The position numbers were made by a program, and so were the translations under genes. The notes under the pieces are model-generated. The model saw only the letters and a list, made by a program, of their open reading frames with translations, ran no database searches and was not told the DNA's origin. From contig NZ_CP129137.1 in assembly GCF_030406905.1 (NCBI RefSeq), positions 7,843,501-7,907,500 of the forward strand: a stretch of 64,000 nt of DNA, given 5' to 3'. The DNA is from Streptomyces sp. HUAS CB01 (GTDB lineage Bacteria > Actinomycetota > Actinomycetes > Streptomycetales > Streptomycetaceae). This document shows, piece after piece, positions 1-64,000 of the stretch (its first letter is position 1; each line of letters opens with the position of its first letter).

Positions 1-40
1 GGTCGCCGGGGCTGCCTTGGTCGCTCTCGTCGTGGCCTGA
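1..40 (+). CDS. C-terminal end of a gene cut by the window edge
   Basis: Frame 2 is open from the left edge to a TGA at 38-40 and reads VAGAALVALVVA, a hydrophobic stretch typical of a terminal membrane helix. Only 12 codons are visible, so the family cannot be named. It could also be chance, because the following 390 bases contain no clear gene. Confidence 0.3.
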   Translation, partial: VAGAALVALVVA

Positions 41-428
41 CGGCGGCAGCGTGTCCACGAGGACGGTGCTCTGCGGGTGGCCACCCGCCTGCACACCGAG
101 CGCTTCCCCAGCGCGCGGTGAGGTCGCGGCGGTCCGGCTGGAGCAGTCCGGACTGCTTGCCCTCGGACTGCCGGCGAGGGTGCGGCTGCGCCCCGCGGCA
201 CTGCGGTGGCGGGACGCTCCAGGACCAACGGCAGAGCAACTCCAGGTGGTCGCCGAGGCGGTCCGGGACGACCCGACCGACTTCGACCGGCGGCGAGATC
301 GCGTGGCTGGGCCCTTGCCACCATGTCCGCGGACAAACTCTGTGGACAACCTGCCTCTTGCCCACGTACGGTCCGCGAGCGCCCGCCGCAGGTGGTGGAC
401 GTCGTACACCTGTGGGGGGTTGTCTGTC
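41..428. other. Intergenic or degenerate stretch before the DUF4328 gene
   Basis: The plus strand stays open in the frame of the downstream gene, giving an apparent extension from 51, but the translation is Arg/Pro-rich without membrane segments and does not look like a DUF4328 protein. A short piece at about 50-121 reads like the tail of another protein (LRVATRLHTERFP then stop). I treat the stretch as non-coding or decayed. Confidence 0.35.
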
Positions 429-1157
429 ATGTCCACGTTGCCCATGTTTACACCCAGACCTGAGTTCCGCGTGCCGGTTCCGACCGGGCTCGCTGCGGCG
501 ACCTGCGTGCTGCTCGGCCTCGCTGTGCTGGCCGACGTGTTCTCGCTCGGCGTCGGCCGGCAGTACTACGGCCTCTGGAGCGGCCTCGGAGAGGAGGGGA
601 TCCCGACCGCCCTCGAGGAGTTCGAGCGGGTCGAACGCCTCTACAGACTCTCGGGCGTCGTCCAGACCGTGACCTTCCTGGTCTGCGGGATCGTGTTCAT
701 CGTCTGGTTCCGGCAGATGCGGGAGAACGCCCAGCTCTTCGCGCCCGAGGTGCACAGGAAGTCGCCGGGCTGGGCGGTGTGGGGCTGGATCGTACCGGTC
801 GTCTCCCTGTGGTTCCCGCGCCGCATCACCCTGGACATCTGGACGGCGAGTGAGCTCCGGCGCGATGTCCCCGATGCGCCACGCACGCCGGTCACCATCG
901 TCAATGTCTGGTGGACGGTGTGGATCTGCGACGTCACGCTGGGCAATCTGGCCTCCCGCTACCTCGTCCGGGCCGACGAGGCGGACGCGATCAAGCAGGC
1001 AGTGGGGCTGCTGATGGTCGCCGACGTCCTCGACGTCGGCGCCGCCGTGATGGCCATCGTCGTCGTACGCAGGCTGACCAGGATGCAGCAGCGCAGGGCC
1101 GCGTGGACCGACTCCGGCCAGGACAGCCCGCTCGAAGCTTCCGGACAGCCCGCGTGA
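429..1157 (+). CDS. DUF4328 domain-containing membrane protein
   Basis: A 242-residue protein of unknown function with the DUF4328 layout known from Streptomyces. It has a first membrane helix near residues 15-40, an extracellular loop, a second helix (VVQTVTFLVCGIVFIVWF), a conserved charged loop (RQMRENAQLF), a Trp/Pro-rich third helix (WAVWGWIVPVVSLWFP) followed by an RR, then two further helices near the C-terminus. ATG 429 is chosen because a run of G at 414-419 serves as ribosome binding site and the family begins close to the first helix; the frame is open upstream to 51 but unlike the family. The gene is monocistronic and followed at once by a hairpin. Function is unknown. Confidence 0.8.
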   Translation: MSTLPMFTPRPEFRVPVPTGLAAATCVLLGLAVLADVFSLGVGRQYYGLWSGLGEEGIPTALEEFERVERLYRLSGVVQTVTFLVCGIVFIVWFRQMRENAQLFAPEVHRKSPGWAVWGWIVPVVSLWFPRRITLDIWTASELRRDVPDAPRTPVTIVNVWWTVWICDVTLGNLASRYLVRADEADAIKQAVGLLMVADVLDVGAAVMAIVVVRRLTRMQQRRAAWTDSGQDSPLEASGQPA

Positions 1158-1184
1158 AAGCGTTCCCGCGGCTGGCGAACGCTT
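1158..1184 (+). terminator. Hairpin directly after the DUF4328 gene
   Basis: AAGCGTTC (1158-1165) and GAACGCTT (1177-1184) form a perfect 8-bp stem with an 11-nt loop, starting one base after the stop codon. There is no T-tract, as is common for Streptomyces terminators. Confidence 0.55.
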
Positions 1185-1360
1185 GCCTGTCGCTCAGGAC
1201 ACCGCATCGGACAAGGGCGCTGAGGACCACTGCGCGGCCGCGTCGGTGAAGTGGAGCCCGGGGCGGGCGGGTTGTCCGGTCCGCGAGTCTTGACCGCTGT
1301 CGAGGCTCCCGGATTCCGAACGCCTGCTGCCAGGACCGGAGACAGCCCCGCGTTCCTCGA

Positions 1361-1810
1361 TCAGAGTGCGATCGGCCGGTACTTCAGGGCCTCGTCGACG
1401 ATCTCCTCGGCAGATGCATCCTGGAGGAGGGGAGAGAAGATCAGACCACTGACCCCGGGTCGCAGCACGTTCGCTTCGAGGAGCAGCAGGTAGTAGTCGC
1501 TCTCCGGGTCGGCCGCGAGCACTCTGCGGACGATCTCGGCGAGCTCACCCCGCGTGATGTCCGGAACCCGGGGCCGAGCGGGCCGTGCCGCCTCTCTGGC
1601 GAACTCCTCCAGGCTCCTGCCTGCGTCGTACTCGGCGAAGTCGAGGGCCCGGTAATCGTGGCCGGTCATCGCGTTGAAGGCCCGGATCGCCTCGTCTCCG
1701 TCCCCGGTACGGCCGGTCACCAGGTCGGCGATCCGCTTGATCTCGCAGCTCAACTCATCCAGCCGTTGCCGGCTCACGGGCGGGGGCACCAGCTCTGGTC
1801 TCAGGTTCAC
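1361..1810 (-). CDS. Hypothetical protein, 149 aa
   Basis: A soluble acidic protein that I do not recognise. It is predicted mostly helical, with a Glu/Arg-rich central part and a C-terminal segment rich in hydrophobic and Glu residues (ESDYYLLLLEANVLRPG, then IVDEALKYRP). The open frame reaches 2203, but the upstream portion is Cys/Arg-rich and looks non-coding, so a GTG at 1810 is preferred; a GTG about eight codons further in is also possible. No good Shine-Dalgarno sequence precedes either start. The size and helical, acidic character resemble small contact-system immunity proteins, but there is no toxin neighbour to support that. Confidence 0.5.
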   Translation of the reverse strand: MNLRPELVPPPVSRQRLDELSCEIKRIADLVTGRTGDGDEAIRAFNAMTGHDYRALDFAEYDAGRSLEEFAREAARPARPRVPDITRGELAEIVRRVLAADPESDYYLLLLEANVLRPGVSGLIFSPLLQDASAEEIVDEALKYRPIAL

Positions 1811-2214
1811 AGCCGAATTATGTCCACGGTGACAGCAGACGAGCGAACGCGGAGCACGTTCCTCCAACAGTCGGCCGGCGGAGGACCGTCCCTCCGACTG
1901 ACGGGTTCCCCTCGACCGGAGAAGGGGAACGCGAAGCCTGGCGTTGGGCCTGCCACCGGGTGTCGATCGCCCGTGCACCGCGAGGCCGTGCGGCGCCCTG
2001 CGTTCGGTCGCTCGTGTTCCCCCGCATCCGGCGAACACCGAGCAGTGCGCCGTGCCCGACGTGCGGATGACACATGTACGGGCATCGGGAGCGGGGCACG
2101 CGCACAGCCCTCGGACCCTGCCTGGCAGATCTTCCCCACCGCCGAGGGTTCCGCTTCCCCCGGACAGGCCAACGAGTACCCAAGCCGACCGCGACACCCT
2201 CAACGGCCTCTGTT
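1811..2214. other. Intergenic stretch, nothing recognised
   Basis: About 400 bases between two minus-strand genes. All overlapping open frames are Arg/Pro/Ser-rich shadows. I see no promoter motif, hairpin or gene relic that I can support. Confidence 0.4.
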
Positions 2215-2978
2215 TCAGGGCCCCTCGAGTCGGCGTTGCAGGATGTAGAGGTCCCAGCTGTCGGGGTCGCCGATGTAGACGAACAGCTTCAGGTGTTCAG
2301 GCGTCCCGAGGACCTCCCAGGCGTCCCTGGGGCAGTCGTCGAGGGAGACATCCACCTCCTGGGACCACGGTCCGGCGCCCGGGTCGTACTCCCAGGTTCC
2401 GACGCCCGTGCACTTGTGCACCACGGGTTCGAAGGAGTCGTCGATATTGAACGTTTCGACGTGGGGCGCGGTTGCCTTGCCATCCGCCGTGAGGATGAGC
2501 GTGCCGCCCTTTCCGTCCGACCAAGTCCCGGTGACCTGTTCGGTGCTCAGCCGCAGAGGTTCGTATCCGATTCCGGCGTACAGGGCGATGCCGGCGACCA
2601 TACCGGTGTGACGACGGCGAGTGTCCCGTACAGCGCCACCCGACCGAACATCGCCACGCCGGAGAGCCGTGGCCGGTCCGGCAGCAGCAGCCTGCGGGCG
2701 ACCAGCGCCGTGACGGTGAGCGCCGCCGTCGCGGTGAGCCATCCGCCCAGGCCGGCCAGGACACCGGCCTCCGCGAGCACCGCCACCGCCGGGGCCGGCG
2801 GGGCAGTTCCGGCGGCCGCCACCGCCGGGACCCACCACCACGCCTGGTGTCCCGAGAGCCGGCGTCCCAGCCGTCCGGCCACCGCCAGGAGCGGCATTAC
2901 CGCACCGATCGACAGCAGAGCGCCGAGAACAGCTCCGGCCGCGGCCATGAACGGCGCCATCACCAGCAGAACGAGCAC
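2215..2978 (-). pseudogene. Membrane protein split by a frameshift
   Basis: The N-terminal half (GTG 2978 leftward) encodes about four hydrophobic helices, for example MLVLLVMAPFM and WLTATAALTVTALVARRLLL, up to ALYGTLAVVT near 2615. The protein then continues in another frame as GMVAGIALYAGIGYEP followed by a soluble domain with STEQVTGTWSDGKGGTL and a Cys-containing C-terminal part ending at 2215. Neither frame alone makes sense: the first runs into unrelated residues and the second begins in Arg/Gly-rich shadow. Joined, they give a protein of about 254 residues with four membrane helices and an extracytoplasmic domain that might fold like a small lipocalin-like sheet. Either the gene is broken or one base is wrong in the assembly. 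Family unknown. Confidence 0.65.
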
Positions 2979-3000
2979 TCCGAGCGGGCTGTAGCTAAGT

Positions 3001-3042
3001 GGTCGGGCCCGGAAGTTCCTCGGGGGTTGACGCTGAAGCAGC
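3001..3042. repeat. Solitary terminal inverted repeat of the IS630-type element
   Basis: The sequence starting GGTCGGGCCCGGAAG at 3001 and running to GGGGGTTGA at 3030 matches the left end of the IS at 4618-4646 (GGTCGGCTCCGGAAG ... GGGGTTGA) at most positions, and similarity continues weakly to about 3042. It is preceded by TA, the usual target of IS630/Tc1 elements. No transposase lies beside it, so it looks like a relic left by a degraded copy. Confidence 0.65.
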
Positions 3043-3111
3043 GACCGTGCATGTCGCTGCGGCAGATGTCAGGGGCCGCGGGATAGGGGGAGCGTCCGAT
3101 GAAGTGCTCGA

Positions 3112-3564
3112 TCACGTCTGCTCGGGGGTCTGCGGCGAGAGCGGCCGCTCGAAGAAGGTCTCAAGGACCACCGTGGCCTGCGTCCTGCTGACCCCCTCGA
3201 TGGCGTAGATCCGGCGCAACACATCCTGCAGTTGCTCGGTGGATGCGGTCCTAACCTTCACCAGCACCGAGGCGCTGCCCGCGATGATGTGCGCCTCCAG
3301 GATTTCGGGGAGCGCGGCGAAGTCCTGCGCCGCATCACCCATCCAGGAAGTCGAGTCGACCATCACATAGGCCAGCACTGCGCCGCCCAGCGCGGCCGGG
3401 TCCGTCTCGACGGTGGTGCGCCGGATGACGCCTCGCTCCCGCAACTTGCGCACACGTTCGTGAGCGGCGCCGGCCGAGAGGCCGGCGGCCCGGCCCAGCG
3501 CGGCGTAGGACTGGGTGGCGTCCTGCTGGAGCTGCGTCAGCAGGACGCGATCGATGTGATCCAT
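3112..3564 (-). CDS. Lrp/AsnC family transcriptional regulator
   Basis: A 150-residue one-domain-pair regulator. An N-terminal AsnC-type winged helix-turn-helix (IDRVLLTQLQQDATQSY, AALGRAAGLSAGAAHERVRK) is followed by the RAM ligand-binding domain (LAYVMVDS..., ILEAHIIAGSASVLVKVR, LRRIYAIEGVSRTQATVVL). The family binds DNA as dimers to octamers and senses amino acids or related small molecules. ATG 3564 is chosen because GGAGGG lies directly upstream and homologues begin at MDxIDR; the frame is open 16 codons further. The gene is divergent from the SMP-30-like gene, with a 106-bp spacer holding a 13-bp palindrome, so local control of that gene and of itself is likely. Confidence 0.9.
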   Translation of the reverse strand: MDHIDRVLLTQLQQDATQSYAALGRAAGLSAGAAHERVRKLRERGVIRRTTVETDPAALGGAVLAYVMVDSTSWMGDAAQDFAALPEILEAHIIAGSASVLVKVRTASTEQLQDVLRRIYAIEGVSRTQATVVLETFFERPLSPQTPEQT

Positions 3565-3618
3565 AGCCCTCCGTTCGGAATCCCCTTGCGTTGACCATAC
3601 CTTGTCCTGCAATCTTGG

Positions 3619-3631
3619 CTTTGAGTCAAAG
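3619..3631. promoter_or_regulatory. Palindrome between the Lrp and SMP-30 genes
   Basis: CTTTGA-G-TCAAAG is a perfect 6-1-6 palindrome in a relatively A/T-rich patch, lying in the divergent spacer 54 bp from the Lrp start and 39 bp from the lactonase start. Its position suggests an operator for the Lrp-type regulator. Confidence 0.55.
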
Positions 3632-3670
3632 AATGTTCAGTATGTGGTGTCTGTCGAAGGGAGGGGCCTC

Positions 3671-4615
3671 ATGACCGGCAAGCGCCCCGGGCTGTACGAG
3701 ATGCTCGATGACCGGTTCCGTGCCGGGCGGTGCATGAACGGTGACGAGGCACTGGAGGTCCTGTACACCGGCTGCCGCTGGGCCGAGGGGCCGATCTACC
3801 TGCCTGCCTGGCGGCAAGTGGTCTGGAGCGACATCCCCAACGACCGGATGCTGCGCTGGGACGAAGAAACCGGTGCCGTCAGCGTCTTCCGCCACTCCGC
3901 CGGGCACACCAACGGCAACACTGTCGACCGTCAGGGCCGGCTGATCACCTGCGAGCAGGGCAACCGTCGAGTGACCCGGACCGAACACGACGGCACCATC
4001 ACCGTGTTGGCGGACCGGTGGAAGGGCAAGCGCCTGAACAGCCCGAACGATGCGGCCGTCAAGTCCGACGGTTCGATCTGGTTCTCCGACCCGGACTTCG
4101 GCATCACCAGCGACTACGAGGGCTATCGTGCGCTGAGTGAGATCGGCTCCAACAACGTCTACCGTATCGATCCGGCCACCGGCGAAGTGCGGCTGGTCGC
4201 CGACTGTTTCGGCGCCCCGAACGGCCTGGTCTTCTCACACGACGAGCAGCAACTGTTCGTCTCCGATACCCGAGCAGGCTTCATCCGGGCCTTCGACGTA
4301 CACGAGGACGGCACGCTGTCCGAGGGCAAGGTCTTCGCTGAAGCGGAGGCTCGCAAGGCCGCACGCTTCGACAATCTCCGCTTCGACGACGCCGGTCGGC
4401 TCTGGGCCGCCGCGATGGGCGACGGAGTGCACTGCTACGACCCCGACGGCACGCTGATCGGGCGTCTCAACGTCCCCGAGGCAGTTGCCAACATCTCCTG
4501 GGGCGGCGCCAAGCGCAACCGTCTCTTCATTGCCGCAGAGACCAGCCTCTACTCGGTGGTCATGGGCGTCACAGGCACGCACCCGACCGGACCGGGCCGG
4601 CGCCCCTGGCTCTGA
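3671..4615 (+). CDS. SMP-30/gluconolactonase family protein
   Basis: A 314-residue six-bladed beta-propeller lactonase that probably hydrolyses a sugar lactone in the cytoplasm. The metal-ligand and substrate motifs are visible: Glu39 in CRWAEGPIY, Asn126 in NSPNDAAV, Asn184 in GAPNGLVFS, and Asp234 in RFDNLRFDDAGRLWAA. The ATG at 3671 follows GGGAGGGGCC; an in-frame extension to 3602 lies across the operator region and is not used. The substrate cannot be told from sequence; gluconolactone or another aldonolactone is typical. The stop codon touches the left end of the IS element at about 4616, so the last residues may have been altered by the insertion, although the ending TSLYSV...GRRPWL looks natural. 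Confidence 0.88.
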   Translation: MTGKRPGLYEMLDDRFRAGRCMNGDEALEVLYTGCRWAEGPIYLPAWRQVVWSDIPNDRMLRWDEETGAVSVFRHSAGHTNGNTVDRQGRLITCEQGNRRVTRTEHDGTITVLADRWKGKRLNSPNDAAVKSDGSIWFSDPDFGITSDYEGYRALSEIGSNNVYRIDPATGEVRLVADCFGAPNGLVFSHDEQQLFVSDTRAGFIRAFDVHEDGTLSEGKVFAEAEARKAARFDNLRFDDAGRLWAAAMGDGVHCYDPDGTLIGRLNVPEAVANISWGGAKRNRLFIAAETSLYSVVMGVTGTHPTGPGRRPWL

Positions 4616-4617
4616 GC

Positions 4618-4646
4618 GGTCGGCTCCGGAAGTCCTTCGGGGTTGA
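4618..4646 (+). repeat. Left terminal inverted repeat of the IS
   Basis: The repeat begins GGTCGGCTCCGGAAGTCC and ends GGGGTTGA. It matches the reverse complement of 6244-6273 with one substitution and one extra G in the right copy. Confidence 0.85.
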
Positions 4647-4665
4647 CTTCGAAGCTGGCGCCCGG

Positions 4666-4993
4666 TCAGGTGTCCGGGTTGGCGAGATGGAGGTTGCAGG
4701 CGCACTCGAGGGCCTGTGAGGGGGTGCCGGTGATTGAGCCGGTGGGCAGGACGGTGTTCTCGTATGTGTCGCTGCTGGCGAGGTAGAGGGCGAAGCCCCG
4801 CGTGGCGGCGGTGCCGGTGTGGCGCAGCCGCATCAGCTTGACCTGTTCGCCGTCGGCCAGCTGGCCGGCTACGTAGGCGAAGGCGCCGCGATGGCGGGAC
4901 GGGCAGCCGAGCCAGCTGCGGCCAGGCGGTGCGGGCATGGTCGCCCAGGCGCTGCTCGAGCGAGAGCCTGGTGTGTTCCGAGGGTGCGGGCAT
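4666..4993 (-). pseudogene. Passenger gene inside the IS, frame-disrupted
   Basis: Two minus-strand frames together give one small protein. The N-terminus MPAPSEHTRLSLEQRLGD... starts at 4993 in one frame, and the conserved-looking remainder (GAFAYVAGQLADGEQVKLMR, GFALYLASSDTYENTVLP, ALECACNLHLANPDT) ends at 4666 in another. The shift lies around 4880-4920. This type of small protein is common beside Streptomyces transposases, but I know no function for it. It lies between the left inverted repeat and the transposase on the opposite strand, so it moves with the element. Confidence 0.55.
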
Positions 4994-5079
4994 GTCGCCA
5001 TCCTGCCCGCCGGGCCGTGGCCGGGAGACGGCAGGCTACGTCTGTCGTGCTCTGCCTCTCTCATGATCGGCTCCGCTTC

Positions 5080-6243
5080 ATGCCCGTGGTCCCGGCCCGC
5101 CCGATCACCCCCCGCCGCCAAGCGTGAGCGGCTCAAGAAGATGGCCTACGGTCACAATACCGAGTATAGGCTGCGGGCTCGTTCGCAGGTGGTGCTGCAC
5201 GCGGCCAGGGGCCGCTCCAACGCGCGGATCGCCCGGGAGACCGGCCTGCATCTGGACACGGTGCGCCGGTGGCGTGGTCGGTTCGCCGAGCAGCGCCTGG
5301 CCGGGCTCGCCGACCGTCGACGCTCCGGCCGCCCGCCGGCCTTCACCGCGTTGCAGATGTCCGAAGTCAAGGCGCTGGCCTGCCGGTTACCCGTCGAGAC
5401 CGGTGCGCCGTTGTCGCGCTGGCCGTGCCCAGAACTGGCCCGCGAGGCGATGGCCCGGGGCATCGCCACCTTCGTGTCGGCGTCCACCGCGCGCCGCTGG
5501 CTGGACCGGGACGCGCTCAAACCTGGCAGCACCGCTCCTGGATCTTCATCACCGACCCCGACTTCCGCACCAGGGCCCAGCGCGTGCTGGACCTGTACGC
5601 CCGCACCTGGGATGGCGTCCCGCTCGGCGAGGACGAGTACGTGATCAGCGCGGACGAGAAGACCTCCATCCAGGCCCGCTGCCGCTGCCACCCCACCCTC
5701 GCTCCCGGCCAGGCGAGAGTGATGCGCGTGAACCACACTTACCAGCGCGGCGGTGCCTTGGCCTACCTGGCCGCCTACGACGTCCACACCGCCAGGGTGT
5801 CCGGCCGCACCGAGCCACGTACCGGCATCGGGCCGTTCATGAACCTGGTCACCCAGGTCATGAGCCGGGAACCATACGCCAGCGCCAGACGGGTGTTCTG
5901 GATCGTCGACAACGGCTCCTCCCACCGCGGCAAGAACGCCGCCGACCGGCTGACCGCCGCGTTCCCGAACGCCGTCATGGTTCACACGCCCGTCCACGCC
6001 TCCTGGCTGAACCAGGTGGAGATCTACTTCTCCGTCGTCCAGCGCAAGGTCGTCTCACCCAACGACTTCACCGACCTCACCGAGGTCGGGAACCGGCTCC
6101 GAGCCTTCGAAGACCGCCACAACGCCACGGCACAGCCGTTCCAGTGGAAGTTCACCACCTCCGACCTGGACGATCTGCTGGCCAGGCTCGACCGGCACAC
6201 CACCGATCACCAGGAAGAATCCGCGCTCCGCCTCGCCGCATGA
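5080..6243 (+). pseudogene. IS630-family transposase with two frameshifts
   Basis: The protein can be followed through three frames. MPVVPARPIT starts at ATG 5080. A C6 run at 5107-5112 then shifts the frame into AAKRERLKKMAYGHNTEYRL and the helix-turn-helix (SNARIARETGLHLDTVRRWR). Near 5522 a base is missing, so LDRDALKP continues one frame over as WQHRSWIFITDPDF. The DDE catalytic part follows: Asp in ISADEKTSIQ, Asp in FWIVDNGSSHRG, Glu in HASWLNQVEIYFS, then a C-terminal helical tail ending at 6243, where the right inverted repeat begins. The shift site at CTCAAACC is not a typical slippery heptamer, so decay or assembly error is more likely than programmed frameshifting. Confidence 0.8.
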
Positions 6244-6273
6244 TCAACCCCCGAAGGACTTCCGAAGCCGACC
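6244..6273 (-). repeat. Right terminal inverted repeat of the IS
   Basis: Read on the minus strand it begins GGTCGGCTTCGGAAGTCC and ends GGGGGTTGA, pairing with 4618-4646. It overlaps the last base of the transposase stop codon region. Confidence 0.85.
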
Positions 6274-6435
6274 AGTAAGACCCGGGCTCTCCTGTGTCTG
6301 CCCCCACACCATGAGCGCGATCGCCCCGATCACAGCCTCGACGGCCATCACCGACACCGACGCCGTCAGCACCGCGCCGAACCTGTCCCTCACGCGTGCC
6401 TGCGCCTGCCTCGACTCCCGCATTTCTGAACGCAT
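6244..6435 (-). pseudogene. Small membrane protein interrupted by the IS
   Basis: A minus-strand frame starting at 6435 (or at an ATG four codons later) encodes an Arg/Gln-rich N-terminus and one membrane helix (VSVMAVEAVIGAIALMVWG) followed by QTQESPGL. It then runs into the IS inverted repeat and stops there. The native C-terminus is therefore lost; across the insertion, the original frame would have continued antisense to the end of the lactonase gene. The part kept resembles a small single-span protein of unknown function. Confidence 0.4.
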
Positions 6436-6718
6436 TCAAATCCCCTCCCGCCCCGTATCCTCCTCCATGCGGGACGACCTCCATCACCGGGGTCTGACGG
6501 GCGCCGTACTGCACCGACGTTCGGCCGGGAGCAATCGGGGAATCCTCGGCACCTGAGGGGCAGTCGCCGGCGCCAGACCGCAGGGTGCGCATGGAGCGCG
6601 TTCTGCACGCCACGGCGCAGCAGCGTTCGCCTCGCTGGGACCCCCCCTGGGGCTGATGCGCCTTTGTCCTCGACATCACGGGACGGCGGGCACGGCGGCG
6701 TTGATCCCGAGGCGGGCC

Positions 6719-6820
6719 GTGACGGAGCTCGCGGACCGGGTCACGACGCTCGACGGCCGGATGCAGCTGTCGAGTCCGGCGGGTGGTCCCACCCTGCCGC
6801 ACGTGGAGGTTCCGTGTCGC
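6719..6820 (+). pseudogene. C-terminal relic of a sensor histidine kinase
   Basis: The plus strand reads LADRVTTLDGRMQLSSPAGG then PTLPHVEVPCR. This is the characteristic end of NarL-partner (HPK7-type) kinases, whose ATPase domain finishes as LADRVxALxGxLxLxSPPGGG...LxVxLPC. Everything upstream is missing, so only the tail of the gene remains. It leads directly into the response regulator relic, as in the usual kinase-regulator operon. Confidence 0.6.
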
Positions 6821-7325
6821 TTCGCCTGGTCGGGGCCGAGGACGCCGTTCTGTTGCGCGTGGGCCTGGTCGGGCTGCTCGAACGGGTGGTGGTGGCGGCG
6901 GTCGGGGACACCGAGCGGCCGGATCTGGTCGTCACCGACGTACGGATGCCGCTGTCGATCAGCGGCGACGGCCTGCTGTGCGCAGTGAAGCAGCGCGAGG
7001 AGTTCCCGGGCTGCCCACGCTCGTCCTCAGCCAGTACGTGGCGCGCTCCTCTACGCGTTGCGCCTGCTGGCCTCGAGTGAGCGCGCGGCGGAGTGGCGGT
7101 GGGCCACCTGCTCAAGGAGCGATTGAGCGCGCCGACTTCACGCCCGCGAGCGAGCAGGTCGCCGTCGGGGGACGGTGGTTGGAACCCTGTGGTGATCCAC
7201 CAACTGGTCCGGCAACGCCAGGACCCGCTGGGGCGGCTGAGCGCCCCCGGGAGGGCGAGGTGCTGGGACTGATCGCGGCGGGCCGCTCCAATGCCGGCTT
7301 GCGGCGCACGTGTTCATCAGCGGGT
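6814..7325 (+). pseudogene. Decayed NarL/LuxR-type response regulator
   Basis: GTG 6814 follows GGAGG and starts a receiver domain: LVGAEDAVLLRVGLVGLLE, then the phospho-acceptor strand PDLVVTDVRMP and KQREEFPG. Conserved text then changes frame several times: LPTLVLSQYV, LLYALRLLAS, HLLKERL, VVIHQLVRQRQDPLGRLS, and finally the LuxR helix-turn-helix start REGEVLGLIAAGRSNAGL. The receiver is internally shortened, and the C-terminal recognition helix is degraded. The family binds DNA after phosphorylation by the partner kinase, but this copy cannot be functional. Confidence 0.75.
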
Positions 7326-8100
7326 GCTGGCGTCCTCGCCTTCCTGCGGCATGACGCGAATCGCTGCCCTCCTCGGTGATCGGGAGGGCAGGCCAGACAG
7401 CCCCGGAATACGCCGGCAGTTGCGGTGGTAGACGTGTGGCATCGAGGCCGAAAAGCAGGGCCGGGCGGAAGGAGTAATCCGATCCCGGACCACCTGGATG
7501 TCACAATGCTCGGTGCGTCGGTGCGTCGGTGCGTCGGTGCGTCGGTGCGTCGGCAGCGTCGCGGCCACCACGGTCCAGGCCCGGGCCCTGGACGACCACG
7601 TGGGGCTGCTCCTGCTGGTACTGACAGCGTTGTTCGGGCTGCTCGGCGCCGCCGGCGGGTCGGCGATGGAGATCGCTGCCCGGGCCACGCGGCGGGCGAG
7701 TCGGATACCCCACCCACCTGCCCTGTCGGCCCGAGTCCGATGACGGTCGGTGTGCATTCGGCAGCTCGGCGGGCTCCCCGGACTGCTGAAGCCGTACTCG
7801 GCTGCGGGAGCGAAGGTGTTCTCGGCGGTCACGTCCGGGCGCCGGCCCCTTCAGGGCCACACCACGCAACGTGACCGTCTCGCCCGCGAGGACGGCCCGC
7901 AGGGGTGGGGTGCCCGGCAGGCTCACACCGAGTCGCGCCCGCGCCCGCGGGGATGGTCCGGGTGCCAACGGGGGACGCCGGACTTGGGGGAGGGAGCGCA
8001 ACAGCGGCGCCGACGGGCTCTCGGCTGCGCCCCGGCGACGTCGGATCCCGTCCCGGTGGCGGCATTCGTAGGTTCACTGCCCGACGTGGCAGTCGGAGGT
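7326..8100. other. Non-coding or decayed stretch with a tandem repeat
   Basis: About 770 bases without a gene I can support. A plus-strand frame around 7560-7740 contains one plausible membrane helix (DDHVGLLLLVLTALFGLLGAAGG) but starts inside the tandem repeat and has no ribosome binding site or family likeness. The rest reads as Arg/Pro-rich shadow in all frames. Confidence 0.4.
7511..7550 (+). repeat. Five tandem copies of an 8-bp unit
   Basis: CGGTGCGT is repeated five times without a mismatch from 7511 to 7550, then decays into CGGCAGCG. The unit length is not a multiple of three, so the repeat would shift frame if coding. Confidence 0.9.
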
Positions 8101-8141
8101 GAAGGCCTCCCCTCCCCGTGAGGGGCATGGGGGAGGCCTTC
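8101..8141 (-). terminator. Strong hairpin downstream of the lysyl-oxidase-like gene
   Basis: GAAGGCCTCCCC (8101-8112) pairs perfectly with GGGGAGGCCTTC (8130-8141). The loop contains a further CCCC/GGGG stem. It lies about 130 bases past the stop codon of the minus-strand gene ending at 8270, with no T-tract. Confidence 0.6.
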
Positions 8142-8269
8142 CTCGCCGATCACATGCCACGGGGCGGGCACGGGCTTTCCGGTCGGCTGAAGCCGCTCAG
8201 CGGATCACGGCGGTTGGAGGGATCGCTGTCAAGGACGTCACGGGCGGCCGTGATGCTGCGGACGTACCG

Positions 8270-10030
8270 TCAGTTCGCGTTCACCAGGTCGTGCGCCGGC
8301 ACCGTCACCGTCCGCTTGCCCGGCGTGCCGCCCAGCTCGACCTTCCGCAGGGCACTGTTGTTGGCGGTGCTGGTCTCCTTGAGCCGGTTCTCCGGGTTTG
8401 CCAGTACCTGGATGTAGTACGTGCCGTTGGGCAGGTCGGTGATGTCGAAGGACTGGCCGGGCAGGTCCTGGGTGTAGGTGTCACCGGAGCCGACGTCCAG
8501 CACCTCGCGGACGGAGATCGAGTTCTCCTGGCCGCAGGCGGTGGCCAGATCGGTGTTGTTCGGGTGCCAGTTGGCGTTCTTCACCGTGTAGTCGACCGCG
8601 TCGGTGTTGGCCAGGCAGAAGGCCTCCTTGCCGCTGCGCACGGTCTCCTTCTTGTCCGCCTTCAGCAACCGGTAGCTGGCGAAGTCGGTGAAGTGCCAGT
8701 GCACGTGGCCCGGCCGCGGGTCCCATTCCATGGTGCCGGTCGGGGTGTGGCCGACCTGCTTGCCCTTGGCGTCGTAGAAGTACTGGTAGGCGTCCATCGT
8801 GGCCTTGCCGGGCGAGCGGAATCCGTCCACCACGAGCTGCGCCGGGCCGGCGTTCCACACATTGGCACTGAAGGCCAGGTAGTCCTTGCCGGGGACGTCC
8901 CTCCCGCCGTCGCTGATGGTGATGCCGTAGGCCGGCAGCGACCGCAGGTCGGGCTTGGGCACGTCCGGGACGGAGGGCTTGCCGGTGGGCCGCTTGGGCT
9001 GCGGCCCCAGGGCGGGCGCCTTGCGCGAGCCGTCGGTCCGGCCCGCGGCGTCGCCGACGTCGGTCGATCGTGCCGTCTGCTGCTTCTTCAGTGCCCACGG
9101 CAGAGCCGGAGGAGCGGCCTTCAGCGGCCCGTGACCGACGTTGTACGAGGGACCGGCGCCGCTCGTCACCGGCGCGGCGGCCTGGGCGGGCGCCGGGGCG
9201 TGTCCCGGTCCGTGGCCGGCGTGCGCGGCGCCGGCTGCCGACGGTGCCTGGTGGGCGGCGCCGTGCCCCGCGTGCGGACCGGGCTCGGCTGTCCGCGCCG
9301 CGGCGCCCCGGCCGTCCTCGAAGCTGCGCTCCTCCACGGTGACCTTCACCGTGGCGGGCTTGTTCGCGATGCCGAACAGGTCACGGTACTTCTTGGCGAC
9401 CGAGACCTTGGCGGTGTAGGTACCGGCGGCCAGCTTGACCGGCTGGGTGTACGAACCGGCGTAGGTGTTGGCGGCCCAGCCCTTCTCCACGCCCCACACG
9501 GAACCGAGGGTGAAGGGATTGGTCGGGCAGCTCTCCGGATACTTCGAGGTGGCGGGCGCGTCGGGCCGTATGCGGCCACTGGCGTTGTTCGGGCAGAAGC
9601 TCTCCGCACGTCTGAGGACCTGCTTGCCCGCCTTGTCGGTGACGGTGATCTCCACGAAGCCCGGCAGCCCGGAGAAGTCCTTCACGGTGCCCTTGGGCAG
9701 AGCTTTGGCCTTCGCCTTGCCGCCTTCGTACACGGTCTGGGTGATGGCCACCGGGTCCTTGTAGGACTTCCGGGTCACCTTCAACTCCAGCGGCGTCCCT
9801 TCCGCGGTGAGGTAGGTTCCGAGATCCAGATAGACGCCCGGATCCTCCTTCCAGGAGGTGAGCGTGATCGAGGTGCTCGCCGCGATGAGGCTCAGGTCGG
9901 GCGCCGTCGCGGCCTTCGCCGCATCCGACGTGGCGGCCACGAATCCGGCCGTCACGGCCATGACGGCGATGGCCGTGGTCCCCGCGAGCAGCGGACGCCG
10001 CAGCCGGGTGGTACGCGTTCTGGTCGTCAT
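8270..10030 (-). CDS. Secreted lysyl oxidase-like copper protein
   Basis: A 586-residue exported protein. The N-terminus carries an Arg-rich start, a hydrophobic core (LLAGTTAIAVMAVTAGFVA) and an Ala-rich cleavage region near residue 45. Residues of about 45-240 form a beta-rich domain with paired Cys. A linker rich in His, Ala, Gly and Pro follows (about 245-320). The C-terminal half is a lysyl oxidase domain with the copper-binding pattern GHVHWHFTDFASYRL at about residue 438 and a Tyr-rich stretch upstream (MDAYQYFYDAKGK). Known lysyl oxidases use copper and a Lys-Tyr quinone to oxidise amines; the substrate here is unknown. ATG 10030 has GGAGGACGAGGG upstream. It is monocistronic. Confidence 0.85.
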   Translation of the reverse strand: MTTRTRTTRLRRPLLAGTTAIAVMAVTAGFVAATSDAAKAATAPDLSLIAASTSITLTSWKEDPGVYLDLGTYLTAEGTPLELKVTRKSYKDPVAITQTVYEGGKAKAKALPKGTVKDFSGLPGFVEITVTDKAGKQVLRRAESFCPNNASGRIRPDAPATSKYPESCPTNPFTLGSVWGVEKGWAANTYAGSYTQPVKLAAGTYTAKVSVAKKYRDLFGIANKPATVKVTVEERSFEDGRGAAARTAEPGPHAGHGAAHQAPSAAGAAHAGHGPGHAPAPAQAAAPVTSGAGPSYNVGHGPLKAAPPALPWALKKQQTARSTDVGDAAGRTDGSRKAPALGPQPKRPTGKPSVPDVPKPDLRSLPAYGITISDGGRDVPGKDYLAFSANVWNAGPAQLVVDGFRSPGKATMDAYQYFYDAKGKQVGHTPTGTMEWDPRPGHVHWHFTDFASYRLLKADKKETVRSGKEAFCLANTDAVDYTVKNANWHPNNTDLATACGQENSISVREVLDVGSGDTYTQDLPGQSFDITDLPNGTYYIQVLANPENRLKETSTANNSALRKVELGGTPGKRTVTVPAHDLVNAN

Positions 10031-10189
10031 TCCCTCGTCCTCCGGGATGCTGGGTGGGAAGGAAGCAGACAGCGGGCGACGCGGCTCGACGACATCCGAC
10101 AACGCCTGCCCGGGTGGTGAGAGGAGCGGACCGGACGCTCGGTTGTCCGCAGGGTCGAAGGCACCGCGAGGTTGGCCGGATGGAGCCGG

Positions 10190-10500
10190 TACAGAGGAAG
10201 CCAGGCTTTGGTTCGCGGGTACGCCGCTGTGGCCGGCAAACTCCTTGGCCGCTGGTCACCACGCCGGATGTGGCCGAGGACGTCGAGTTCGAGCTCGCCG
10301 AGAGCTTGTCGATGGCGCTGATGCTTGTCCTGAAGACGCTGTCATCGACCGATCGGGCCGTCCTCGTGCTGCGCGAGGTCTTCTCCGTCGGCAGCGACGA
10401 GACCGCGGCCGCCGTCGACAGGAGACCCACGGCCGTCCGCCGGATCACCACCGCGCCCGCCGGCACGTCAATGCCCGGCGCCCGCGCCACGGGGTCTCCT
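10190..10500 (+). pseudogene. Relic of an ECF sigma factor (ECF41/SigJ type)
   Basis: The plus strand reads PLVTTPDVAEDVE, LAESLSMALMLVLKTLSS, TDRAVLVLREVFSV and RRPTAVRRI. This corresponds to the linker and sigma region 4 of ECF41-type factors, where ELAESxSMAxLxxLExLSPxERAVFVLREVF is typical. The region 2 part and a start codon are missing upstream, and the frame after region 4 is unrelated. It is a truncated gene, inactive as a sigma factor. Confidence 0.65.
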
Positions 10501-10626
10501 CGAACGAGGGCCGGACGTTCGTTTCGGGCAGCGGCCGTGAAGGTGGGGGATCGAACGAGGACGCCGACACCCATGGCGTCATGGCTCGCTGAGGGCGCTG
10601 CCGACAGCCAGGGCGGACGGCCGATG

Positions 10627-11670
10627 TCAGGCAGTCTGCTTCTGCGGGTGCAGGTCGAGTGCGATGTGCGGGGCGAGCGCGTGAAGGAAGTCCCGGGCGT
10701 CGAAGATCTCGCCGGCGGAGGCGACGCCGACGGCCTTGGTGCGGCCGGTCAGGACGCGTTCGAGGGCCTCGGCGACTAGAGGCGCGGTGACGGCGTAGAT
10801 GTCCTGTCCGCCGGCCGTGGCCCTGCGTTCGGCTCCGCCCGAGCGCACGACGACGTCGACGAGGAAGGTCTGGTCCGAGCGTCCGCTCTCGTCGGCGGGG
10901 GTCGGGGCCGGTGTGTGGGGGGCGGCGACATCGCGGACCGCCTCGGCGGTCATGTACGTGGTCACATCGGGGATGGCCAGGTGCTGGGGGACGGTGACGA
11001 CGTCCGCCATCGTGAACTCCCCGATCACCGGCCGGGGGCCCATCGGATCCGGGAAGCTCCACTCCAGGGTGGGCGCGTCGTCGGTGCGGTGCTCCCACTG
11101 TCCGCCGCTGTAGCGCAGGCGGTTGGCGCCGCGCCGCTCGCGCGAGACCGCGCCCGAGAGCCGGGTGCCGGCGGTGGGGTGCCAGCTGCTGAGCGCGTAG
11201 GCGATGTGTGCCTCGTCGGCTGCGTTCCAGTCGCCCATCGCCGCGGTGGCCAGCAGGTCGCCGAGCCCGCCGAAGAAGGCCATGGCCGGGACGATCACCG
11301 CTCCCATGTCCCGGGCCCGCTCGCGGTAGTGGGCGAAGGTGTCGAGGTTGGCCTCGAGTTCGGCGGCCACGTCCAGGTACGGGATCCCCGCGCGCAGCGC
11401 GGCCTCGATCACGGGACCGGTGGTCGAGGCGAAGGGGCCGGCGCAGTTGATGACCGCCGCCGTGCCCGCCAGGGCCCCCTCCAGGGAGGCCGGGTCCTCG
11501 ACCGATGCCACCCGGGCCTCCAGCCCGTGCTCGTCGGCCAGCTCCTTCAAGGCCTGCGCGTTGCGCCCGGACGGCACCGGGACGAACCCCCGCGCGGCCA
11601 GTTCCGCCACCACGAACCGTCCGGTGTGACCGTACGCGCCGAACACCGCCACCAGTTGACCTGACCCCAT
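10627..11670 (-). CDS. Saccharopine dehydrogenase-like NAD(P)-binding protein
   Basis: A 347-residue putative oxidoreductase. The N-terminus has a Rossmann fold with a YGHTGR-type dinucleotide motif (VAVFGAYGHTGRFV) and the next strand SGRNAQAL. The second part follows the saccharopine dehydrogenase/trans-acting enoyl reductase layout (VINCAGPFASTTGPVIEAAL, YLDVAAE, VPAMAFFGGLGDLL). ATG 11670 begins directly before the Rossmann motif; a longer frame to 11733 reaches into the spacer. It is divergent from the GlxA-type regulator at 11775, which probably controls it. The substrate is not known. Confidence 0.82.
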   Translation of the reverse strand: MGSGQLVAVFGAYGHTGRFVVAELAARGFVPVPSGRNAQALKELADEHGLEARVASVEDPASLEGALAGTAAVINCAGPFASTTGPVIEAALRAGIPYLDVAAELEANLDTFAHYRERARDMGAVIVPAMAFFGGLGDLLATAAMGDWNAADEAHIAYALSSWHPTAGTRLSGAVSRERRGANRLRYSGGQWEHRTDDAPTLEWSFPDPMGPRPVIGEFTMADVVTVPQHLAIPDVTTYMTAEAVRDVAAPHTPAPTPADESGRSDQTFLVDVVVRSGGAERRATAGGQDIYAVTAPLVAEALERVLTGRTKAVGVASAGEIFDARDFLHALAPHIALDLHPQKQTA

Positions 11671-11774
11671 GAGACCACTCCCGTACTCGATCGCCCGCCG
11701 CGATGTCGCACCGCTGCGGCCTGACACCGACATCCTGTCCTCGCGTCAGCACCCGCACGAGCGTCGGAAACGAC

Positions 11775-12731
11775 ATGCCGCGTACAGTTTCGGACATGCC
11801 CACTGTCGCGCTGGCCGTCACCGACGGCATGCTGCACTACGAACTGGCCGTGGCCGTCGAGGTCTTCGGTGCAGTCCTGACCCACGTCGTGGACCCCTGG
11901 TACGACTTCTCCCTCTGCGGGAGCGGCCCGGTGCGCGTCGACCGCTTCCGTCTGGAGCCCGATCACGGACTCGACCACCTCGCGCACGCCGACACGGTGA
12001 TCGTCCCCGGCTGGGCGGACGCGGATCGCGAACCGCCCGCCACGCTGGTCGAGGCGGTGCGCGCCGCTCACGCGGCCGGCGCCCGCGTGGCCTCACTGTG
12101 CACGGGCGCCTTCGTCCTGGGCGCGGCAGGACTGCTCGACGGCAGGCGCGCCACCACACACTGGGCCCACACGCGGGAACTCGCCCGGCGCCACCCGGCG
12201 GCCACCGTCGATCCGGACGTCCTCTACGTCGACAACGGCGACGTCCTCACCTCCGCGGGCAAGGCCGCCGCCATGGACCTGTGCCTGCACCTGGTCCGCC
12301 TCGACCACGGCTCTGCCATCGCCAACAAGATCGCCCGCCGTCTGGTCATCCCGCCGCACCGCGACGGCGGCCAGGCCCAGTTCATCGCAACCCCCGTCCC
12401 CGCCCCGGGCAACCACCCCCTGGGCGAGCTCTTCCCCTGGGCGCTGGAGCGACTGGACCAACCGCTCACCGTGGAGGACCTGGCCCGCCAGGCCCGCATG
12501 AGCTCACGCCACCTCGGCCGCCACTTCAAGCACCTCACCGGCACCACACCACTGCAGTGGTTGCACAGCCAGCGCATCCGCCACGCCCAGGAACTGCTGG
12601 AGACCACCGACGCCACCGTGGACACCATCGCCGCGGCCACCGGCATGGGCACCGCCACCACCCTGCGCCGCCACTTCCACCGCAGCGTCGGCGTCCCACC
12701 CGACACCTACCGCCGCACCTTCCGCCCCTGA
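11775..12731 (+). CDS. GlxA family AraC-type transcriptional regulator
   Basis: A 318-residue regulator with an N-terminal DJ-1/PfpI-like domain and a C-terminal AraC helix-turn-helix pair. The first domain shows VALAVTDGMLHYELAVAVEV, VIVPGW and the nucleophile-elbow region SLCTGAFVLGAAGLLDG followed by ATTHW. The AraC part begins near residue 235 (LTVEDLARQARMSSRHLGRH) and ends with MGTATTLRRHFHRSVGVPP. ATG 11775 has a weak GGAAA upstream; ATG 11796 is a possible later start. It is divergent from the oxidoreductase gene with a 104-bp spacer, so that gene is the likely target. Confidence 0.88.
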   Translation: MPRTVSDMPTVALAVTDGMLHYELAVAVEVFGAVLTHVVDPWYDFSLCGSGPVRVDRFRLEPDHGLDHLAHADTVIVPGWADADREPPATLVEAVRAAHAAGARVASLCTGAFVLGAAGLLDGRRATTHWAHTRELARRHPAATVDPDVLYVDNGDVLTSAGKAAAMDLCLHLVRLDHGSAIANKIARRLVIPPHRDGGQAQFIATPVPAPGNHPLGELFPWALERLDQPLTVEDLARQARMSSRHLGRHFKHLTGTTPLQWLHSQRIRHAQELLETTDATVDTIAAATGMGTATTLRRHFHRSVGVPPDTYRRTFRP

Positions 12732-12740
12732 GACGTCATC

Positions 12741-12761
12741 TCCATCGGCGGCTGATGGAGT
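12741..12761 (+). terminator. Hairpin after the GlxA-type regulator
   Basis: CTCCATC and GATGGAG form a perfect 7-bp stem with a 7-nt loop, starting ten bases after the stop codon. No T-tract follows. Confidence 0.5.
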
Positions 12762-13216
12762 GGATGGCCGCCGGCAACTGTGCCGTGTCGAGTGCACGGG
12801 CCAGGTAGCGGCGTACGCCTGTGGGGAGTCCTGGGCGAGGACACGTGCCGGGTCCGTGTCCCGGTGGGTGCCGGCTCCCGGCAGATCACGGCGCTCTGCC
12901 GCAGGGCGGCGAGGGGTGGGTGGCCATCACGGACGTCTGTGCGGGGTCAGGGGATCGAGCGCATCGGAGCTGAGGAACCGGGTCGATCTCGGCACCGTGG
13001 GCGCCGGTCCCGGCGATGCGGGCCGCGAGGATTTCGCCGTGTGCGCGCAGCCGGTCCAGCAGCCTGCGGTTGCCGTCCGGAAGCCCGACCCGCCGGGCGC
13101 GAGGTGGCACGCCCGGCAGGCCGACGATGCACGCAGAGGACGGCCCGAGCGTCCGTCAGTCAGTCAGCCAGTCAAAGAGGCAGATTCCCGACCGGTGCCA
13201 TGGCCGATCCTCATGG
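12762..13216. other. Intergenic stretch with a short GTCA repeat
   Basis: No gene is supported between the regulator and the serine hydrolase. A minus-strand frame around 12980-13100 has a short helical-looking piece (GNRRLLDRLRAHGEILAARI) but no start or family match. A short tandem of GTCA-like units occurs at about 13155-13174. Confidence 0.4.
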
Positions 13217-14446
13217 TCAGTCTTCGACGGCCTGGTAGAGACTCGTCCAGAAGTCGTGCATGAGCCGTACCGGGTCCGGGACGGACGCCCCGATCTGGGT
13301 GAGCAGGATTCCGGTGATCCGGTGGTGCGGGTCGGCGTAGGTCGACGTGCCGCTTCCGCCGTCCCAGCCGAACTGGCCGATGGGCGCGTAGTCGCCGCGG
13401 TAGGTGCGCACTGCCATCCCGAACCCCCAGCCGCCGTGCTGCCCTTGACCGAAGGACACATGGACGTTGTCGGTGGCTGTGGCGTTGCGGGCGGCGTTCT
13501 GCTCGGGCGTGAGGCGGTTGGTGGTCATCAGCTGGACGGCGGGCCGGGACAGGATCCGTTCGCTCCCGTGCATCCCGCCGTTGAGCAGCATCCGGAAGTA
13601 GGCGTGGTAGTCGTCGACGGTGGAGACCAGCCCGCCCCCGCCACCCTGGAACGCCGGAGGCCGGCTCCACCGTCCCCCTGTGGCCTCGTCCCAGACGGTG
13701 AACTCTGCGGTGTGCGGGTCGGGGGCGTAGAGGGGCGGTAGCCGGTCCGTCTTGTCGGCGGGCACGTGGAAACCGGTGTCCTTCATCCCCAGCGGGTCGA
13801 AGATGCGTTCGCGCAGGAACGTCTCGAACGACTGGCCGGTGACCCTGGCGACGAGTACGCCGAGCAGGTCGTTGCTGATGTGGTACTGCCAGCGTTCTCC
13901 GGGCTGGTGCATCAGTGGAAGCGTGCCGAGGCGGCGTATCCACTCGTTCGGCTCGGGCATCGGCTCCGGCAGATTGGGGGTGAGTCCCTGCTCGAAGATC
14001 GCGTCCATGATCGGTGTGCCCAGCGCCGTCATATCCATGCCGAGCCCGAACGTGGAGGTCAGCACGTCCCGTACGGTGATCGGCCGCCGCGCCGGCACGG
14101 TGTCGTCCAGGGGGCCGTCGATCCGCCTCAGCACCCGCCGGTCGGCGAGTTCCGGCAGCCACGGCTCCACGGTGTCGTCCAGCCGCAGCCTGCACTCGTC
14201 CAGCAGGACCATCGCCGCCGCCATCGTGACCGGCTTGGACGTCGAGGCCATCCGGAAGATCGTGTCCCGGCGCATCGGCGCGTCACCGTCGTGGTGCATC
14301 GTCCCGATCGCTTCGACGTGCGTTTCGTCGCCCCGGCCGGCCAGTGCGACGAGCCCGGGAATCCTTCCGGACGCGACGTGCCGTGCCAGCGCGTCGCGTG
14401 TCCTGCGCCACCCTGCTTCCGGGAAGCCGCTGTTGCGTCGTCCCAT
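13217..14446 (-). CDS. Serine hydrolase of the beta-lactamase class C/esterase family
   Basis: A 409-residue cytoplasmic protein without a signal peptide. The penicillin-binding-fold motifs are visible: the nucleophile STSK in RMASTSKPVTMA at about residue 68, the second motif Tyr in WQYHISNDLLGVLVA, and a GWDGG stretch in place of the classical KTG near the C-terminus (FGWDGGSGTSTY). Such proteins act as esterases, D-amino acid peptidases or transesterases rather than true beta-lactamases. ATG 14446 is preceded by AAGGAG. It stands alone with no operon partner; the substrate is unknown. Confidence 0.88.
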   Translation of the reverse strand: MGRRNSGFPEAGWRRTRDALARHVASGRIPGLVALAGRGDETHVEAIGTMHHDGDAPMRRDTIFRMASTSKPVTMAAAMVLLDECRLRLDDTVEPWLPELADRRVLRRIDGPLDDTVPARRPITVRDVLTSTFGLGMDMTALGTPIMDAIFEQGLTPNLPEPMPEPNEWIRRLGTLPLMHQPGERWQYHISNDLLGVLVARVTGQSFETFLRERIFDPLGMKDTGFHVPADKTDRLPPLYAPDPHTAEFTVWDEATGGRWSRPPAFQGGGGGLVSTVDDYHAYFRMLLNGGMHGSERILSRPAVQLMTTNRLTPEQNAARNATATDNVHVSFGQGQHGGWGFGMAVRTYRGDYAPIGQFGWDGGSGTSTYADPHHRITGILLTQIGASVPDPVRLMHDFWTSLYQAVED

Positions 14447-14663
14447 CGTGCATCTCCTTCGTTACGTGTGCGTTCGGTGCGCCGTGTCCCGGGATGGGCT
14501 CGTGGCCTCAGCGGGCCGGAGACCTGGTGTGGGGATGTGATGCACGGCTTCTCCAGGCCGCGCGCGTGGATCGCGGGCCCCTCGGAACGAGCGGCCGGGC
14601 CCTCGGCGAGTCTTCGGGATCTCGATCGCGGTGGGCCCGGCCGGTGGTCCTGGTTCTGTTCCT

Positions 14664-15329
14664 TCAGAGGCTGCGGGCGGTGATGTCGCCGTGGGAGGTG
14701 GTGGCGCGGATGTCGAGTTCGGCGGTGCCGTCGTTCTTGAGGGCGTTGCTGATGCGGCCGTGTCCGGTGTCGGCATCCAGGGCGGCCGAGACGCCGGCGG
14801 CGGCGGCGACCGAGATGTTGCCGGACTGGGTGCGGAGCACGACCGTGCCGCGTACGGCCTCGGTGATCCGGATGTCGCCCCGTGCGGTGCTGATCTCCGC
14901 GGTGCCGCCCAGCCGGCCGATCTCGACATCGCCGTCGGTCGCGGTGAGGCGGACGCTCGCGGCCTCGTCGATCTTGGTCTGGCGGTACGCGCCTTCGAAG
15001 GCGACGTCGCCGAGGCGTCCGACGCCGCGGAGCTCGGCGCCGGCGGCCTTGGCCTCGATGCGGGAGCCGGCGGGCAACTGGACGGTCACCTCGATGGATC
15101 CGGAGGCGCCGAAGAGCTGGTTGTCGTGGGCCTGGGCCGTGATCCGCAGGACGCCGTCGGCGTAGGTGACCGCGGTCTGCTCGGCCGCCTTCACATCGCG
15201 GTTCTTCGAGGCGTCCGCGGGCAGGACCTCGACGGTGGTGTCGGCGCGGTCCGCGGCGATGAACTGGATGCGTCCGGCGGGGACGTCCAGGACGGCGGTG
15301 ACCGGGGCGGGAGTGTCGAACTTCTGCAT
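14664..15329 (-). CDS. DUF4097 beta-strand repeat protein
   Basis: A 221-residue protein made largely of regular beta strands with the DUF4097 pattern of repeated TxxGDIxI units (SVRLTATDGDVEIGRLGG, ISTARGDIRIT, LRTQSGNISVAAA, TTSHGDITARSL). No signal peptide is seen. These proteins probably form a right-handed beta solenoid; the role is unknown, although many lie beside small regulators. ATG 15329 has AGGAGAAG upstream; the open frame reaching 15452 runs through the promoter. It is divergent from the GbsR/MarR-like regulator at 15563 and is likely controlled by it. Confidence 0.85.
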   Translation of the reverse strand: MQKFDTPAPVTAVLDVPAGRIQFIAADRADTTVEVLPADASKNRDVKAAEQTAVTYADGVLRITAQAHDNQLFGASGSIEVTVQLPAGSRIEAKAAGAELRGVGRLGDVAFEGAYRQTKIDEAASVRLTATDGDVEIGRLGGTAEISTARGDIRITEAVRGTVVLRTQSGNISVAAAAGVSAALDADTGHGRISNALKNDGTAELDIRATTSHGDITARSL

Positions 15330-15447
15330 CGTGCTTCTCCTGTGATCGTTGTTTCCGATGGAGGAAAAGCTACGTTGCTTTCCATTCTGCGACAACGCAT
15401 CTGTTGCGTAGAAGTGGTATTTATGCAGGTGAAACTCAGTAAAGTGT

Positions 15448-15498
15448 TGCAATGGCCTTGAAGGTAATGCAATGAACGATGCCTTGATCGTTGCAATG
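15448..15498. promoter_or_regulatory. Three TGCAATG direct repeats in a divergent promoter region
   Basis: TGCAATG occurs at 15448-15454, 15468-15474 and 15492-15498, that is, at spacings of 20 and 24 bases (about two helical turns). The spacer is clearly more A/T-rich than its surroundings. It lies between the DUF4097 gene and the regulator gene, as expected of an operator array. Confidence 0.6.
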
Positions 15499-15562
15499 GA
15501 TGAGAAGTGAACGCTATGGTTGGGGGAACAGGGACCACCACGAGGACACCGAGGAGACCGCG

Positions 15563-16315
15563 ATGCCGGGAGGCAGGCTCACCCAGCAGGACCGCCGGCA
15601 GATCGCGCTGGGACTGGCCGACAACCTCTCCTACGCCGAGATCGCCCGACGCCTCGCCCGCCCGACCTCGACCATCACGCGTGAGGTGATGCGCAACGGC
15701 GGCCCTACCGCCTACCGCGCCGACCTGGCCCACCGCGCTACCGAAAGCCGCACCCGCCGGCGCAGGCAGCCCGCGTCGCGAGGCACCGAGGCGTCACCGC
15801 AGGCTCACGGGCGCGACGCCGAGGCCGTGCGCAAGTACGAGGAGACGTTCACCACCGTCATGATGGCTTCGGGCCTGCCCAAGATGATGGCCCGGGTCAT
15901 GGCCTGCCTCACCCTCACCGACACGGGCAGCCTCACCGCGTCCGAACTCGTCCAACGCCTGGATGTCAGCCCTGCGTCCGTCTCCAAGGCGATCACGTTC
16001 CTCGACAGCCAGGGGCTCGTCCGTCGGGAACGCGACAAACACCGCCGCGAGCGCTACATCGTCGACGACGACATCTGGTACCAGTCGATGATGGCCAGCG
16101 CCCGGTCCACCGCCCAAATCGTCGAGACCGCACGGCAGGGCGTCGGCATCCTCGGCCCCCACACCCCGGCCGCCGCCCGCCTCGAGAACGTCGCCCGCTT
16201 CCTCGACTTCGTCTCCGAGAGCATCACCCGCGCCGCCGAACAGGCTCGGGACATCCTCCACACGAAACCCGCAACGGCCCCGGACGGCACTGCCGAGCCA
16301 CGCTCAGACCCCTGA
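15563..16315 (+). CDS. HTH regulator with GbsR/MarR-type domain
   Basis: A 250-residue two-part DNA-binding protein. Residues of about 5-45 form an IS30-like helix-turn-helix (RRQIALGLADNLSYAEIARR, TSTITREVMRNGG). After an Arg-rich linker, residues of about 90-225 form a GbsR/MarR winged helix (MARVMACLTLTDTGSLTASE, LVQRLDVSPASVSKAITFLD, GLVRRERDKHRRERYIVDDD). ATG 15563 follows GAGGAG; an open extension to 15491 overlaps the third TGCAATG repeat. It probably represses itself and the divergent DUF4097 gene. Confidence 0.87.
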   Translation: MPGGRLTQQDRRQIALGLADNLSYAEIARRLARPTSTITREVMRNGGPTAYRADLAHRATESRTRRRRQPASRGTEASPQAHGRDAEAVRKYEETFTTVMMASGLPKMMARVMACLTLTDTGSLTASELVQRLDVSPASVSKAITFLDSQGLVRRERDKHRRERYIVDDDIWYQSMMASARSTAQIVETARQGVGILGPHTPAAARLENVARFLDFVSESITRAAEQARDILHTKPATAPDGTAEPRSDP

Positions 16316-16521
16316 TCAACGAGCGTGTCGATGGTCACCGTCATGAGACGAAGCCGGCCGCGTCCTCGGGGAAACACGGCAGCCTCACGCCGGTTGCACC
16401 AGACGGTGACGGCATACGTCGCCGCCTGAGGCCATGACCGGCGCACGACGGGGGAGCTGCAGGACGGATGCGGCCGATCCGGCGCCCATCACGACTCCGC
16501 TCCGATCCCTGACACTCCCTC

Positions 16522-16603
16522 GACACCCGCACTCCGGGCGCCATGAGAGCCGAGAGGGCATTTCTGGGCTCCGCCAAGGGCTCTTTGCGGAGGTGCGGGT
16601 GTC
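16522..16603 (-). terminator. Large stem-loop after the APC permease gene
   Basis: GACACCCGCACTCC at 16522-16535 pairs with GGAGGTGCGGGTGTC at 16589-16603, with one bulged base. The 53-nt loop contains a further AGAGCC/GGCTCT stem. It lies 14 bases past the stop codon of the minus-strand permease gene, so a 3'-end or terminator role is likely. Confidence 0.5.
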
Positions 16604-16616
16604 CAGGTCCGGGATG

Positions 16617-18506
16617 TCAGCCGACGTGGACGCGGGGCCGGTGCGCCCGGTTGGGTTCAGCCTCGCGGAGTACCTCGCGGGTCACGGGGGCGACCTCGCC
16701 CTGGCCGAAGAGGAAGAAGCGGAGAAAGTTGGTGAAGGGGTTGCCCTCGGACCATTCGAAGTAGATGTGGGGGCGCTGACCGGTGGTGTCGCGTACGTGC
16801 AGGAGGAAGGCGGCCAGGGCGTTGGGGATGGAGGAGCTTTCCAGGGTCAGGACGCGGTAGCGGCCGTGCAGTACCTCGCCGCGTACGGCCAGATGCGCCT
16901 CGAACTCCGAGGGGTCGACGACGGTGACCTCGACGAAGACGAGGTCGTCCTCGGGCGGGATGTCGTTGTCGGCGCGGATCTGGTGCATCTTGTTGCGGTA
17001 TTCGGCGATGTCGCGCGAGTCGGGCTCGTTGGCGATGAAGCGCGCGGTCCGATGGGAGACGTCGCGGACGAATCGTTCGGCCATGGAGTCCAGCGTCACG
17101 CCGGTGACGCGTAGCTCGAAGGCGCGGGCGAGCCGGGACGCGAGGGACAGCAGGATGATGCCGGCGATGAAGCAGGCGCCGATCTTCACGCCGTCGGGGC
17201 GTTCGATGATGTTGAGGGCGGTGGTGTAGAGGAAGACCGCCGAGATGACGGCGAAGGCGATGGTCCAGTTGCGCTGCCCGGCGCGGTGGGCAGCGATGGT
17301 CACCGCGATCGCCGCGGAGCAGATCAGGACGAGGACGCCGGTTGCGTAGGCGCCGCCCTGGGCGTCGACGTCGGCGTCGAAGATCCAGGTGACGAGGAAC
17401 GCCACGAGGATGAAGACGATCACCATGGGCCGTACGGCGCGCGCCCAGTGCGGGGCCATTCCGTAGCGTGGGAGGTACTGGGGCATCAGGTTGAGCAGCC
17501 CGGCCATGGCGGAGGCGCCGGCGAACCAGAGGATGGCGATGGTGGCGACGTCGTAGACCGTGCCGAAGACGCTGCCGAGGTAGTTGTGCGCCAGGTAGGC
17601 GAGGGCGCGTCCGTTGGCCTGGCCGCCCGGCTCGAACTCCTGGTGCGGGATGAGCAGGGTGGTGATGAAGCTGGTGGCGATCAGGAAGACGCTCATGATG
17701 AGCGCAGCGGTGGTCAGCAGCTTCTTCGTGCCCCGGATGCGTCCCGCGGGCTTCTTCTCCGTATCGCCGGGTTCGCCCGCGACGTGCGGCATGACCGCGA
17801 CACCGGTCTCGAACCCGGACAGGCCCAGCGCGAGCTTGGGGAAGACGATCAGTGCCACGCCGATCATCGCGAGAACGTTTCCGTGCTGGGTGGTCAGGGC
17901 GGTGGTCCAGTCGGTGACGACATGGGACTCGGTGGCGAGGTGCCAGAGACCCACCACCACGATGACCGCGTTGAGGGCCAGGTAGACGCCGACCAGGGCG
18001 ACGGCGACGCCGATGGCCTCCAGGAAGCCCTTGAGGAACACGGCTCCGAGGAGGGCGATGAGCAGCAGGGTGACGAGCATCTGCTGGTCGTGCAGAAAGC
18101 CGGGTACGTGCGGGTTCTCGATCAGGTGGATGGAGGAGTCCGCCGCGGAGAGGGTGATGGTGATGAGAAAGTCGGTGGCGGCGAAGCCGAGCAGGGTCAG
18201 GACGAACAGTTTGCCCTTCCAGAACGACAGCAGCCGCTCCAGCATGGCGATGGAGCCCTGCCCGTGCGGGCTCTCCTCGGCCACCCGCCGGTAGACCGGC
18301 AAGGCGCCCGCCAGGGTGACGATCACCAGGACGATGGTGGCGATCGGTGACAGCAGCCCCGCCGCGAGCGCGGCGATGCCCGGCTGGTAGCCCAGGGTGG
18401 AGAAGTAGTCGACGCCGGTCAGGCACATGACCCGCCACCACCGCTGCCCCTTGTGCTCGTGCGCGGTCGCCGGCTCGGCGGGCGCCCCCTTCTGATGCTT
18501 GGCCAT
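16617..18506 (-). CDS. APC superfamily permease
   Basis: A 629-residue inner-membrane transporter with about twelve membrane helices in the first 490 residues and a soluble C-terminal domain of about 130 residues. The first helix region reads [19 protein letters not shown], and a conserved loop follows ([20 protein letters not shown]). The family carries amino acids or, in the KUP/KimA branch, potassium by proton symport. The C-terminal domain ([32 protein letters not shown]) resembles the regulatory tails of potassium-linked members. ATG 18506 has GGAGGGGC upstream. The K+ genes nearby suggest a cation role, but sequence alone does not prove it. Confidence 0.8.
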
Positions 18507-19014
18507 GTCAGAAAGCCCCTCCAACATCCACGCGCGAAAGCGGCCCGAGCGGGTGGGGAGGGGCGTGCCCATCGGTACTCCTGACCTACGACGACAATCC
18601 ATTCCGGCCATCGCGGGAAGACGGCCCGATCAGCGTAGGCAGGACTTCCCCCCGACCTGTGCGAGCAGACGAGCCCGACAGTGCGGGCGCGAGCCTTCGG
18701 CGGGTCATGTGGCAGGGGGCTGACGGTGGGGAGAAGTGGCCGTAAAACCGCATCAGAGCTGGGCGAAACGCACCCTTGAGGCTGTCGGTGAGTGCCGCAT
18801 GCGTGGCTGAGCAGGCACGCACATTCCGCTGGCCAGAAGGGTGTCAAGAAGTCGTTAGGATTACCTGGAGGGTCGCACATATGGCGCAATTGCGGCGGCA
18901 CTTGTAGGGGCCTGTCGCGATGAGTTGCTCGACGAGGGAACCGTGCGCGCCGGGTCCCTCTTCCTACGTGCGCGTATGGACATGGCGCCCCGTCATCCCT
19001 TCGGACGGGGGTCT
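18507..19014. other. Upstream region of the permease, no gene seen
   Basis: About 500 bases without a supported gene. I looked for a c-di-AMP (ydaO-type) riboswitch, which precedes some potassium transporter genes, and saw no match to its conserved segments. A single CGTCAG half-site occurs on the minus strand at about 18720, without the second 11-bp repeat seen at the other K+ genes. Confidence 0.4.
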
Positions 19015-19019
19015 GGCGG

Positions 19020-19078
19020 AGCGGGTGTCGGCGAGCTTGTTGAGACGCTTCACCATTGCCGTCAGCGTCTCGTCATGG
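19020..19078 (-). pseudogene. Relic of an SDR C-terminus
   Basis: The minus strand encodes MVKRLNKLADT, which matches the C-terminal TVKRLNKLADV of the intact short-chain dehydrogenase ending at 26062, including shared nucleotides around GGCGAGCTTGTTGAG. Nothing else of the gene remains. It is probably the scar of a duplicated or recombined copy. Confidence 0.5.
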
Positions 19079-19256
19079 CATGCCGGGACCACGGAAGACG
19101 GAGGATGGCGTCGGCGTCGCGCCCCGGACGTCTCCCCGCCCGGGCGCTCTCCTTGCTCATTTCGAGGGATCTCATCGAGAACGTCGTCGACTGACCGGAT
19201 CCGGGACGGCCTGTGCCGGGGGACCAGGCCAGTGACCTGGCCCCCCCCGGAGAGGG

Positions 19257-19837
19257 TCAGCCGATGTTCGGGATAGGCAGCGACAGGTGGTACGCGTACT
19301 CCTCGCCGCCGCGCAGGAAGGTGAACCGGACGAGGAGCGTACGAGCGGCGGCGGGAAGCCCGGGCTGTCCCGAGATCTCGCCCTCGGTCCGTGTGCCGTC
19401 GTGTTGCGGCGGTGTGGGGCCCGCAGGGCGGGTTGATGGCCTTGCCGTTGACGTATGCGTACGGCATCGACACCGTGACCGTCGGGCCGAGGTCGGTGCG
19501 GGCAGTGGGGGACAGCTTGAAGCCCCAGGCCAGCGTGCCGCCGGTGGCGCGCTGGAAGGGTGGACACGGCATGAGTCCAGGCACCGGTGCACAGCTTGTT
19601 CACGGGCGTACGGGCGTGGACGTCTTCGGTGTGCTGCCGGGCGAGCTCCTCCACGGTGGCGTCGTCCTTGGGCTGTGCCTCGACGAGGAACCCGCCGCCG
19701 TTGTCCGTCGGCCCACCGTCGGCCGCGGAGGCCGGGGTGGCGCCGGTGACGAGCAGCCGCAGCGGTCGGCCCGGACCGGGTGAGTCCCGGCACGGTTGCC
19801 GGGGCCGGTTGACGTCGCACCTGCAGGCGCGCGTCAT
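19257..19837 (-). pseudogene. Secreted protein broken by frameshifts
   Basis: An ATG at 19837 overlaps the stop of the upstream gene as ATGA. The first frame gives a basic start, a short hydrophobic stretch (PLRLLVTGATPASAA) and GGGFLVEAQPKDDATVEELA, TPVNKLCTGAWTHAV. The text then moves to a second frame (GGTLAWGFKLSPTARTDLGP, TVTVSMPYAYVNGKAINPPC) and to a third (LLVRFTFLRGGEEYAYHLSL, PIPNIG stop). Together they describe an exported beta-rich protein of about 190 residues with a Cys pair, of unknown family. Two shifts in 300 bases indicate a decayed gene or poor local sequence. Confidence 0.55.
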
Positions 19838-20394
19838 TGCTCCAGGCCGGAGATCCTGAACACGGACTGGGCGGTCTCGCCGTCGATCGTCCGTGAGAGC
19901 TGGCGCAACGCCGTGGCGCCGCACAGCAGCGTGCCTCGGCCCAGGGACGTTCGGGCGCCGGCGTCCAGCAGACGCCACAGCTGCGGATTGGCGACGAGTA
20001 CCTGCGGGTCCACCTCGACCCGTCCGCCCTCGATGTCGCGCAGGACCACCCGTCGCGCGACACCGTCGGACCAGCGCACAGCGATCAGCAGGTCCGTGAG
20101 CACCCTCCGCTCGCGCCACAACCCCCGCGTGGCCAGCCAGCCCGCCCCGGCGGTCACCCGCGGCGGCAGGAGCACCACGAACATCAGGATCGCGAGTCCC
20201 GTCCACACGGCGGCGCGCGACGGGGTGAGACTGCCCGAGCCTCCGTCGAGCAGCAGCAGCAGCGCGAGCAGCAGTGCGGCGCAGCGGACCGCGGCCCGTC
20301 GCTCACCGGCCCAGCCATGGTCGTAGGAGGCTCCGGACGGCTCCGGAGGTTCGGTGCCGCCACCAGCTGCAGATCGTGAGGTACGCCGTCCCAT
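19834..20394 (-). CDS. Hypothetical two-helix membrane protein
   Basis: A 186-residue protein with a short hydrophilic N-terminus, two close membrane helices (AVRCAALLLALLLLLDGG and AAVWTGLAILMFVVLLPPRV), and a cytoplasmic domain of about 110 residues with a regular beta pattern (LTDLLIAVRWSDGVARRVVL, GRVEVDPQVLVANPQLWRLL). ATG 20394 is the only start near the first helix; the frame extends to 20571 through the shared promoter region. It is divergent from the KimA-like gene and translationally coupled to the broken secreted-protein gene downstream. Function unknown. Confidence 0.7.
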   Translation of the reverse strand: MGRRTSRSAAGGGTEPPEPSGASYDHGWAGERRAAVRCAALLLALLLLLDGGSGSLTPSRAAVWTGLAILMFVVLLPPRVTAGAGWLATRGLWRERRVLTDLLIAVRWSDGVARRVVLRDIEGGRVEVDPQVLVANPQLWRLLDAGARTSLGRGTLLCGATALRQLSRTIDGETAQSVFRISGLEQ

Positions 20395-20490
20395 GCGGCC
20401 GACGCTAGAAGGGACGGCGCCCGGGCCGCTGGTGTGCTGACGAACCGCTGATGCGGCTGGAGCAAACCTTGATGCTCTGCTGACGGCCCT

Positions 20491-20512
20491 CGTCAGGAAT
20501 GCGTGAAGAGCG
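20491..20512 (+). promoter_or_regulatory. Candidate KdpE box before the KimA-like gene
   Basis: CGTCAGGAATG and CGTGAAGAGCG are two adjacent 11-bp units, 92 bases before the KimA-like start codon. The 11-bp direct-repeat form is that of OmpR/PhoB-family sites, and related units occur at 27144, 29602, 29650 and 30852. Confidence 0.55.
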
Positions 20513-20603
20513 TGCCCTTCCGTGCCAAGGATGCGCCAGGAGCGGGCGCTCACGTCCGGCGCCGGGCACACCCTGAGCGGACCTGAACAGAAGGAGTACG
20601 TGC

Positions 20604-22454
20604 ATGTCCGCAGTGACCACCGAGGTTCTCCCCGCCGAAGGCGCCGAGGAACCCCCTGATACCGGTGCGCGCCACAAGCTGACCGCCGTCACCGGTCTCG
20701 CCGCGCTCTCGCTCGACGCGATGGCGTCGGTGGCGTACGGACCGGAGGCGATCGTCCTGGTCCTGGCCGCGGCGGGCGGCTACGGGCTCGGGTTCACCCT
20801 CCCGGTCACCCTCGCCATCGCCGGTCTTCTCGCGGTGCTCGTCGCCTCGTACCGGCAGGTCATCGCCGCCTTCCCGGACGGCGGCGGCTCGTACGCGGTC
20901 GCCAAGACGCACCTGGGCAGGCGCACCGGCCTGGTTGCGGCCGCTTCGCTGGTCCTGGACTACGTCCTGAACGTCGCGGTGGCGGTCACCGCCGGAGTCG
21001 CCGCGCTCACCTCGGCCTTCCCCGAGCTCTACGACGACCGGCTCTGGCTCTGTCTCGCGGTCCTCGTCCTCATCACCACCGTCAACATGCGCGGCATCGT
21101 GGACTCTGCGCGGGCCTTCATCGTGCCGACCGTGATCTTCATCGTCTCCATCCTGGGTCTGATCGCCGTCGGACTGTTCCGCGACGCCCCCGTCTCCACC
21201 GAGACGGCTGCGGGCCACGCGTCCGTTCTCGCCGACAACGCGACCACCGTCGGAGCACTCCTCCTCCTGAAGGCGTTCGCGTCCGGCTGCTCCGCCCTCA
21301 CCGGCGTCGAGGCCATCGCCAACGCCGTGCCGTCCTTCCGCGCCCCGGCGGTGCGTCGCGCCCAGCGCGCCGAAGTCGCGCTCGGCGCGCTCCTCGGCGT
21401 GATGCTGATCGGCCTGTCCGTGCTCATCTCCCGCTTCGGCCTCCAGCCGGTCGAGGGCGTCACCGTCCTCGCCCAACTCGCTGACGCGTCCGTCGGACAC
21501 AACTGGGCCTTCTACGTCGTCCAGTTCGCGACCATGGCGCTGCTGGCACTCTCCGCCAACACGTCCTTCGGCGGACTGCCCGTGCTCCTGAAGCTGCTCT
21601 CCCGCGACAACTACCTGCCGCACGTCTTCGGGCTGAAGGCCGACCGGCAGGTCCACCGCCATGGAGTGCTCGCCCTCGCCGGTGTCTCCGCCGCGCTGAT
21701 CGTCTTCTCCGGCGGCGACACCAACACCCTCGTGCCCCTGTTCGCCATCGGCGTCTTCGTCGGCTTCACCATCGCCCAGACCGGCATGGTCCTGCACTGG
21801 CGGAGGACCCGTGGCCCGCACTGGGCGGGCAAGGCCCTGCTGAACGGGCTCGGCGCCCTCCTCACTGGCGTGAGCGCCCTCGTCGTCACGGCAACCAAAT
21901 TCCACGACGGCGCCTGGCTGATCGTCGTCGCGCTGCCGCTGCTCGTCGCCGCGTTCGACCTGGTCCACCGTGCGTACGGGAAGCTCGGCGAGCGACTCGG
22001 GGTCGGGCGCATTCCCGAGCCACCGCGCCGGGAGCGGTCCCTGGTCGTGGTTCCCGTGTCCTCGTTGACCCGGTTGACGAGTGAGGCGCTCACCGCCGCG
22101 GTATCGCTCGGCGACGAGGTCCGCGCGGTCACCGTCTGCCATACGGACGTGGAGGACCACGCCGCCGCGGACGCGCTGGAGCGCGACTGGGCGTTGTGGA
22201 ACCCGGGCGTGGAGCTGGTCCGCGTGTCGTCGGAGCGCCGCTCTCTGGGCCGTCCCATCGCCGCGTACGTACGCGGGCTGGTGGCGGAGGAGCCCGGTGC
22301 GCGGGTCACGGTGTTGATCCCCGAGGTGGAGCCGGCGCATGTGTGGCAACGGCTACTGCAGAACCAGCGGGGCGCGGTCGTGGCTCACGCCGTTCGGCGC
22401 GACACGGACGCGGTGATCTGCCGGCTGCGCTTCCGGCTGTCCGACCTGTCCTGA
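20604..22454 (+). CDS. KimA-like APC-superfamily potassium importer
   Basis: A 616-residue membrane protein with twelve predicted helices followed by a cytoplasmic domain of about 150 residues. The first helix carries the KimA-type signature AALSLDAMASVAYGPEAIVL, and the loop before helix 3 reads FPDGGGSYAVAKTHLG. KimA of Bacillus subtilis is a high-affinity proton/potassium symporter closed by c-di-AMP through its cytoplasmic domain. The C-terminal part here (SLVVVPVSSLTRLTSEALTA, VTVLIPEVEP) is in the same place. ATG 20604 has AAGGAG upstream. It converges on kdpD with an 18-bp gap, and a candidate KdpE box precedes it; a K+ role is therefore well supported by context. Confidence 0.82.
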   Translation: MSAVTTEVLPAEGAEEPPDTGARHKLTAVTGLAALSLDAMASVAYGPEAIVLVLAAAGGYGLGFTLPVTLAIAGLLAVLVASYRQVIAAFPDGGGSYAVAKTHLGRRTGLVAAASLVLDYVLNVAVAVTAGVAALTSAFPELYDDRLWLCLAVLVLITTVNMRGIVDSARAFIVPTVIFIVSILGLIAVGLFRDAPVSTETAAGHASVLADNATTVGALLLLKAFASGCSALTGVEAIANAVPSFRAPAVRRAQRAEVALGALLGVMLIGLSVLISRFGLQPVEGVTVLAQLADASVGHNWAFYVVQFATMALLALSANTSFGGLPVLLKLLSRDNYLPHVFGLKADRQVHRHGVLALAGVSAALIVFSGGDTNTLVPLFAIGVFVGFTIAQTGMVLHWRRTRGPHWAGKALLNGLGALLTGVSALVVTATKFHDGAWLIVVALPLLVAAFDLVHRAYGKLGERLGVGRIPEPPRRERSLVVVPVSSLTRLTSEALTAAVSLGDEVRAVTVCHTDVEDHAAADALERDWALWNPGVELVRVSSERRSLGRPIAAYVRGLVAEEPGARVTVLIPEVEPAHVWQRLLQNQRGAVVAHAVRRDTDAVICRLRFRLSDLS

Positions 22455-22472
22455 CCGTCCAAGCGGGCGTTG

Positions 22473-25034
22473 TCAGTTCGTGCGGGCAGTCGCGGCCGTC
22501 GTCAGCCCCGGCGGTTCGGGCTGGACCGGTGCACGGGCGCCCGCCCGCCCGAGGGCGATGACCATGGTCAGTCCGCCGCCGGGGGTGTCCTCGGCGGTGA
22601 CGGTGCCGCCCATGGCCTCGACGAAGCCCCGGGCGACGGCGAGGCCGAGGCCGACCCCGGTGCCGCGCGGGGCGTCGCCGTGGCGCTGGAAGGGTTCGAA
22701 CACGGCCTCCTTCGCCTCGTCGGGGATGCCGGGTCCGCGGTCCACCACGCGCAGCTCGACCCGGTCACCGAGCGTGCTGGCGGACACCACGACAGGGGTC
22801 GCGTCCGGGCTGTACCTGACGGCGTTCTCCACGATGTTGGCGACGGCCCGTTCCAGGAGTCCGCGGTCGACGGAGACCAACGGCAGGGTCTCGGGGATGT
22901 CCAGCTCGACGCTGCCGTCCGGCACGCCCGCGAGAGCCATGGGGACGACCTCGTCGAGGCCGGTTTCGCGGATGAGCGGAGTGACGGTGCCGGTCTGGAG
23001 GCGGGACATGTCCAGGAGGTTGCCGACGAGGTGGTCGAGCCGGTCCGTGCCTTCCTCGATGCCCTCGAGGAGTTCGGCCCGGTCCTCGTCGGACCATTCG
23101 ATGTCGTCCGAGCGGAGTGAGGTGACGGCGGCCTTGATGGCGGCGAGAGGGGTGCGCAGGTCGTGGCTGACGGCGGCCAGCAGGGACGTACGGATGTTGT
23201 TGGCCTCGGCGAGCCTGCGTGCCTGTTCGGCTTCGTCGACGAGACGCCGGCGGTCGAGGGCGACGGCGGCCTGAGCGGCGAAGGCGCCGAGTAGCCGGCG
23301 GTCCTCCGCGGGCAGGGGACGGCCGGAGAGTGCCAGCGCCAGGCGATCGCTGATGGGCATGTCGACGTCCGAATCCTCGGGACGGTGCACCGGGGCGGGC
23401 CCGACGCTGCCCGCGCAGGTCCACGGCTCGACCTCGCTCACGCGCTCCAGCAGGGCCACGGACTCCATGGCGAAGGTCTCCCGGACCCGTTCCAGCAGGG
23501 CGTGCAGAGCGGTTTCTCCGCGCAATACGCTTCCGGCCAGCAGGGAGAGGGTTTCCGATTCCGCACGGAGCCGGGCCGCCTGCTGTGTGCGGCGGGCGGC
23601 CAGGCCGACGACCGACGCCACGGACAGGGCGACGGCGAAGAAGACCGCGATCGCCACGATGTTCTCCGGGTCGGCGATGGTCCAGGTGTGGATCGGCGGG
23701 GTGAAGTAGTAGTTCAGCAGCAGCGAGCCCGCGGTCGCCGAGGCGAGGGCGGGCAGCAGTCCGCCGAGGAGCGCCGCGGTCACGGTCAGTGACAGGAACA
23801 GCAGCATGTCGTTGGCCAGTCCGGGCCCGGTGTCCAGGCTGGTCAGCAGCCAGGTGAGAAGGAGCGGGCCGGCCACACCGACGAGCCAGCCGGCGATGGT
23901 GCGGGAACGGCCCAGCCGCGCGCCTCGCACGGTCGGCAGGCCGCGCCCCCGCCCGGCCTCGGCGTGGGTGACGATGTGGACGTCGAGGTCGGGCCCGGAC
24001 TCGCGGGCGACGGTGGCGCTGACGCCGGGGCCGAAGACGTACTGCCAGGCGCGCCGGCGGCTCACGCCGAGGACGATCTGGGTGGCGTTCACGCCGCGCG
24101 CGAAGTCGAGCAGCGCGGAGGGGATGTCGTCGCCGATGACGTGGTGGAAGGTGCCGCCGACATCCTCGACGAGCGTTCGCTGGAGAGCCAGCTCTTTCGG
24201 GGATGCGGAGGTCAGGCCGTCGCTGCGGGCGATGTAGACGGCGAGGACCTCGCCTCCGGCGCCCTTCTCAGCGAGCCGTGCGGCGCGGCGGATCAGGGTG
24301 CGCCCCTCCGACCCGCCGGTGAGTCCCACGACGATGCGCTCGCGGGCCTGCCAGGTGGCGCGAATGCCGTGCTCACCTCGGTACTGCTGGAGGTACTCGT
24401 CGACCCGGTCGGCGACCCAGAGCAGCGCCAGCTCACGCAGCGCGGTGAGGTTGCCGGGCCGGAAGTAGTTGGACAGGGCCGCGTCGACCTTGTCCGCCTG
24501 GTAGATGTTGCCGTGGGCCATGCGTCGGCGCAGCGCCTGCGGGGACATGTCGACCAGCTCGATCTGGTCGGCCCGGCGCACGGCCTCGTCGGGAACGGTC
24601 TCCCGCTGCCGAACCCCGGTGATCGACTCGACGACATCACCCAGCGACTCCAGGTGCTGGATGTTGACCGTCGAGATCACGTCGATGCCCGCGGCGAGCA
24701 GCTCCTCGACGTCCTGCCAGCGCTTGGTGTTGCGCGAGCCCGGCACGTTCGTGTGGGCCAGTTCGTCCACCAGGGCGACTTCGGGCGCGCGCGCGAGCAC
24801 CGCGTCGACGTCCATCTCGGTGAAGACAGCCCCTCGGTAGTCGATCGTGCGCCGCGGGATCTGCTCCAGCCCGTGCAGCATCACCTCGGTGCGCGGCCGG
24901 TCGTGGTGCTCGACGAAACCGACGACACAGTCCGTGCCGCGCTCGACGCGGCGGTGCGCCTCGGAGAGCATGTCGTACGTTTTGCCGACGCCCGGTGCCG
25001 CACCGAGATAGATCCGTAGTTTGCCGCGACCCAT
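22473..25034 (-). CDS. kdpD: KdpD potassium sensor histidine kinase
   Basis: An 853-residue membrane sensor kinase. The order is the KdpD N-domain with Walker A (GAAPGVGKTYDML) and Walker B (VALVDELAHTN), a universal-stress-protein fold (about residues 245-365), four closely spaced membrane helices near 400-495, a GAF-like region, and the kinase core. The core has the phospho-His box (LAAVSHDLRTPLAAIK, about residue 623), N box NIVENAVRYS, DRGPGIPDE and GTGVGLGLAVARG. ATG 25034 is taken, with GGAG nine bases upstream; ATG 25049 is five codons longer. It senses low K+ or turgor and phosphorylates KdpE. No intact kdpE lies beside it, which is unusual. Confidence 0.95.
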   Translation of the reverse strand: MGRGKLRIYLGAAPGVGKTYDMLSEAHRRVERGTDCVVGFVEHHDRPRTEVMLHGLEQIPRRTIDYRGAVFTEMDVDAVLARAPEVALVDELAHTNVPGSRNTKRWQDVEELLAAGIDVISTVNIQHLESLGDVVESITGVRQRETVPDEAVRRADQIELVDMSPQALRRRMAHGNIYQADKVDAALSNYFRPGNLTALRELALLWVADRVDEYLQQYRGEHGIRATWQARERIVVGLTGGSEGRTLIRRAARLAEKGAGGEVLAVYIARSDGLTSASPKELALQRTLVEDVGGTFHHVIGDDIPSALLDFARGVNATQIVLGVSRRRAWQYVFGPGVSATVARESGPDLDVHIVTHAEAGRGRGLPTVRGARLGRSRTIAGWLVGVAGPLLLTWLLTSLDTGPGLANDMLLFLSLTVTAALLGGLLPALASATAGSLLLNYYFTPPIHTWTIADPENIVAIAVFFAVALSVASVVGLAARRTQQAARLRAESETLSLLAGSVLRGETALHALLERVRETFAMESVALLERVSEVEPWTCAGSVGPAPVHRPEDSDVDMPISDRLALALSGRPLPAEDRRLLGAFAAQAAVALDRRRLVDEAEQARRLAEANNIRTSLLAAVSHDLRTPLAAIKAAVTSLRSDDIEWSDEDRAELLEGIEEGTDRLDHLVGNLLDMSRLQTGTVTPLIRETGLDEVVPMALAGVPDGSVELDIPETLPLVSVDRGLLERAVANIVENAVRYSPDATPVVVSASTLGDRVELRVVDRGPGIPDEAKEAVFEPFQRHGDAPRGTGVGLGLAVARGFVEAMGGTVTAEDTPGGGLTMVIALGRAGARAPVQPEPPGLTTAATARTN

Positions 25035-25112
25035 GATGTCGATCTCCATGGCAGAGACAGCGGAGGTGTGAATCCCACCTCCAGTCTGCGCCTCGGCCGG
25101 GCGATCGAAGGA

Positions 25113-25892
25113 TCAGGCAGCGGTCCGTCGCGTGTCCTGTGCACTGGGCCGCCCTGCGGCGTAGTGGACGTATTCGCGCTCCAGTCGGAAGCCCGCGGTC
25201 CAGGCCAGCAGCCTGCTCGGGCGGTTGTCGCGCGAGCAGGTCCAGCTGGCGCGGTGGCCGCGCTCGGCGATGTCCGCGCAGAGGGCGGTGACGCAGGCGA
25301 GGGCGAGATGCCGACGGCGGTGCCCCGGGGCGGTGACGCAGGCGATGTCCTCGAAGGCGCTGCCGAGGAAGAAGGTGCAGGCCACGGCGAGGATGTCCTG
25401 TCGGTGGAAGGCGGCCCAGCCGAGACCGGAGGAGGCGAGGCCGAGCGGTCCGTCCCACGTCCCGTGGATCCACGCGGTGTCCGAGGGCAGCGAGGCGAGT
25501 GCCGGGGCGTCCTCGGGAGCCAGGCGCCGCACGCGCACTCCCCGCGGCAGGCGCGCGGCGGTGGCGGGCTCGCGATGTACGTACAGCATGCGTTCCCACG
25601 GCAGGACCCGGTCGAAGGCGGCCCCGAGGACCGGCAGAAAGCGGCCAGGGGTTTCGATGTAGTGCCCGGAAAGCGGGGCGAGGCACTCGGGCGTGAGGGC
25701 CCGCGGGTCGCCGCGCAGCAGCGCATGGTCGGCGCAGCTGACGGCGACGGCGCGCGGGCTGCTGGCCCGGTCGGCCCACCAGGCGCCGGTGCCGGTGGCC
25801 AGGACGTGTTCGGGAATGACGGCCGGGCCGGCTGCTCCGGCCGGGAACCACCTCGAAAGGGACGGCAGCTGGTGGTTCGGAAGCGGGATCAC
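25113..25892 (-). CDS. GNAT family N-acetyltransferase
   Basis: A 259-residue acetyltransferase of the GNAT_2 type, with a poorly conserved N-terminal half and a C-terminal catalytic fold (VRRLAPEDAPALASLP, ILAVACTFFLGSAFEDIACV, then the CoA-binding turn APGHRRRHLALACV). The end is typical (CSRDNRPSRLLAWTAGFRLE). GTG 25892 follows GGAGGGAGACC. The acceptor substrate is unknown. It lies between kdpD and the SDR operon terminator, transcribed alone. Confidence 0.83.
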   Translation of the reverse strand: MIPLPNHQLPSLSRWFPAGAAGPAVIPEHVLATGTGAWWADRASSPRAVAVSCADHALLRGDPRALTPECLAPLSGHYIETPGRFLPVLGAAFDRVLPWERMLYVHREPATAARLPRGVRVRRLAPEDAPALASLPSDTAWIHGTWDGPLGLASSGLGWAAFHRQDILAVACTFFLGSAFEDIACVTAPGHRRRHLALACVTALCADIAERGHRASWTCSRDNRPSRLLAWTAGFRLEREYVHYAAGRPSAQDTRRTAA

Positions 25893-25927
25893 GGTCTCCC
25901 TCCGGATCGGATCGGGGCTGGGTCGGT

Positions 25928-25960
25928 GCGGGGGCGGGCCTGGTGGAGGGCCGCCCCCGC
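25928..25960 (-). terminator. GC-rich hairpin ending the SDR operon
   Basis: The arms GCGGGGGCGGGCC (25928-25940) and GGGCCGCCCCCGC (25948-25960) pair at 12 of 13 positions with a 7-nt loop. The hairpin begins seven bases past the stop of the 25-residue basic protein gene. Confidence 0.65.
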
Positions 25961-25966
25961 GGGGGT

Positions 25967-26044
25967 TCAGCGCTGGCCGGCCTTGCGGCCGTGGTTCGCC
26001 TTCTTCTTGCGGCGGGCCTTCTTCTTGCGTGCGCGCTTCGACAT
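25967..26044 (-). CDS. 25-residue Lys/Arg-rich small protein
   Basis: The frame encodes MSKRARKKKARRKKKANHGR plus five more residues, more than half of them basic. Very similar tiny proteins are annotated as hypothetical in many Streptomyces genomes, so this is probably a real gene rather than chance. It starts 17 bases after the SDR stop codon and has no clear Shine-Dalgarno sequence, suggesting translation by reinitiation. Its charge suggests nucleic acid or ribosome binding; function is unknown. Confidence 0.65.
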   Translation of the reverse strand: MSKRARKKKARRKKKANHGRKAGQR

Positions 26045-26061
26045 GGAGGTGCAGATTCCCT

Positions 26062-26901
26062 TCAGGCGGAGTGGCCGACGAGGACGTCGGCGAGCTTGTT
26101 GAGGCGCTTGACGGTGCGCTCCTCGGTGGCGCCGGGTGCCGGGTCGACGCGCTGGTCGCGGTCGTAGTAGGCGCCGTTGACGAGCTCGACGAACGGGTCG
26201 CACAGCCGCACGATGTGGGCCGCCCCCGCGGCCGGGGTGGCGCCTTCGTGGGCGTAGAGCGGGAGGAGCGCGGTGTCGCAGATGCCGGGGTGGACGGAGA
26301 CGGCGGTGACGCGCGGGTCGGCGGCGAAGACGGTCAGCGCCAGTTGCGACTGGGCGTAGGCGGCCAGCCGGGAGTAGCGGCGGGCGCGGTTGGGGTCGCT
26401 CCACTGGATCGAGCCACTGCGGTGCAGTGAGGAGGACACGTTGATGACACGGCCGCCCGGGTCCTCCCCTCGCGCTTCGCGCTGGGGGTACCCCATGGTC
26501 AGCGCCCGCTCGAGGAGGCTCGTGAGCAGGTAGTGGGCGAGGAAGTTGACCTGGAAGGCCAGTTCGTTGCCGTCGGCGGTGACGGTGTGGCGCTCGGGCG
26601 CGGCGATGGCGGCGTTGTTCACGAGGACGTCCAGGCGCGGATGTTCGGCGACGACGCGCGCGGCCATCGCCTCGACCTCTTCCAGCCGGGCGAAGTCGGC
26701 GGCGAACGCGCACACGCGCTCGGCGGGGATGCCGGCCGTGGCGACGAGTGCGTCGGTGGCGGCCTGGGCGTCCTCGGCGGTGCGGCCGTGGACGAGCACG
26801 GTGGCGCCGCGCGCGGCGAGCTGCTTGGCGGTCTCGTAGCCGATGCCTGAGGTGGCTCCCGTCACGAGCACAGTGCAGGAGGAAAGGGGGAAGTCAGACA
26901 T
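26062..26901 (-). CDS. Short-chain dehydrogenase-like protein
   Basis: A 279-residue SDR-fold protein. It has the dinucleotide motif TGATSGIGYETAKQL, the NNAA motif (LDVLVNNAAIA) and a Ser-rich active-site strand (VINVSSSLHRSG). The expected catalytic YxxxK reads YAQSQ, so the active-site Lys is Gln; this resembles retinol-dehydrogenase/WW-oxidoreductase-like SDRs but is non-canonical. The C-terminus ends TVKRLNKLADVLVGHSA. ATG 26901 has only a weak GGATGG upstream. The gene is first in an operon with the small basic protein, and two CGTCAGGG units 11 bp apart stand 240 bases upstream. Confidence 0.82.
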   Translation of the reverse strand: MSDFPLSSCTVLVTGATSGIGYETAKQLAARGATVLVHGRTAEDAQAATDALVATAGIPAERVCAFAADFARLEEVEAMAARVVAEHPRLDVLVNNAAIAAPERHTVTADGNELAFQVNFLAHYLLTSLLERALTMGYPQREARGEDPGGRVINVSSSLHRSGSIQWSDPNRARRYSRLAAYAQSQLALTVFAADPRVTAVSVHPGICDTALLPLYAHEGATPAAGAAHIVRLCDPFVELVNGAYYDRDQRVDPAPGATEERTVKRLNKLADVLVGHSA

Positions 26902-27143
26902 GATCCATCCATGAGAGATGCGGGTATCAAGAAGGGGCGCCGGACCAGGTCACGGCGCCCCGAAGGCAACGGAACACGCGTCAGCGCGAACGTCTCGGTG
27001 TGAGGAGGTCGTTCAGGCGGGTGTTCCCGGGCAGCGGGGCACACGACGGAGCGCCGGATTCGGCGGCCGGTCGAGAAGGAGCCACTCGCTGTTCACAGCT
27101 CCCATCGAACCCGCACCCGATCGCCTGGACAAGCTCAGCGGCC

Positions 27144-27165
27144 TTTCCCTGACGGTCCCCTGACG
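27144..27165 (-). promoter_or_regulatory. Candidate KdpE box upstream of the SDR gene
   Basis: On the minus strand CGTCAGGGGAC is followed directly by CGTCAGGGAAA, two 11-bp units sharing eight leading bases. They lie between the kdpB2 stop codon and the SDR start, oriented towards the SDR gene. Confidence 0.5.
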
Positions 27166-27175
27166 AGCGGACGGC

Positions 27176-29332
27176 TCAACCGCCCAGTCCTGGAACCGTC
27201 GAGATCAGCAGGTCGATCAGCTTGATGCCGACGAAGGGAAGGACCAGGCCGCCGAGCCCGTACACGGCCAGGTTGCGGCGCAGCAGATCGTGGGCCGAGG
27301 CCGGGGTGTAGCGCACGCCGCGCAGGGCCAGCGGGATGAGCGCCACGATGATCACTGCGTTGAAGATGATCGCGGAGGTGATCGCCGAGGTCGGACTGTG
27401 CAGGCCCATGATGTTGAGTGCCTCCAGGCCCGGGTACGTCCCCGCGAACATCGCGGGGATGATCGCGAAGTACTTCGCGACGTCGTTGGTGATGGAGAAG
27501 GTCGTCAGCGCTCCGCGGGTGATGAGGAGTTGCTTGCCGATCTCGACGATCTCGATGAGCTTGGTCGGGTTGGAGTCGAGGTCCACCATGTTCCCGGCCT
27601 CCTTGGCGGCCGAGGTACCGGTGTTCATCGCGACGCCGACGTCCGCCTGCGCAAGCGCCGGGGCGTCGTTGGTGCCGTCGCCGGTCATCGCGACGAGCTT
27701 GCCGCCGGCCTGCTCGCGCTTGATGAGCGCCATCTTGTCCTCGGGAGTGGCCTCCGCGAGGAAGTCGTCGACGCCGGCCTCGGTGGCGATCGCCTTGGCG
27801 GTCAGCGGGTTGTCGCCGGTGATCATCACCGTACGGATGCCCATCCGCCGCAACTGGGCGAAGCGTTCGCGGATGCCGTCCTTGACGACGTCCTTGAGGT
27901 GGATGATTCCGAGCACCCGCGGCCCGTCCCCGTCGTGCACGGCTACGAGCAGCGGCGTACCACCGCTCGCGGAGATCGCGTCGGACCAGGTGCGGGCCTC
28001 GTCCGGCACCGCCCCGCCGTACATCTCCACCCAGCCGATCACCTGCGCGGCCGCGCCCTTGCGGATGTGGCAGGCAGCCCCGTTGCTCCAGCGCAGATCG
28101 ATGCCGCTCATCCGGGTCTGTGCACTGAACTCGACGAACCGGGCGTTCGCCAGCTCCCCTTCGGCCGGGGCGCGCAGCCCGTACTTCTCCTTCGCCAGGA
28201 CCACCACCGAGCGGCCCTCCGGAGTCTCGTCGGCGAGCGAGGACAGCTGTGCGGCGTCCGCCAGGACGAGCTGGTCGGCACCGGGCATCGGGATGAAGCC
28301 CGCCGCCTCGCGGTTGCCCAACGTGATCGTGCCGGTCTTGTCGAGCAGGAGGGTGTCGATGTCCCCCGCCGCTTCGACGGCCCGTCCTGACATGGCGAGG
28401 ACGTTGCGCTGGACGAGCCGGTCCATGCCCGCGATGCCGATCGCCGACAGCAGCGCGCCGATCGTCGTGGGGATCAGCGTCACGAGCAGTGCGACCAGTA
28501 CGGTCGTGGACTGCGCGGCGCCCGCGTGGCCCGCCATCGGCTGGAGCGTGACGACGACCAGCACGAAGACGACGGTAAGGGCCGCGAGCAGGATGTTGAG
28601 CGCGATCTCGTTCGGGGTCTTCTGCCGGGACGCGCCCTCGACGAGCGCGATCATTCGGTCCAGGAAGGAGTGACCGGGCCGGGAGGTGACGCGTACGACG
28701 ATCCGGTCGGACAGCACGGTCGTACCGCCCGTCACTCCCGACCTGTCTCCGCCCGACTCCCTGATCACCGGTGCCGACTCCCCGGTGACGGCGGATTCGT
28801 CGACGGCCGCGATGCCGTCGACGACGTCGCCGTCCGCGGGGATCAGCTCACCCGCCTCGACCAGGACGAAGTCGAAGAGCTGCAGATCGGTCGCGGCGAC
28901 GGCCTCCGTCGCGGCTCGGTCGAGGTCGGTACCGTACCGCCAGTGGCGCAGCCGGAGCGCGACCGTGTCCGTGCGTGCCCGGCGCAGCGACTCGGCCTGC
29001 GTCTTGCCGCGGCCCTCCGCGACCGCCTCCGCCAGATTCGCGAAGATCACGGTCAGCCACAGCCAGACGCTGACCACCCAGGTGAAGACGGACGGATTGA
29101 GCAGCGCTGAGAGCGTGGTGAGGACCGAGCCGGCAGCCACGACGAACAGCACCGGGTTTCTGACCAGGGCCCGCGGATGCAGCTTGCGCAGGGCATCCGG
29201 GAGGCACTTCACCAACTGCACGGGATCGAGCAGGCCGCCCTGCGCCGAGCGTCGGCGCGATGGCCGGGGTACGGCGGACCGGGGAGGAACGGAGGGGGTC
29301 GTGGGCGCCTGCTGGGGGGCGGCGGGATGCAT
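27176..29332 (-). CDS. kdpB: Second, orphan KdpB-type K+-ATPase subunit
   Basis: A 718-residue P-type ATPase close in sequence to the kdpB of the complete operon at 32799. All P-type motifs are kept: TGES in [15 protein letters not shown], the phosphorylated Asp331 in [38 protein letters not shown], and the KdpB-type C-terminal helices. The start is ATG 29332, after AGAAGG; the frame extends to 29635 through the leader. No kdpA or kdpC accompanies it. It is divergent from a second kdpF, with about 610 bases between them that hold a 14-bp hairpin and candidate KdpE boxes. It might pair with the KdpA/KdpC of the other operon, or be on its way to decay, though the frame is fully intact. Confidence 0.92.
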
Positions 29333-29404
29333 CGCGGAGACCTTCTGGTGGGCCCGGCCTCCCGCGCGGCGGGGGCGGGGAGTGCCGACATGGCGACCGC
29401 CGAG

Positions 29405-29440
29405 CCTTGCCGGTGCCGAGAGCTCCCGGCACCGGCAAGG
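29405..29440 (-). repeat. Perfect 14-bp inverted repeat in the kdpB2 leader
   Basis: CCTTGCCGGTGCCG (29405-29418) and CGGCACCGGCAAGG (29427-29440) are exact reverse complements with an 8-nt loop. The hairpin lies 73 bases upstream of the kdpB2 start codon and downstream of its candidate KdpE box, so it would be transcribed in the 5' leader. Confidence 0.75.
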
Positions 29441-29601
29441 CGTGTGGGCCCGGCAGCAGTGCTTGCGCGAGGCCACGGCAGCACGACAGGCGTGCCGCGT
29501 GTGACCTCGCGGCCCGGGGACGGTCATGCCACTGACGTCCACAGCCCTGAGCGGCCGAAGGAAATCTAGCCCCGCTCCCGGCGCCCCACCGCCGTCGGCC
29601 G

Positions 29602-29623
29602 AGGAATTGACGGCCTTCTGACG
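29602..29623 (-). promoter_or_regulatory. Candidate KdpE box directing kdpB2
   Basis: On the minus strand CGTCAGAAGGC is followed by CGTCAATTCCT, an 11-bp direct repeat oriented towards kdpB2, 270 bases before its start codon. Confidence 0.55.
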
Positions 29624-29649
29624 GATCTGCGACATCGCTCGTCCCTCGT

Positions 29650-29703
29650 CGTCAGGAGGGCGACAAGGAAATCCGAAAGCACGTCAGAAGAGCGTCGGGG
29701 CAC
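29650..29703 (+). promoter_or_regulatory. Two candidate KdpE boxes directing kdpF2
   Basis: CGTCAGGAGGG-CGACAAGGAAA (29650-29671) and CGTCAGAAGAG-CGTCGGGGCAC (29682-29703) are two 11-bp direct-repeat pairs on the plus strand. They face kdpF2, back to back with the minus-strand box at 29602. Confidence 0.55.
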
Positions 29704-29943
29704 GCCGTGAACGACTCGGACGCTCCGCATCCCGCCCTCTGATCACACGTGAGGGGCTCCGGACGGCCCACCACCCCGGCAAGCCCCCAACCCGCCGACA
29801 GCGGACCCGTCAAAGCAGCGTCAGCATCCTTCCGATCGGCGCCAAATGGTCGTCAAGGCGGCTGTCCGCGATGCCCTTGCGGCCTTTCCCTGTGCGACGA
29901 GGGCCAGGCCAAGGGGCCGGCCGCCAAGAGGAGTTGATCGTTG

Positions 29944-30033
29944 ATGAGTGTGGAGAACGTGGTGGGGCTCATCGTCGCCGTCTGTCTGCTCGGCTATCTC
30001 GTGGCCGCCCTGATCAACCCGGAGAAGTTCTGA
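29944..30033 (+). CDS. kdpF: Second KdpF small membrane subunit
   Basis: A 29-residue single-span protein, MSVENVVGLIVAVCLLGYLV followed by AALINPEKF. It matches the kdpF at 31044 at most positions, including VGLIVA and the PE(K/R)F end. KdpF stabilises the KdpFABC complex in the membrane. GAGGAG lies ten bases upstream. It is not followed by kdpA; instead a decayed kinase gene follows, so this looks like the start of a second kdp operon that lost its other genes or had kdpB moved to the opposite strand. Confidence 0.85.
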   Translation: MSVENVVGLIVAVCLLGYLVAALINPEKF

Positions 30034-30269
30034 GGCTCGACGAACCGCCGGGCGTATCGCTGAGCGGGCCACGATCGCGTACCGCGGCCGAACGTAGCCG
30101 GAGCCCGACGTGGACGCCGTGCTCCGGCGACGTCCCGAGGTGTTCTGGTCGGCGAACTCGCCCGTGCGAACGTTCCCGGCAGCCGCAACGCAAGGCGCCG
30201 GCGGGACGTGGAGGAGTTGCCGGCCGCCGTGATCCGGGCGGCGCGGCGGAGGCGGGCAACTCGCACGCG

Positions 30270-30739
30270 GCTGTCGGTCGCCCGCGGAGGAGGTCCTGCC
30301 CGCGGTCCTGGACACGCTGCCGCGGAGGTCGCGCCGCCCGTGGGCCAGGAGCTGGACGAGAGCCCGCCCCTGCTCGCCGATCCACCGCCGCTGGAGCGGG
30401 TGATCGCGGAGCTGGTGAGCAACGCCGCGCGGTACGCGCCCCCGGAGCATCCGGTGCTGATCACCGCGAGCGCGCTGGCCGGCCAGGTCGGGCTGGGGAT
30501 CGCCAGCCGGGGCCCGGACCTGCCCCCGGAGGACCGCCGGCGGGCCTTCGAGCCGTTCCAGCGGGACGGAGACACCGACGACACCACTGGTATCGGCCTC
30601 GCCCTCGCGCCGGCCCGTGGGCTGACCGAGGTCATGGAGGGGTCACCCCCGGAGGACACCCCCCGGAAGGGGCCTGACCATGGTCTTCTCGCTGCCGTTC
30701 CCCGGGATTCTCGCCGTGCACCTGCCCGCAGCGCCGTGA
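30270..30739 (+). pseudogene. C-terminal relic of a KdpD-type histidine kinase
   Basis: The relic reads EEVLPAVLDTLP in one frame, then in another LADPPPLERVIAELVSNAAR, YAPPEHPVLITASALAGQVG, GPDLPPEDRRRAFEPFQRDG and TTGIGLALAPARGLTEVM. A last shift near 30660 gives GLTMVFSLPFPGILAVHLPA and the stop at 30737. These are the N, G1, F and G2 boxes of a kinase ATPase domain and align with the C-terminus of the intact KdpD of this window. The dimerisation domain, His box and sensor part are gone. It probably belonged to the second kdp locus. Confidence 0.72.
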
Positions 30740-30851
30740 TACGCGGTGCGGAGTGCGGCCCGGTCCGCGAGGGCTGACGGCGTCCAAAAGGGCAGGCGCG
30801 GAACGAGCCGGGGAGGGTCCCGCCGCTTGGTGCAGAGGGCCGTACGAGTTG

Positions 30852-30894
30852 CGTAAAGAACGCCCGGGAGACCGTAAGAGGGCCGTTAACGGAA
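30852..30894 (+). promoter_or_regulatory. Candidate KdpE box before kdpFABC
   Basis: CGTAAGAGGGC-CGTTAACGGAA (30873-30894) is an 11-bp direct repeat, and a further unit CGTAAAGAACG (30852-30862) lies two turns upstream. A small hairpin, CGGTTA-CCTC-TAACCG, follows at about 30915-30930. The site is about 70 bases before the first gene of the operon. Confidence 0.5.
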
Positions 30895-30963
30895 GCCGCG
30901 TCGTGGCTGAAAGCCGGTTACCTCTAACCGTCCGACAATCCGTACCTCACCCAGGAGCTCACG

Positions 30964-31047
30964 ATGGCCGATGTGGCCTTCGTCGTCACCACGATCGCGG
31001 TCTTCGCGCTGGTGGCTCTCATCGCCAAGGGGGTGGCGAAGCTGTGA
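30964..31047 (+). CDS. Small membrane protein leading the kdp operon
   Basis: A 27-residue single-span protein, MADVAFVVTTIAVFALVALI then AKGVAKL. AGGAG stands upstream. Its stop codon overlaps the kdpF start (GTGA). Similar tiny proteins precede kdpF in other Streptomyces, so it is probably a functional part of the operon, but it has no assigned role. Confidence 0.7.
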   Translation: MADVAFVVTTIAVFALVALIAKGVAKL

Positions 31048-31133
31048 CTGCCGAGAACATCGTCGGCCTGATCGTGGCCGCCGCCCTGCTGGGCTATCTC
31101 GTCCTCGCCCTCGTCAAGCCGGAGAGGTTCTGA
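31044..31133 (+). CDS. kdpF: KdpF small subunit of the K+-ATPase
   Basis: A 29-residue single-span protein, [20 protein letters not shown] then LALVKPERF, starting at GTG. It overlaps the preceding small gene by four bases and is followed after four bases by kdpA, which indicates tight coupling. KdpF stabilises the KdpFABC complex. Confidence 0.88.
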
Positions 31134-31137
31134 GTCG

Positions 31138-32798
31138 ATGAGCCCCGTTCTTGCTGACGTGCTCCAGGTAACGGCGCTGATCGTGGCGCTCGCTCTGGTG
31201 CACCGCCCGCTCGGCGACTACATGGCCCGCGTCTACTCCTCCGAGAAGCACCTGCGGGTGGAGAAGTGGATCTACCGCGCGGTCGGCGCCAACCCGAACG
31301 CGGAGATGCGCTGGCCCGCCTATCTGCGCGCGGTCCTGGCCTTCTCCGCGGTGGGTGTGCTCTTCCTGTACGTGCTCCAGCGCGTCCAGGACAAGCTGCC
31401 GCTGTCGCTCGGCTTCGCGCCGATCACCGCGGACCAGGCGTTCAACACCGCCACGTCCTTCGTCTCCAACACCAACTGGCAGTCGTACTCGGGTGAAGCG
31501 GCGATGAGCCACGTCACCCAGACCGCCGGACTGGCCGTCCAGAACTTCGTCTCCGCCGCAGTCGGCATCGCCGTCGCGGTGGCGCTCGTGCGCGGCTTCG
31601 CCCGCTCCCGCACCGGTGAGCTGGGCAACTTCTGGGCCGACCTCGTCCGCGGCCTTGTGCGCATCCTGATACCGATCTCGGTGATCGCCGCGGTCCTGCT
31701 GATCGCGGCCGGCGCCATCCAGAACTTCGGCGAGATCCACCAGCTCACCACGGTCACCGGGGAGACCCTGTCGATCAGCCCTGGTGCGGTCGCCTCCCAG
31801 GAGGCGATCAAGGACCTGGGCACCAACGGAGGCGGCTACTTCAACGCCAACTCCGCCCACCCGTTCGAGAACCCCAACGGCTTCTCGAACCTGCTGACGA
31901 TCTTCCTGCTGCTGGTGATCCCGTTCTCGCTGCCGCGGACCTTCGGCAAGATGGTCGGCAGCGTCAAGCAGGGCTACGCGATCGTCGCCGCGATGGGCCT
32001 GATCTGGTTCGCCGGCGTGGTCCTGGTCACCTGGATCGAGTACGCCCACCCGGGCACCGCCTCGCAGATCGCGGGCGGCGCGATGGAGGGCAAGGAGCAG
32101 CGCTTCGGTGAGGGAGCGTCCTCGCTGTTCGCGGTCTCCACGACCATGACATCCACCGGTTCGGTCAACTCCTTCCACGACTCCTTCAGCGGGCTCTCCG
32201 GTGGTGTGCTGCTGCTGGGCATGATGCTGGGCGAGATCGCACCCGGCGGTGTGGGCTCCGGCCTCTACGGCATGCTGATCATGGCGATCATCGCGGTGTT
32301 CATCGCGGGCCTGATGGTCGGCCGTACGCCGGAGTACCTGGGCAAGAAGATCGGCACCCGCGAGATCAAGCTGGCGGCGCTCTACATCCTGGTCACCCCG
32401 GCGCTCGTGCTGATCGGCACCGCGGTCGCGATGGCGACCGGAAACGGTGAGTCGTCGATGACCAACGTCGGCGCGCACGGCTTCTCCGAGGTCCTGTACG
32501 CCTACACCTCCGCGTCGAACAACAACGGCTCCGCGTTCGCCGGCTTCGCCGCCAACACGCCGTTCCACAACACCGCGCTGGGCCTGTGCATGCTGCTGGG
32601 CCGGTTCCTTCCGATGGTGTTCGTGCTGGCGCTCGCGGGCTCGCTCGCCGAGCAGAAGCCGATTCCCGCCACCGCCGGCACCCTGCGCACCGAGAAGCCG
32701 CTGTTCACCGGTCTTCTCGTCGGCGCGATCCTGATCATCACCGGTCTGACCTTCTTCCCGGCCCTGGCACTGGGTCCGCTCGCCGAAGGGCTGGCGTC

Positions 32799-32802
<4 letters not shown>
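31138..32802 (+). CDS. kdpA: KdpA, K+-binding channel-like subunit
   Basis: A 554-residue membrane protein with about ten helices, full length for KdpA. The four selectivity-filter loops are recognisable: [49 protein letters not shown] and [13 protein letters not shown]. KdpA takes K+ from the outside with high affinity and passes it to KdpB. ATG 31138 lies four bases after kdpF; the stop overlaps the kdpB start as ATGA, so the operon is translationally coupled. Confidence 0.96.
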
Positions 32803-34945
<2,143 letters not shown>

Positions 34946-34949
<4 letters not shown>

Positions 34950-35593
34950 CGCCCACCATGAACAACTCCGTATCCAACACCGCCCGCCTGGTGTGGGCAG
35001 GGCTGCGCATGCTGCTCGTCCTCACCGTCGTCACCGGAATCGTGTACCCGCTCGTGGTCACGGGCGTCGCGCAGGCCGTCTTCCCCGACAAGGCCAACGG
35101 CTCGATCGTCAAGGTCGACGGCAAGGGGGTCGGCTCCGAGCTCATCGGGCAGAACTGGAACCTGCCGAAGAAGAACCCGGACGACGAGAACGAGGTCGCC
35201 CGGCCGGACCCCAAGTGGTTCCAGCCGCGTCCCTCCAACAGCGGCTACGACCCGCTGGCCACCGGCTCCAGCCAGCTCGGCGCCAGTGATCCGACCCTGA
35301 CGAAGACGGTCGCGGACACCAAGAGGGCAGTCGCCGCCTTCAACGGGGTGCCCGAGTCCGAGGTCCCCAAGGACGCGGTCACCGGCTCCTCCTCCGCGAT
35401 CGACCCGCACATCTCCCCGGAGTACGCGCAGATCCAGGTCAAGCGTGTGGCCAAGGCCAACGGCCTTGACGACGAGCAGGTCGAGAAGCTGGTCGAGGAC
35501 CACACCGAGGGCCGGACGGCCGGCTTCCTCGGCGAGCCGCACGTCAACGTGCTCATGCTCAACCTGGCACTCAAGGAACTGACCAAGGGCTGA
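34946..35593 (+). CDS. kdpC: KdpC subunit of the K+-ATPase
   Basis: A 215-residue protein with one N-terminal membrane helix ([20 protein letters not shown]) and an extracytoplasmic domain showing [47 protein letters not shown] and [22 protein letters not shown] 34946 overlaps the kdpB stop (GTGA); ATG 34958 is an alternative four codons later. KdpC raises K+ affinity and stabilises the complex. It is the last gene of the operon and is followed by a strong hairpin. Confidence 0.95.
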
Positions 35594-35609
35594 GCCGTGA
35601 GGCAGACGG

Positions 35610-35656
35610 ACGGGAGCCGGCGGGCCGAGGGAGGTCCAGGGCCCGCCGGCTCCCGT
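35610..35656 (+). terminator. Hairpin ending the kdpFABC operon
   Basis: ACGGGAGCCGGCGGGC (35610-35625) and GCCCGCCGGCTCCCGT (35641-35656) form a perfect 16-bp stem with a 15-nt loop, 17 bases after the kdpC stop. There is no T-tract. Confidence 0.75.
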
Positions 35657-35693
35657 TCGGCCGCATCCGTCACGAGAGGAAGGCACCACGCCG

Positions 35694-35860
35694 ATGACCG
35701 GGGTGCTCGATCCGGGTCTGCCCGGCATGGACGGCGTCGATGGCATCAAGGCGCTCAGGGGGATGGAGCCGGGCGCCGATCGTGGTGCTCCCCGCGCGCA
35801 GTGGTCCGGAGGACAAGATCCGCGCCCTGGACGCGGGAGGGCGCCATCATGGGCCGGGAT
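35694..35860 (+). pseudogene. kdpE: Truncated, frameshifted KdpE response regulator
   Basis: The frame from ATG 35694 starts at the phospho-acceptor strand of a receiver domain (VLDPGLPGMDGVDGIKALRG). The protein then continues one frame over as GWSRAPIVVLPARSGPEDKI and RALDAGG, where KdpE proteins have RGWTxxPIIVLSARxxxxDKVxALDAGADDYVTKPF. The first half of the receiver, the end of it and the whole winged-helix DNA-binding domain are missing. Placed directly after kdpFABC, it is the relic of kdpE. The remaining 200 bases to 36062 hold nothing recognisable. Confidence 0.75.
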
Positions 35861-36062
35861 CAGGGGACTTCGGGGCGGCCGCTGAGGGTCTGGTCCTGCC
35901 CGGAATGTCTCTGGCTTGCTCAACGGTCCGGCCGATCGCACGGCCGGTCGGCGCAGCAGGCGCCGCCAGGCCGTCCCATGCCGTCGCAAGCCGCGGAGAA
36001 CCGACGAAATGCGCTGGTCAGGCGTCGCTCCCGCCGTTCGGTGACAGGAACATCCTCCCGAC

Positions 36063-36770
36063 CTACGGGTCCGGATCGGTCTTGCCCTCGTCGCTCGGCG
36101 AGTCTCGCCGCTTGACCTCCCCCTGCGCGGAAGGACCCTTCTCCTGCCCCTCCAACAGATCCAGGAGCGCAGCGTCTGCCTTTTTCCGGTCTTCCTTCGT
36201 CAATTCGAGAGGAGCGTTGTTGTAGACGGTGTACCGGTCGGGAAAGATGATGTTGGTAGTCCTCAAGGTGAACGTCAGAAGCGAGCGCCAGCCCTTTCGG
36301 TGACCGACCCTCGCCTGGATTCGGACCTTGTAGTCACGGGCCTCCGGAACCAGCCCGGTAAACGGCGCCTCGAACTCGATGAAGAGTTGTTTCGCTTCTC
36401 TGCCCCCCACAACGAATCCGGCCGGCAACTTCGGTTCCTCGTCCGGCCCGGGTTGGAGACGGGATGGTGAGGACGTCCACAGGAGTGGCAGATGCGAGGC
36501 GGGCTCGTCGGGGAAGCTCAGCATGAGATCCTGCACGACGATCGGCTTGGCGCCGGTGTTGTGAAGGACGAGCGGAAGCCGCAGGCGAACCATGGAACCG
36601 TGGCAGATCGCGGCAAAGGAATGAGGCTCCCACGTCTCCAGGCGCCCCTGTCTGGCGTTGAGCCACCAGAATGAGGCGACGGTGAAGACCAATGCACTGA
36701 CCGATACAACGCTGGCGGCAGAAAGCGACGAGGACGCGATCTGATCAGCGGCGGCCATCAGCGGAAGCAC
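36063..36770 (-). CDS. Hypothetical single-span membrane protein
   Basis: A 235-residue protein with one N-terminal membrane helix (LSAASVVSVSALVFTVASFW), a WLNARQGR-type cytosolic anchor and a beta-rich domain (RLRLPLVLHNTGAKPIVVQD, SRLQPGPDEEPKLPAGFVVG, DYKVRIQARVG). The C-terminus is highly charged (GEVKRRDSPSDEGKTDPDP). GTG 36770 gives the longest product; ATG 36758 is four codons later, and neither has a clear ribosome binding site. The codon use is slightly less GC-biased than that of its neighbours. It lies downstream of the first SsgA-like gene in the same orientation. Family not recognised. Confidence 0.65.
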   Translation of the reverse strand: MLPLMAAADQIASSSLSAASVVSVSALVFTVASFWWLNARQGRLETWEPHSFAAICHGSMVRLRLPLVLHNTGAKPIVVQDLMLSFPDEPASHLPLLWTSSPSRLQPGPDEEPKLPAGFVVGGREAKQLFIEFEAPFTGLVPEARDYKVRIQARVGHRKGWRSLLTFTLRTTNIIFPDRYTVYNNAPLELTKEDRKKADAALLDLLEGQEKGPSAQGEVKRRDSPSDEGKTDPDP

Positions 36771-36880
36771 AAATTCAGTGTGCCAGCCTCGGGGTGGGCA
36801 CGCTAACAGGACTCAGTTGCGCCGGGCCCCGGAGCGAACCAGCCTCCGACGAGGGGCAGCCGGGCCGCCGTCATCCTCAC

Positions 36881-37315
36881 CTACCGCCCCGGCGAGCCTT
36901 CGGCAAAGAGGTGCCTCAGCAGCGCGTCCGAGTCGATGTGGTCGGACTCGGATCCTCTGGGCACGAGTGCCTCCGTCTCGTGCAGGAACCCCCTGATGTC
37001 CTGTGCCGTGGCTTCGAGCAACGCCGCACCGTCTGGCGGCTTGAGGACGATGTACACGGCACCGCGGTCGCGCTCGCCGGCCGGCCATATCCGAACGTCT
37101 CCCTCACCGACGGGGCCTTCCAGGCCGTCGATCAGCAGATCGCGTCCGATGATCCATTCCACTGCCTCGTCGCTATCGTCCGCGGTGAACGCGACACGAA
37201 CGGCATAAGGATCACTGGACTCGTACCGCAGCCTCATGCACATGGACAGGGACATCTCCTGCGAGACGACAAGCTGTACAGGTAGACCCCGTATCACGGT
37301 TCCGATTGACTTCAT
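36881..37315 (-). CDS. SsgA-like protein (SALP), first copy
   Basis: A 144-residue member of the SsgA family of actinobacterial morphogenesis proteins, which position peptidoglycan synthesis and division in sporulating Streptomyces. Family landmarks are LRYESSDPYAVRVAFTADDS, VEWIIGRDLLIDGLEGPVGE, GDVRIWPAG and the end FLHETEALVPRGSESDHIDS. Length is typical. It starts at ATG 37315. The second copy at 55928 is very similar (both MKS...TVI.GLP...), and both have a conserved inverted repeat in front. It lies downstream of a small secreted protein gene with two TetR-type palindromes upstream. Confidence 0.88.
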   Translation of the reverse strand: MKSIGTVIRGLPVQLVVSQEMSLSMCMRLRYESSDPYAVRVAFTADDSDEAVEWIIGRDLLIDGLEGPVGEGDVRIWPAGERDRGAVYIVLKPPDGAALLEATAQDIRGFLHETEALVPRGSESDHIDSDALLRHLFAEGSPGR

Positions 37316-37372
37316 GGGTTCGCTCCTGGTGCCTCGATCCGTGCGGGGACGGCTGCGGCGGGACCGGTGGCG

Positions 37373-37414
37373 GACGGCACGAGAGCGCTCACAGGAGCCG
37401 CACCTCGTGCCGTC
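37373..37414 (-). repeat. Inverted repeat ahead of the first SsgA-like gene
   Basis: GACGGCACGAG (37373-37383) and CTCGTGCCGTC (37404-37414) are a perfect 11-bp inverted repeat with a 20-nt loop, 58 bases from the start codon. An equivalent structure stands before the second copy at 56465, inside a longer stretch of similar sequence. Confidence 0.65.
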
Positions 37415-37523
37415 GCCAGGGTGTCCGGCCGGTCGGCAGGAGCAGACGTAGCCACCGCTGACGGCCGGGGGGCATCACAGGGATGCAGGCAACCTCGGTT
37501 GCCGGACAAGAGGCAGGTTCGTG

Positions 37524-37886
37524 TCAGTGGCCACTGCCCTGCCGGTCGTGGTTGTGGTTGCCCCCGCCGTCACGGTCCCCGCCATGGCCGCCCCACGAGG
37601 AGCCGGTGTCCTGGTCCGCGCGGTGGCCGTCACCACGGTCCCAGCGGTGGCCATGGTCGTAGCCCGTGTGGTCGTGGTCCGCGCGGTGGCCGCCACCACG
37701 ATCCCAGCAGTGGGCGTGACCGCCGCCCCAGCGGTGGTTGTCGGCCTCGGCACTGACGGTCGGCCGCGGGGCGTGCCCGGACGTCGGCGTCGCAGCCGCC
37801 GCGGTACCTCCGGCACCGACAACGGCTCCGCCTGCCACGGCCATGGAGGCAAGGGCGACACACACACGCTTCGTGAAGCTGCTCAA
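37524..37886 (-). CDS. Small secreted His/Asp/Gly-rich protein
   Basis: A 120-residue exported protein. A basic start and hydrophobic core (KRVCVALASMAVAGGAVVGA) end in an Ala-rich cleavage site near residue 33. The mature part is made of short HDH, DRGGGHRADHDH and WDRGDGHRADQD repeats, very rich in His, Asp, Gly and Trp, suggesting metal binding. TTG 37886 is the start because AAGGAGAAG lies eight bases upstream and no better start fits. It is followed by the SsgA-like gene. A protein with the same kind of signal peptide and role in its module is at 57656. Confidence 0.7.
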   Translation of the reverse strand: MSSFTKRVCVALASMAVAGGAVVGAGGTAAAATPTSGHAPRPTVSAEADNHRWGGGHAHCWDRGGGHRADHDHTGYDHGHRWDRGDGHRADQDTGSSWGGHGGDRDGGGNHNHDRQGSGH

Positions 37887-38062
37887 GGGTCTTCTCCTTC
37901 GGTTCGGAGCAATCCGCCGTCGCGACGGGTGCTCCTGTCACTGGTGCGTTCGTGGGGCGCTGTGCGAATGCAACGGCATTCGCCACCCTTCGCGGACTCA
38001 GTCGGCTCTGCACTCTGTCGCCGAGCGCGAAGAGAGGTTGCCGTCACATCAGGGTCCCAAGG

Positions 38063-38113
38063 TTCCGTACGTCGTACGGAAACTTCTCTTCGAGTAAACC
38101 ATACGATGTACGG
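38063..38113. promoter_or_regulatory. Pair of TetR-type palindromes, centres 34 bp apart
   Basis: TTCCGTACG-T-CGTACGGAA (38063-38081) is a perfect 9-1-9 palindrome centred at 38072. CCATACG-A-TGTACGG (38099-38113) is a near-perfect one centred at 38106. They stand 180 bases before the secreted-protein gene. The same core occurs at 46069, 51544-51669 and 58157-58207. Confidence 0.7.
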
Positions 38114-38611
38114 AAGCGCGAGTGCGAAGTTCCAGGCCCACCGGATCCGCAGGCGTTCCCTCCCCTGGATCGCTCCAGACCCGGCATGGCACACGACGCT
38201 GTCGAGCCTTCTCGACGAACTGCTCAACTCGCGCCGGCGCCCGGGGGAGCACGGGCTCCGCGCCACTCGGTCCCCTCCCGCCCGTCCCTCCGTCCTCGCG
38301 GCCGCTTGCCGAGGCGCGCGGGGCCGGCAGCGCCACCGTTCACACTCTGGTGCTCCGCCTGCGGCAGTTGATCGAGGAACCGACGTCAGTCGGCCCCCAG
38401 GCCCACCGGGTCGAGGGCGCCGACGACCCGACCCGATGCGTGAGTGCTGGTACCGACCGATATGACGGACGGGGGCCCGGATCCGGATCCGGATGATGTC
38501 GCCGGTGCCGGGCCGTCAGACGACGTCGTACCGCCACCGGGAGATGCCGGATACGGCCGCTACGAGGACGGTCGCTTCCGGAAGGTCCATCACCGCCACC
38601 TCGGGCAGGGG
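38114..38611. other. Stretch without a supported gene
   Basis: About 500 bases to the right of the palindromes. A plus-strand frame could start at ATG 38106 inside the second palindrome, much like the two TetR genes, and gives one helical-looking piece (HTTLSSLLDELLNSRRRPGE) before turning Arg/Pro-rich. Another frame near 38340 reads VHTLVLRLRQLIEEPTSVGP. I cannot join these into a gene. Confidence 0.35.
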
Positions 38612-38613
38612 CG

Positions 38614-38655
38614 AAAAAATAGGGGGCGCCGGTGCTCAGGAGAGCACCGACGCCC
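38614..38655 (-). terminator. Intrinsic terminator of the aromatic-catabolism operon
   Basis: GGGCGCCGGTGCTC (38624-38637) and GAGCACCGACGCCC (38642-38655) pair with a single mismatch and a 4-nt loop. On the minus strand the stem is followed by CTATTTTTTCG, a true T-tract. It lies 86 bases past the nitroreductase stop codon. Confidence 0.85.
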
Positions 38656-38740
38656 ACTGCAGGGCACCTCTCACCTCTACGCCGAACGCGCTCGGGGGCT
38701 CGGACGTCCCATCCCGCGCGACCAGGAGGCGGCAGCGCCG

Positions 38741-39364
38741 TCACGCATAGGCGACGGCGTCCTCGACGGGCACGCGGGGCAACCGCGGGAACCACGGGTC
38801 GTCACCGGGGTGGCCGATGTTGACCACCAGATGCGAACGCCAGCTGGTATCGGCGAAGAACTCCTCGTCCACGCCGGCCTTGTCGAAGCCCGCCATGGGA
38901 CCGGCCGCCAGCCCCGCTGCGCGCACCGCGAGCAGGAAGACCCCGGTCTGCAGTGCCGAGTTGTACGCCGCGATGCTCTCGCGCTTCTCGATCTGGCCGG
39001 CGAACGCCGCTCGCAGCATGTCGCCGCGGGCCGGGAAGACGGTCGGCATCTGCTCGTGGAAGTCGACGTCGTACGCCAGGATCGCCACGGCCGGCGCTTG
39101 AAGCGTCTTGGCCCTGTTGCCCTCGTCGAGATGCCGGACCAGCCGCTCCTTGCCCTCGCGGGTGCGCACGAAGAGCACGCGCAGAGGCTGGCCGTTGGCG
39201 GCGCTCGGTGACCAGCGGGCGAGTTCCCAGATCATGGCGAGTTCGTCGTCGGCGACGGCCACCTCGGCAAAGGTGTTCGCGGTGCGGGCCTCGGTGAACA
39301 GCACCTTTCGCCCGACGTCGTCGAGGGCGTCGAGGGCCTGCGGTTCGCGGTCGGTCGTGCTCAT
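38741..39364 (-). CDS. Nitroreductase family protein, RutE-like
   Basis: A 207-residue flavin-dependent reductase of the malonic semialdehyde reductase (RutE) type. Landmarks: the FMN-binding start ARTANTFAEVAVADDELAMI, WSPSAANGQPLRVLFVRTRE, and the C-terminal AGPMAGFDKAGVDEEFFADT and NIGHPGDDPWFPRLPR. ATG 39364 follows AAGAGAGAAACC. It is the last gene of the five-gene operon and ends before a strong terminator. A semialdehyde or an enone/quinone from the ring-cleavage pathway is a plausible substrate; this is inference from context. Confidence 0.85.
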   Translation of the reverse strand: MSTTDREPQALDALDDVGRKVLFTEARTANTFAEVAVADDELAMIWELARWSPSAANGQPLRVLFVRTREGKERLVRHLDEGNRAKTLQAPAVAILAYDVDFHEQMPTVFPARGDMLRAAFAGQIEKRESIAAYNSALQTGVFLLAVRAAGLAAGPMAGFDKAGVDEEFFADTSWRSHLVVNIGHPGDDPWFPRLPRVPVEDAVAYA

Positions 39365-39507
39365 GGTTTCTCTCTTGCTTCCGTTGTGTGGATGATGCGG
39401 TGCCGGGGCGGGTTGACCGCCCCGGCACCGCCCCGTGGGGACGGGGGTCTGCGGAGCCGGCGGCACAGGGATCCGGCGATGTCACGTGGCCTTGCGGCCC
39501 GTCGACG

Positions 39508-41526
39508 TCATGTGGGCCGGGTCGATCGCCTGCTCCGCTCGGTGCCCAGGCGGGCGAAGTAGGAGATCAGTTCGGGGTTGTCGACCGCCGAGGGGTTCAG
39601 GACCTGCTCGGCGGGGGCGCCCTGGAGCAGGCGCTTGACGGGAACCTCGAGCTTCTTCCCGGTCTTCGTGTGCGGGAGGGCCGGTACGCCCAGGATCTCG
39701 TCGGGGACATGGCGGGGGGAGGCGCCGGTGCGGATCGCGTCGCGGATCTTCTCGCGCAGGGAGTCGTCCAGGCCGACCCCGTCGGCGAGGACGACGAAGA
39801 GCGGCATCCAGTAGCCGCCGTCGGGTTCCTCCGCGCCGATGACGAGGGCCTCGGTGATCTCGGGGAGGCGTTCGACGATGTCGTGGATGTCTGCACTGCC
39901 CAGGCGTACGCCGTTGCGGTTGAGGGTGGCGTCGGATCGGCCGTGGACGATCACCGAGCCGTGGGAGGTGTGGGTGATCCAGTCGCCGTGCCGCCACACA
40001 CCGGGGTAGGCGTCGAAGTAGGCGGCACGGTAGCGGCTGCCGTCGGGGTCGTTCCAGAAGTACAGCGGCATGGACGGCATCGGCCGGGTGACGACCAGCT
40101 CGCCGACCTGGTCGAGGACCGGGGTGCCCGCCGCGTCGTACGCGGCTAGCGCCACGCCCAGGCCAGGGGCGGACAGCTCGCCCGCCCAGACGAGGGTCGT
40201 CGGGGCGCTGCCGGCGAAGCCGGAGACGACGTCCGTGCCGCCGCTGGTGGAGGCCAGCTGGACGCCGGCGCCCACGTGGTCGCGGACCCAGGGATAGGCG
40301 GAAGCGGGCAGCGCGGAGCCGGTGGAGCCGATGACGCGGATGGCCGACAGGTCGTGCACGGAGGGTTCGATGCCCAGCTTGCTCATGGCCAGCAGGTACT
40401 GCGGACTGGTGCCGAAGACGGTGACCTTGTGGCGGGCCGCCAGCTCCCACAGGATGCCCGGTCGCGCGAGGGGCGCGGGGCTGCCGTCGTAGGTGCAGGT
40501 GGTGGCGCCGGTCAGCAGGGTCGAGACGACCAGGTTCCACATCATCCAGTGGGTGGTGGTGTACCACAGCAGGCGGTCCCCGGTGCCCAGATCAGTGTGC
40601 AGGCCGAGTGTCTTGAGGTGTTCGAGCAGGACGCCGCCGTGCCCGTGGACGATGCCCTTGGGCAGGCCGGTGGTGCCGGAGGAGAAGACGACCCACAGCG
40701 GGTGGTCGAACGGCACCGGGGCGAGGGTGAGGTGCTCGGTGCGGGTGGCGGCGTCTTCCCAGGGCACCGTCAGCCCCGGGTGCCCGCCCTCGGGCCGGGC
40801 AAGGCCCACGTGGTCCACGAGCACCGTGGCCTTGAGTGTCGGCAGGGCGGCGGCGAGGTCGCGCGAGGCGGCGCGGCGGTCGTGTGTGGTGCCGTTGAAG
40901 AGGTAGCCGTCCGCGGTGATGAGCACCGTGGGTTCGAGCTGGGCGAAGCGGTCGGCGGCGGCCTTGGGTGCGTAGTCCTGGCCGCACACCGACCACACCG
41001 CGCCCAGGCTGGCGGTGGCGAGGAAGGCGATGACGGCGTGGGGCGTGTTGGGCAGGTAGCCCACCACCCGGTCGCCCTGTCCCACGCCCAGGTCGCGCAG
41101 GGTGGCCGCAACGGAGGCGACCTGGGCGCGCAGTCCTTGGCCCGTGATCTCGTAGCCGGATCCGGTCTCGTCCAGGGCGGTGATCGCGGGAGCGTCCGGC
41201 TGCAGGTTGCGCAGCGCGTGGTGGGCGTAGTTGAGGGTGGCGCCGGGAAACCAGCGGGCGCCGGGCATGGCCTCCTCTGCCAGTACCCGCTCGTACGGAG
41301 TCGTCGCATCGACGGCGAAGTACTCCCACACCGCGGCCCAGAACCCTTCCAGGTCGGTGATGGACCAGCGGTACAGGGCCTCGTAGTCGGTGGGGTCCTG
41401 GATTCCTTCGGCGCCCTGGTGCCGGGCCGCCCATCGGGCGAAGTCCGCGATGCGGCTGCGGGCGGCCGTCTCCGGGTCGGGAGTGAAGAAGGGTTCCGGA
41501 TACGGCGTGGGGTGCGGGGTGCTCAT
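39508..41526 (-). CDS. Acetoacetate-CoA ligase
   Basis: A 672-residue adenylate-forming enzyme. The N-terminal domain has the ACAS-type start (ALYRWSITDLEGFWAAVWEY, GARWFPGATLNYAHHAL), the AMP-binding motif is WVVFSSGTTGLPKGIVHGHG, and the TSGGTDVVSGF, NRNGVRLGSADIHD and PHTKTGKKLEVPVKRLLQG segments are specific for acetoacetyl-CoA synthetases. It activates acetoacetate to acetoacetyl-CoA with ATP. ATG 41526 has GAGGAG upstream; a 12-codon longer start at 41562 overlaps the previous gene. In this operon it may activate a keto acid released by the FAH-family hydrolase. Confidence 0.92.
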   Translation of the reverse strand: MSTPHPTPYPEPFFTPDPETAARSRIADFARWAARHQGAEGIQDPTDYEALYRWSITDLEGFWAAVWEYFAVDATTPYERVLAEEAMPGARWFPGATLNYAHHALRNLQPDAPAITALDETGSGYEITGQGLRAQVASVAATLRDLGVGQGDRVVGYLPNTPHAVIAFLATASLGAVWSVCGQDYAPKAAADRFAQLEPTVLITADGYLFNGTTHDRRAASRDLAAALPTLKATVLVDHVGLARPEGGHPGLTVPWEDAATRTEHLTLAPVPFDHPLWVVFSSGTTGLPKGIVHGHGGVLLEHLKTLGLHTDLGTGDRLLWYTTTHWMMWNLVVSTLLTGATTCTYDGSPAPLARPGILWELAARHKVTVFGTSPQYLLAMSKLGIEPSVHDLSAIRVIGSTGSALPASAYPWVRDHVGAGVQLASTSGGTDVVSGFAGSAPTTLVWAGELSAPGLGVALAAYDAAGTPVLDQVGELVVTRPMPSMPLYFWNDPDGSRYRAAYFDAYPGVWRHGDWITHTSHGSVIVHGRSDATLNRNGVRLGSADIHDIVERLPEITEALVIGAEEPDGGYWMPLFVVLADGVGLDDSLREKIRDAIRTGASPRHVPDEILGVPALPHTKTGKKLEVPVKRLLQGAPAEQVLNPSAVDNPELISYFARLGTERSRRSTRPT

Positions 41527-41542
41527 GGTGTGGTGCTCCTCG

Positions 41543-43162
41543 TCAGGGGACGTGCCGGACATCGGCGGGACGGCGGGCCGTGTGCAGCAGGGGAGCCCAG
41601 GCGGCGGTGTCCGTGAAGTCGCCGGTGCCGGCCGGGACGGTGTCCATCACGACGCGGTCGGGGCGCAGCAGGACGGCGTCGGCCCGGCCGCGTGCCAGCC
41701 AGGCGGCCAGGGCGCCGTCGTCTCCCAGGTCGTCGACGCGGACGGTGTGTGCGCCGAGCGCCGTGGCCACGGCCGTCATCTGCGCAGAGGGGGGCACGGC
41801 GGTCAGGATGGCGAAGGAGTCCCCGAGGAGGTCGTCGAGGCGCACTCGCCCGCCGTCGTGCCGTATCCAGGGCTGCGGGGAGAAGGTGCCGGCCAGCCCG
41901 CGGCCGGTGAGCCTGGGGCGGCGCCGAACCAGCGGTCCGGCGGTCAGGGCGGGGCTGAGGTCACGGCTCACCGCCGCGGTCACGCCGGGAAGTCGGCAGA
42001 CCGCGCCCACTACGGCCCGGCGAACCGCAGCAACGCGGTCCTGTCCGCCGGTCATGGCCCAGCCAACGGCGACCGCGACGCGGATCACATGGCGGGCGTG
42101 TGGCTTGCGCTCACGCTCGTAGGTGTCAAGCAGCCCCTCGTCCGCGCCCTGCCGGAGGACGCGAGCGAGTTTCCAGGTGAGATTGCGGGCGTCGCGCAGG
42201 CCGGCGCACAGGCCCTGCCCGACGAAGGGCGGGGTCAGGTGGGCGGCGTCGCCCAGCAGGAAGACACGCCCCCGGCGCCACCGGTCGGCGAGACGCGCCT
42301 GGAAGGTGTACTGCGCCTGCCGGATCACCTCGAAGTCGTCGCTTCGTGAGGCCGGCAGGTCCACCCAGGGGGCGACCAGCTCGCGCAGGCGCTCCCATCC
42401 GTCCGGGCCCTCCAGGTCCTGGTCGTCGGCCAGCCGGAACTCCCAGCGGTAGCGGTCCTCGCTGATGCGCATGAAGGTGGCCGGCCGGTGGGGACAGCAG
42501 ATCTGCTCGGCGCCCTCCCAGGTCCGCACCGGGCGGCTGGTGCGCACGTCGATGACCCGCCAGCTCTCCTGGAAGTGCAGGTCCTCCCACGCGGCGCCGA
42601 CGGCGTCACGGGTGAGGCTGCCCGCCCCGTCGCAACCGAGGACGGCATCGGCCCACAGGTGCTCCTCCTCATCGCTGCCGTCGCGCCGGAAGGTGACCCG
42701 GATCGGACCCGTCGGATCGTGGGGTGCGTCGGTGTTCGGCGTGTCGGACTCGGTGACGGACACGACCTCCACCCCGCTCCACAGCTCGCACTCCGGGCGG
42801 CGCGCCAGGGCGCCCCGCAGTAGGCGTTCCAGCTCTGGCTGGTTGAACATGCTCAGCTGCGGGAAGCCGTGGAGTCCGTGCAGGGACCGCGGGAACTCGC
42901 TGATCACGCGGCGGCGGGCGTCCAGCAGCCGTAGGCCGGGCGCCGGGCGGGCGAGGGCGGCGAACTCCTCATGGACGCCGACGCTCTGCAGGATCCGGCG
43001 GACCTCGTCGTCCACGACGACGGCCCGTGGCAAGGGGTAGACATCGGGGTGGCGTTCGAGGAGCAGGCTGCGCACTCCGTACCGGGCGAGCAGGAGCGCG
43101 GCCGTGACTCCCACGGGTCCCGCACCGATGATCACCACCGGTGTCCGGGATGCGGCCTTCAT
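41543..43162 (-). CDS. FAD-dependent aromatic hydroxylase, MhpA-like
   Basis: A 539-residue flavoprotein monooxygenase of the 3-(3-hydroxyphenyl)propionate hydroxylase type. The FAD fingerprint is VVIIGAGPVGVTAALLLARY, the second motif is VLGCDGAGSLTR, and the third, RVFLLGDAAHLTPPFVGQGL, is typical of class A hydroxylases; the C-terminal thioredoxin-like part is present. It would add a hydroxyl group to a phenolic substrate with NAD(P)H and O2, forming a catechol for the adjacent dioxygenase. It overlaps the upstream gene by four bases (ATGA). Confidence 0.88.
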   Translation of the reverse strand: MKAASRTPVVIIGAGPVGVTAALLLARYGVRSLLLERHPDVYPLPRAVVVDDEVRRILQSVGVHEEFAALARPAPGLRLLDARRRVISEFPRSLHGLHGFPQLSMFNQPELERLLRGALARRPECELWSGVEVVSVTESDTPNTDAPHDPTGPIRVTFRRDGSDEEEHLWADAVLGCDGAGSLTRDAVGAAWEDLHFQESWRVIDVRTSRPVRTWEGAEQICCPHRPATFMRISEDRYRWEFRLADDQDLEGPDGWERLRELVAPWVDLPASRSDDFEVIRQAQYTFQARLADRWRRGRVFLLGDAAHLTPPFVGQGLCAGLRDARNLTWKLARVLRQGADEGLLDTYERERKPHARHVIRVAVAVGWAMTGGQDRVAAVRRAVVGAVCRLPGVTAAVSRDLSPALTAGPLVRRRPRLTGRGLAGTFSPQPWIRHDGGRVRLDDLLGDSFAILTAVPPSAQMTAVATALGAHTVRVDDLGDDGALAAWLARGRADAVLLRPDRVVMDTVPAGTGDFTDTAAWAPLLHTARRPADVRHVP

Positions 43163-44097
43163 GGTGTGTCCGTAACGGGGGTCCGCTGCTCGCCGAGGTC
43201 GATCTGCCCGTCGGGGGTGGCGATCGTGGCGGTGATGAGGTCACCGTCGCGCAGGTAAAGGGGGTTCTTGGCCTGGCCGTTGAAGAACGCCTTCCACTTC
43301 AGCGCGGGCGGCAGCAACGCGCTGATCTTCGCGATCGGCTTGGGCGGGGCCTTCAGGGCGGTGCCGCCGGGAGTGCCGGTCAGCAGCAGGTCGCCCGGGT
43401 CGAGGGTCTGGAAGCGGGCGAGCAGGGTGAGCGCCTGGGCCGGTCGTACGATCATGTCGGCGAGCGTGCGGTCCTGGCGCGGCACGCCGTTGACCGACAG
43501 CCGCAGTCGCAGGTTCAGCAGATGAGCGAAGTCCTCGGGCTCCAGCAGAGCCAGATACGGACCGGTCGGTGTGAAGGTCGGGTAGGACTTGCTCTCGTAG
43601 AACTGGGTCTTGGTCAGCTGGACGTCGCGGGCGCTGACGTCGTTGGTGAGGACGAGCCCGGCAACGTAACGGGGCAGGTCCCGCTCCTCCACAACCGTGC
43701 CCACCGGCAGTGTCGCGCCCATGACGAGGCCGAGTTCGACCTCGTAGTCGAGGAACTTCACGTGCGGGGGCCGGACGATCGTGTCGTGCGGGCCGCTGAC
43801 CGAGCCGGACGCCTTGCGGAAGAAGGTGGGCGGGATGTCGCCGGTGAAGCCCGAATCCTTGGCGTGGCTGCGGTAGTTGACCATCTGGGCGACCACCCTG
43901 CAAGGGGTGGTGACCGGAGGCAGCGCCACCAGGTCGGCGACGGGCGTGCCGCTCTCGGCGGAGGCGGCGGCCTCGCGGACCGCGTCCCGGTCGGCGAGCA
44001 GTTCGGCGGTGGTGACCGCCTTGGTCTCGACGCGGACGGCGCGCTCGCCCCGGACAGCCCACCAGCCGTCGGTGGTGCGCAGAACGTTGGTGCTCAT
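43159..44097 (-). CDS. Fumarylacetoacetate hydrolase family protein
   Basis: A 312-residue FAH-fold enzyme. The metal ligands Glu-Asp are in KFLDYEVELGLVMG, with the loop NYRSHAKDSGF upstream and LTNDVSARDVQLTKTQFYES downstream; GDLLLTGTPGGTAL and DGDLITATI complete the family signature. FAH-fold enzymes hydrolyse carbon-carbon bonds of diketo acids or hydrate/decarboxylate keto acids. Between a dioxygenase and a hydroxylase it most likely processes the ring-cleavage product. It overlaps both neighbours by four bases. Confidence 0.88.
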   Translation of the reverse strand: MSTNVLRTTDGWWAVRGERAVRVETKAVTTAELLADRDAVREAAASAESGTPVADLVALPPVTTPCRVVAQMVNYRSHAKDSGFTGDIPPTFFRKASGSVSGPHDTIVRPPHVKFLDYEVELGLVMGATLPVGTVVEERDLPRYVAGLVLTNDVSARDVQLTKTQFYESKSYPTFTPTGPYLALLEPEDFAHLLNLRLRLSVNGVPRQDRTLADMIVRPAQALTLLARFQTLDPGDLLLTGTPGGTALKAPPKPIAKISALLPPALKWKAFFNGQAKNPLYLRDGDLITATIATPDGQIDLGEQRTPVTDTP

Positions 44098-45239
44098 GAG
44101 CTCATCGCTTTCATCAGGCCCAGCAGGCGTGCGGGGTCGAGTTCGTTGTCGCCGCGCAGGGCCGTCATGACCTCGCGCAGCTTGGCGGGGGACGGGTTCG
44201 TGCCCAGGAAGTCACGGGTGACCGGCGGGCCCCACTGGGCGAGACCGCTCGCCGACATCGGCGCCCAGCCGGGCTCCAGGTCGCAGGAGAAGAGGTCGCC
44301 GTCGGCGAAGTGCTCCAGCATGAAGCGGTCGGGGTCGCGCCAGTAGTCGAAGAGCTGGCTGCCCTGGATGTGCCGGCCGATGCCCCAGCTGCGCCGGTAG
44401 CCGCGTTCGGCCAGGTACTCCCCACCGGCGGCGATCGCGTCGAGGTCGGTGACCTGGTAGGCGGAATGGACATAGCCGGTTCCGGGTCCCAGGTGCAGGG
44501 CCAGCGTGTGGTGATCCACGGCCAGGCTGCCCTGGTCGCACCGGATGAACGCCATCGTCGGCCCGCGCCCGCGCTGACCGTCCAGGAACAGGAAGTCGGA
44601 CACGATCATCCCGAGGGTGTCCAGGTACCAGTCCAAGGTGCGGGCGAACAACGGTGTCTCCAGCACCACATGGCCCAGCCGCTGGATGCGGGACGGTTCA
44701 CGGGGCGGACGCTGGGTGGCGTTCGTACGACGGTGATCGCTACCGAAGTTGAAGATCAGCGGCTGCTGCTCGGGCAGCGCGGGCAGTTGCTCGGCGCAGT
44801 GCACGACCCGGACCGGCAGGCCCGAGGGATCGAGCAGGGCGACCGACTGCCCACCGCCCGGTACGCCGATGTCCCGGACGCTACTGCCGGTGGAGCGGGC
44901 CAGACGGTCCAGATCGGCCCGTTCGGCCGCGCGGAACGCAGGCCCGATGAACCGGGACGCACGCCCCTTGCGGATCACCATGCACGGCGAGCCGGCGAAG
45001 GTGCCGCGCAGCCACAGCTCCGACTCGGTGCGGGCGGCGATCGCGAAGCCGAAGTCACGCGCGAAGACCTCGGCCCGGTCCAGGTCGGGCTTCTCGAACT
45101 CCAGCCAGGCCAGATCGGCCACCTTGATCACCGGACTGCGGGAACGTCCGGGGTGCTCGCCGCGCAGGGCGCCCTGCTCACTGTGGAGGTCTTGGTGGGG
45201 CGTCTCGGGAGCGGCGCTGTCAACGGGGGTGTGGGACAT
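44094..45239 (-). CDS. Extradiol (type I) ring-cleavage dioxygenase
   Basis: A 381-residue VOC-family dioxygenase with two repeats of the fold. The iron ligands in the C-terminal repeat are His in RLGHVVLETPLF, His in LAVDHHTLALHLG and Glu in RFMLEHFADG. The N-terminus has about 45 extra residues before the first fold (VIKVADLAWLEFEKPDLDRA). ATG 45239 has GGAGGGAACC upstream. The enzyme would cleave a catechol next to one hydroxyl with O2. It is the first gene of the operon, divergent from a TetR regulator with a 136-bp A/T-rich spacer. Confidence 0.88.
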   Translation of the reverse strand: MSHTPVDSAAPETPHQDLHSEQGALRGEHPGRSRSPVIKVADLAWLEFEKPDLDRAEVFARDFGFAIAARTESELWLRGTFAGSPCMVIRKGRASRFIGPAFRAAERADLDRLARSTGSSVRDIGVPGGGQSVALLDPSGLPVRVVHCAEQLPALPEQQPLIFNFGSDHRRTNATQRPPREPSRIQRLGHVVLETPLFARTLDWYLDTLGMIVSDFLFLDGQRGRGPTMAFIRCDQGSLAVDHHTLALHLGPGTGYVHSAYQVTDLDAIAAGGEYLAERGYRRSWGIGRHIQGSQLFDYWRDPDRFMLEHFADGDLFSCDLEPGWAPMSASGLAQWGPPVTRDFLGTNPSPAKLREVMTALRGDNELDPARLLGLMKAMSS

Positions 45240-45321
45240 GGTTCCCTCCAAGCAACATTGCCGTAATGAGAAAATCATCAACTTTGCTGATACTCATCGT
45301 CAATAGGGTGAGGCCAAAGAA

Positions 45322-45337
45322 TTGATGGCTTCATCAG
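45322..45337. promoter_or_regulatory. Operator-like palindrome in the catabolic promoter region
   Basis: TGATG-GCTT-CATCA (within 45322-45337) is a perfect 5-4-5 palindrome, 39 bases from the TetR start. Further TCATC/GATGA pieces occur at 45270-45300. The spacer is markedly A/T-rich for this genome. Confidence 0.5.
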
Positions 45338-45375
45338 TGATGCGGGGCTCATCGTGGCGTTGTTACACTCGCCGC

Positions 45376-46011
45376 ATGCCGACGTCAGCCCCGCCCAAGA
45401 ACCGCTTCGAGCGGCGCCGCGCCGAGACTCGTCAGGCACTCGTCCGTGCGGCTCGGCAGATCCTCGCGGAGACCGGGGACACCAGCGCCAGCATCCAGGC
45501 CATCGCCGAGCGCGCGGACGTCGGTTTCGGCTCCTTCTACAACCACTTCGAGTCGAAGACGGAGCTGTTCGACGCCGCCGTGACGGACGCCCTGGAGGAG
45601 TTCGGCCAGGTCATCGACGAGCGCGTGGAGGGGATCGAGGACCCGGCCGAGCTTGTCGCGGCGGGCTTCCGGCTCACGGCCCGGATGGCCGACTCGCACC
45701 CGGAGCTCATGCGGATCCTGCGTGATCGCGGTCTGGCCCAGATTCACTCAGAACGCGGACTCGCCCCGAGAGCCCTGCGTGACCTGGAGCGCGGCATCGC
45801 CTCGGGCCGCTTCGCCTGCACCGATGCGACCACGGCGCTGTCCGCCATGGGCGGGACCCTGCTGTCCCTCGTGGCGCTGAGGCTGGCCCGCCCCGACCTC
45901 GACGGCGACGAGACCGCCTCCGACCTGGCCGAAATGGTCCTTCGCATGCTCGGCGTCCCCCCGGACGACGCCCGTGAGGTCACCCGGCGCCCCCTGCCGA
46001 ACCCCACCTGA
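45376..46011 (+). CDS. TetR family regulator of the aromatic operon
   Basis: A 211-residue repressor. The N-terminal helix-turn-helix is complete (RQALVRAARQILAETGDTSA, IQAIAERADVGFGSFYNHFE, SKTELFDAAV). The ligand-binding domain is helical and unlike that of the two other TetR proteins nearby. ATG 45376 begins just before the basic stretch NRFERRRAE; the frame extends to 45322 through the palindrome. Divergent placement indicates that it controls the dioxygenase operon and itself, probably released by an aromatic acid. Confidence 0.87.
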   Translation: MPTSAPPKNRFERRRAETRQALVRAARQILAETGDTSASIQAIAERADVGFGSFYNHFESKTELFDAAVTDALEEFGQVIDERVEGIEDPAELVAAGFRLTARMADSHPELMRILRDRGLAQIHSERGLAPRALRDLERGIASGRFACTDATTALSAMGGTLLSLVALRLARPDLDGDETASDLAEMVLRMLGVPPDDAREVTRRPLPNPT

Positions 46012-46068
46012 TGCCCTGGCCGAGGGTGCCGCCGGATGTGAGAAGCCGCCTGCGGCGGCTCACTGGTA

Positions 46069-46083
46069 CCATACAACGTATGG
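46069..46083 (+). promoter_or_regulatory. TetR-type palindrome overlapping a start codon
   Basis: CCATACA-A-CGTATGG is a 7-1-7 palindrome with one mismatch, centred at 46076. Its last four bases are the ATGG of the TetR gene start. No Shine-Dalgarno sequence fits between them. Confidence 0.7.
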
Positions 46084-46736
46084 AAAAGTCGAGGAAGGCT
46101 CCCCGGGGGACCAGGAAGAGGGCCGTCCCCCTCACCAAGGACGGCATCCACGCCATGGCGCTGCAGCTCATCGACGCCGATGGGGTCGAGGCGCTCACCA
46201 TGCGTAAGCTCGCGACCGCGCTGGATGCGAATCCGATGTCGCTGTACCACCACGTGCCGAACAAGGACGCAGTGCTGCGTGGCGTGGCCGAGAGCGTCGG
46301 CTCGCGGTTCCGTGCGGGGGAGCGGGAGGACATCCCCTGGCAGGACCGTCTTCGCCGGCTGGCTCTTGACTTCCGTGAACTGTCGCACCGCCATCCGAAA
46401 CTGATGGCGTACTCCTTCGCGCGAGCCGACTACGTCCAGCCGGAGGACCCCTTTTGGCAGGGGCTCATCGACATCCTGGCCGCCGCGAAACTGCCGGCCT
46501 CGGAGATCCCGCGCGTCGCCGCCTCCCTGTGCGCGGTTTTCACGGGGCTGCTGCTGAGCGAACTCACCGGAGCGCTGCAGCGGTGGACCACCCTGCCGCC
46601 GGCGCCGGTCGGCGCCGACGGGGAACACGCCCCCGCTCCCGCGAAGAACGTGATCGACGCGATGTTCAACTGTGCGCTCGACGCCACGATCGTCGGCCTG
46701 GAGAGCCACGTCGCACGAACCCGCGAGGAGCCGTGA
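46080..46736 (+). CDS. TetR family regulator, paralogue A
   Basis: A 218-residue repressor with a basic N-terminus (MEKSRKAPRGTRKRAVPLTK), the helix-turn-helix (ALTMRKLATALDANPMSLYH, HVPNKDAVLRGVAESVGSRF) and the TetR_C type helical domain (PWQDRLRRLALDFRELSHRH, PKLMAYSFARADYVQPEDPF). It is a clear paralogue of the regulator at 51666. The ATG at 46080 lies inside the palindrome, so the mRNA is probably leaderless or has a very short leader, and the gene is self-controlled. The longer frame to 46011 overlaps the upstream gene and is rejected. Confidence 0.88.
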   Translation: MEKSRKAPRGTRKRAVPLTKDGIHAMALQLIDADGVEALTMRKLATALDANPMSLYHHVPNKDAVLRGVAESVGSRFRAGEREDIPWQDRLRRLALDFRELSHRHPKLMAYSFARADYVQPEDPFWQGLIDILAAAKLPASEIPRVAASLCAVFTGLLLSELTGALQRWTTLPPAPVGADGEHAPAPAKNVIDAMFNCALDATIVGLESHVARTREEP

Positions 46737-46784
46737 CGGAGCGGAACGGCCGCGGGCTCGGCTGACGCAATCGACCTCACCGCC

Positions 46785-46922
46785 TCAGTGGCGCCAACCA
46801 TCTCGGCCTGTACGCCGAGGCGATCAGCCGCTCCGGCGAGCAACCGGGCACCTTTCGCCAGGCATTCACTCATCCCGCCCTCATCAGTGCCGCCTTCGAC
46901 CTGGCCCGTGCAGTGGGCTGAC
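46785..46922 (+). pseudogene. C-terminal relic of a GH15 family protein
   Basis: The plus strand reads [20 protein letters not shown] then [20 protein letters not shown] and RAVG stop. This is the typical end of glycoside hydrolase family 15 proteins (ANxxGLYxEExxxxGxxLGNFPQAFTHLALI). The catalytic domain and start are absent, so it is a fragment. Confidence 0.7.
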
Positions 46923-47041
46923 CGCCGTCCTCCACTTGCCGCGCCCACGCCTCCTCGGAAAGCCGTGGGCGCCGGCGCTCCCTCAAACACCGGCGCCCAC
47001 TCACCCCTGCCCAGGGTGGCTTGTCGTCCTGCTGACGGGCG

Positions 47042-48088
47042 TCAGGGGACGAGGATGAGGCGGATCGGGTCGCCGATCTTGTTCTCCAGCCGGTCGACCG
47101 CGTCGGCCGCCTCGGCGAGCGGGATGTGGTCGGTGATGGAGGGGGCGAGGTCGAGGCGGCCGGCTGCGGTCAGCTGCACCAGCTCGGAGACGGACTCGGG
47201 GAAGCCGCCGTAGTGGCCGCGCACCTGCTTCTGCAGGTAGTTGAAGGTCAGGCCCTCGGTGATGGTCAGTGGCCGGGGTGTGATGCCGACCAGGATCAGG
47301 GAGCCGCCCAGACCGAGCACGGAGGCGGCCTGGTCGCGGACGGCGGGGACGCCTGCGCAGTCGAAGGCGAAGTCGAGGCCTCGTCCAGCGGTGGCCGCGT
47401 ACACCTGGTCGGCGAAGTCGTCGGCCGTCGGGTCGAGGGCGAGATCCGCGCCGAACGCCAGCGCGCGCTCGCGGGCGCTGGGCAGCGGGTCGACGGCGAT
47501 GATCGGGGCGGCGCCGACCAGGCGGGCGAGGCGTACGTTGTGCGCACCGACTCCGCCCACGCCCCAGACACCGACGGACTGGGCGGCACGGACGCCCGCG
47601 GTGGCGACGACGGCGGCGTAGGGGGTGGAGACCGCGTCGGGGATGATCGCGGCCTGGTCGAAGGGGAGACTGTCGGGAATGGGGATGAGGGTGTCCTCGC
47701 GGGCGATCACATACTCGGCCCAGCCGCCGTCGTAGTCGATGCCGGCGGTGAGCATCTGGGTGCAGGGGCGGTGGCGCACGCATCCGGCGCACTTACCGCA
47801 GGTCTTGCCGGCCTCCAGGGTGACGCGGGCGCCGACGGCCAGGCCGCGCTTGAGGTCGGGGCCGAGCGTGTGGATCACACCGGAGACCTCGTGGCCGACG
47901 GTGACCGTGTCGGAGGTGGCGAACAGCGGGACGAGGGAGCCGTCGAGCAGGTGGACGTCGGAGAGGCAGACGCCGGCGGCCTTGACCTCGATGAGGACCT
48001 CGCCCGGGCCCGGCACGGGGATCGGGACCTCTTCCACGGCGAACTTCTTGCTGTCCAGGTGGAAGCGTCCGGCGAGCATGGTGTCCAT
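47042..48088 (-). CDS. Zinc-dependent alcohol dehydrogenase
   Basis: A 348-residue medium-chain dehydrogenase. Catalytic zinc ligands are Cys in AAGVCLSDVHLLDG and His in VTVGHEVSGVI; the structural zinc is held by four Cys in CGKCAGCVRHRPC (preceded by GKT). The cofactor fold shows VGVWGVGGVGAHNVRLARL. ATG 48088 begins the family-typical N-terminus; the frame extends to 48202. It follows the CYP102-type gene by 159 bases on the same strand and may oxidise its alcohol products, which is inference from context. Confidence 0.9.
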   Translation of the reverse strand: MDTMLAGRFHLDSKKFAVEEVPIPVPGPGEVLIEVKAAGVCLSDVHLLDGSLVPLFATSDTVTVGHEVSGVIHTLGPDLKRGLAVGARVTLEAGKTCGKCAGCVRHRPCTQMLTAGIDYDGGWAEYVIAREDTLIPIPDSLPFDQAAIIPDAVSTPYAAVVATAGVRAAQSVGVWGVGGVGAHNVRLARLVGAAPIIAVDPLPSARERALAFGADLALDPTADDFADQVYAATAGRGLDFAFDCAGVPAVRDQAASVLGLGGSLILVGITPRPLTITEGLTFNYLQKQVRGHYGGFPESVSELVQLTAAGRLDLAPSITDHIPLAEAADAVDRLENKIGDPIRLILVP

Positions 48089-48247
48089 GGTGATCTGCTT
48101 TCTGTGAGCGGCACGGCCCGGTGGTCCGGGCCATGGGTGCCATGGGGTGTCTGAGTGGCTGGTGGGGCCGGGTGGCGTGCGGGGGAGGCAGGACGTCCGC
48201 ACGCCTCCCGGCGGCTGGGGTCGGCGCGCCTTGACGGCGTGCGAGGG

Positions 48248-51200
48248 TCAGGCGAAGACGTCCTGCTGGTAGCGCTCGTCCGCTTCGAGCTGGGCGAGCC
48301 ACTGCTGGGCGGTCTCGTCGTCGCTGCCGGTGTTCTGGCGGTGGATGGCGGCGAGGGCCTCGCGGACGGCGGGGGCCATGCGGCGGCCGTCACCGCAGAC
48401 GTAGATGTACGCGCCGTCCTGGATCGCCTGCCACACGGTGTCTGCGGCGTTCGCGATGGCGTTCTGCACGAACCGGGCGGGGTGGCCGGTCACCGCCGAG
48501 TAGGCGGTGTGCACCTGGGCGATGCCGGCCTGCTGCCAGTCCTGCATCTCCTGGCGGTAGAAGTAGTCGTGCTCCGGGTGGCGGCAGCCGACGAACACCT
48601 GGGACAGGCCCACCTGGGTGCCGTTCGCGTGCTGTGTCGCCCGCTCCTCCAGGAAACCGCGCAGCGGCGCGATGCCGGTGCCGGGGCCGATGAGGATCAG
48701 CGGCGTGGCGGGGTCGGCGGGCGGGGCGAACGTCGGGGAGGGCACGCGGACGTAGCCGTAGACGACGTCTCCGGGCTCCAGGCTCGCGATGTAGGAGGAG
48801 CAGGTGCCGCGGTACTGGCCGTCGCCGGACAGGGCCGGGCCCTCCAGCAGGCCGACGGTCAGGCGCACGTGGTGCGGGTTGGCCGACGGGGCGGAGGAGA
48901 TGGAGTAGAAGCGGGGACGGATGGGGCCCATCATCTCCAGGAAGACCGCCAGCGGCAGTTCGACGGCCGGGAAGCGCTCGAGCAGGCCCAGGACGGAGAC
49001 ACGCTTGCCGAGGATCTCCTTCTGGTAGCGCTCCTCGGCCTCCTCCGTCTCGGCGGTGTACGCCTGGAGCTGCGGCCGGGTCCATGGGCACGCCGTGTTC
49101 TCGGCGAGGGTCTGGATCTGGGACCGGGTGGCCACGTCCTGCAGTTCCAGGAACTCGGTGAGCAGCAGGCCGGCGGTGACCGGGGTGCCGACCGGCAGGT
49201 GGGTGCGGCCACCGGCCGGCTGCTCGAGCCGCAGCACCTGGTCGTAGTCGACGCCGAGCCGCTTCAGGGCGCGCTCGACCAGGGCGAGTTCGTTCTTGGC
49301 GAAGACGGCCAGGTGGTTGCCGGTGTCGTAGGTGACGCCCTCGGGCAGCTCGACGGTGATGGACTTCGCCGACGGGCGCGGCGGCTCGATGGCGAAGTCC
49401 CACAGGCCGGTCGCGTCGGCCACGAGCTCCTCGTTGGCCACCACGGTGAGCGGGTACGCCTGCTCGGAGACGATCGCGGGGCGCACGTCGGACTCGGTGA
49501 GCAACTGGACCTGGTAGCGGGGGCCGCTCGCCTGGGAGGTGTCGGCGGCGTATTCCTCGGCCAGAGTGGCCCACAGGTTGTCCATCCACCGCGTGGCCAT
49601 GCCGTCGAAGTCACCGGCGGCGTCCGCGATGCCGCGCTCGACGACGGGGGTGGCGCCGGCGGCCAGCAGACCTTCCTCGATCCGCTTGGGGAAGGCCTGG
49701 TAGGTGGCCACCCATTGGGTGTTGCCCGCGCCCAGCAGTGCGAACCGCACATTGGACAGGGAGCCCTCGGGCAGTCCGGCGGCCAGCAGGTCGTCGAAGT
49801 GCTGGGCGTTGTCGGGGGCCTTGCCGTTGTAGCTGGAGGCGACGACCACGAGCAGGCCCTCGCTGGGCAGGTTCTCGCCCAGCTCGTCCAGGCTCACCAG
49901 CGTGGTGCCGAAGCCGGAGCGCTCACTGCGGTCGGCGATGGTGCGCGCCAGGTCCTCGCTGGAGCCGAGGCTGGAGCCGTAGGCGACGGTCATGTTGACC
50001 CCGACGCCGCTCACCGCTGCCTGCGCCTGCGTGTCGTCGGTCTGCAGGGCCTCGGCGCCGAAGACGGTCCGCTCGTGCTCCTGACGGCGGCGGACGACCA
50101 GCTCGAAGTTGCCGGGCTTGCGCGTCAGCGCCTCCCGGGGGTCCATCTTGTAGTCGCTGGTGTCGGCGAACTTGAACTTCTGCAGCACCAGCGCAAGGGC
50201 CAGGCGGGCCTCGACGAGCGCGAACTGGCGGCCGATGCAGGCACGTAGGCCGTTGCCGAACGGCTTGTAGGCGTGCGGGTGCTGATTGACCCGGTTCTCC
50301 GGCAGCCACCGGTCGATGTCGAACTCCTCCGGCCGCTCCCACGCCTTGGGGTGGGTGTGCAGCGGGCCCTCGAGGATGAGGACCTTCGTGTCCTTCTTCA
50401 GCTCGTAGCGGCCGCCGATGACGGTGTCCTCCCGCGCCGTCTTGCCGAACGACGGGATGGGAGCCCACAGGCGCAGCGTCTCGTCCAGGATCCGCGGGAT
50501 GACGTCCATCTGCATGATCGTGTCGTAGTCCGGCACGGTGTCGCCCGGCAGCAGGCGGTCCACCTCGGCATACGCCTGGGCCAGCACGGACGGGTTGCGC
50601 ATCAGCGAGTACGTGGCGAACGACAGCAGACCACTGGTGGTCTCGTGACCGGCGATCAGGAACGTCAGCACCTGGTCGCGGACGTTGTCGATGTCCAGCT
50701 TCTTGCCGGTCTCCGGGTCGGTGGCCTCCAGCATCAGACCCAGCAGGTCATCCTCACCGCTGGACTGCCCCTCGCGGCGCTCCTTGATCACATTTTCGAC
50801 CAGCTCCTGCATCATCTGGATGTTCGCGCCGTACCTCTTGGCATCGGCCTTGCGGAGCTTGGTCATCATCGGGAGTTCCTGCGAGCGCCGCAGCGACTCG
50901 ATCAGCGCCTCCAGCAGCGCGTTGAGGAAGGGGTGCAGCTCCTCCTTCTCGAAGGAGTCGAACCGGTAGCCGAACCCGGACAGGGCGATGGTGTCCAGGG
51001 TGAGCCGGGTGTAGTCGTCGGTGATGTTGACCGACTGGCCCTCCCGGCGCTCCCACTTGCCCGCCAGGTTCTGGGCGATCTCCAGCATCTGCCCGAAGTA
51101 ATTCCTCATGGCGCGCTGGCTGAAGGCCGGCAGGAGGATCCGGTGCGCCATGCCCCATTCCTCTTCGTGCTGGTGGGCCGTGAACAGGCCCGAACCCGCG

Positions 51201-51469
51201 AAGTCCCGGACATGCTGCAGCGGCGTCTTCTCGATCTGCTTGAAGAACCGCGTCTCGTCGGAGACCTCGGCCACCAGGTCCGGGTCGTAGACGAAGATCT
51301 GCTCGATACCGGCGATGTCCAAGCCGTAGATGCCCTCGGGGAACTGCTTGGACAGCTCGGCGAAGTACTCCACCGGGTTGGTGCCGGGGATCTGCGGCGT
51401 GTTGCCCAGGAGGGGGATCCCGCGCGGGGACCGGATGGGGCGAAGGTCGTTCGCGGAGTGCGTGGTCAT
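48248..51469 (-). CDS. CYP102-type self-sufficient P450/reductase fusion
   Basis: A 1073-residue fusion enzyme with the architecture of P450 BM3. The P450 domain (about 1-460) has the oxygen-binding helix LIAGHETTSGLLS, the ExxR motif DETLRLWAP and the heme Cys at about residue 411 in FGNGLRACIGRQFALVEARL. The FMN domain starts YGSSLGSSEDLARTIAD. The reductase part has RPRFYSISSAPSANPHH (FAD), GPGTGIAPLRGFLEERA (NADPH) and CGDGRRMAPAV. Known members hydroxylate medium- and long-chain fatty acids near the omega end. ATG 51469 follows GAGGAG. It is divergent from a TetR gene with four palindromes between them. Confidence 0.95.
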   Translation of the reverse strand: MTTHSANDLRPIRSPRGIPLLGNTPQIPGTNPVEYFAELSKQFPEGIYGLDIAGIEQIFVYDPDLVAEVSDETRFFKQIEKTPLQHVRDFAGSGLFTAHQHEEEWGMAHRILLPAFSQRAMRNYFGQMLEIAQNLAGKWERREGQSVNITDDYTRLTLDTIALSGFGYRFDSFEKEELHPFLNALLEALIESLRRSQELPMMTKLRKADAKRYGANIQMMQELVENVIKERREGQSSGEDDLLGLMLEATDPETGKKLDIDNVRDQVLTFLIAGHETTSGLLSFATYSLMRNPSVLAQAYAEVDRLLPGDTVPDYDTIMQMDVIPRILDETLRLWAPIPSFGKTAREDTVIGGRYELKKDTKVLILEGPLHTHPKAWERPEEFDIDRWLPENRVNQHPHAYKPFGNGLRACIGRQFALVEARLALALVLQKFKFADTSDYKMDPREALTRKPGNFELVVRRRQEHERTVFGAEALQTDDTQAQAAVSGVGVNMTVAYGSSLGSSEDLARTIADRSERSGFGTTLVSLDELGENLPSEGLLVVVASSYNGKAPDNAQHFDDLLAAGLPEGSLSNVRFALLGAGNTQWVATYQAFPKRIEEGLLAAGATPVVERGIADAAGDFDGMATRWMDNLWATLAEEYAADTSQASGPRYQVQLLTESDVRPAIVSEQAYPLTVVANEELVADATGLWDFAIEPPRPSAKSITVELPEGVTYDTGNHLAVFAKNELALVERALKRLGVDYDQVLRLEQPAGGRTHLPVGTPVTAGLLLTEFLELQDVATRSQIQTLAENTACPWTRPQLQAYTAETEEAEERYQKEILGKRVSVLGLLERFPAVELPLAVFLEMMGPIRPRFYSISSAPSANPHHVRLTVGLLEGPALSGDGQYRGTCSSYIASLEPGDVVYGYVRVPSPTFAPPADPATPLILIGPGTGIAPLRGFLEERATQHANGTQVGLSQVFVGCRHPEHDYFYRQEMQDWQQAGIAQVHTAYSAVTGHPARFVQNAIANAADTVWQAIQDGAYIYVCGDGRRMAPAVREALAAIHRQNTGSDDETAQQWLAQLEADERYQQDVFA

Positions 51470-51543
51470 GGCTTGCTCCTCTGCGTGGAGGGGAATGGGC
51501 AAGGGCGCGCTGCTCAGGTCGATGCCGTGGCGCCGTACGGAAA

Positions 51544-51669
51544 CATACGCCGTATGGAATTGGTACCATACGACGTATGGAAATGTGAAGCAAGCCTGGT
51601 CGCCTGGTGGACGCTGTGATCTGGGCCATTTTCATACGACGTACGAAACTGATACCGTACGAGGTATGG
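51544..51669. promoter_or_regulatory. Four TetR-type palindromes in two pairs
   Basis: The palindromes are CATACG-C-CGTATG (centre 51550), CCATACG-A-CGTATGG (centre 51573), TTTCATACG-A-CGTACGAAA (centre 51639) and CCGTACG-A-GGTATGG (centre 51662). The first two face the P450 gene and the last two the TetR gene; within each pair the centres are exactly 23 bases apart. The last one includes the TetR start codon. Confidence 0.8.
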
Positions 51670-52367
51670 AAAGTAAGGTGAGGCATCCCCCGCGGGGAAC
51701 GAGGAAGAGGGACGTGCCTCTGACCGAGGCCGGGATCTACGCCGCCGCCCTGCGGCTGATCGACGCGGACGGTGTCGAGGCGCTCACCATGCGCAAACTC
51801 GCCACCAAGCTCGACGCGAACCCGATGTCGCTGTACCACCACGTGCCGAACAAGCAAGCGGTGCTGCGTGGCGTGACCAGAATGGTCGGCGCCCAGTTCC
51901 GCACCGTGACGCTTGAGGACGCTCCCTGGCAGGAGCGCATCCGCCTGCTCGCAACGGACTTCCGGACCCTGGCGCACCGTCACCCCGAACTGATGGCCTA
52001 CTCGTTCAGCCACCAGCCGGACTTCATCCAGCCCGACGACCCGTTCTGGACCGCGCTCACCGCGATCGTGGAGGCTGCCGGGGTTCCGCAGTCAGAGGTC
52101 TCGGAGATCGCGGCGCTGATGGTCGCCGTCGTCATCGGAGTCCTCGCCGCCGAAATCAACGGCTCGCTCCACCAGTGGTCGACCCTCAAGCCCCCAGGCT
52201 TTGACGATGGTGAAGACGGTGACGGGGATGCAGACCCTGACTCTGCGGACACAGCTCCTGAAGGCCCTGACCAGGACCACATGTTCCGCCTCGTGCTGGA
52301 CACGCTGATCACGGGTCTGGAAAGCCGGCTCACCGGCGATCGTGACGGGCGGGACGCCGGCCTTTGA
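51666..52367 (+). CDS. TetR family regulator, paralogue B
   Basis: A 233-residue repressor very similar to the one at 46080: basic N-terminus (MESKVRHPPRGTRKRDVPLT), helix-turn-helix (ALTMRKLATKLDANPMSLYH, HVPNKQAVLRGVTRMVGAQF) and the same C-terminal domain type. Near residues 180-205 it has an acidic insertion (DDGEDGDGDADPDSADTAPE) that the other lacks. The ATG at 51666 lies in a palindrome. Its placement opposite a CYP102-type gene parallels Bm3R1 and P450 BM3 in Bacillus megaterium, where a TetR repressor is released by fatty acids. Confidence 0.9.
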   Translation: MESKVRHPPRGTRKRDVPLTEAGIYAAALRLIDADGVEALTMRKLATKLDANPMSLYHHVPNKQAVLRGVTRMVGAQFRTVTLEDAPWQERIRLLATDFRTLAHRHPELMAYSFSHQPDFIQPDDPFWTALTAIVEAAGVPQSEVSEIAALMVAVVIGVLAAEINGSLHQWSTLKPPGFDDGEDGDGDADPDSADTAPEGPDQDHMFRLVLDTLITGLESRLTGDRDGRDAGL

Positions 52368-52758
52368 ACCACGCCTGCTGAGGCGCTGCGCCCCAGGCAC
52401 CGGCCCCTGAGCCGCGCACGCAGTCGGGCGATCCCAGGCTGCGATATGCGGGAGCCACCCCCGTCACATCGGGTAACACCGCCCGGCGGGGTGGTTCTTC
52501 AGCCTCTGCAGGGCAGCCGCATGACGCTGACCCGGGGAATGACCATCTCGTCGGCTTGTTGCCGGTCTCCCTCCCGAACCGGGAGTTCGCCGGCCTCGTC
52601 GAGCCGCATCACCCATCCGTTCACCGAGGCGGCCAGCCGCCGAGTACTACTGCCGTGAGCGCGAGGTGGCGCCCCGTGCCGGGTGAGCCGTACCTGATCT
52701 CGATCGGTTCCTTTCTCTCTTACGCCACCCCCCATGCGCTGTCCGGAGGGCTGCCCGC
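52368..52758. other. Spacer before the MFS gene
   Basis: About 390 bases. On the minus strand near 52510-52650 one frame reads like real protein (RLAASVNGWVMRLDEAGELP then VREGDRQQADEMVIPRVSVM), but it has no supportable start and no family I recognise, so it may be a relic. The 20 bases before 52759 hold the GGAGGG ribosome binding site of the MFS gene. Confidence 0.35.
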
Positions 52759-54267
52759 ATGTCCCAGAACGCCACCGCCGCTGCTCGCGGCGCCGAGACC
52801 GCACCTGAGAATGTGCCCGAGCTGTCGCACCAGCGGCGCTGGTGGATTCTGCTGGTCGTTTCGCTGGCCATGCTGATGGGTGTCCTCGACGGCACCATCG
52901 TGAACATCGCCCTGCCGTCCGCCCAGCACGACCTCGGCTTCGCCGACGCCGACCGGCAGTGGGTGGTCACCGCCTACGCGCTGGCCTTCGGCAGCCTGCT
53001 GCTGCTCGGCGGCCGCATCGCGGACCTGGCCGGTCGGAAGGTGACCTTCTTGGTAGGTCTGGCCGGCTTCGCGGCCGCTTCCATGGTTGCGGGCGCGGCG
53101 AACGGATTCGCCGCGCTCGTCATCGCGCGTGCCGTGCAGGGGCTGTTCGCCGCCCTGCTGGCCCCGTCCGCCCTCTCGCTCCTGATGACCACCTTCACCG
53201 ATCCGCGCGAACGAGCCAGGGCCTTCACCGTCGCAGGCTCGGTCGCCGGTGCCGGCGGAGCCATCGGCCTGATTCTCGGCGGCGTGCTGACCCAGTACCT
53301 GGACTGGCGCTGGACCATGTACGTCAACGTGATCTTTGCGGTGGCGGCGTTCGTCGGTGGGGCAGCCCTGCTGCACCGCACCCCGCGCGACACGTCCTCC
53401 AAGCTCGACGTACCCGGCACCCTGCTGGCCTCCATCGGCCTGTTCTGCCTGGTCTACGGATTCTCGAACGCCGAAACGTACGGCTGGGGTTCGCCGGCGA
53501 CATGGGGCATGCTGGCGGCCGGTGCCGTACTGGTGGCCGTCTTCGTGTCGTGGCAGAACAGGGCGGCGTATCCGCTGCTGCCCCTGCGAGTCCTGCTGGA
53601 CCGCAACCGCGGCGCCTCCTTCGCCGCCCTCTTCGTCACCGGCGCGGGGATGTTCGGCGTGTTCCTGTTCCTGACCTACTACCTGCAGCAGAGCCTCGGC
53701 TACAGCGCTCTGAACACCGGCTTCGCCTTTCTGCCCATGATCGTGGCCTCGTCGTCCGCCTCCGCCGTGGCCAACAACGTCCTCGTGGCGCGTATGGGGC
53801 CGAAGCCGGTGGTCCCGCTGGGCATGGCCATCGCGGCCGCCGGGCTCATCTGGATGACCGAGCTGGAATTGAACAGCGGATACGTGATGCAGGTACTGCC
53901 CCAGCTGGTGCTCGTCGGCATCGGGCTGGGCACGGTCATCGCGCCCGCCATGAGCCTGGCGACCTCCGGCGTGGAGGCAACCGATGCCGGCGTCGCGTCG
54001 GCCGCTGTCAACACCCTGCAGCAGATAGGCGGTTCCATCGGTATCGCCTTGCTCAGCACGATGGCATCCGACGCAGCCACCGGCTACCTCTCCGGCCGCA
54101 ACTCCAAGGACCCCGGCGTCCTGGCTCAGGCCGGCCTCGAGGCTTATTCCACGGCCTACTGGTGGTCGGCGGCCGTCTTCGCCATCGGCCTCGTCGTCAC
54201 TGCCCTGCTCTACCGCCGGGGTGTGCCCCAGCAGGACGAGAACGCGGCACCTGTCGTGCACATGTAG
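52759..54267 (+). CDS. MFS exporter of the DHA2 (14-helix) family
   Basis: A 502-residue drug:proton antiporter with about fourteen membrane helices. Motif A is GRIADLAGRKVTFLVG, motif B lies in ALVIARAVQGLFAALLAPSA, and the antiporter motif C is GAGGAIGLILGGVLTQYLDW. The first helix reads LLVVSLAMLMGVLDGTIVNI. ATG 52759 follows GGAGGG. It comes after the paralogue B TetR gene with a gap of about 390 bases, so shared control is possible but no palindrome of that regulator is seen here. The substrate is unknown. Confidence 0.9.
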   Translation: MSQNATAAARGAETAPENVPELSHQRRWWILLVVSLAMLMGVLDGTIVNIALPSAQHDLGFADADRQWVVTAYALAFGSLLLLGGRIADLAGRKVTFLVGLAGFAAASMVAGAANGFAALVIARAVQGLFAALLAPSALSLLMTTFTDPRERARAFTVAGSVAGAGGAIGLILGGVLTQYLDWRWTMYVNVIFAVAAFVGGAALLHRTPRDTSSKLDVPGTLLASIGLFCLVYGFSNAETYGWGSPATWGMLAAGAVLVAVFVSWQNRAAYPLLPLRVLLDRNRGASFAALFVTGAGMFGVFLFLTYYLQQSLGYSALNTGFAFLPMIVASSSASAVANNVLVARMGPKPVVPLGMAIAAAGLIWMTELELNSGYVMQVLPQLVLVGIGLGTVIAPAMSLATSGVEATDAGVASAAVNTLQQIGGSIGIALLSTMASDAATGYLSGRNSKDPGVLAQAGLEAYSTAYWWSAAVFAIGLVVTALLYRRGVPQQDENAAPVVHM

Positions 54268-55279
54268 CAGGACGGGTGGCCACCTGAGGGGTTCACCCCT
54301 GACCCACGGGTCGGACAAACTTCCCACCCGCCGGCATTCAGCCCAGCGAAGCGCGCTCTCCACGGCATCACCTGGAACCTTTTCTTCCGGACCTGGGCTA
54401 GTGACCAGCGGTAATGGGCGAGTACTCGCCTCTGCGCTCACATGTAATACCGAGAGCCGTACAGACCTCGACAGGAACTGACGCGGGGCATGTACGGCTG
54501 AAGAGGGCGTAGAAAGGGCGTAAGGGTGCGCGAGGTCTGTCGGGAGACCGCCTCTTGGAGCAGTGCGCGGGGCGCGGGCTGCTGGTGATCGCGCTACATG
54601 GGCAACCCATGGCCTCGGACATCGCCAATCAGAGCCCGGGTGCAGGGGTCATCAGCACGGGCGACCGCCAACAGGGTGCCCCCGATCATGTCCCATGCCG
54701 GGGGATCTCCCCTGTGACAAGAGCTGTTGGATGCTGGCCCTCATGGCCCAAGCACCGGTCGCATGGCAACTGTTGAGACAACAGCTCCGGGAGGTAGCCG
54801 ACTACGACACAGCGTCCTTTGCCGGTGCCCAGCGTGAGGACTTGATCAACCGCGGCTGTACCACCCTGGTACGCCACGTGGAATGCGGCGCATGCTCGGG
54901 CTTGAGGAAGTGTCCCCGTCCTTCCTCACAGTGAACGCCGCCCTCCAAACTCCTGTCGCGGGCGATGTCCCCGGGATACTCGAGGCAATCGGCCAAGCCC
55001 GACACCCCAACGAGTGCACCGTACCGACCTCCACTCCCCCCTGTGCTCACCGAGGACAGCGAGGAGCACCGTCTGCTTCGGTCCTGGGGTCCACGCAGTC
55101 GGCGGGGGCGTGCGTGCAGGCAGACGATCGACCGCAGGATCAGGTAGGAGGGCACCGGCTTCGCCACGCCCGAGGCTCGACACCTGTACCGACTGACCTT
55201 CCCAACAGGAGAGCTGCGGGGCGCACAACGGCAGCCGGCGCGGGCGGCCCGGTCACGCCACCGGTGCCCGTCCGCGGCT
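54268..55279. other. Decayed stretch, fragments not assigned
   Basis: About one kilobase without an intact gene. A small AGGGG-TTCA-CCCCT hairpin at 54287-54300 may end the MFS transcript. Pieces that read like protein are LLEQCAGRGLLVIALHGQPM near 54560-54660, WQLLRQQLREVADYDTASFA near 54770-54830, and SFLTVNAALQTPVAGDVPGI near 54920-54980, all on the plus strand in different frames. I cannot name their source. Confidence 0.35.
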
Positions 55280-55860
55280 TCGACTGGCATGGTCCGACCA
55301 CCGTCGTCGACGAGACGGCGGGAAATCGCACGCGCCGTCGCGCGCACGGCCGGCCCGTACCCCGGGTTCGGCGAACCGGTGCCGGGCGCCACGACCGACA
55401 ACGCCGCGACCGCCTCGCCGCCGTCACGTACCGGCGCGGCCACGGTGCTCACCTGCCATGGACGGTTCTGGTGGCCGACAGCGTGATCGCCGCATCGTAC
55501 CTCCACCAGCACGCGACCCAGGTCGGCGGGGGTGCGGATGTCGTCGTCGCCGCGCTCCTGCGCATAGGCGGCGATGGCCCTGCGGGGCGAGAGCAAAGCG
55601 GACAAACGGCAGTCGGCCTTCCGCTGCAGGGCGCACCACGACGACGTACACAACGCCTTCAGGTCCGTCCCTGCGGCAGAGCCGGCCGACGAGCGGCGAG
55701 ATACGGAGCGGGGGGATGTGGGCGAAGCGACACAGGTAGTGGGTTGCCGCGTGGCGGCTGGTCTCACCGGGGCGGGTCGGCCGCGGAGTCGCGGCGAACT
55801 TCCTGACCGAGGCCGGCTTCGATCCGGCCGCCCTCGACGCCACGACTGCGGACATCCACT
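55280..55860 (-). pseudogene. Decayed IclR-type transcriptional regulator
   Basis: Minus-strand text in more than one frame: ATHYLCRFAHIPPLRISPLV and EGVVYVVVVRPAAEGRLPFV, then IAAYAQERGDDDIRTPADLG, RVLVEVRCGDHAVGHQNRPW, QVSTVAAPVRDGGEAVAALS and VRATARAISRRL. The second part is the effector domain of IclR regulators, where VAAPVRDxxGxVVAALSVxxP and the final AARxISRxLG are typical. Frame changes and the missing helix-turn-helix show that it is broken; the identity of the first half is less certain. Confidence 0.6.
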
Positions 55861-55927
55861 CACCATGGCGGTGAACACCGATGCGCAGACGTCCGTGTGC
55901 CTGCCTCAGGTCGCACCCTGACAGGAC

Positions 55928-56353
55928 TCACCCTTCGGCGAGGAAGTGAGCCAGCAAGCGGTCGATGTCGCTGTGGCCGAGCTCGGCCCCCCTGGGCACC
56001 ACTGCCTCGGTTTCCTGCAGGAACGCCTTGAATTCCTGCGCCGGGGCCTTGAGCAAGGCCGAACCGGACGGCGGGTTGAGAAGGATGTACAAGTCGCGCC
56101 AGCCCTCCTCGCCGGTGGGCCATATGCGAACGTCCCCCTCGCCGGCGGGGCCCTCCAGGCCGTCGATCAGCAGATCGCGCCCGATGATCCATTCCACCAG
56201 CTCGTCGCTGTCGCCATCGGTGGTGAATGCGACATGGACGACATAGGGGTCGCTCGGCTCGTACCGCAGCTTCATGATCAAGGGCAAGGACGTCGCGTGC
56301 GCGCCTACGAGCTTCGCAGGTAGCCCCTGGATCACAGTTCTCAATGACTTCAT
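55928..56353 (-). CDS. SsgA-like protein (SALP), second copy
   Basis: A 141-residue SsgA-family protein. Landmarks: LRYEPSDPYVVHVAFTTDGD, LVEWIIGRDLLIDGLEGPAG, EGDVRIWPTG and FLQETEAVVPRGAELGHSDI. It is very similar to the copy at 36881, including the N-terminus MKS..TVIQGLP. ATG 56353 follows CAGGAG. The family works with other cell-division proteins to place septa and spore walls in Streptomyces; which SALP subtype this is cannot be told. It is preceded by an inverted repeat shared with the first copy. Confidence 0.88.
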   Translation of the reverse strand: MKSLRTVIQGLPAKLVGAHATSLPLIMKLRYEPSDPYVVHVAFTTDGDSDELVEWIIGRDLLIDGLEGPAGEGDVRIWPTGEEGWRDLYILLNPPSGSALLKAPAQEFKAFLQETEAVVPRGAELGHSDIDRLLAHFLAEG

Positions 56354-56464
56354 GGGGTCTTACTCCTGGTGCTTTGAGTCATCCGGGGAGGGCCATCGGA
56401 AGGGCTGTCGTCGGATTCAAAGGGGCTGAACAGAGAAGCGGTTACTGCGAGGACCGGTGACGGT

Positions 56465-56502
56465 CGGCACGAGAACACCCGCAGGAGCAGTTCCTCGTGC
56501 CG
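56465..56502 (-). repeat. Inverted repeat ahead of the second SsgA-like gene
   Basis: CGGCACGAG (56465-56473) and CTCGTGCCG (56494-56502) form a 9-bp inverted repeat with a 20-nt loop. The surrounding 90 bases resemble those around 37373-37414, so this is a conserved leader element of the duplicated gene. Confidence 0.6.
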
Positions 56503-56543
56503 TCGCAGGGGCGCCCGGTCGACGGGAGCAGGCGAGGCCACAG

Positions 56544-56640
56544 GTGCCCTGCTTATGGGTCGGTATCGAAGGCAGCAAGGGCCACCACTGGTGGGTCGCC
56601 ATCGACGACACCGGAACCACCATCGAAGGGCCGCCGGGTG
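56544..56640 (+). mobile_element. IS110-family transposase relic
   Basis: The plus strand encodes LWVGIEGSKGHHWWVAIDDT followed by GTTIEG. This is the N-terminal strand of IS110 DEDD transposases, which read VWVGIDxGKxxHxxxVxDxxG. The first catalytic Asp is Glu here (GIEGSK), and the gene breaks off after about 30 codons. Confidence 0.6.
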
Positions 56641-56679
56641 CCGGCCCTTCTGGCCCCGTCACTCGTCGCAGGCCGACCG

Positions 56680-57009
56680 TCAGCGCAAGGGTGAGTCCAC
56701 GGTGGGCGTCAGGAGGGTCTCGTCGAGGCCGACGATCTGGCTGATGTCGAAGCCCTCCATGTCCGCGAGGAATTCAGGACTCGACAGGTATGCCTCCAGC
56801 CGCTCCCGCACGTCGTCGGCGTCCTTGTAGGAAACGAGGGCGTACAGCCGGGGAGTGTCGCTTCCGGGCGCCGCGGGCAGCGTCCAGACGCCGTGCGTGG
56901 TGATCCGGTGCTTGGCCATACCGGGAATGTGCTTGGCCCAGATCTTCTCGTAGTCGGAGAGGGCATCAAGGCTGCGCAGGGTGTAGACGCGAAGCTGGTA
57001 CTGGGACAT
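56680..57009 (-). CDS. NIPSNAP family protein
   Basis: A 109-residue ferredoxin-like-fold protein with the NIPSNAP pattern YQLRVYTLRSLDALSDYEKI, HGVWTLPAAPGSDTPRLYAL and VSYKDADDVRERLEAYLSSP. The family resembles dimeric alpha/beta-barrel proteins; no enzymatic role is established. ATG 57009 has AAGGAACC upstream. It lies 38 bases after the third SsgA-like gene and is probably co-transcribed with it and with the secreted protein gene. Confidence 0.85.
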   Translation of the reverse strand: MSQYQLRVYTLRSLDALSDYEKIWAKHIPGMAKHRITTHGVWTLPAAPGSDTPRLYALVSYKDADDVRERLEAYLSSPEFLADMEGFDISQIVGLDETLLTPTVDSPLR

Positions 57010-57047
57010 GACAGGTTCCTTTTCTTCGGAGCTTGGATGGTCGGCGG

Positions 57048-57470
57048 TCAGCCTTGCGAGGGGAGGCGTGCCAGTTCGACGTCCCAGTCGATGTGTCCGG
57101 ACTCGGTACCTCGTGGCACCAGAGCCTCCGTGTTCTGGAGGAAGGACATGAGGTCCATCACAGGGACCTCGAGCAAGGCGGTGCCGGCGGAGGATCCGAG
57201 GGCGATGTACATCAACTGGTCGCCCCGCCCCGCGGCCGACCAGATCCGGACGTCTGCGTAGCCTGCGGACCCCTTCAGGCCACCAGCCAGAAGATCCCGC
57301 CCCAGAACCCATTCGACCGGCTCGTCACAGTCGACGAAGAAGGCGGCACGGACGACGTAGGGATCAGTGGGCTCGTACCGCAGACGTACGCACAGGGGCA
57401 CTGAGGAGTCGCGCGAGACGACCAGTTGTACGGCGACCCGCCGCTCTATGGCCTTCAAGGACTTCTTCAT
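57048..57470 (-). CDS. SsgA-like protein (SALP), third copy
   Basis: A 140-residue SsgA-family protein: VQLVVSRDSSVPLCVRLRYE, PTDPYVVRAAFFVDCDEPVE, WVLGRDLLAGGLKGSAGYAD, VRIW and FLQNTEALVPRGTESGHIDW. It is less like the other two copies than they are like each other. ATG 57470 has GGAAAG upstream; the frame extends to 57659 through non-coding sequence. It sits between a secreted protein gene and the NIPSNAP gene, on the same strand. Confidence 0.87.
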   Translation of the reverse strand: MKKSLKAIERRVAVQLVVSRDSSVPLCVRLRYEPTDPYVVRAAFFVDCDEPVEWVLGRDLLAGGLKGSAGYADVRIWSAAGRGDQLMYIALGSSAGTALLEVPVMDLMSFLQNTEALVPRGTESGHIDWDVELARLPSQG

Positions 57471-57655
57471 TGACTTTCCGCTTCTGTGCGTGGCTCGGCG
57501 GTGCCTCATGCCCGGCCTGTGGCGAAGAGGCAGCGCGGGCGGAGGTGGACCAGCAGGTCGCGGGCGCCGGTCCCCGACCGCCGGGCGTGTCTCTGCCGCA
57601 GGCGGGGATCGGACCGCGAGGAACGGCCGGTCCCACGGCCTCGACCAGTCCCGTC

Positions 57656-58069
57656 TCACCGGTCGTCGCGGATCAGGTAGTAGTGGTCCCTGCCCCGGCC
57701 GTCGTGCCAGAGGCGGTTTCGGTCGTGGTGGTACGACCTGTCCGACTTCCAGACGTGTCCCTCACCCTCCCCGCGGTAGAAGTGGCCATCGCGGTAGAAG
57801 AGACCGTCACAGTCGTGCCGGGGCGAGTCGGTGTGGTGGTGGTCCTGGTGCCAGCCGCGGATCGCGTCGCAGGAGTAGCCCTGCTCGAGCAGGTAGCCGA
57901 CACCGTGGTCCCAGCTGTAATCAGCGGCCACGGCCCCTTCGGCCGGGCGCTGGACGTGTGTGGATGCGAGGGGCGCGGCCGAAGCGGTGCCTCCGGCACC
58001 GAGGACGGCGACACCGGCGACCGCGACGGAGGAGACAGCGAGGGCGATTCGCTTCGTGGGCTGCTTCAT
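57656..58069 (-). CDS. Small secreted His/Asp/Tyr-rich protein
   Basis: A 137-residue exported protein. The signal peptide MKQPTKRIALAVSSVAVAGV ends near GGTASAAP. The mature part is rich in His, Asp, Arg, Tyr and Gly (GWHQDHHHTDSPRHDCDGLF, YRDGHFYRGEGEGHVWKSDR) and has two Cys. The signal peptide resembles that of the 37524 protein, and the module order (palindrome pair, secreted protein, SsgA-like protein) is the same. ATG 58069 follows GGAAAAG. Function is unknown; metal or surface binding is possible. Confidence 0.75.
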   Translation of the reverse strand: MKQPTKRIALAVSSVAVAGVAVLGAGGTASAAPLASTHVQRPAEGAVAADYSWDHGVGYLLEQGYSCDAIRGWHQDHHHTDSPRHDCDGLFYRDGHFYRGEGEGHVWKSDRSYHHDRNRLWHDGRGRDHYYLIRDDR

Positions 58070-58156
58070 GATCTTTTCCTTCCCGGTTGGCGTGATCTGC
58101 GCCAACGGCGGTTCTGTCAGGCGACGTGCGGCGCCTGGCGTGGTCCGAGCGACGAG

Positions 58157-58207
58157 TTTCATACGCTGTATGGAACTGCCCTTCCATTGCTACCATACGC
58201 CGTATGG
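58157..58207. promoter_or_regulatory. Second pair of TetR-type palindromes, centres 34 bp apart
   Basis: TTTCATACG-C-TGTATGGAA (58157-58175, centre 58166) and CCATACG-C-CGTATGG (58193-58207, centre 58200). The distance of 34 bases equals that of the pair at 38072/38106. They lie 90-140 bases before the secreted-protein gene. Confidence 0.75.
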
Positions 58208-58470
58208 AAATGTCGAAGTGGCGAAGGTAACCGGGGTGACCGATACGCATGAGTGCCAACCGACACCGCTCTTCGGGTGCGAGCTGCCTCTCGCCAGCCC
58301 TCTACTGGGCGCGTCGGGCCTTGCCTTGCGTTGGTTGCGACAGCGTGTGTTCACCCTGCGTACTTGCGAGGACGCGGTGGGCGCCCTCCGCGGCACCTGA
58401 CCAGGCTTGTGGGCCTTGTGCGACGCAACCACAGCGAGGACCTGCGCACCGCGGGGACGTTCACCGGCCT

Positions 58471-58617
58471 GTCCGGGAACGCTTCCCGGTGCGGAGGCGT
58501 GCGGAGGTGTTCGACAGCAACGGCATCGAGGCGACGTGTGCGTCGTGGCGCTGGGGCACGATCCGCAACGTCGAGTGGCTGGCGGACTCCGGGCTCGCGG
58601 CGGGCCCGCGGGGAGGT
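58471..58617 (+). pseudogene. Relic of a ferredoxin reductase gene
   Basis: The plus strand reads FPVRRRAEVFDSNGIEATCA, SWRWGTIRNVEWLADSGLAA and GPRGG. This aligns with the segment of the intact reductase at 60353 that reads VRRAHLSDGTTVDADVVVAS then LGSIRNVEWLEGSGLASGF. The FAD-binding and C-terminal parts are gone. Confidence 0.6.
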
Positions 58618-59259
58618 CGCCCAGCCGTTTTGCGCGAACATCGCCCGCATTGACCACCACCGGGAGCAGCGCGTTCAGCGCACCCAGGTGCTGGAGAGGC
58701 TGACATACAGGCGGTCGCTGCTCAGGCGCACACCCTCGCCGGTCGGGCAGCGTTCGAGACGCGCGACGACGAGGCACCGCGGGCGCTGTACGCCGAGGCG
58801 ACCGCCACCGCGGGGGGTACCGGCTCGTCGTGGCGGCGCGCAGTCGTTCACTTGGGGCACGTCCTGGTCACCCTGTACTCGACGCCCGGTATCGAGGCAG
58901 CACAGCGGCTCGTCGACGCCGCCGTACGTGACGCGCGAGCCAGCGAGAGCGTGACTGTCCGGGCGCGACCACACGGCCTGCAGGCGGAGACCGTCGCCGG
59001 CGCCAGGCGCTGAGCAGCATGCGAAAGCTGCGCTCGACCTCGCGTGGTACGACATGGACCGCGACGGCGACCCGGCGTCGACGTTCTTCACGCCCGCGCA
59101 CCTGTGCGGTCAGCACCGCGCCCTCGGGCAGCAGGTGCCGCACGGCCAGGCGGGACAGGGATAAGCCCAGATGTCCGCATCCCAGCGGGCGGGGGAGAAG
59201 AAGGCATGGCTGCGGTGGCGGGGGCAGGCCCGCGTCAGCCCGCGCCGGAAGCATCCCTG
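58618..59259. other. Decayed stretch between relics
   Basis: No intact gene. Protein-like pieces occur on the plus strand (LGHVLVTLYSTPGIEAAQRL near 58850-58920, LDLAWYDMDRDGDPASTFFT near 59030-59090) but in different frames and without family matches that I can name. Confidence 0.35.
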
Positions 59260-59626
59260 TCACGGTGCACCGCTGGTATGCGCGGCCAGCCCTGTGTCCA
59301 GCGCGGCGAAGATGGGGAAGGCCAGCGTGGTGACGTTATCGTCCAGCAGGCTGCAGGGCATTTCGGGCCGACGCGGTCCGCCCCAGGACGCCGAAGGCCA
59401 CCACCGGCGCAACGACAGCGACCACTTGCACCGCCCCGAGGACGCCATCGCGCAAGCCCGGTGGTAGCGCGGTCGCCGCGTCGAGCAGCCCCTGCTGTGT
59501 CCTGGGGGTGCGCGCGAACGCCTCGACGGCCGGCAGCACCGCCACCAGCAGCACGGCACCGGACACAAGCAGCCGCGACAGATCGGCCGCCCGGCGCACG
59601 TTGCACGGCGGCGGGGCGTCGATCAC
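59260..59626 (-). pseudogene. N-terminal fragment of a membrane protein
   Basis: A minus-strand ATG at 59626 gives VRRAADLSRLLVSGAVLLVA and VLGAVQVVAVVAPVVAFGVL, two membrane helices. After a shift near 59350 the text LLDDNVTTLAFPIFAALDTG follows before a stop. The start resembles Streptomyces proteins of the lysylphosphatidylglycerol synthase-like (UPF0104) type, but only the first part is present. Confidence 0.45.
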
Positions 59627-60137
59627 CGGAGCCGCCGCGGCCGGAGCACCTCCCGCGGCAACGGAGAGCGGGTGATGCCAAGGCGTTCACTCGCAATCGG
59701 TCGTCCAGGCGGATCCTGCCTTGGTCATGTCGGCTCCTCGTCGGCGGGCCGCGACCCGGGAAGCTCTGGCGGGATCCGCCGCTTCATCCGGCACACTCAT
59801 GCGGGCAAGCGGGTCCGCTCTTCCGCCACGCGTCCAAGACCGGTCCGCAAACTCACGCCACCCAGAGCGCGCGACGGGGTGTTGATCGCAGCAGCGGGTT
59901 TGCGATCGTCGGAGGGCGGGAGGAGCATTTTCTTAGGGCGGAACGGCCGGGGCAGACCTGGATGCCGATGTCAGCGGATCTGTCCGAGACCTTCGGACCG
60001 TGACGGTCACCGGGAGCAAGCGTCACCGCGAAAGCAGCACCCCGGCGAAGAAGATCGAACATGCGGCTGCTCAGCCGGTGGCGTCGGGGGTGAGGGGTGA
60101 ACTCCAGCTGGGCCGGCAGATCGGAAGGAGTCTGCCC
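59627..60137. other. Spacer before the P450 electron-transfer genes
   Basis: About 510 bases with no gene that I can support. It contains the promoter region and, at 60123-60130, the AAGGAG ribosome binding site of the ferredoxin gene. Confidence 0.4.
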
Positions 60138-60356
60138 ATGCGGATCATCGTGGACCTGAATCGCTGTCAGGGATACGCGCAATGCGTGTATCTGGCGCAC
60201 GAGGTCTTCAGGTTGAACGGTCAGGAGGCGCTCACCTACGAGCCGAACCCCGATGACGCGCGGCGCCTGCAGGTCGAGCGAGCCGCTGCGGCGTGTCCGG
60301 TGCAGGCGATCGTGATCGACCGCCTGGACGGCGCGGAGCGGGGCGAGACGTCATGA
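60138..60356 (+). CDS. [3Fe-4S]-type ferredoxin
   Basis: A 72-residue ferredoxin of the P450-partner type. The cluster Cys are in RCQGYAQCVYLA and AAACPVQAIVI; the position of the fourth Cys is Tyr/Ala, so a 3Fe-4S cluster is expected. ATG 60138 follows AAGGAG; the frame is open upstream to 60000 but without Fd features. The stop overlaps the reductase start as ATGA. It would pass electrons from the reductase to the P450 at 61817. Confidence 0.9.
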   Translation: MRIIVDLNRCQGYAQCVYLAHEVFRLNGQEALTYEPNPDDARRLQVERAAAACPVQAIVIDRLDGAERGETS

Positions 60357-61756
60357 CCGTGCCGGCAACGGTGGCAGGGTTGGTACGCGAGTTCCGGGCC
60401 AACGGCCGGATCGTCGTCGTGGGTGCCTCCCTGGCCGGGCTGCGGGCCGCGGAAACCCTGCGTGAGGAGGGCTTCACCGGGTCTCTGACCATCATCGGGG
60501 ACGAGCCGTACGAGCCCTACGACCGTCCTCCGCTGTCCAAGCAGGTGCTCAAGGGCTGGGTGCCGGCCGACCACACCAAGCTGCCCCGCCTGCGCGAAGT
60601 GGATGCGGAGTGGCGGCTGGGGGTGGCAGCCATCGGGTTGGACCGGGTCGCCAAGCAGGTACGTCTGGCGAATGGGGAGCAGGTCCCGTACGACCGGTTG
60701 CTGATCGCCACGGGCACCCGCGCGCGGCAGTGGCCGAACCCGGACGAGGCCGCCCTGGACGGGGTCCACACGATTCGTTCGCGTGATGATGCAGAGCAGT
60801 TGCAGAAGGCGCTGGCTGCGCCGCCGTCGCGAGTGTTGGTCGTCGGTGCCGGGTTCATCGGCTCGGAGGTTGCCTCTGTGTGCCGGGAACTCGATCTCCC
60901 GGTGACCGTCGTCGAGCGGGGTTCGGCGCCGCTGGTCGGCGCGCTCGGCGGGGTGATCGGGGAGATCGCCGCGCAGATGCAGCGCGATCACGGCGTGGAC
61001 CTGCGCTGCGGGCTGGGCGTGTCGTCACTGGAGGGCGACTCGGGCGGGCATGTGCGGCGTGCGCATCTGTCCGACGGCACCACTGTCGACGCCGATGTGG
61101 TGGTGGCCTCCTTGGGGTCGATCCGCAACGTGGAGTGGCTGGAGGGCTCCGGGCTGGCGTCCGGCTTCTGGGGTGTCGGGTGCGACGCCGGTGGTCGTGC
61201 CTTCGACATCAACGGAGTGGTGACCGACAGCATCTACGTGGCTGGTGACGTGGCGCGTGCGCCGCATGTGCTGTACGAGTACCAGTTCCTGGCGATGGAG
61301 CACTGGGACAACGCCGTTCTCGGCGCCGGGGTCGCGGCGCACAACATGGTGAACCTCGAGCCCCACTATCGTCCGCATCTGCTGCTCCCCGGCTTCTGGT
61401 CCGGTCAGTTCGGCGTGAACATCAAGTCCGTCGGCGTGCCGCCCTTCGGCGACGAGATCGTCTTCACCCAAGGGTCCGTCAAAGAGCGCCACTTCGCCGC
61501 CGCCTACGGCCGCCGCGGCCGCATCGTCGCGGCCGTCACCTTCGATCACGGCAAGTGGCTGGAGTACTACGGGCAGCTGATCGAGCAATCGGGTCCGTTC
61601 CCGCCTCCGCCGCCGGGCTGGGACCATCCGCCCGACATGAAGCCGGTGCCGGCCGAGTTCCCGGACCCGAGGGTTCCGACGGCGGTCCCCGACGTCGTCC
61701 TGACCGGCCACGCCCCGAGCGAGCGGACGGCCGAGTTCCGGCCGCGCCGTCACTGA
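60353..61756 (+). CDS. FAD-dependent ferredoxin reductase
   Basis: A 467-residue NAD(P)H:ferredoxin oxidoreductase. The FAD motif is VVVGASLAGLRAAETLREEG, the conserved DRPPLSK follows, the NAD(P) motif is VLVVGAGFIGSEVASVCREL, and the second FAD contact is YVAGDVARAP. The C-terminus has a Pro-rich tail (FPPPPPGWDHPPDMKPVPAE) that makes it longer than the usual 400-410 residues. ATG 60353 overlaps the ferredoxin stop. A relic of a similar gene is at 58471. Confidence 0.92.
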   Translation: MTVPATVAGLVREFRANGRIVVVGASLAGLRAAETLREEGFTGSLTIIGDEPYEPYDRPPLSKQVLKGWVPADHTKLPRLREVDAEWRLGVAAIGLDRVAKQVRLANGEQVPYDRLLIATGTRARQWPNPDEAALDGVHTIRSRDDAEQLQKALAAPPSRVLVVGAGFIGSEVASVCRELDLPVTVVERGSAPLVGALGGVIGEIAAQMQRDHGVDLRCGLGVSSLEGDSGGHVRRAHLSDGTTVDADVVVASLGSIRNVEWLEGSGLASGFWGVGCDAGGRAFDINGVVTDSIYVAGDVARAPHVLYEYQFLAMEHWDNAVLGAGVAAHNMVNLEPHYRPHLLLPGFWSGQFGVNIKSVGVPPFGDEIVFTQGSVKERHFAAAYGRRGRIVAAVTFDHGKWLEYYGQLIEQSGPFPPPPPGWDHPPDMKPVPAEFPDPRVPTAVPDVVLTGHAPSERTAEFRPRRH

Positions 61757-61816
61757 CGCGCGCGTCGGGGCAAGCCGGTAGGCGGACAGCATCGACAGGA
61801 AGAAGGAGGGGAACTC

Positions 61817-63091
61817 GTGATCGAGGAAACCCCCTGGCAGCAGGCCCTCCGTTACACGAACCGCGCCAACCCGTACCCGTTCTACGAGGAACTGCGCAAG
61901 ACACCGGTGGCGCGGCAGCCGGACGGCACCTACGTCGTCAGCACCTACCGGGAGATCGTCACGCTGCTGCACGACCCCCGGGTCAGCTCGGATCCACGCA
62001 AGTGCCCCGTCCCGGCCGCGGCCCCGGCCGAGGGATCGGTGGAGGCGGAGGCGGAGCCGATCACGGAGGCGGTCATCTCTTTGGAGCCGAACATCATCAC
62101 CCAGGATCCACCCGAGCACGATCGGGATCGCCGGATGATGATGCCGCATTTCGTCGGCCCACCCCACTCCCCTCACCTGATCTCCGACCTGGAACCCGAG
62201 ATCCGCCGCATCGTGGACGGGCTCCTGGACGACATGCGGGGCAAGACCCGGATCGACGCCGTCGACGACTTCGCCTACCCCCTGCCGGTGACCGTGATCT
62301 GCAAGGTCCTGGGCGTGCCACTGGAGGACGAGCCACGCTTCCACCACTGGATCGAAACGGCCCTGGACGCTTTGGACTTCGGTCCCGAGGCCGCCTCCGA
62401 GGAGATGCAGAGCCGACTGGCCGGGGGCCGCCAGGCCGTGCAGGAGTTCGGGCAGTTCGCAGCCGAGCTGCTCCACCGGTACGCCCGGCAGCCCGGCCCG
62501 GGCATGCTCTCGGCCATGGTGAACGAAAACCGCCCGGAGGGAGGGATGTCCCAGGGGGTGCTCGCGAGCAACGCCCTGCTCCTGATCTTCGCCGGGCATG
62601 AAACCACGGTCAACCTCATCGCCCACAGCGTGCTCACCCTGCTGCGCCACCCCGACGCGCTCGAGAAGCTGCGCCGCCGGCCCGACCTGATCGTGCCCGC
62701 CGTGGAGGAACTGCTGCGCTACGAGTCGTCGGTGCAGTTCTGGCACACCCGCTCCGCCGTGGAGGACATCGACATCGCCGGCACCACCATCCCCAAGGGC
62801 GCGCCGATCTTCCTGGCATACGGCTCGGCCAACCGCGACCCGAAGCGGTTCACCGCCCCCGACGAACTCGACCTCGAACGCCCCGACAACCAGCACCTCG
62901 GATTCAGCCAGGGCATCCACTTCTGCTTCGGCGCTCCGCTCGCGCGACTTGAGGTCCAGGTCGCGGTCGGCGAGTTCGTCCGCCGGGTGCAGAACCCCAG
63001 GCTCGTCGAGGACCCCCCGCCGTACCGGCACAACCAGATCTTCCGCGGACCGCGCCACGTCCTGGTCGACATCGACGGCGTCCGCGACTGA
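61817..63091 (+). CDS. Cytochrome P450
   Basis: A 424-residue soluble class I P450. The oxygen-binding helix reads LLIFAGHETTVNLIAHSVL, the ExxR motif is EELLRYESSVQF, and the heme Cys is at about residue 370 in FSQGIHFCFGAPLARLEVQ. GTG 61817 follows AAGGAGGGG. It lies 60 bases after the reductase and 24 before an alcohol dehydrogenase in one operon, so the four genes probably hydroxylate and then oxidise one substrate. The substrate cannot be inferred; the CYP family assignment needs comparison. Confidence 0.93.
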   Translation: MIEETPWQQALRYTNRANPYPFYEELRKTPVARQPDGTYVVSTYREIVTLLHDPRVSSDPRKCPVPAAAPAEGSVEAEAEPITEAVISLEPNIITQDPPEHDRDRRMMMPHFVGPPHSPHLISDLEPEIRRIVDGLLDDMRGKTRIDAVDDFAYPLPVTVICKVLGVPLEDEPRFHHWIETALDALDFGPEAASEEMQSRLAGGRQAVQEFGQFAAELLHRYARQPGPGMLSAMVNENRPEGGMSQGVLASNALLLIFAGHETTVNLIAHSVLTLLRHPDALEKLRRRPDLIVPAVEELLRYESSVQFWHTRSAVEDIDIAGTTIPKGAPIFLAYGSANRDPKRFTAPDELDLERPDNQHLGFSQGIHFCFGAPLARLEVQVAVGEFVRRVQNPRLVEDPPPYRHNQIFRGPRHVLVDIDGVRD

Positions 63092-63115
63092 TCAGTGTGC
63101 GCGTGAAGGATCGCT

Positions 63116-64000
63116 ATGCGGGCTTTTCAACTCGTCGGTTGGCGGCAGCCGCCCGAACTGCGCGAGGTGCCGGTGCCCGAGCCCGGCGCGGGCCAGGTCC
63201 TGGTGAAGGTCGCAGGTGCCGGTGCCTGTCACTCCGATCTGCACATCATGCAAGCACCCGAACCGCTACCCGGCTTCACGAACCCGCCCTTCACGCTCGG
63301 CCATGAGAACGCGGGATGGGTGGAGCGGCTGGGACTGGGCGTCACCGGGTTCCAGCCCGGAGATCCTGTGATCGTCTACGGCTCCTGGGGTTGTGGCATC
63401 TGCCCAAGCTGCCGTCAAGGCCAGGAGAACTACTGCCAGAGGCGCGCGGGTGAGGGCCCGGGCCTGCGCGGTGGACACGACGGCGGCATGGCCGAGTACC
63501 TGCTGGTCCCGGCCGTGCGCTACCTGATACCGCTCGGCACCGTCGATCCCCGCCAGGCCGCCCCGCTCAGCGACGCCGGACTGACCAGCTATCACGCTGT
63601 GAAACGGTCGCTGCACCTGCTGGGGCCGGGCTCGACCGCGGTCGTGATCGGGGCCGGCGGTCTGGGTCAGATGGCCATCCAGATCCTGCGCGCGCTCAGC
63701 ACGGCGACCACCGTCGTCGCCGTGGACACCGACGCCGGCAAGCTGGAGACCGCCAGGCGTATGGGCGCCGACGAGGCTCTGCTCTCGGGCGACGAGGCGG
63801 TCGCGCGCATCAAGGACATGACGGGGCAGCAGGGCGCTCAGCTCGTGCTGGACATGGTCGGCGCAGAGCCGACGCTGCGGATGGCCGCCCGGGTGGCCAG
63901 GGTGCTCGGGCACCTGACCATCGTCGGTCTCGGCGGCGGAGCCCTGCCCGTCGACTTCTCCAGTCCGCCGCACGAGTGCTCGGTCGCCTCGCCCTACTGG
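63116..64000 (+). CDS. Zinc-dependent alcohol dehydrogenase, cut by the window edge
   Basis: The first 295 residues of a medium-chain dehydrogenase starting at ATG 63116 (MRAFQLVGWRQPPELREVPV), preceded by GTGAAGGA. Catalytic zinc ligands: Cys in GAGACHSDLHIM and His in TLGHENAGWV. Structural zinc: Cys in CGICPSCRQGQENYC. The cofactor fold shows VVIGAGGLGQMAIQILRAL and VVAVDTDAGKLE. The gene continues beyond 64000. It ends the visible P450 operon and is the likely second step after hydroxylation. Confidence 0.92.
   Translation, partial: MRAFQLVGWRQPPELREVPVPEPGAGQVLVKVAGAGACHSDLHIMQAPEPLPGFTNPPFTLGHENAGWVERLGLGVTGFQPGDPVIVYGSWGCGICPSCRQGQENYCQRRAGEGPGLRGGHDGGMAEYLLVPAVRYLIPLGTVDPRQAAPLSDAGLTSYHAVKRSLHLLGPGSTAVVIGAGGLGQMAIQILRALSTATTVVAVDTDAGKLETARRMGADEALLSGDEAVARIKDMTGQQGAQLVLDMVGAEPTLRMAARVARVLGHLTIVGLGGGALPVDFSSPPHECSVASPYW

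Follow-up and report, generated by a model that had tools for sequence, protein, structure and literature searches.

A palindromic operator predicted to join a CYP102-type P450, two TetR genes and SsgA-like modules in one Streptomyces regulon

Introduction

Within a 64,000-nucleotide stretch of the Streptomyces sp. HUAS CB01 chromosome (the window) one palindrome recurs at four loci, i.e. before two modules encoding secreted and SsgA-like proteins, at the start of a TetR gene (tetR A), and between a CYP102-type P450 gene and a second TetR gene (tetR B). This raises the question whether these genes are controlled together. The preliminary description had proposed a TetR regulon joining all of them, and the comparative evidence supports this. 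Judging from sequence comparison, operators of TetR A and TetR B, the counterparts of SAV576 and SAV577, very probably govern the CYP102 P450, the TetR genes and the modules. The palindrome itself has already been published, and the module half is an extension of the known SAV576/SAV577 system.

Results

Nine predicted operator sites at four loci

A motif scan of the window recovered all nine previously proposed sites at their centres and reproduced the centre spacings (34; 23 and 23; 34). Exact matches start at 38065 (38065..38079, module 1, Sec side), 51566 (51566..51580, P450 promoter, 23 bp from the P450-proximal site) and 58193 (58193..58207, module 2, 34 bp from the Sec-side site). One mismatch is found in the sites at 38099..38113 (module 1, 34 bp from the Sec-side site), 46069..46083 (over the TetR A start codon, with the ATG within the right half site), 51543..51557 (P450 promoter, P450-proximal) and 51655..51669 (over the TetR B start codon, in the same position in relatives), and two mismatches in those at 51632..51646 (TetR B promoter, upstream) and 58159..58173 (module 2, Sec side). 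Comparison by eye with the published consensus CCRTACRVYGTATGS shows a fit at 46069, 51566 and 58193 and deviations at some positions in the other window sites.

With up to one mismatch, all seven matches in the window fall at the four loci, and with up to two this holds for 9 of 11, the exceptions lying at 14843 and 17423. Allowing three mismatches gave 23 matches versus 13.34 ± 3.09 for shuffled sequences (n = 100; largest 21). The proposal that the motif occurs at promoter positions only thus stands for the window at one mismatch or fewer but fails across the genome for the loose motif, which also matches coding sequence.

The P450/TetR locus and its published counterpart

TetR A (218 aa, SAV576-like; 46080..46736, plus strand; PF00440) and TetR B (233 aa, SAV577-like; 51666..52367, plus strand; PF00440 and PF13305) are 57% identical. 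Between them, on the minus strand, lie a SAV574-type zinc alcohol dehydrogenase (47042..48202; PF08240/PF00107) and a SAV575-type P450/reductase fusion with p450, Flavodoxin_1, FAD_binding_1 and NAD_binding_1 domains, whose longest ORF spans 48248..51502 and which probably starts near 51469.

In S. avermitilis, the similar TetR repressors SAV576 and SAV577 bind CCRTACRVYGTATGS and repress the CYP102-type SAV575; control of this P450/TetR half has been proven there by footprint, EMSA and ChIP, and footprints together with mutated probes showed that SAV576 binding requires the palindrome (PMC3742746, PMC4051647). SAV576 represses itself and SAV577, and SAV577 represses SAV576, not itself (PMC3742746, PMC4051647). 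The SAV577 promoter is not bound by SAV577 itself, so the two regulators may differ in their action from target to target. Mapping placed the SAV576 transcription start 405 nt ahead of the start codon (PMC3742746, PMC4051647), therefore the S. avermitilis start-codon operator lies far downstream of this transcription start. Both regulators keep avermectin production low, through a mechanism that has been explained only in part (PMC3742746, PMC4051647).

The window shares with this system two similar TetR genes (59% identical in S. avermitilis) with the TetR_N domain (PF00440), a first TetR of 218 aa, a P450/reductase fusion with an adjacent dehydrogenase, a 15-bp palindrome of the same core with one site over a TetR start codon, and a nearby ssgZ/secreted-protein transcription unit, the module corresponding to SAV579-581. 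Unlike in S. avermitilis, TetR A and TetR B flank the dehydrogenase-CYP102 pair, and four operators lie between the P450 and TetR B genes, as opposed to two at the SAV575 promoter. In relatives, the same two genes are matched by the published primers for SAV574-SAV575 (the search set being genomes other than the window); at one mismatch a published S. avermitilis primer matched 4 of 392 genomes, none exactly and no S. avermitilis locus among them.

Operators accompany the TetR genes of relatives as well. Loci in named genomes that were selected by TetR protein alone (at least 53% identity to TetR A) carry an operator, defined as up to two mismatches within -250..+25 of the matched start, in 52 of 53 cases. 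These are L121-L173 of 61 loci; the other eight (L174-L181) are weaker or partial matches, L175 covering query residues 25-66 only, and three of them have a site by the same definition. When matches starting after residue 8, shorter than 150 aa, near a contig end or with identical stretches were left out, all 68 TetR genes scored had an operator within -160..+20. It includes the start codon in 57 of them; among the 11 lacking a start-codon operator, nine come from Arthrobacter loci.

Composition and promoters of the modules

All module genes of the window are on the minus strand. Module 1 comprises Sec1, a small protein with a signal-like N-terminus (37524..37886; an ORF with twin operators in relatives), an SsgA-like protein (36881..37315; PF04686, E 3.9e-33) and a conserved protein without Pfam match (36063..36770; conserved in L081 and L231). 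Module 2 encodes Sec2, a small protein of 137 aa with a signal-like N-terminus (57656..58069), an SsgA-like protein in the ssgZ position (57048..57470; PF04686, E 2.1e-28), a NIPSNAP protein in the SAV579 position (56680..57009; PF07978, E 1.8e-16) and a second SsgA-like protein (55928..56353; PF04686, E 5.4e-32). A third copy, its operators likewise 34 bp apart, is located near the other chromosome end, about 7.8 Mb away. Modules 2 and 3, to which the NIPSNAP gene belongs, are paralogues with 76-91% protein identity. PF04686 scored above cut-off in the three SsgA-like window proteins and two of the third copy; in the SsgD equivalog model the four proteins scanned reached 88.3 to 97.6, below its cut-off of 185. 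The predicted structure of Sec2 (mean pLDDT 54) was too poor for comparison.

A ferredoxin gene (60138..60356; PF13459), transcribed divergently from module 2, lies at a distance of about 1.9 kb from the operator; also on the plus strand are genes for a ferredoxin reductase (longest ORF 60293..61756; PF07992) and a P450 without fused reductase (61817..63091; PF00067). Across loci, a divergent set of this kind is often found next to the operators.

Among 22 Sec2 loci selected by protein, two operators are present in 19 (34 bp apart in 18 of them and 33 bp in one) and a single site in three, so that no locus is without an operator; the 19 include both copies from the terminal repeats of one genome as well as two loci of this genome. 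In the control for the pair search, 25 sites but no pair were found in 1.0 Mb of reversed sequence. A wider set of distinct Sec promoters, from which matches starting after query residue 30 and identical upstream stretches had been left out, has the pair in 39 of 40; 15 of the 40 come from motif-chosen loci and three from this genome, and among the remaining 22 the pair is found in 21. The module spacing is 34 in 35 of the 39 pairs, 33 in three and 35 in one. At the P450/TetR promoters of relatives the spacing is mostly 23, also 22 and 24, with 26 in the S. avermitilis-like layout and 30-32 before some tetR A genes. The earlier remark that the two spacings differ by one helical turn is arithmetically right (34 - 23 = 11), but a phase rule could not be upheld because the P450/TetR spacing varies.

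Over 23 non-redundant module promoters, information content is 1.79 bits per base in the sites, 1.23 in the spacer and 0.56 and 0.44 in the flanks; since the spacer is conserved too, promoter elements or common ancestry may account for part of this conservation. The left and right palindrome arms showed no covariation above independence, and this line of support was dropped. Many promoters continue past the outer module operator with ATGGAA(A/C)TGTCGAGG, which by eye resembles the TetR A start. A conserved leader peptide from the outer-operator ATG was rejected, as the frame lengths are scattered (12 of 39 reach 30 aa).

Specificity of the motif

The exact core occurs at six places in this genome, five of them at regulon promoters, including that of the third module copy, and one within a predicted ORF (L003). 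One mismatch adds 26 places. Four of these belong to the regulon; of the 22 others, 16 of the 21 examined lie within predicted ORFs, and the last (C1:7913891) is inside ORF L035:5451-7388. With up to two mismatches there are 328 matches versus 115 for the reversed-pattern control. The stricter form CATACGNNGTAYGG has nine distinct exact places in 8.1 Mb, eight of them in the regulon. Scattered genomic positions, which had been named as evidence against a regulon, are therefore seen for the loose motif but not for its strict or paired forms. Because the loose motif is also present in coding sequence, specificity rests on the CATACG/CGTATG core and on pairing.

CCRTACGNNGTATGG has 52 exact matches in 12 whole TetR-bearing genomes: 48 in promoters of TetR, CYP102 or Sec genes, one before an MFS gene and three elsewhere. 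The reversed pattern of this single strict form gave two places. The reversed control of the strict pair was absent from all 295 same-genus genomes, and the strict pair itself from all 274 of these without TetR.

Co-inheritance of operators, TetR and modules

TetR is found in 21 of the 295 same-genus genomes (E ≤ 1e-40). Sec2 (15 genomes, E ≤ 1e-8), the NIPSNAP gene (14 genomes, E ≤ 1e-25) and the twin motif (15 genomes) occur exclusively in TetR-bearing genomes; at these thresholds the other 274 genomes yielded neither Sec2 nor NIPSNAP. The match is incomplete: six of the 21 TetR genomes lack Sec2, two have Sec2 without the strict twin, and two have the strict twin solely at TetR A-CYP102, without Sec2. 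Co-occurrence P-values are about 1e-20 to 4e-19, which are overstated because the genomes are related.

Discussion

The present comparison shows the position, conservation and co-inheritance of the operators for the P450, the TetR genes and the modules. Binding and repression have been shown in S. avermitilis for the P450 and dehydrogenase, and largely for the TetR genes. We propose that TetR A and TetR B recognise the palindrome TTCCATACG-N-CGTATGGAA as their operator. Their dimers, seated at one or two operators, would repress the CYP102-type P450 and its dehydrogenase as well as the TetR genes, most of which have an operator over the start codon. The two nearby modules and the distant one would be bound and repressed via the twin operators 34 bp apart, and the divergent ferredoxin-reductase-P450 set is perhaps co-controlled. 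A small hydrophobic or aromatic ligand might free the repressors and switch on all targets together.

Could the regulators act at the P450 and TetR promoters only, the module operators being unused duplicates or sites of another regulator? Promoter copying would be expected to leave a sequence such as ATGGAA(A/C)TGTCGAGG, with its resemblance to the TetR A start, and modules 2 and 3 are indeed paralogous. The module sites, however, are kept while their flanks diverge, the 34-bp spacing is nearly constant, the third copy retains its pair far from the TetR genes, and Sec2 and NIPSNAP are confined, at the thresholds used, to genomes with TetR. We therefore consider this explanation unlikely.

That the palindrome is the promoter signature of an alternative sigma factor seems very improbable to us. 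A 23-bp spacing comes near the distance from -35 to -10, and TACCAT (TetR A) or TACCGT (TetR B) stands 7 nt upstream of the start codons; yet SAV576 binding depends on the palindrome, no sigma-70-like promoter was found in 51450-51750, and spacings of 30-35 are unfit for one promoter. The chance that the motif merely reflects coincidence or GC-rich coding bias is practically negligible. The excess of loose matches and their frequent location in ORFs would suit it, but the strict and paired forms hardly occur outside the regulon promoters, with almost empty reversed controls.

For the regulon of TetR A and TetR B, the modules are a specific, testable set of candidate targets of SAV576/SAV577-type repressors. 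Similar sequences were reported in many other promoters, with a supplementary table of putative SAV576 targets (PMC3742746) in which the module may figure. The SAV579-581 promoter is not among the tested targets in the main text of PMC3742746 and PMC4051647; apparent mentions of SAV580 in two papers turned out to be SAV5800 and SAV5807. The 2014 authors called for ChIP-seq to uncover further targets (PMC4051647). Control of the modules would tie sporulation-family (SsgA-like) proteins to that of a fatty-acid-type P450. Tentatively, one may imagine a pair of P450 repressors through which the oxidation of a hydrophobic signal molecule is coupled to cell development. One ligand would derepress two different P450 systems along with secreted and SsgA-family proteins encoded on both arms of the chromosome, and regulator, operators and targets would form one regulon that is inherited together and whose parts need not be linked.

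The Bm3R1/FatR regulators of Bacillus are likewise TetR-family repressors of a CYP102 P450 gene. FatR recognises a palindrome of 18 bp upstream of the fatR-cyp102A3 operon, its sole ChIP-on-chip site (PMC3814354). The window differs in its several operators and more numerous predicted targets; instead of a single operon of regulator and P450 under one operator, it has divergent TetR and P450 genes with four operators between them.

Operator sites and genes of the proposed regulon

A motif scan of the window recovered nine palindromes matching the core CCRTACG-N-CGTAYGG with up to 2 mismatches, at the centres and spacings of the preliminary description: 34-bp pairs before module 1 (38072, 38106) and module 2 (58166, 58200), one site at the start of the TetR A gene (46076), and two 23-bp pairs between the CYP102-type P450 gene (48248..51502) and the TetR B gene (51550, 51573 and 51639, 51662). 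A genome-wide motif search revealed another pair 34 bp apart (chromosome positions 106334 and 106368) towards the opposite chromosome end, where it precedes a third module copy. The exact core occurs at six places in 8.1 Mb, five of them at the window loci or the third module copy, and the stricter motif CATACGNNGTAYGG at nine, eight of which are within regulon loci. Since the genome-wide scan found coding DNA also rich in matches to the loose motif, the proposed restriction to promoter positions holds for the window at ≤1 mismatch, but not for the genome.

The window P450 is a fusion of P450, flavodoxin, FAD and NAD domains. TetR A (46080..46736) and TetR B (51666..52367), both TetR_N proteins, share 57% identity. 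The modules encode SsgA-like proteins besides a small protein of secreted type; module 2 also encodes a NIPSNAP protein.

Relation to the S. avermitilis system

Two papers (PMC3742746, PMC4051647) describe the TetR proteins SAV576 and SAV577 of S. avermitilis, which protect the same regions in the SAV575-SAV576 interval, recognize the consensus CCRTACRVYGTATGS and repress SAV575; one operator site covers the SAV576 start codon. SAV575 is the P450/reductase CYP102D1, with reported fatty-acid oxidation, and is co-transcribed with SAV574. SAV579-580(ssgZ)-581(secreted) form a single transcription unit nearby. The 2013 paper noted similar sequences in many other promoters and listed putative SAV576 targets in Table S2 (PMC3742746), the 2014 paper called for ChIP-seq to find further targets (PMC4051647), and SAV576-577 are listed elsewhere as a gene expansion (PMC3388780). 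Published SAV574-SAV575 primers map to the dehydrogenase and P450 genes of relatives. Of the SAV579-SAV581 primer pair, one member maps into their NIPSNAP gene (≤2 mismatches in all cases).

The P450/TetR half of the regulon is already known from S. avermitilis. The module half appears, from sequence, to be a well-supported extension, possibly foreseen in supplementary Table S2 of PMC3742746, where SAV581 may be among the putative targets. Titles and abstract beginnings retrieved for SAV575-577, CYP102/CYP102D1 with TetR, ssgZ, NIPSNAP, SsgA-like and SAV579-581 held no further link between the TetR/CYP102 operator and the module. We consider the originally proposed connection of P450/TetR genes and modules through a shared palindrome sound. 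Most likely, TetR dimers on single or paired operators would keep the P450, regulator and module genes from being transcribed, and a ligand would free them all together; for the modules, both TetR binding and repression are predicted.

Distribution across genomes

The strict twin, i.e. the paired strict motif, is present in 15 of 295 same-genus genomes (reversed control: 0), spaced 34 or 33 bp at modules, 23 bp in the CYP102-TetR B region and, in two genomes, 32 bp in the TetR A-CYP102 region. A protein search detected the TetR in 21 of the 295, which include all 15 strict-twin genomes as well as every genome with the module 2 secreted-type protein Sec2 (57656..58069; 15/295) or NIPSNAP (14/295); Sec2 is absent from six of the 21. 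A protein search retrieved 22 Sec2 loci: 19 have an operator pair, and the other three, more distant paralogues (39-48% identity), a single site. Of 53 close loci that a TetR protein search retrieved from named genomes, 52 have an operator near the TetR start; the sole exception is the retrieved stretch L142, whose match starts at residue 22.

This search yielded loci in, among others, Rhodococcus opacus, Arthrobacter, Saccharothrix and Actinoallomurus. As Sec, SsgA-like and NIPSNAP genes had no match in the stretches retrieved for the six Arthrobacter loci or for those of Rhodococcus, Saccharothrix and Actinoallomurus, the P450/TetR core may be more widely spread than the module. The R. opacus ATCC 51881 contig L129 carries TetR A (84%), TetR B (73%), CYP102 (88%) and operators, and looks like a transfer between genera. 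Similar palindromes upstream of three more distant TetR loci (L176, L177, L180; 27-42% identical) indicate that the operator type may extend beyond this regulator pair.

Promoter anatomy

TTCCATACG-N-CGTATGG is the site sequence in a set of 23 non-redundant module promoters; the next two bases are TA at one site of the pair and AA at its partner. Conservation in these promoters amounts to 1.79 bits per base in the sites, 1.23 in the spacer and 0.44-0.56 in the flanks. Among 68 TetR genes, 57 use the ATG within the right half site as their start codon. On the published map, SAV575 transcription starts 87 nt before the start codon. Carried over to the window P450, with an assumed start near 51469, this would place the two proximal operators roughly over the transcription start site and -10 region. 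A divergent ferredoxin gene lies within 3 kb of 24 of 39 module promoters (≤250 bp in 12 of the 24; about 1.9 kb from the module operator in the window), so a single operator pair may serve both sides.

Neighbouring genes and further sites

Behind the third module copy come a ferredoxin reductase gene and a partial P450 gene (L031:8553-10562), the reductase being 93% identical to that at 60293-61756 of the window. Since a short stretch at 58560-58605 of the window resembles, by eye, this reductase gene, a module may have been duplicated along with the reductase. A catabolic cluster (38741-45281) with extradiol dioxygenase, FAH-type hydrolase, FAD hydroxylase, acyl-CoA synthetase-like and nitroreductase-like genes adjoins TetR A; fragments past the window end (L035:10025-10836) match parts of its hydroxylase and hydrolase identically in protein sequence. 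Immediately before TetR A lies a TetR of another type (TetR_C_40; 45322-46011), which may control this cluster; such a gene stands beside the dioxygenase gene in many relatives too. In three genomes a more distant secreted paralogue (L232:4891, L236:4405, L206) has the single operator CCATACGCTGTATGG (opposite-strand reading) 187-188 bp upstream. Finally, some 500 bp downstream of a 26-bp operator pair (L081:5344-5384) begins an MFS transporter gene, whose product shares 86% identity with the MFS protein encoded at 52759 in the window.
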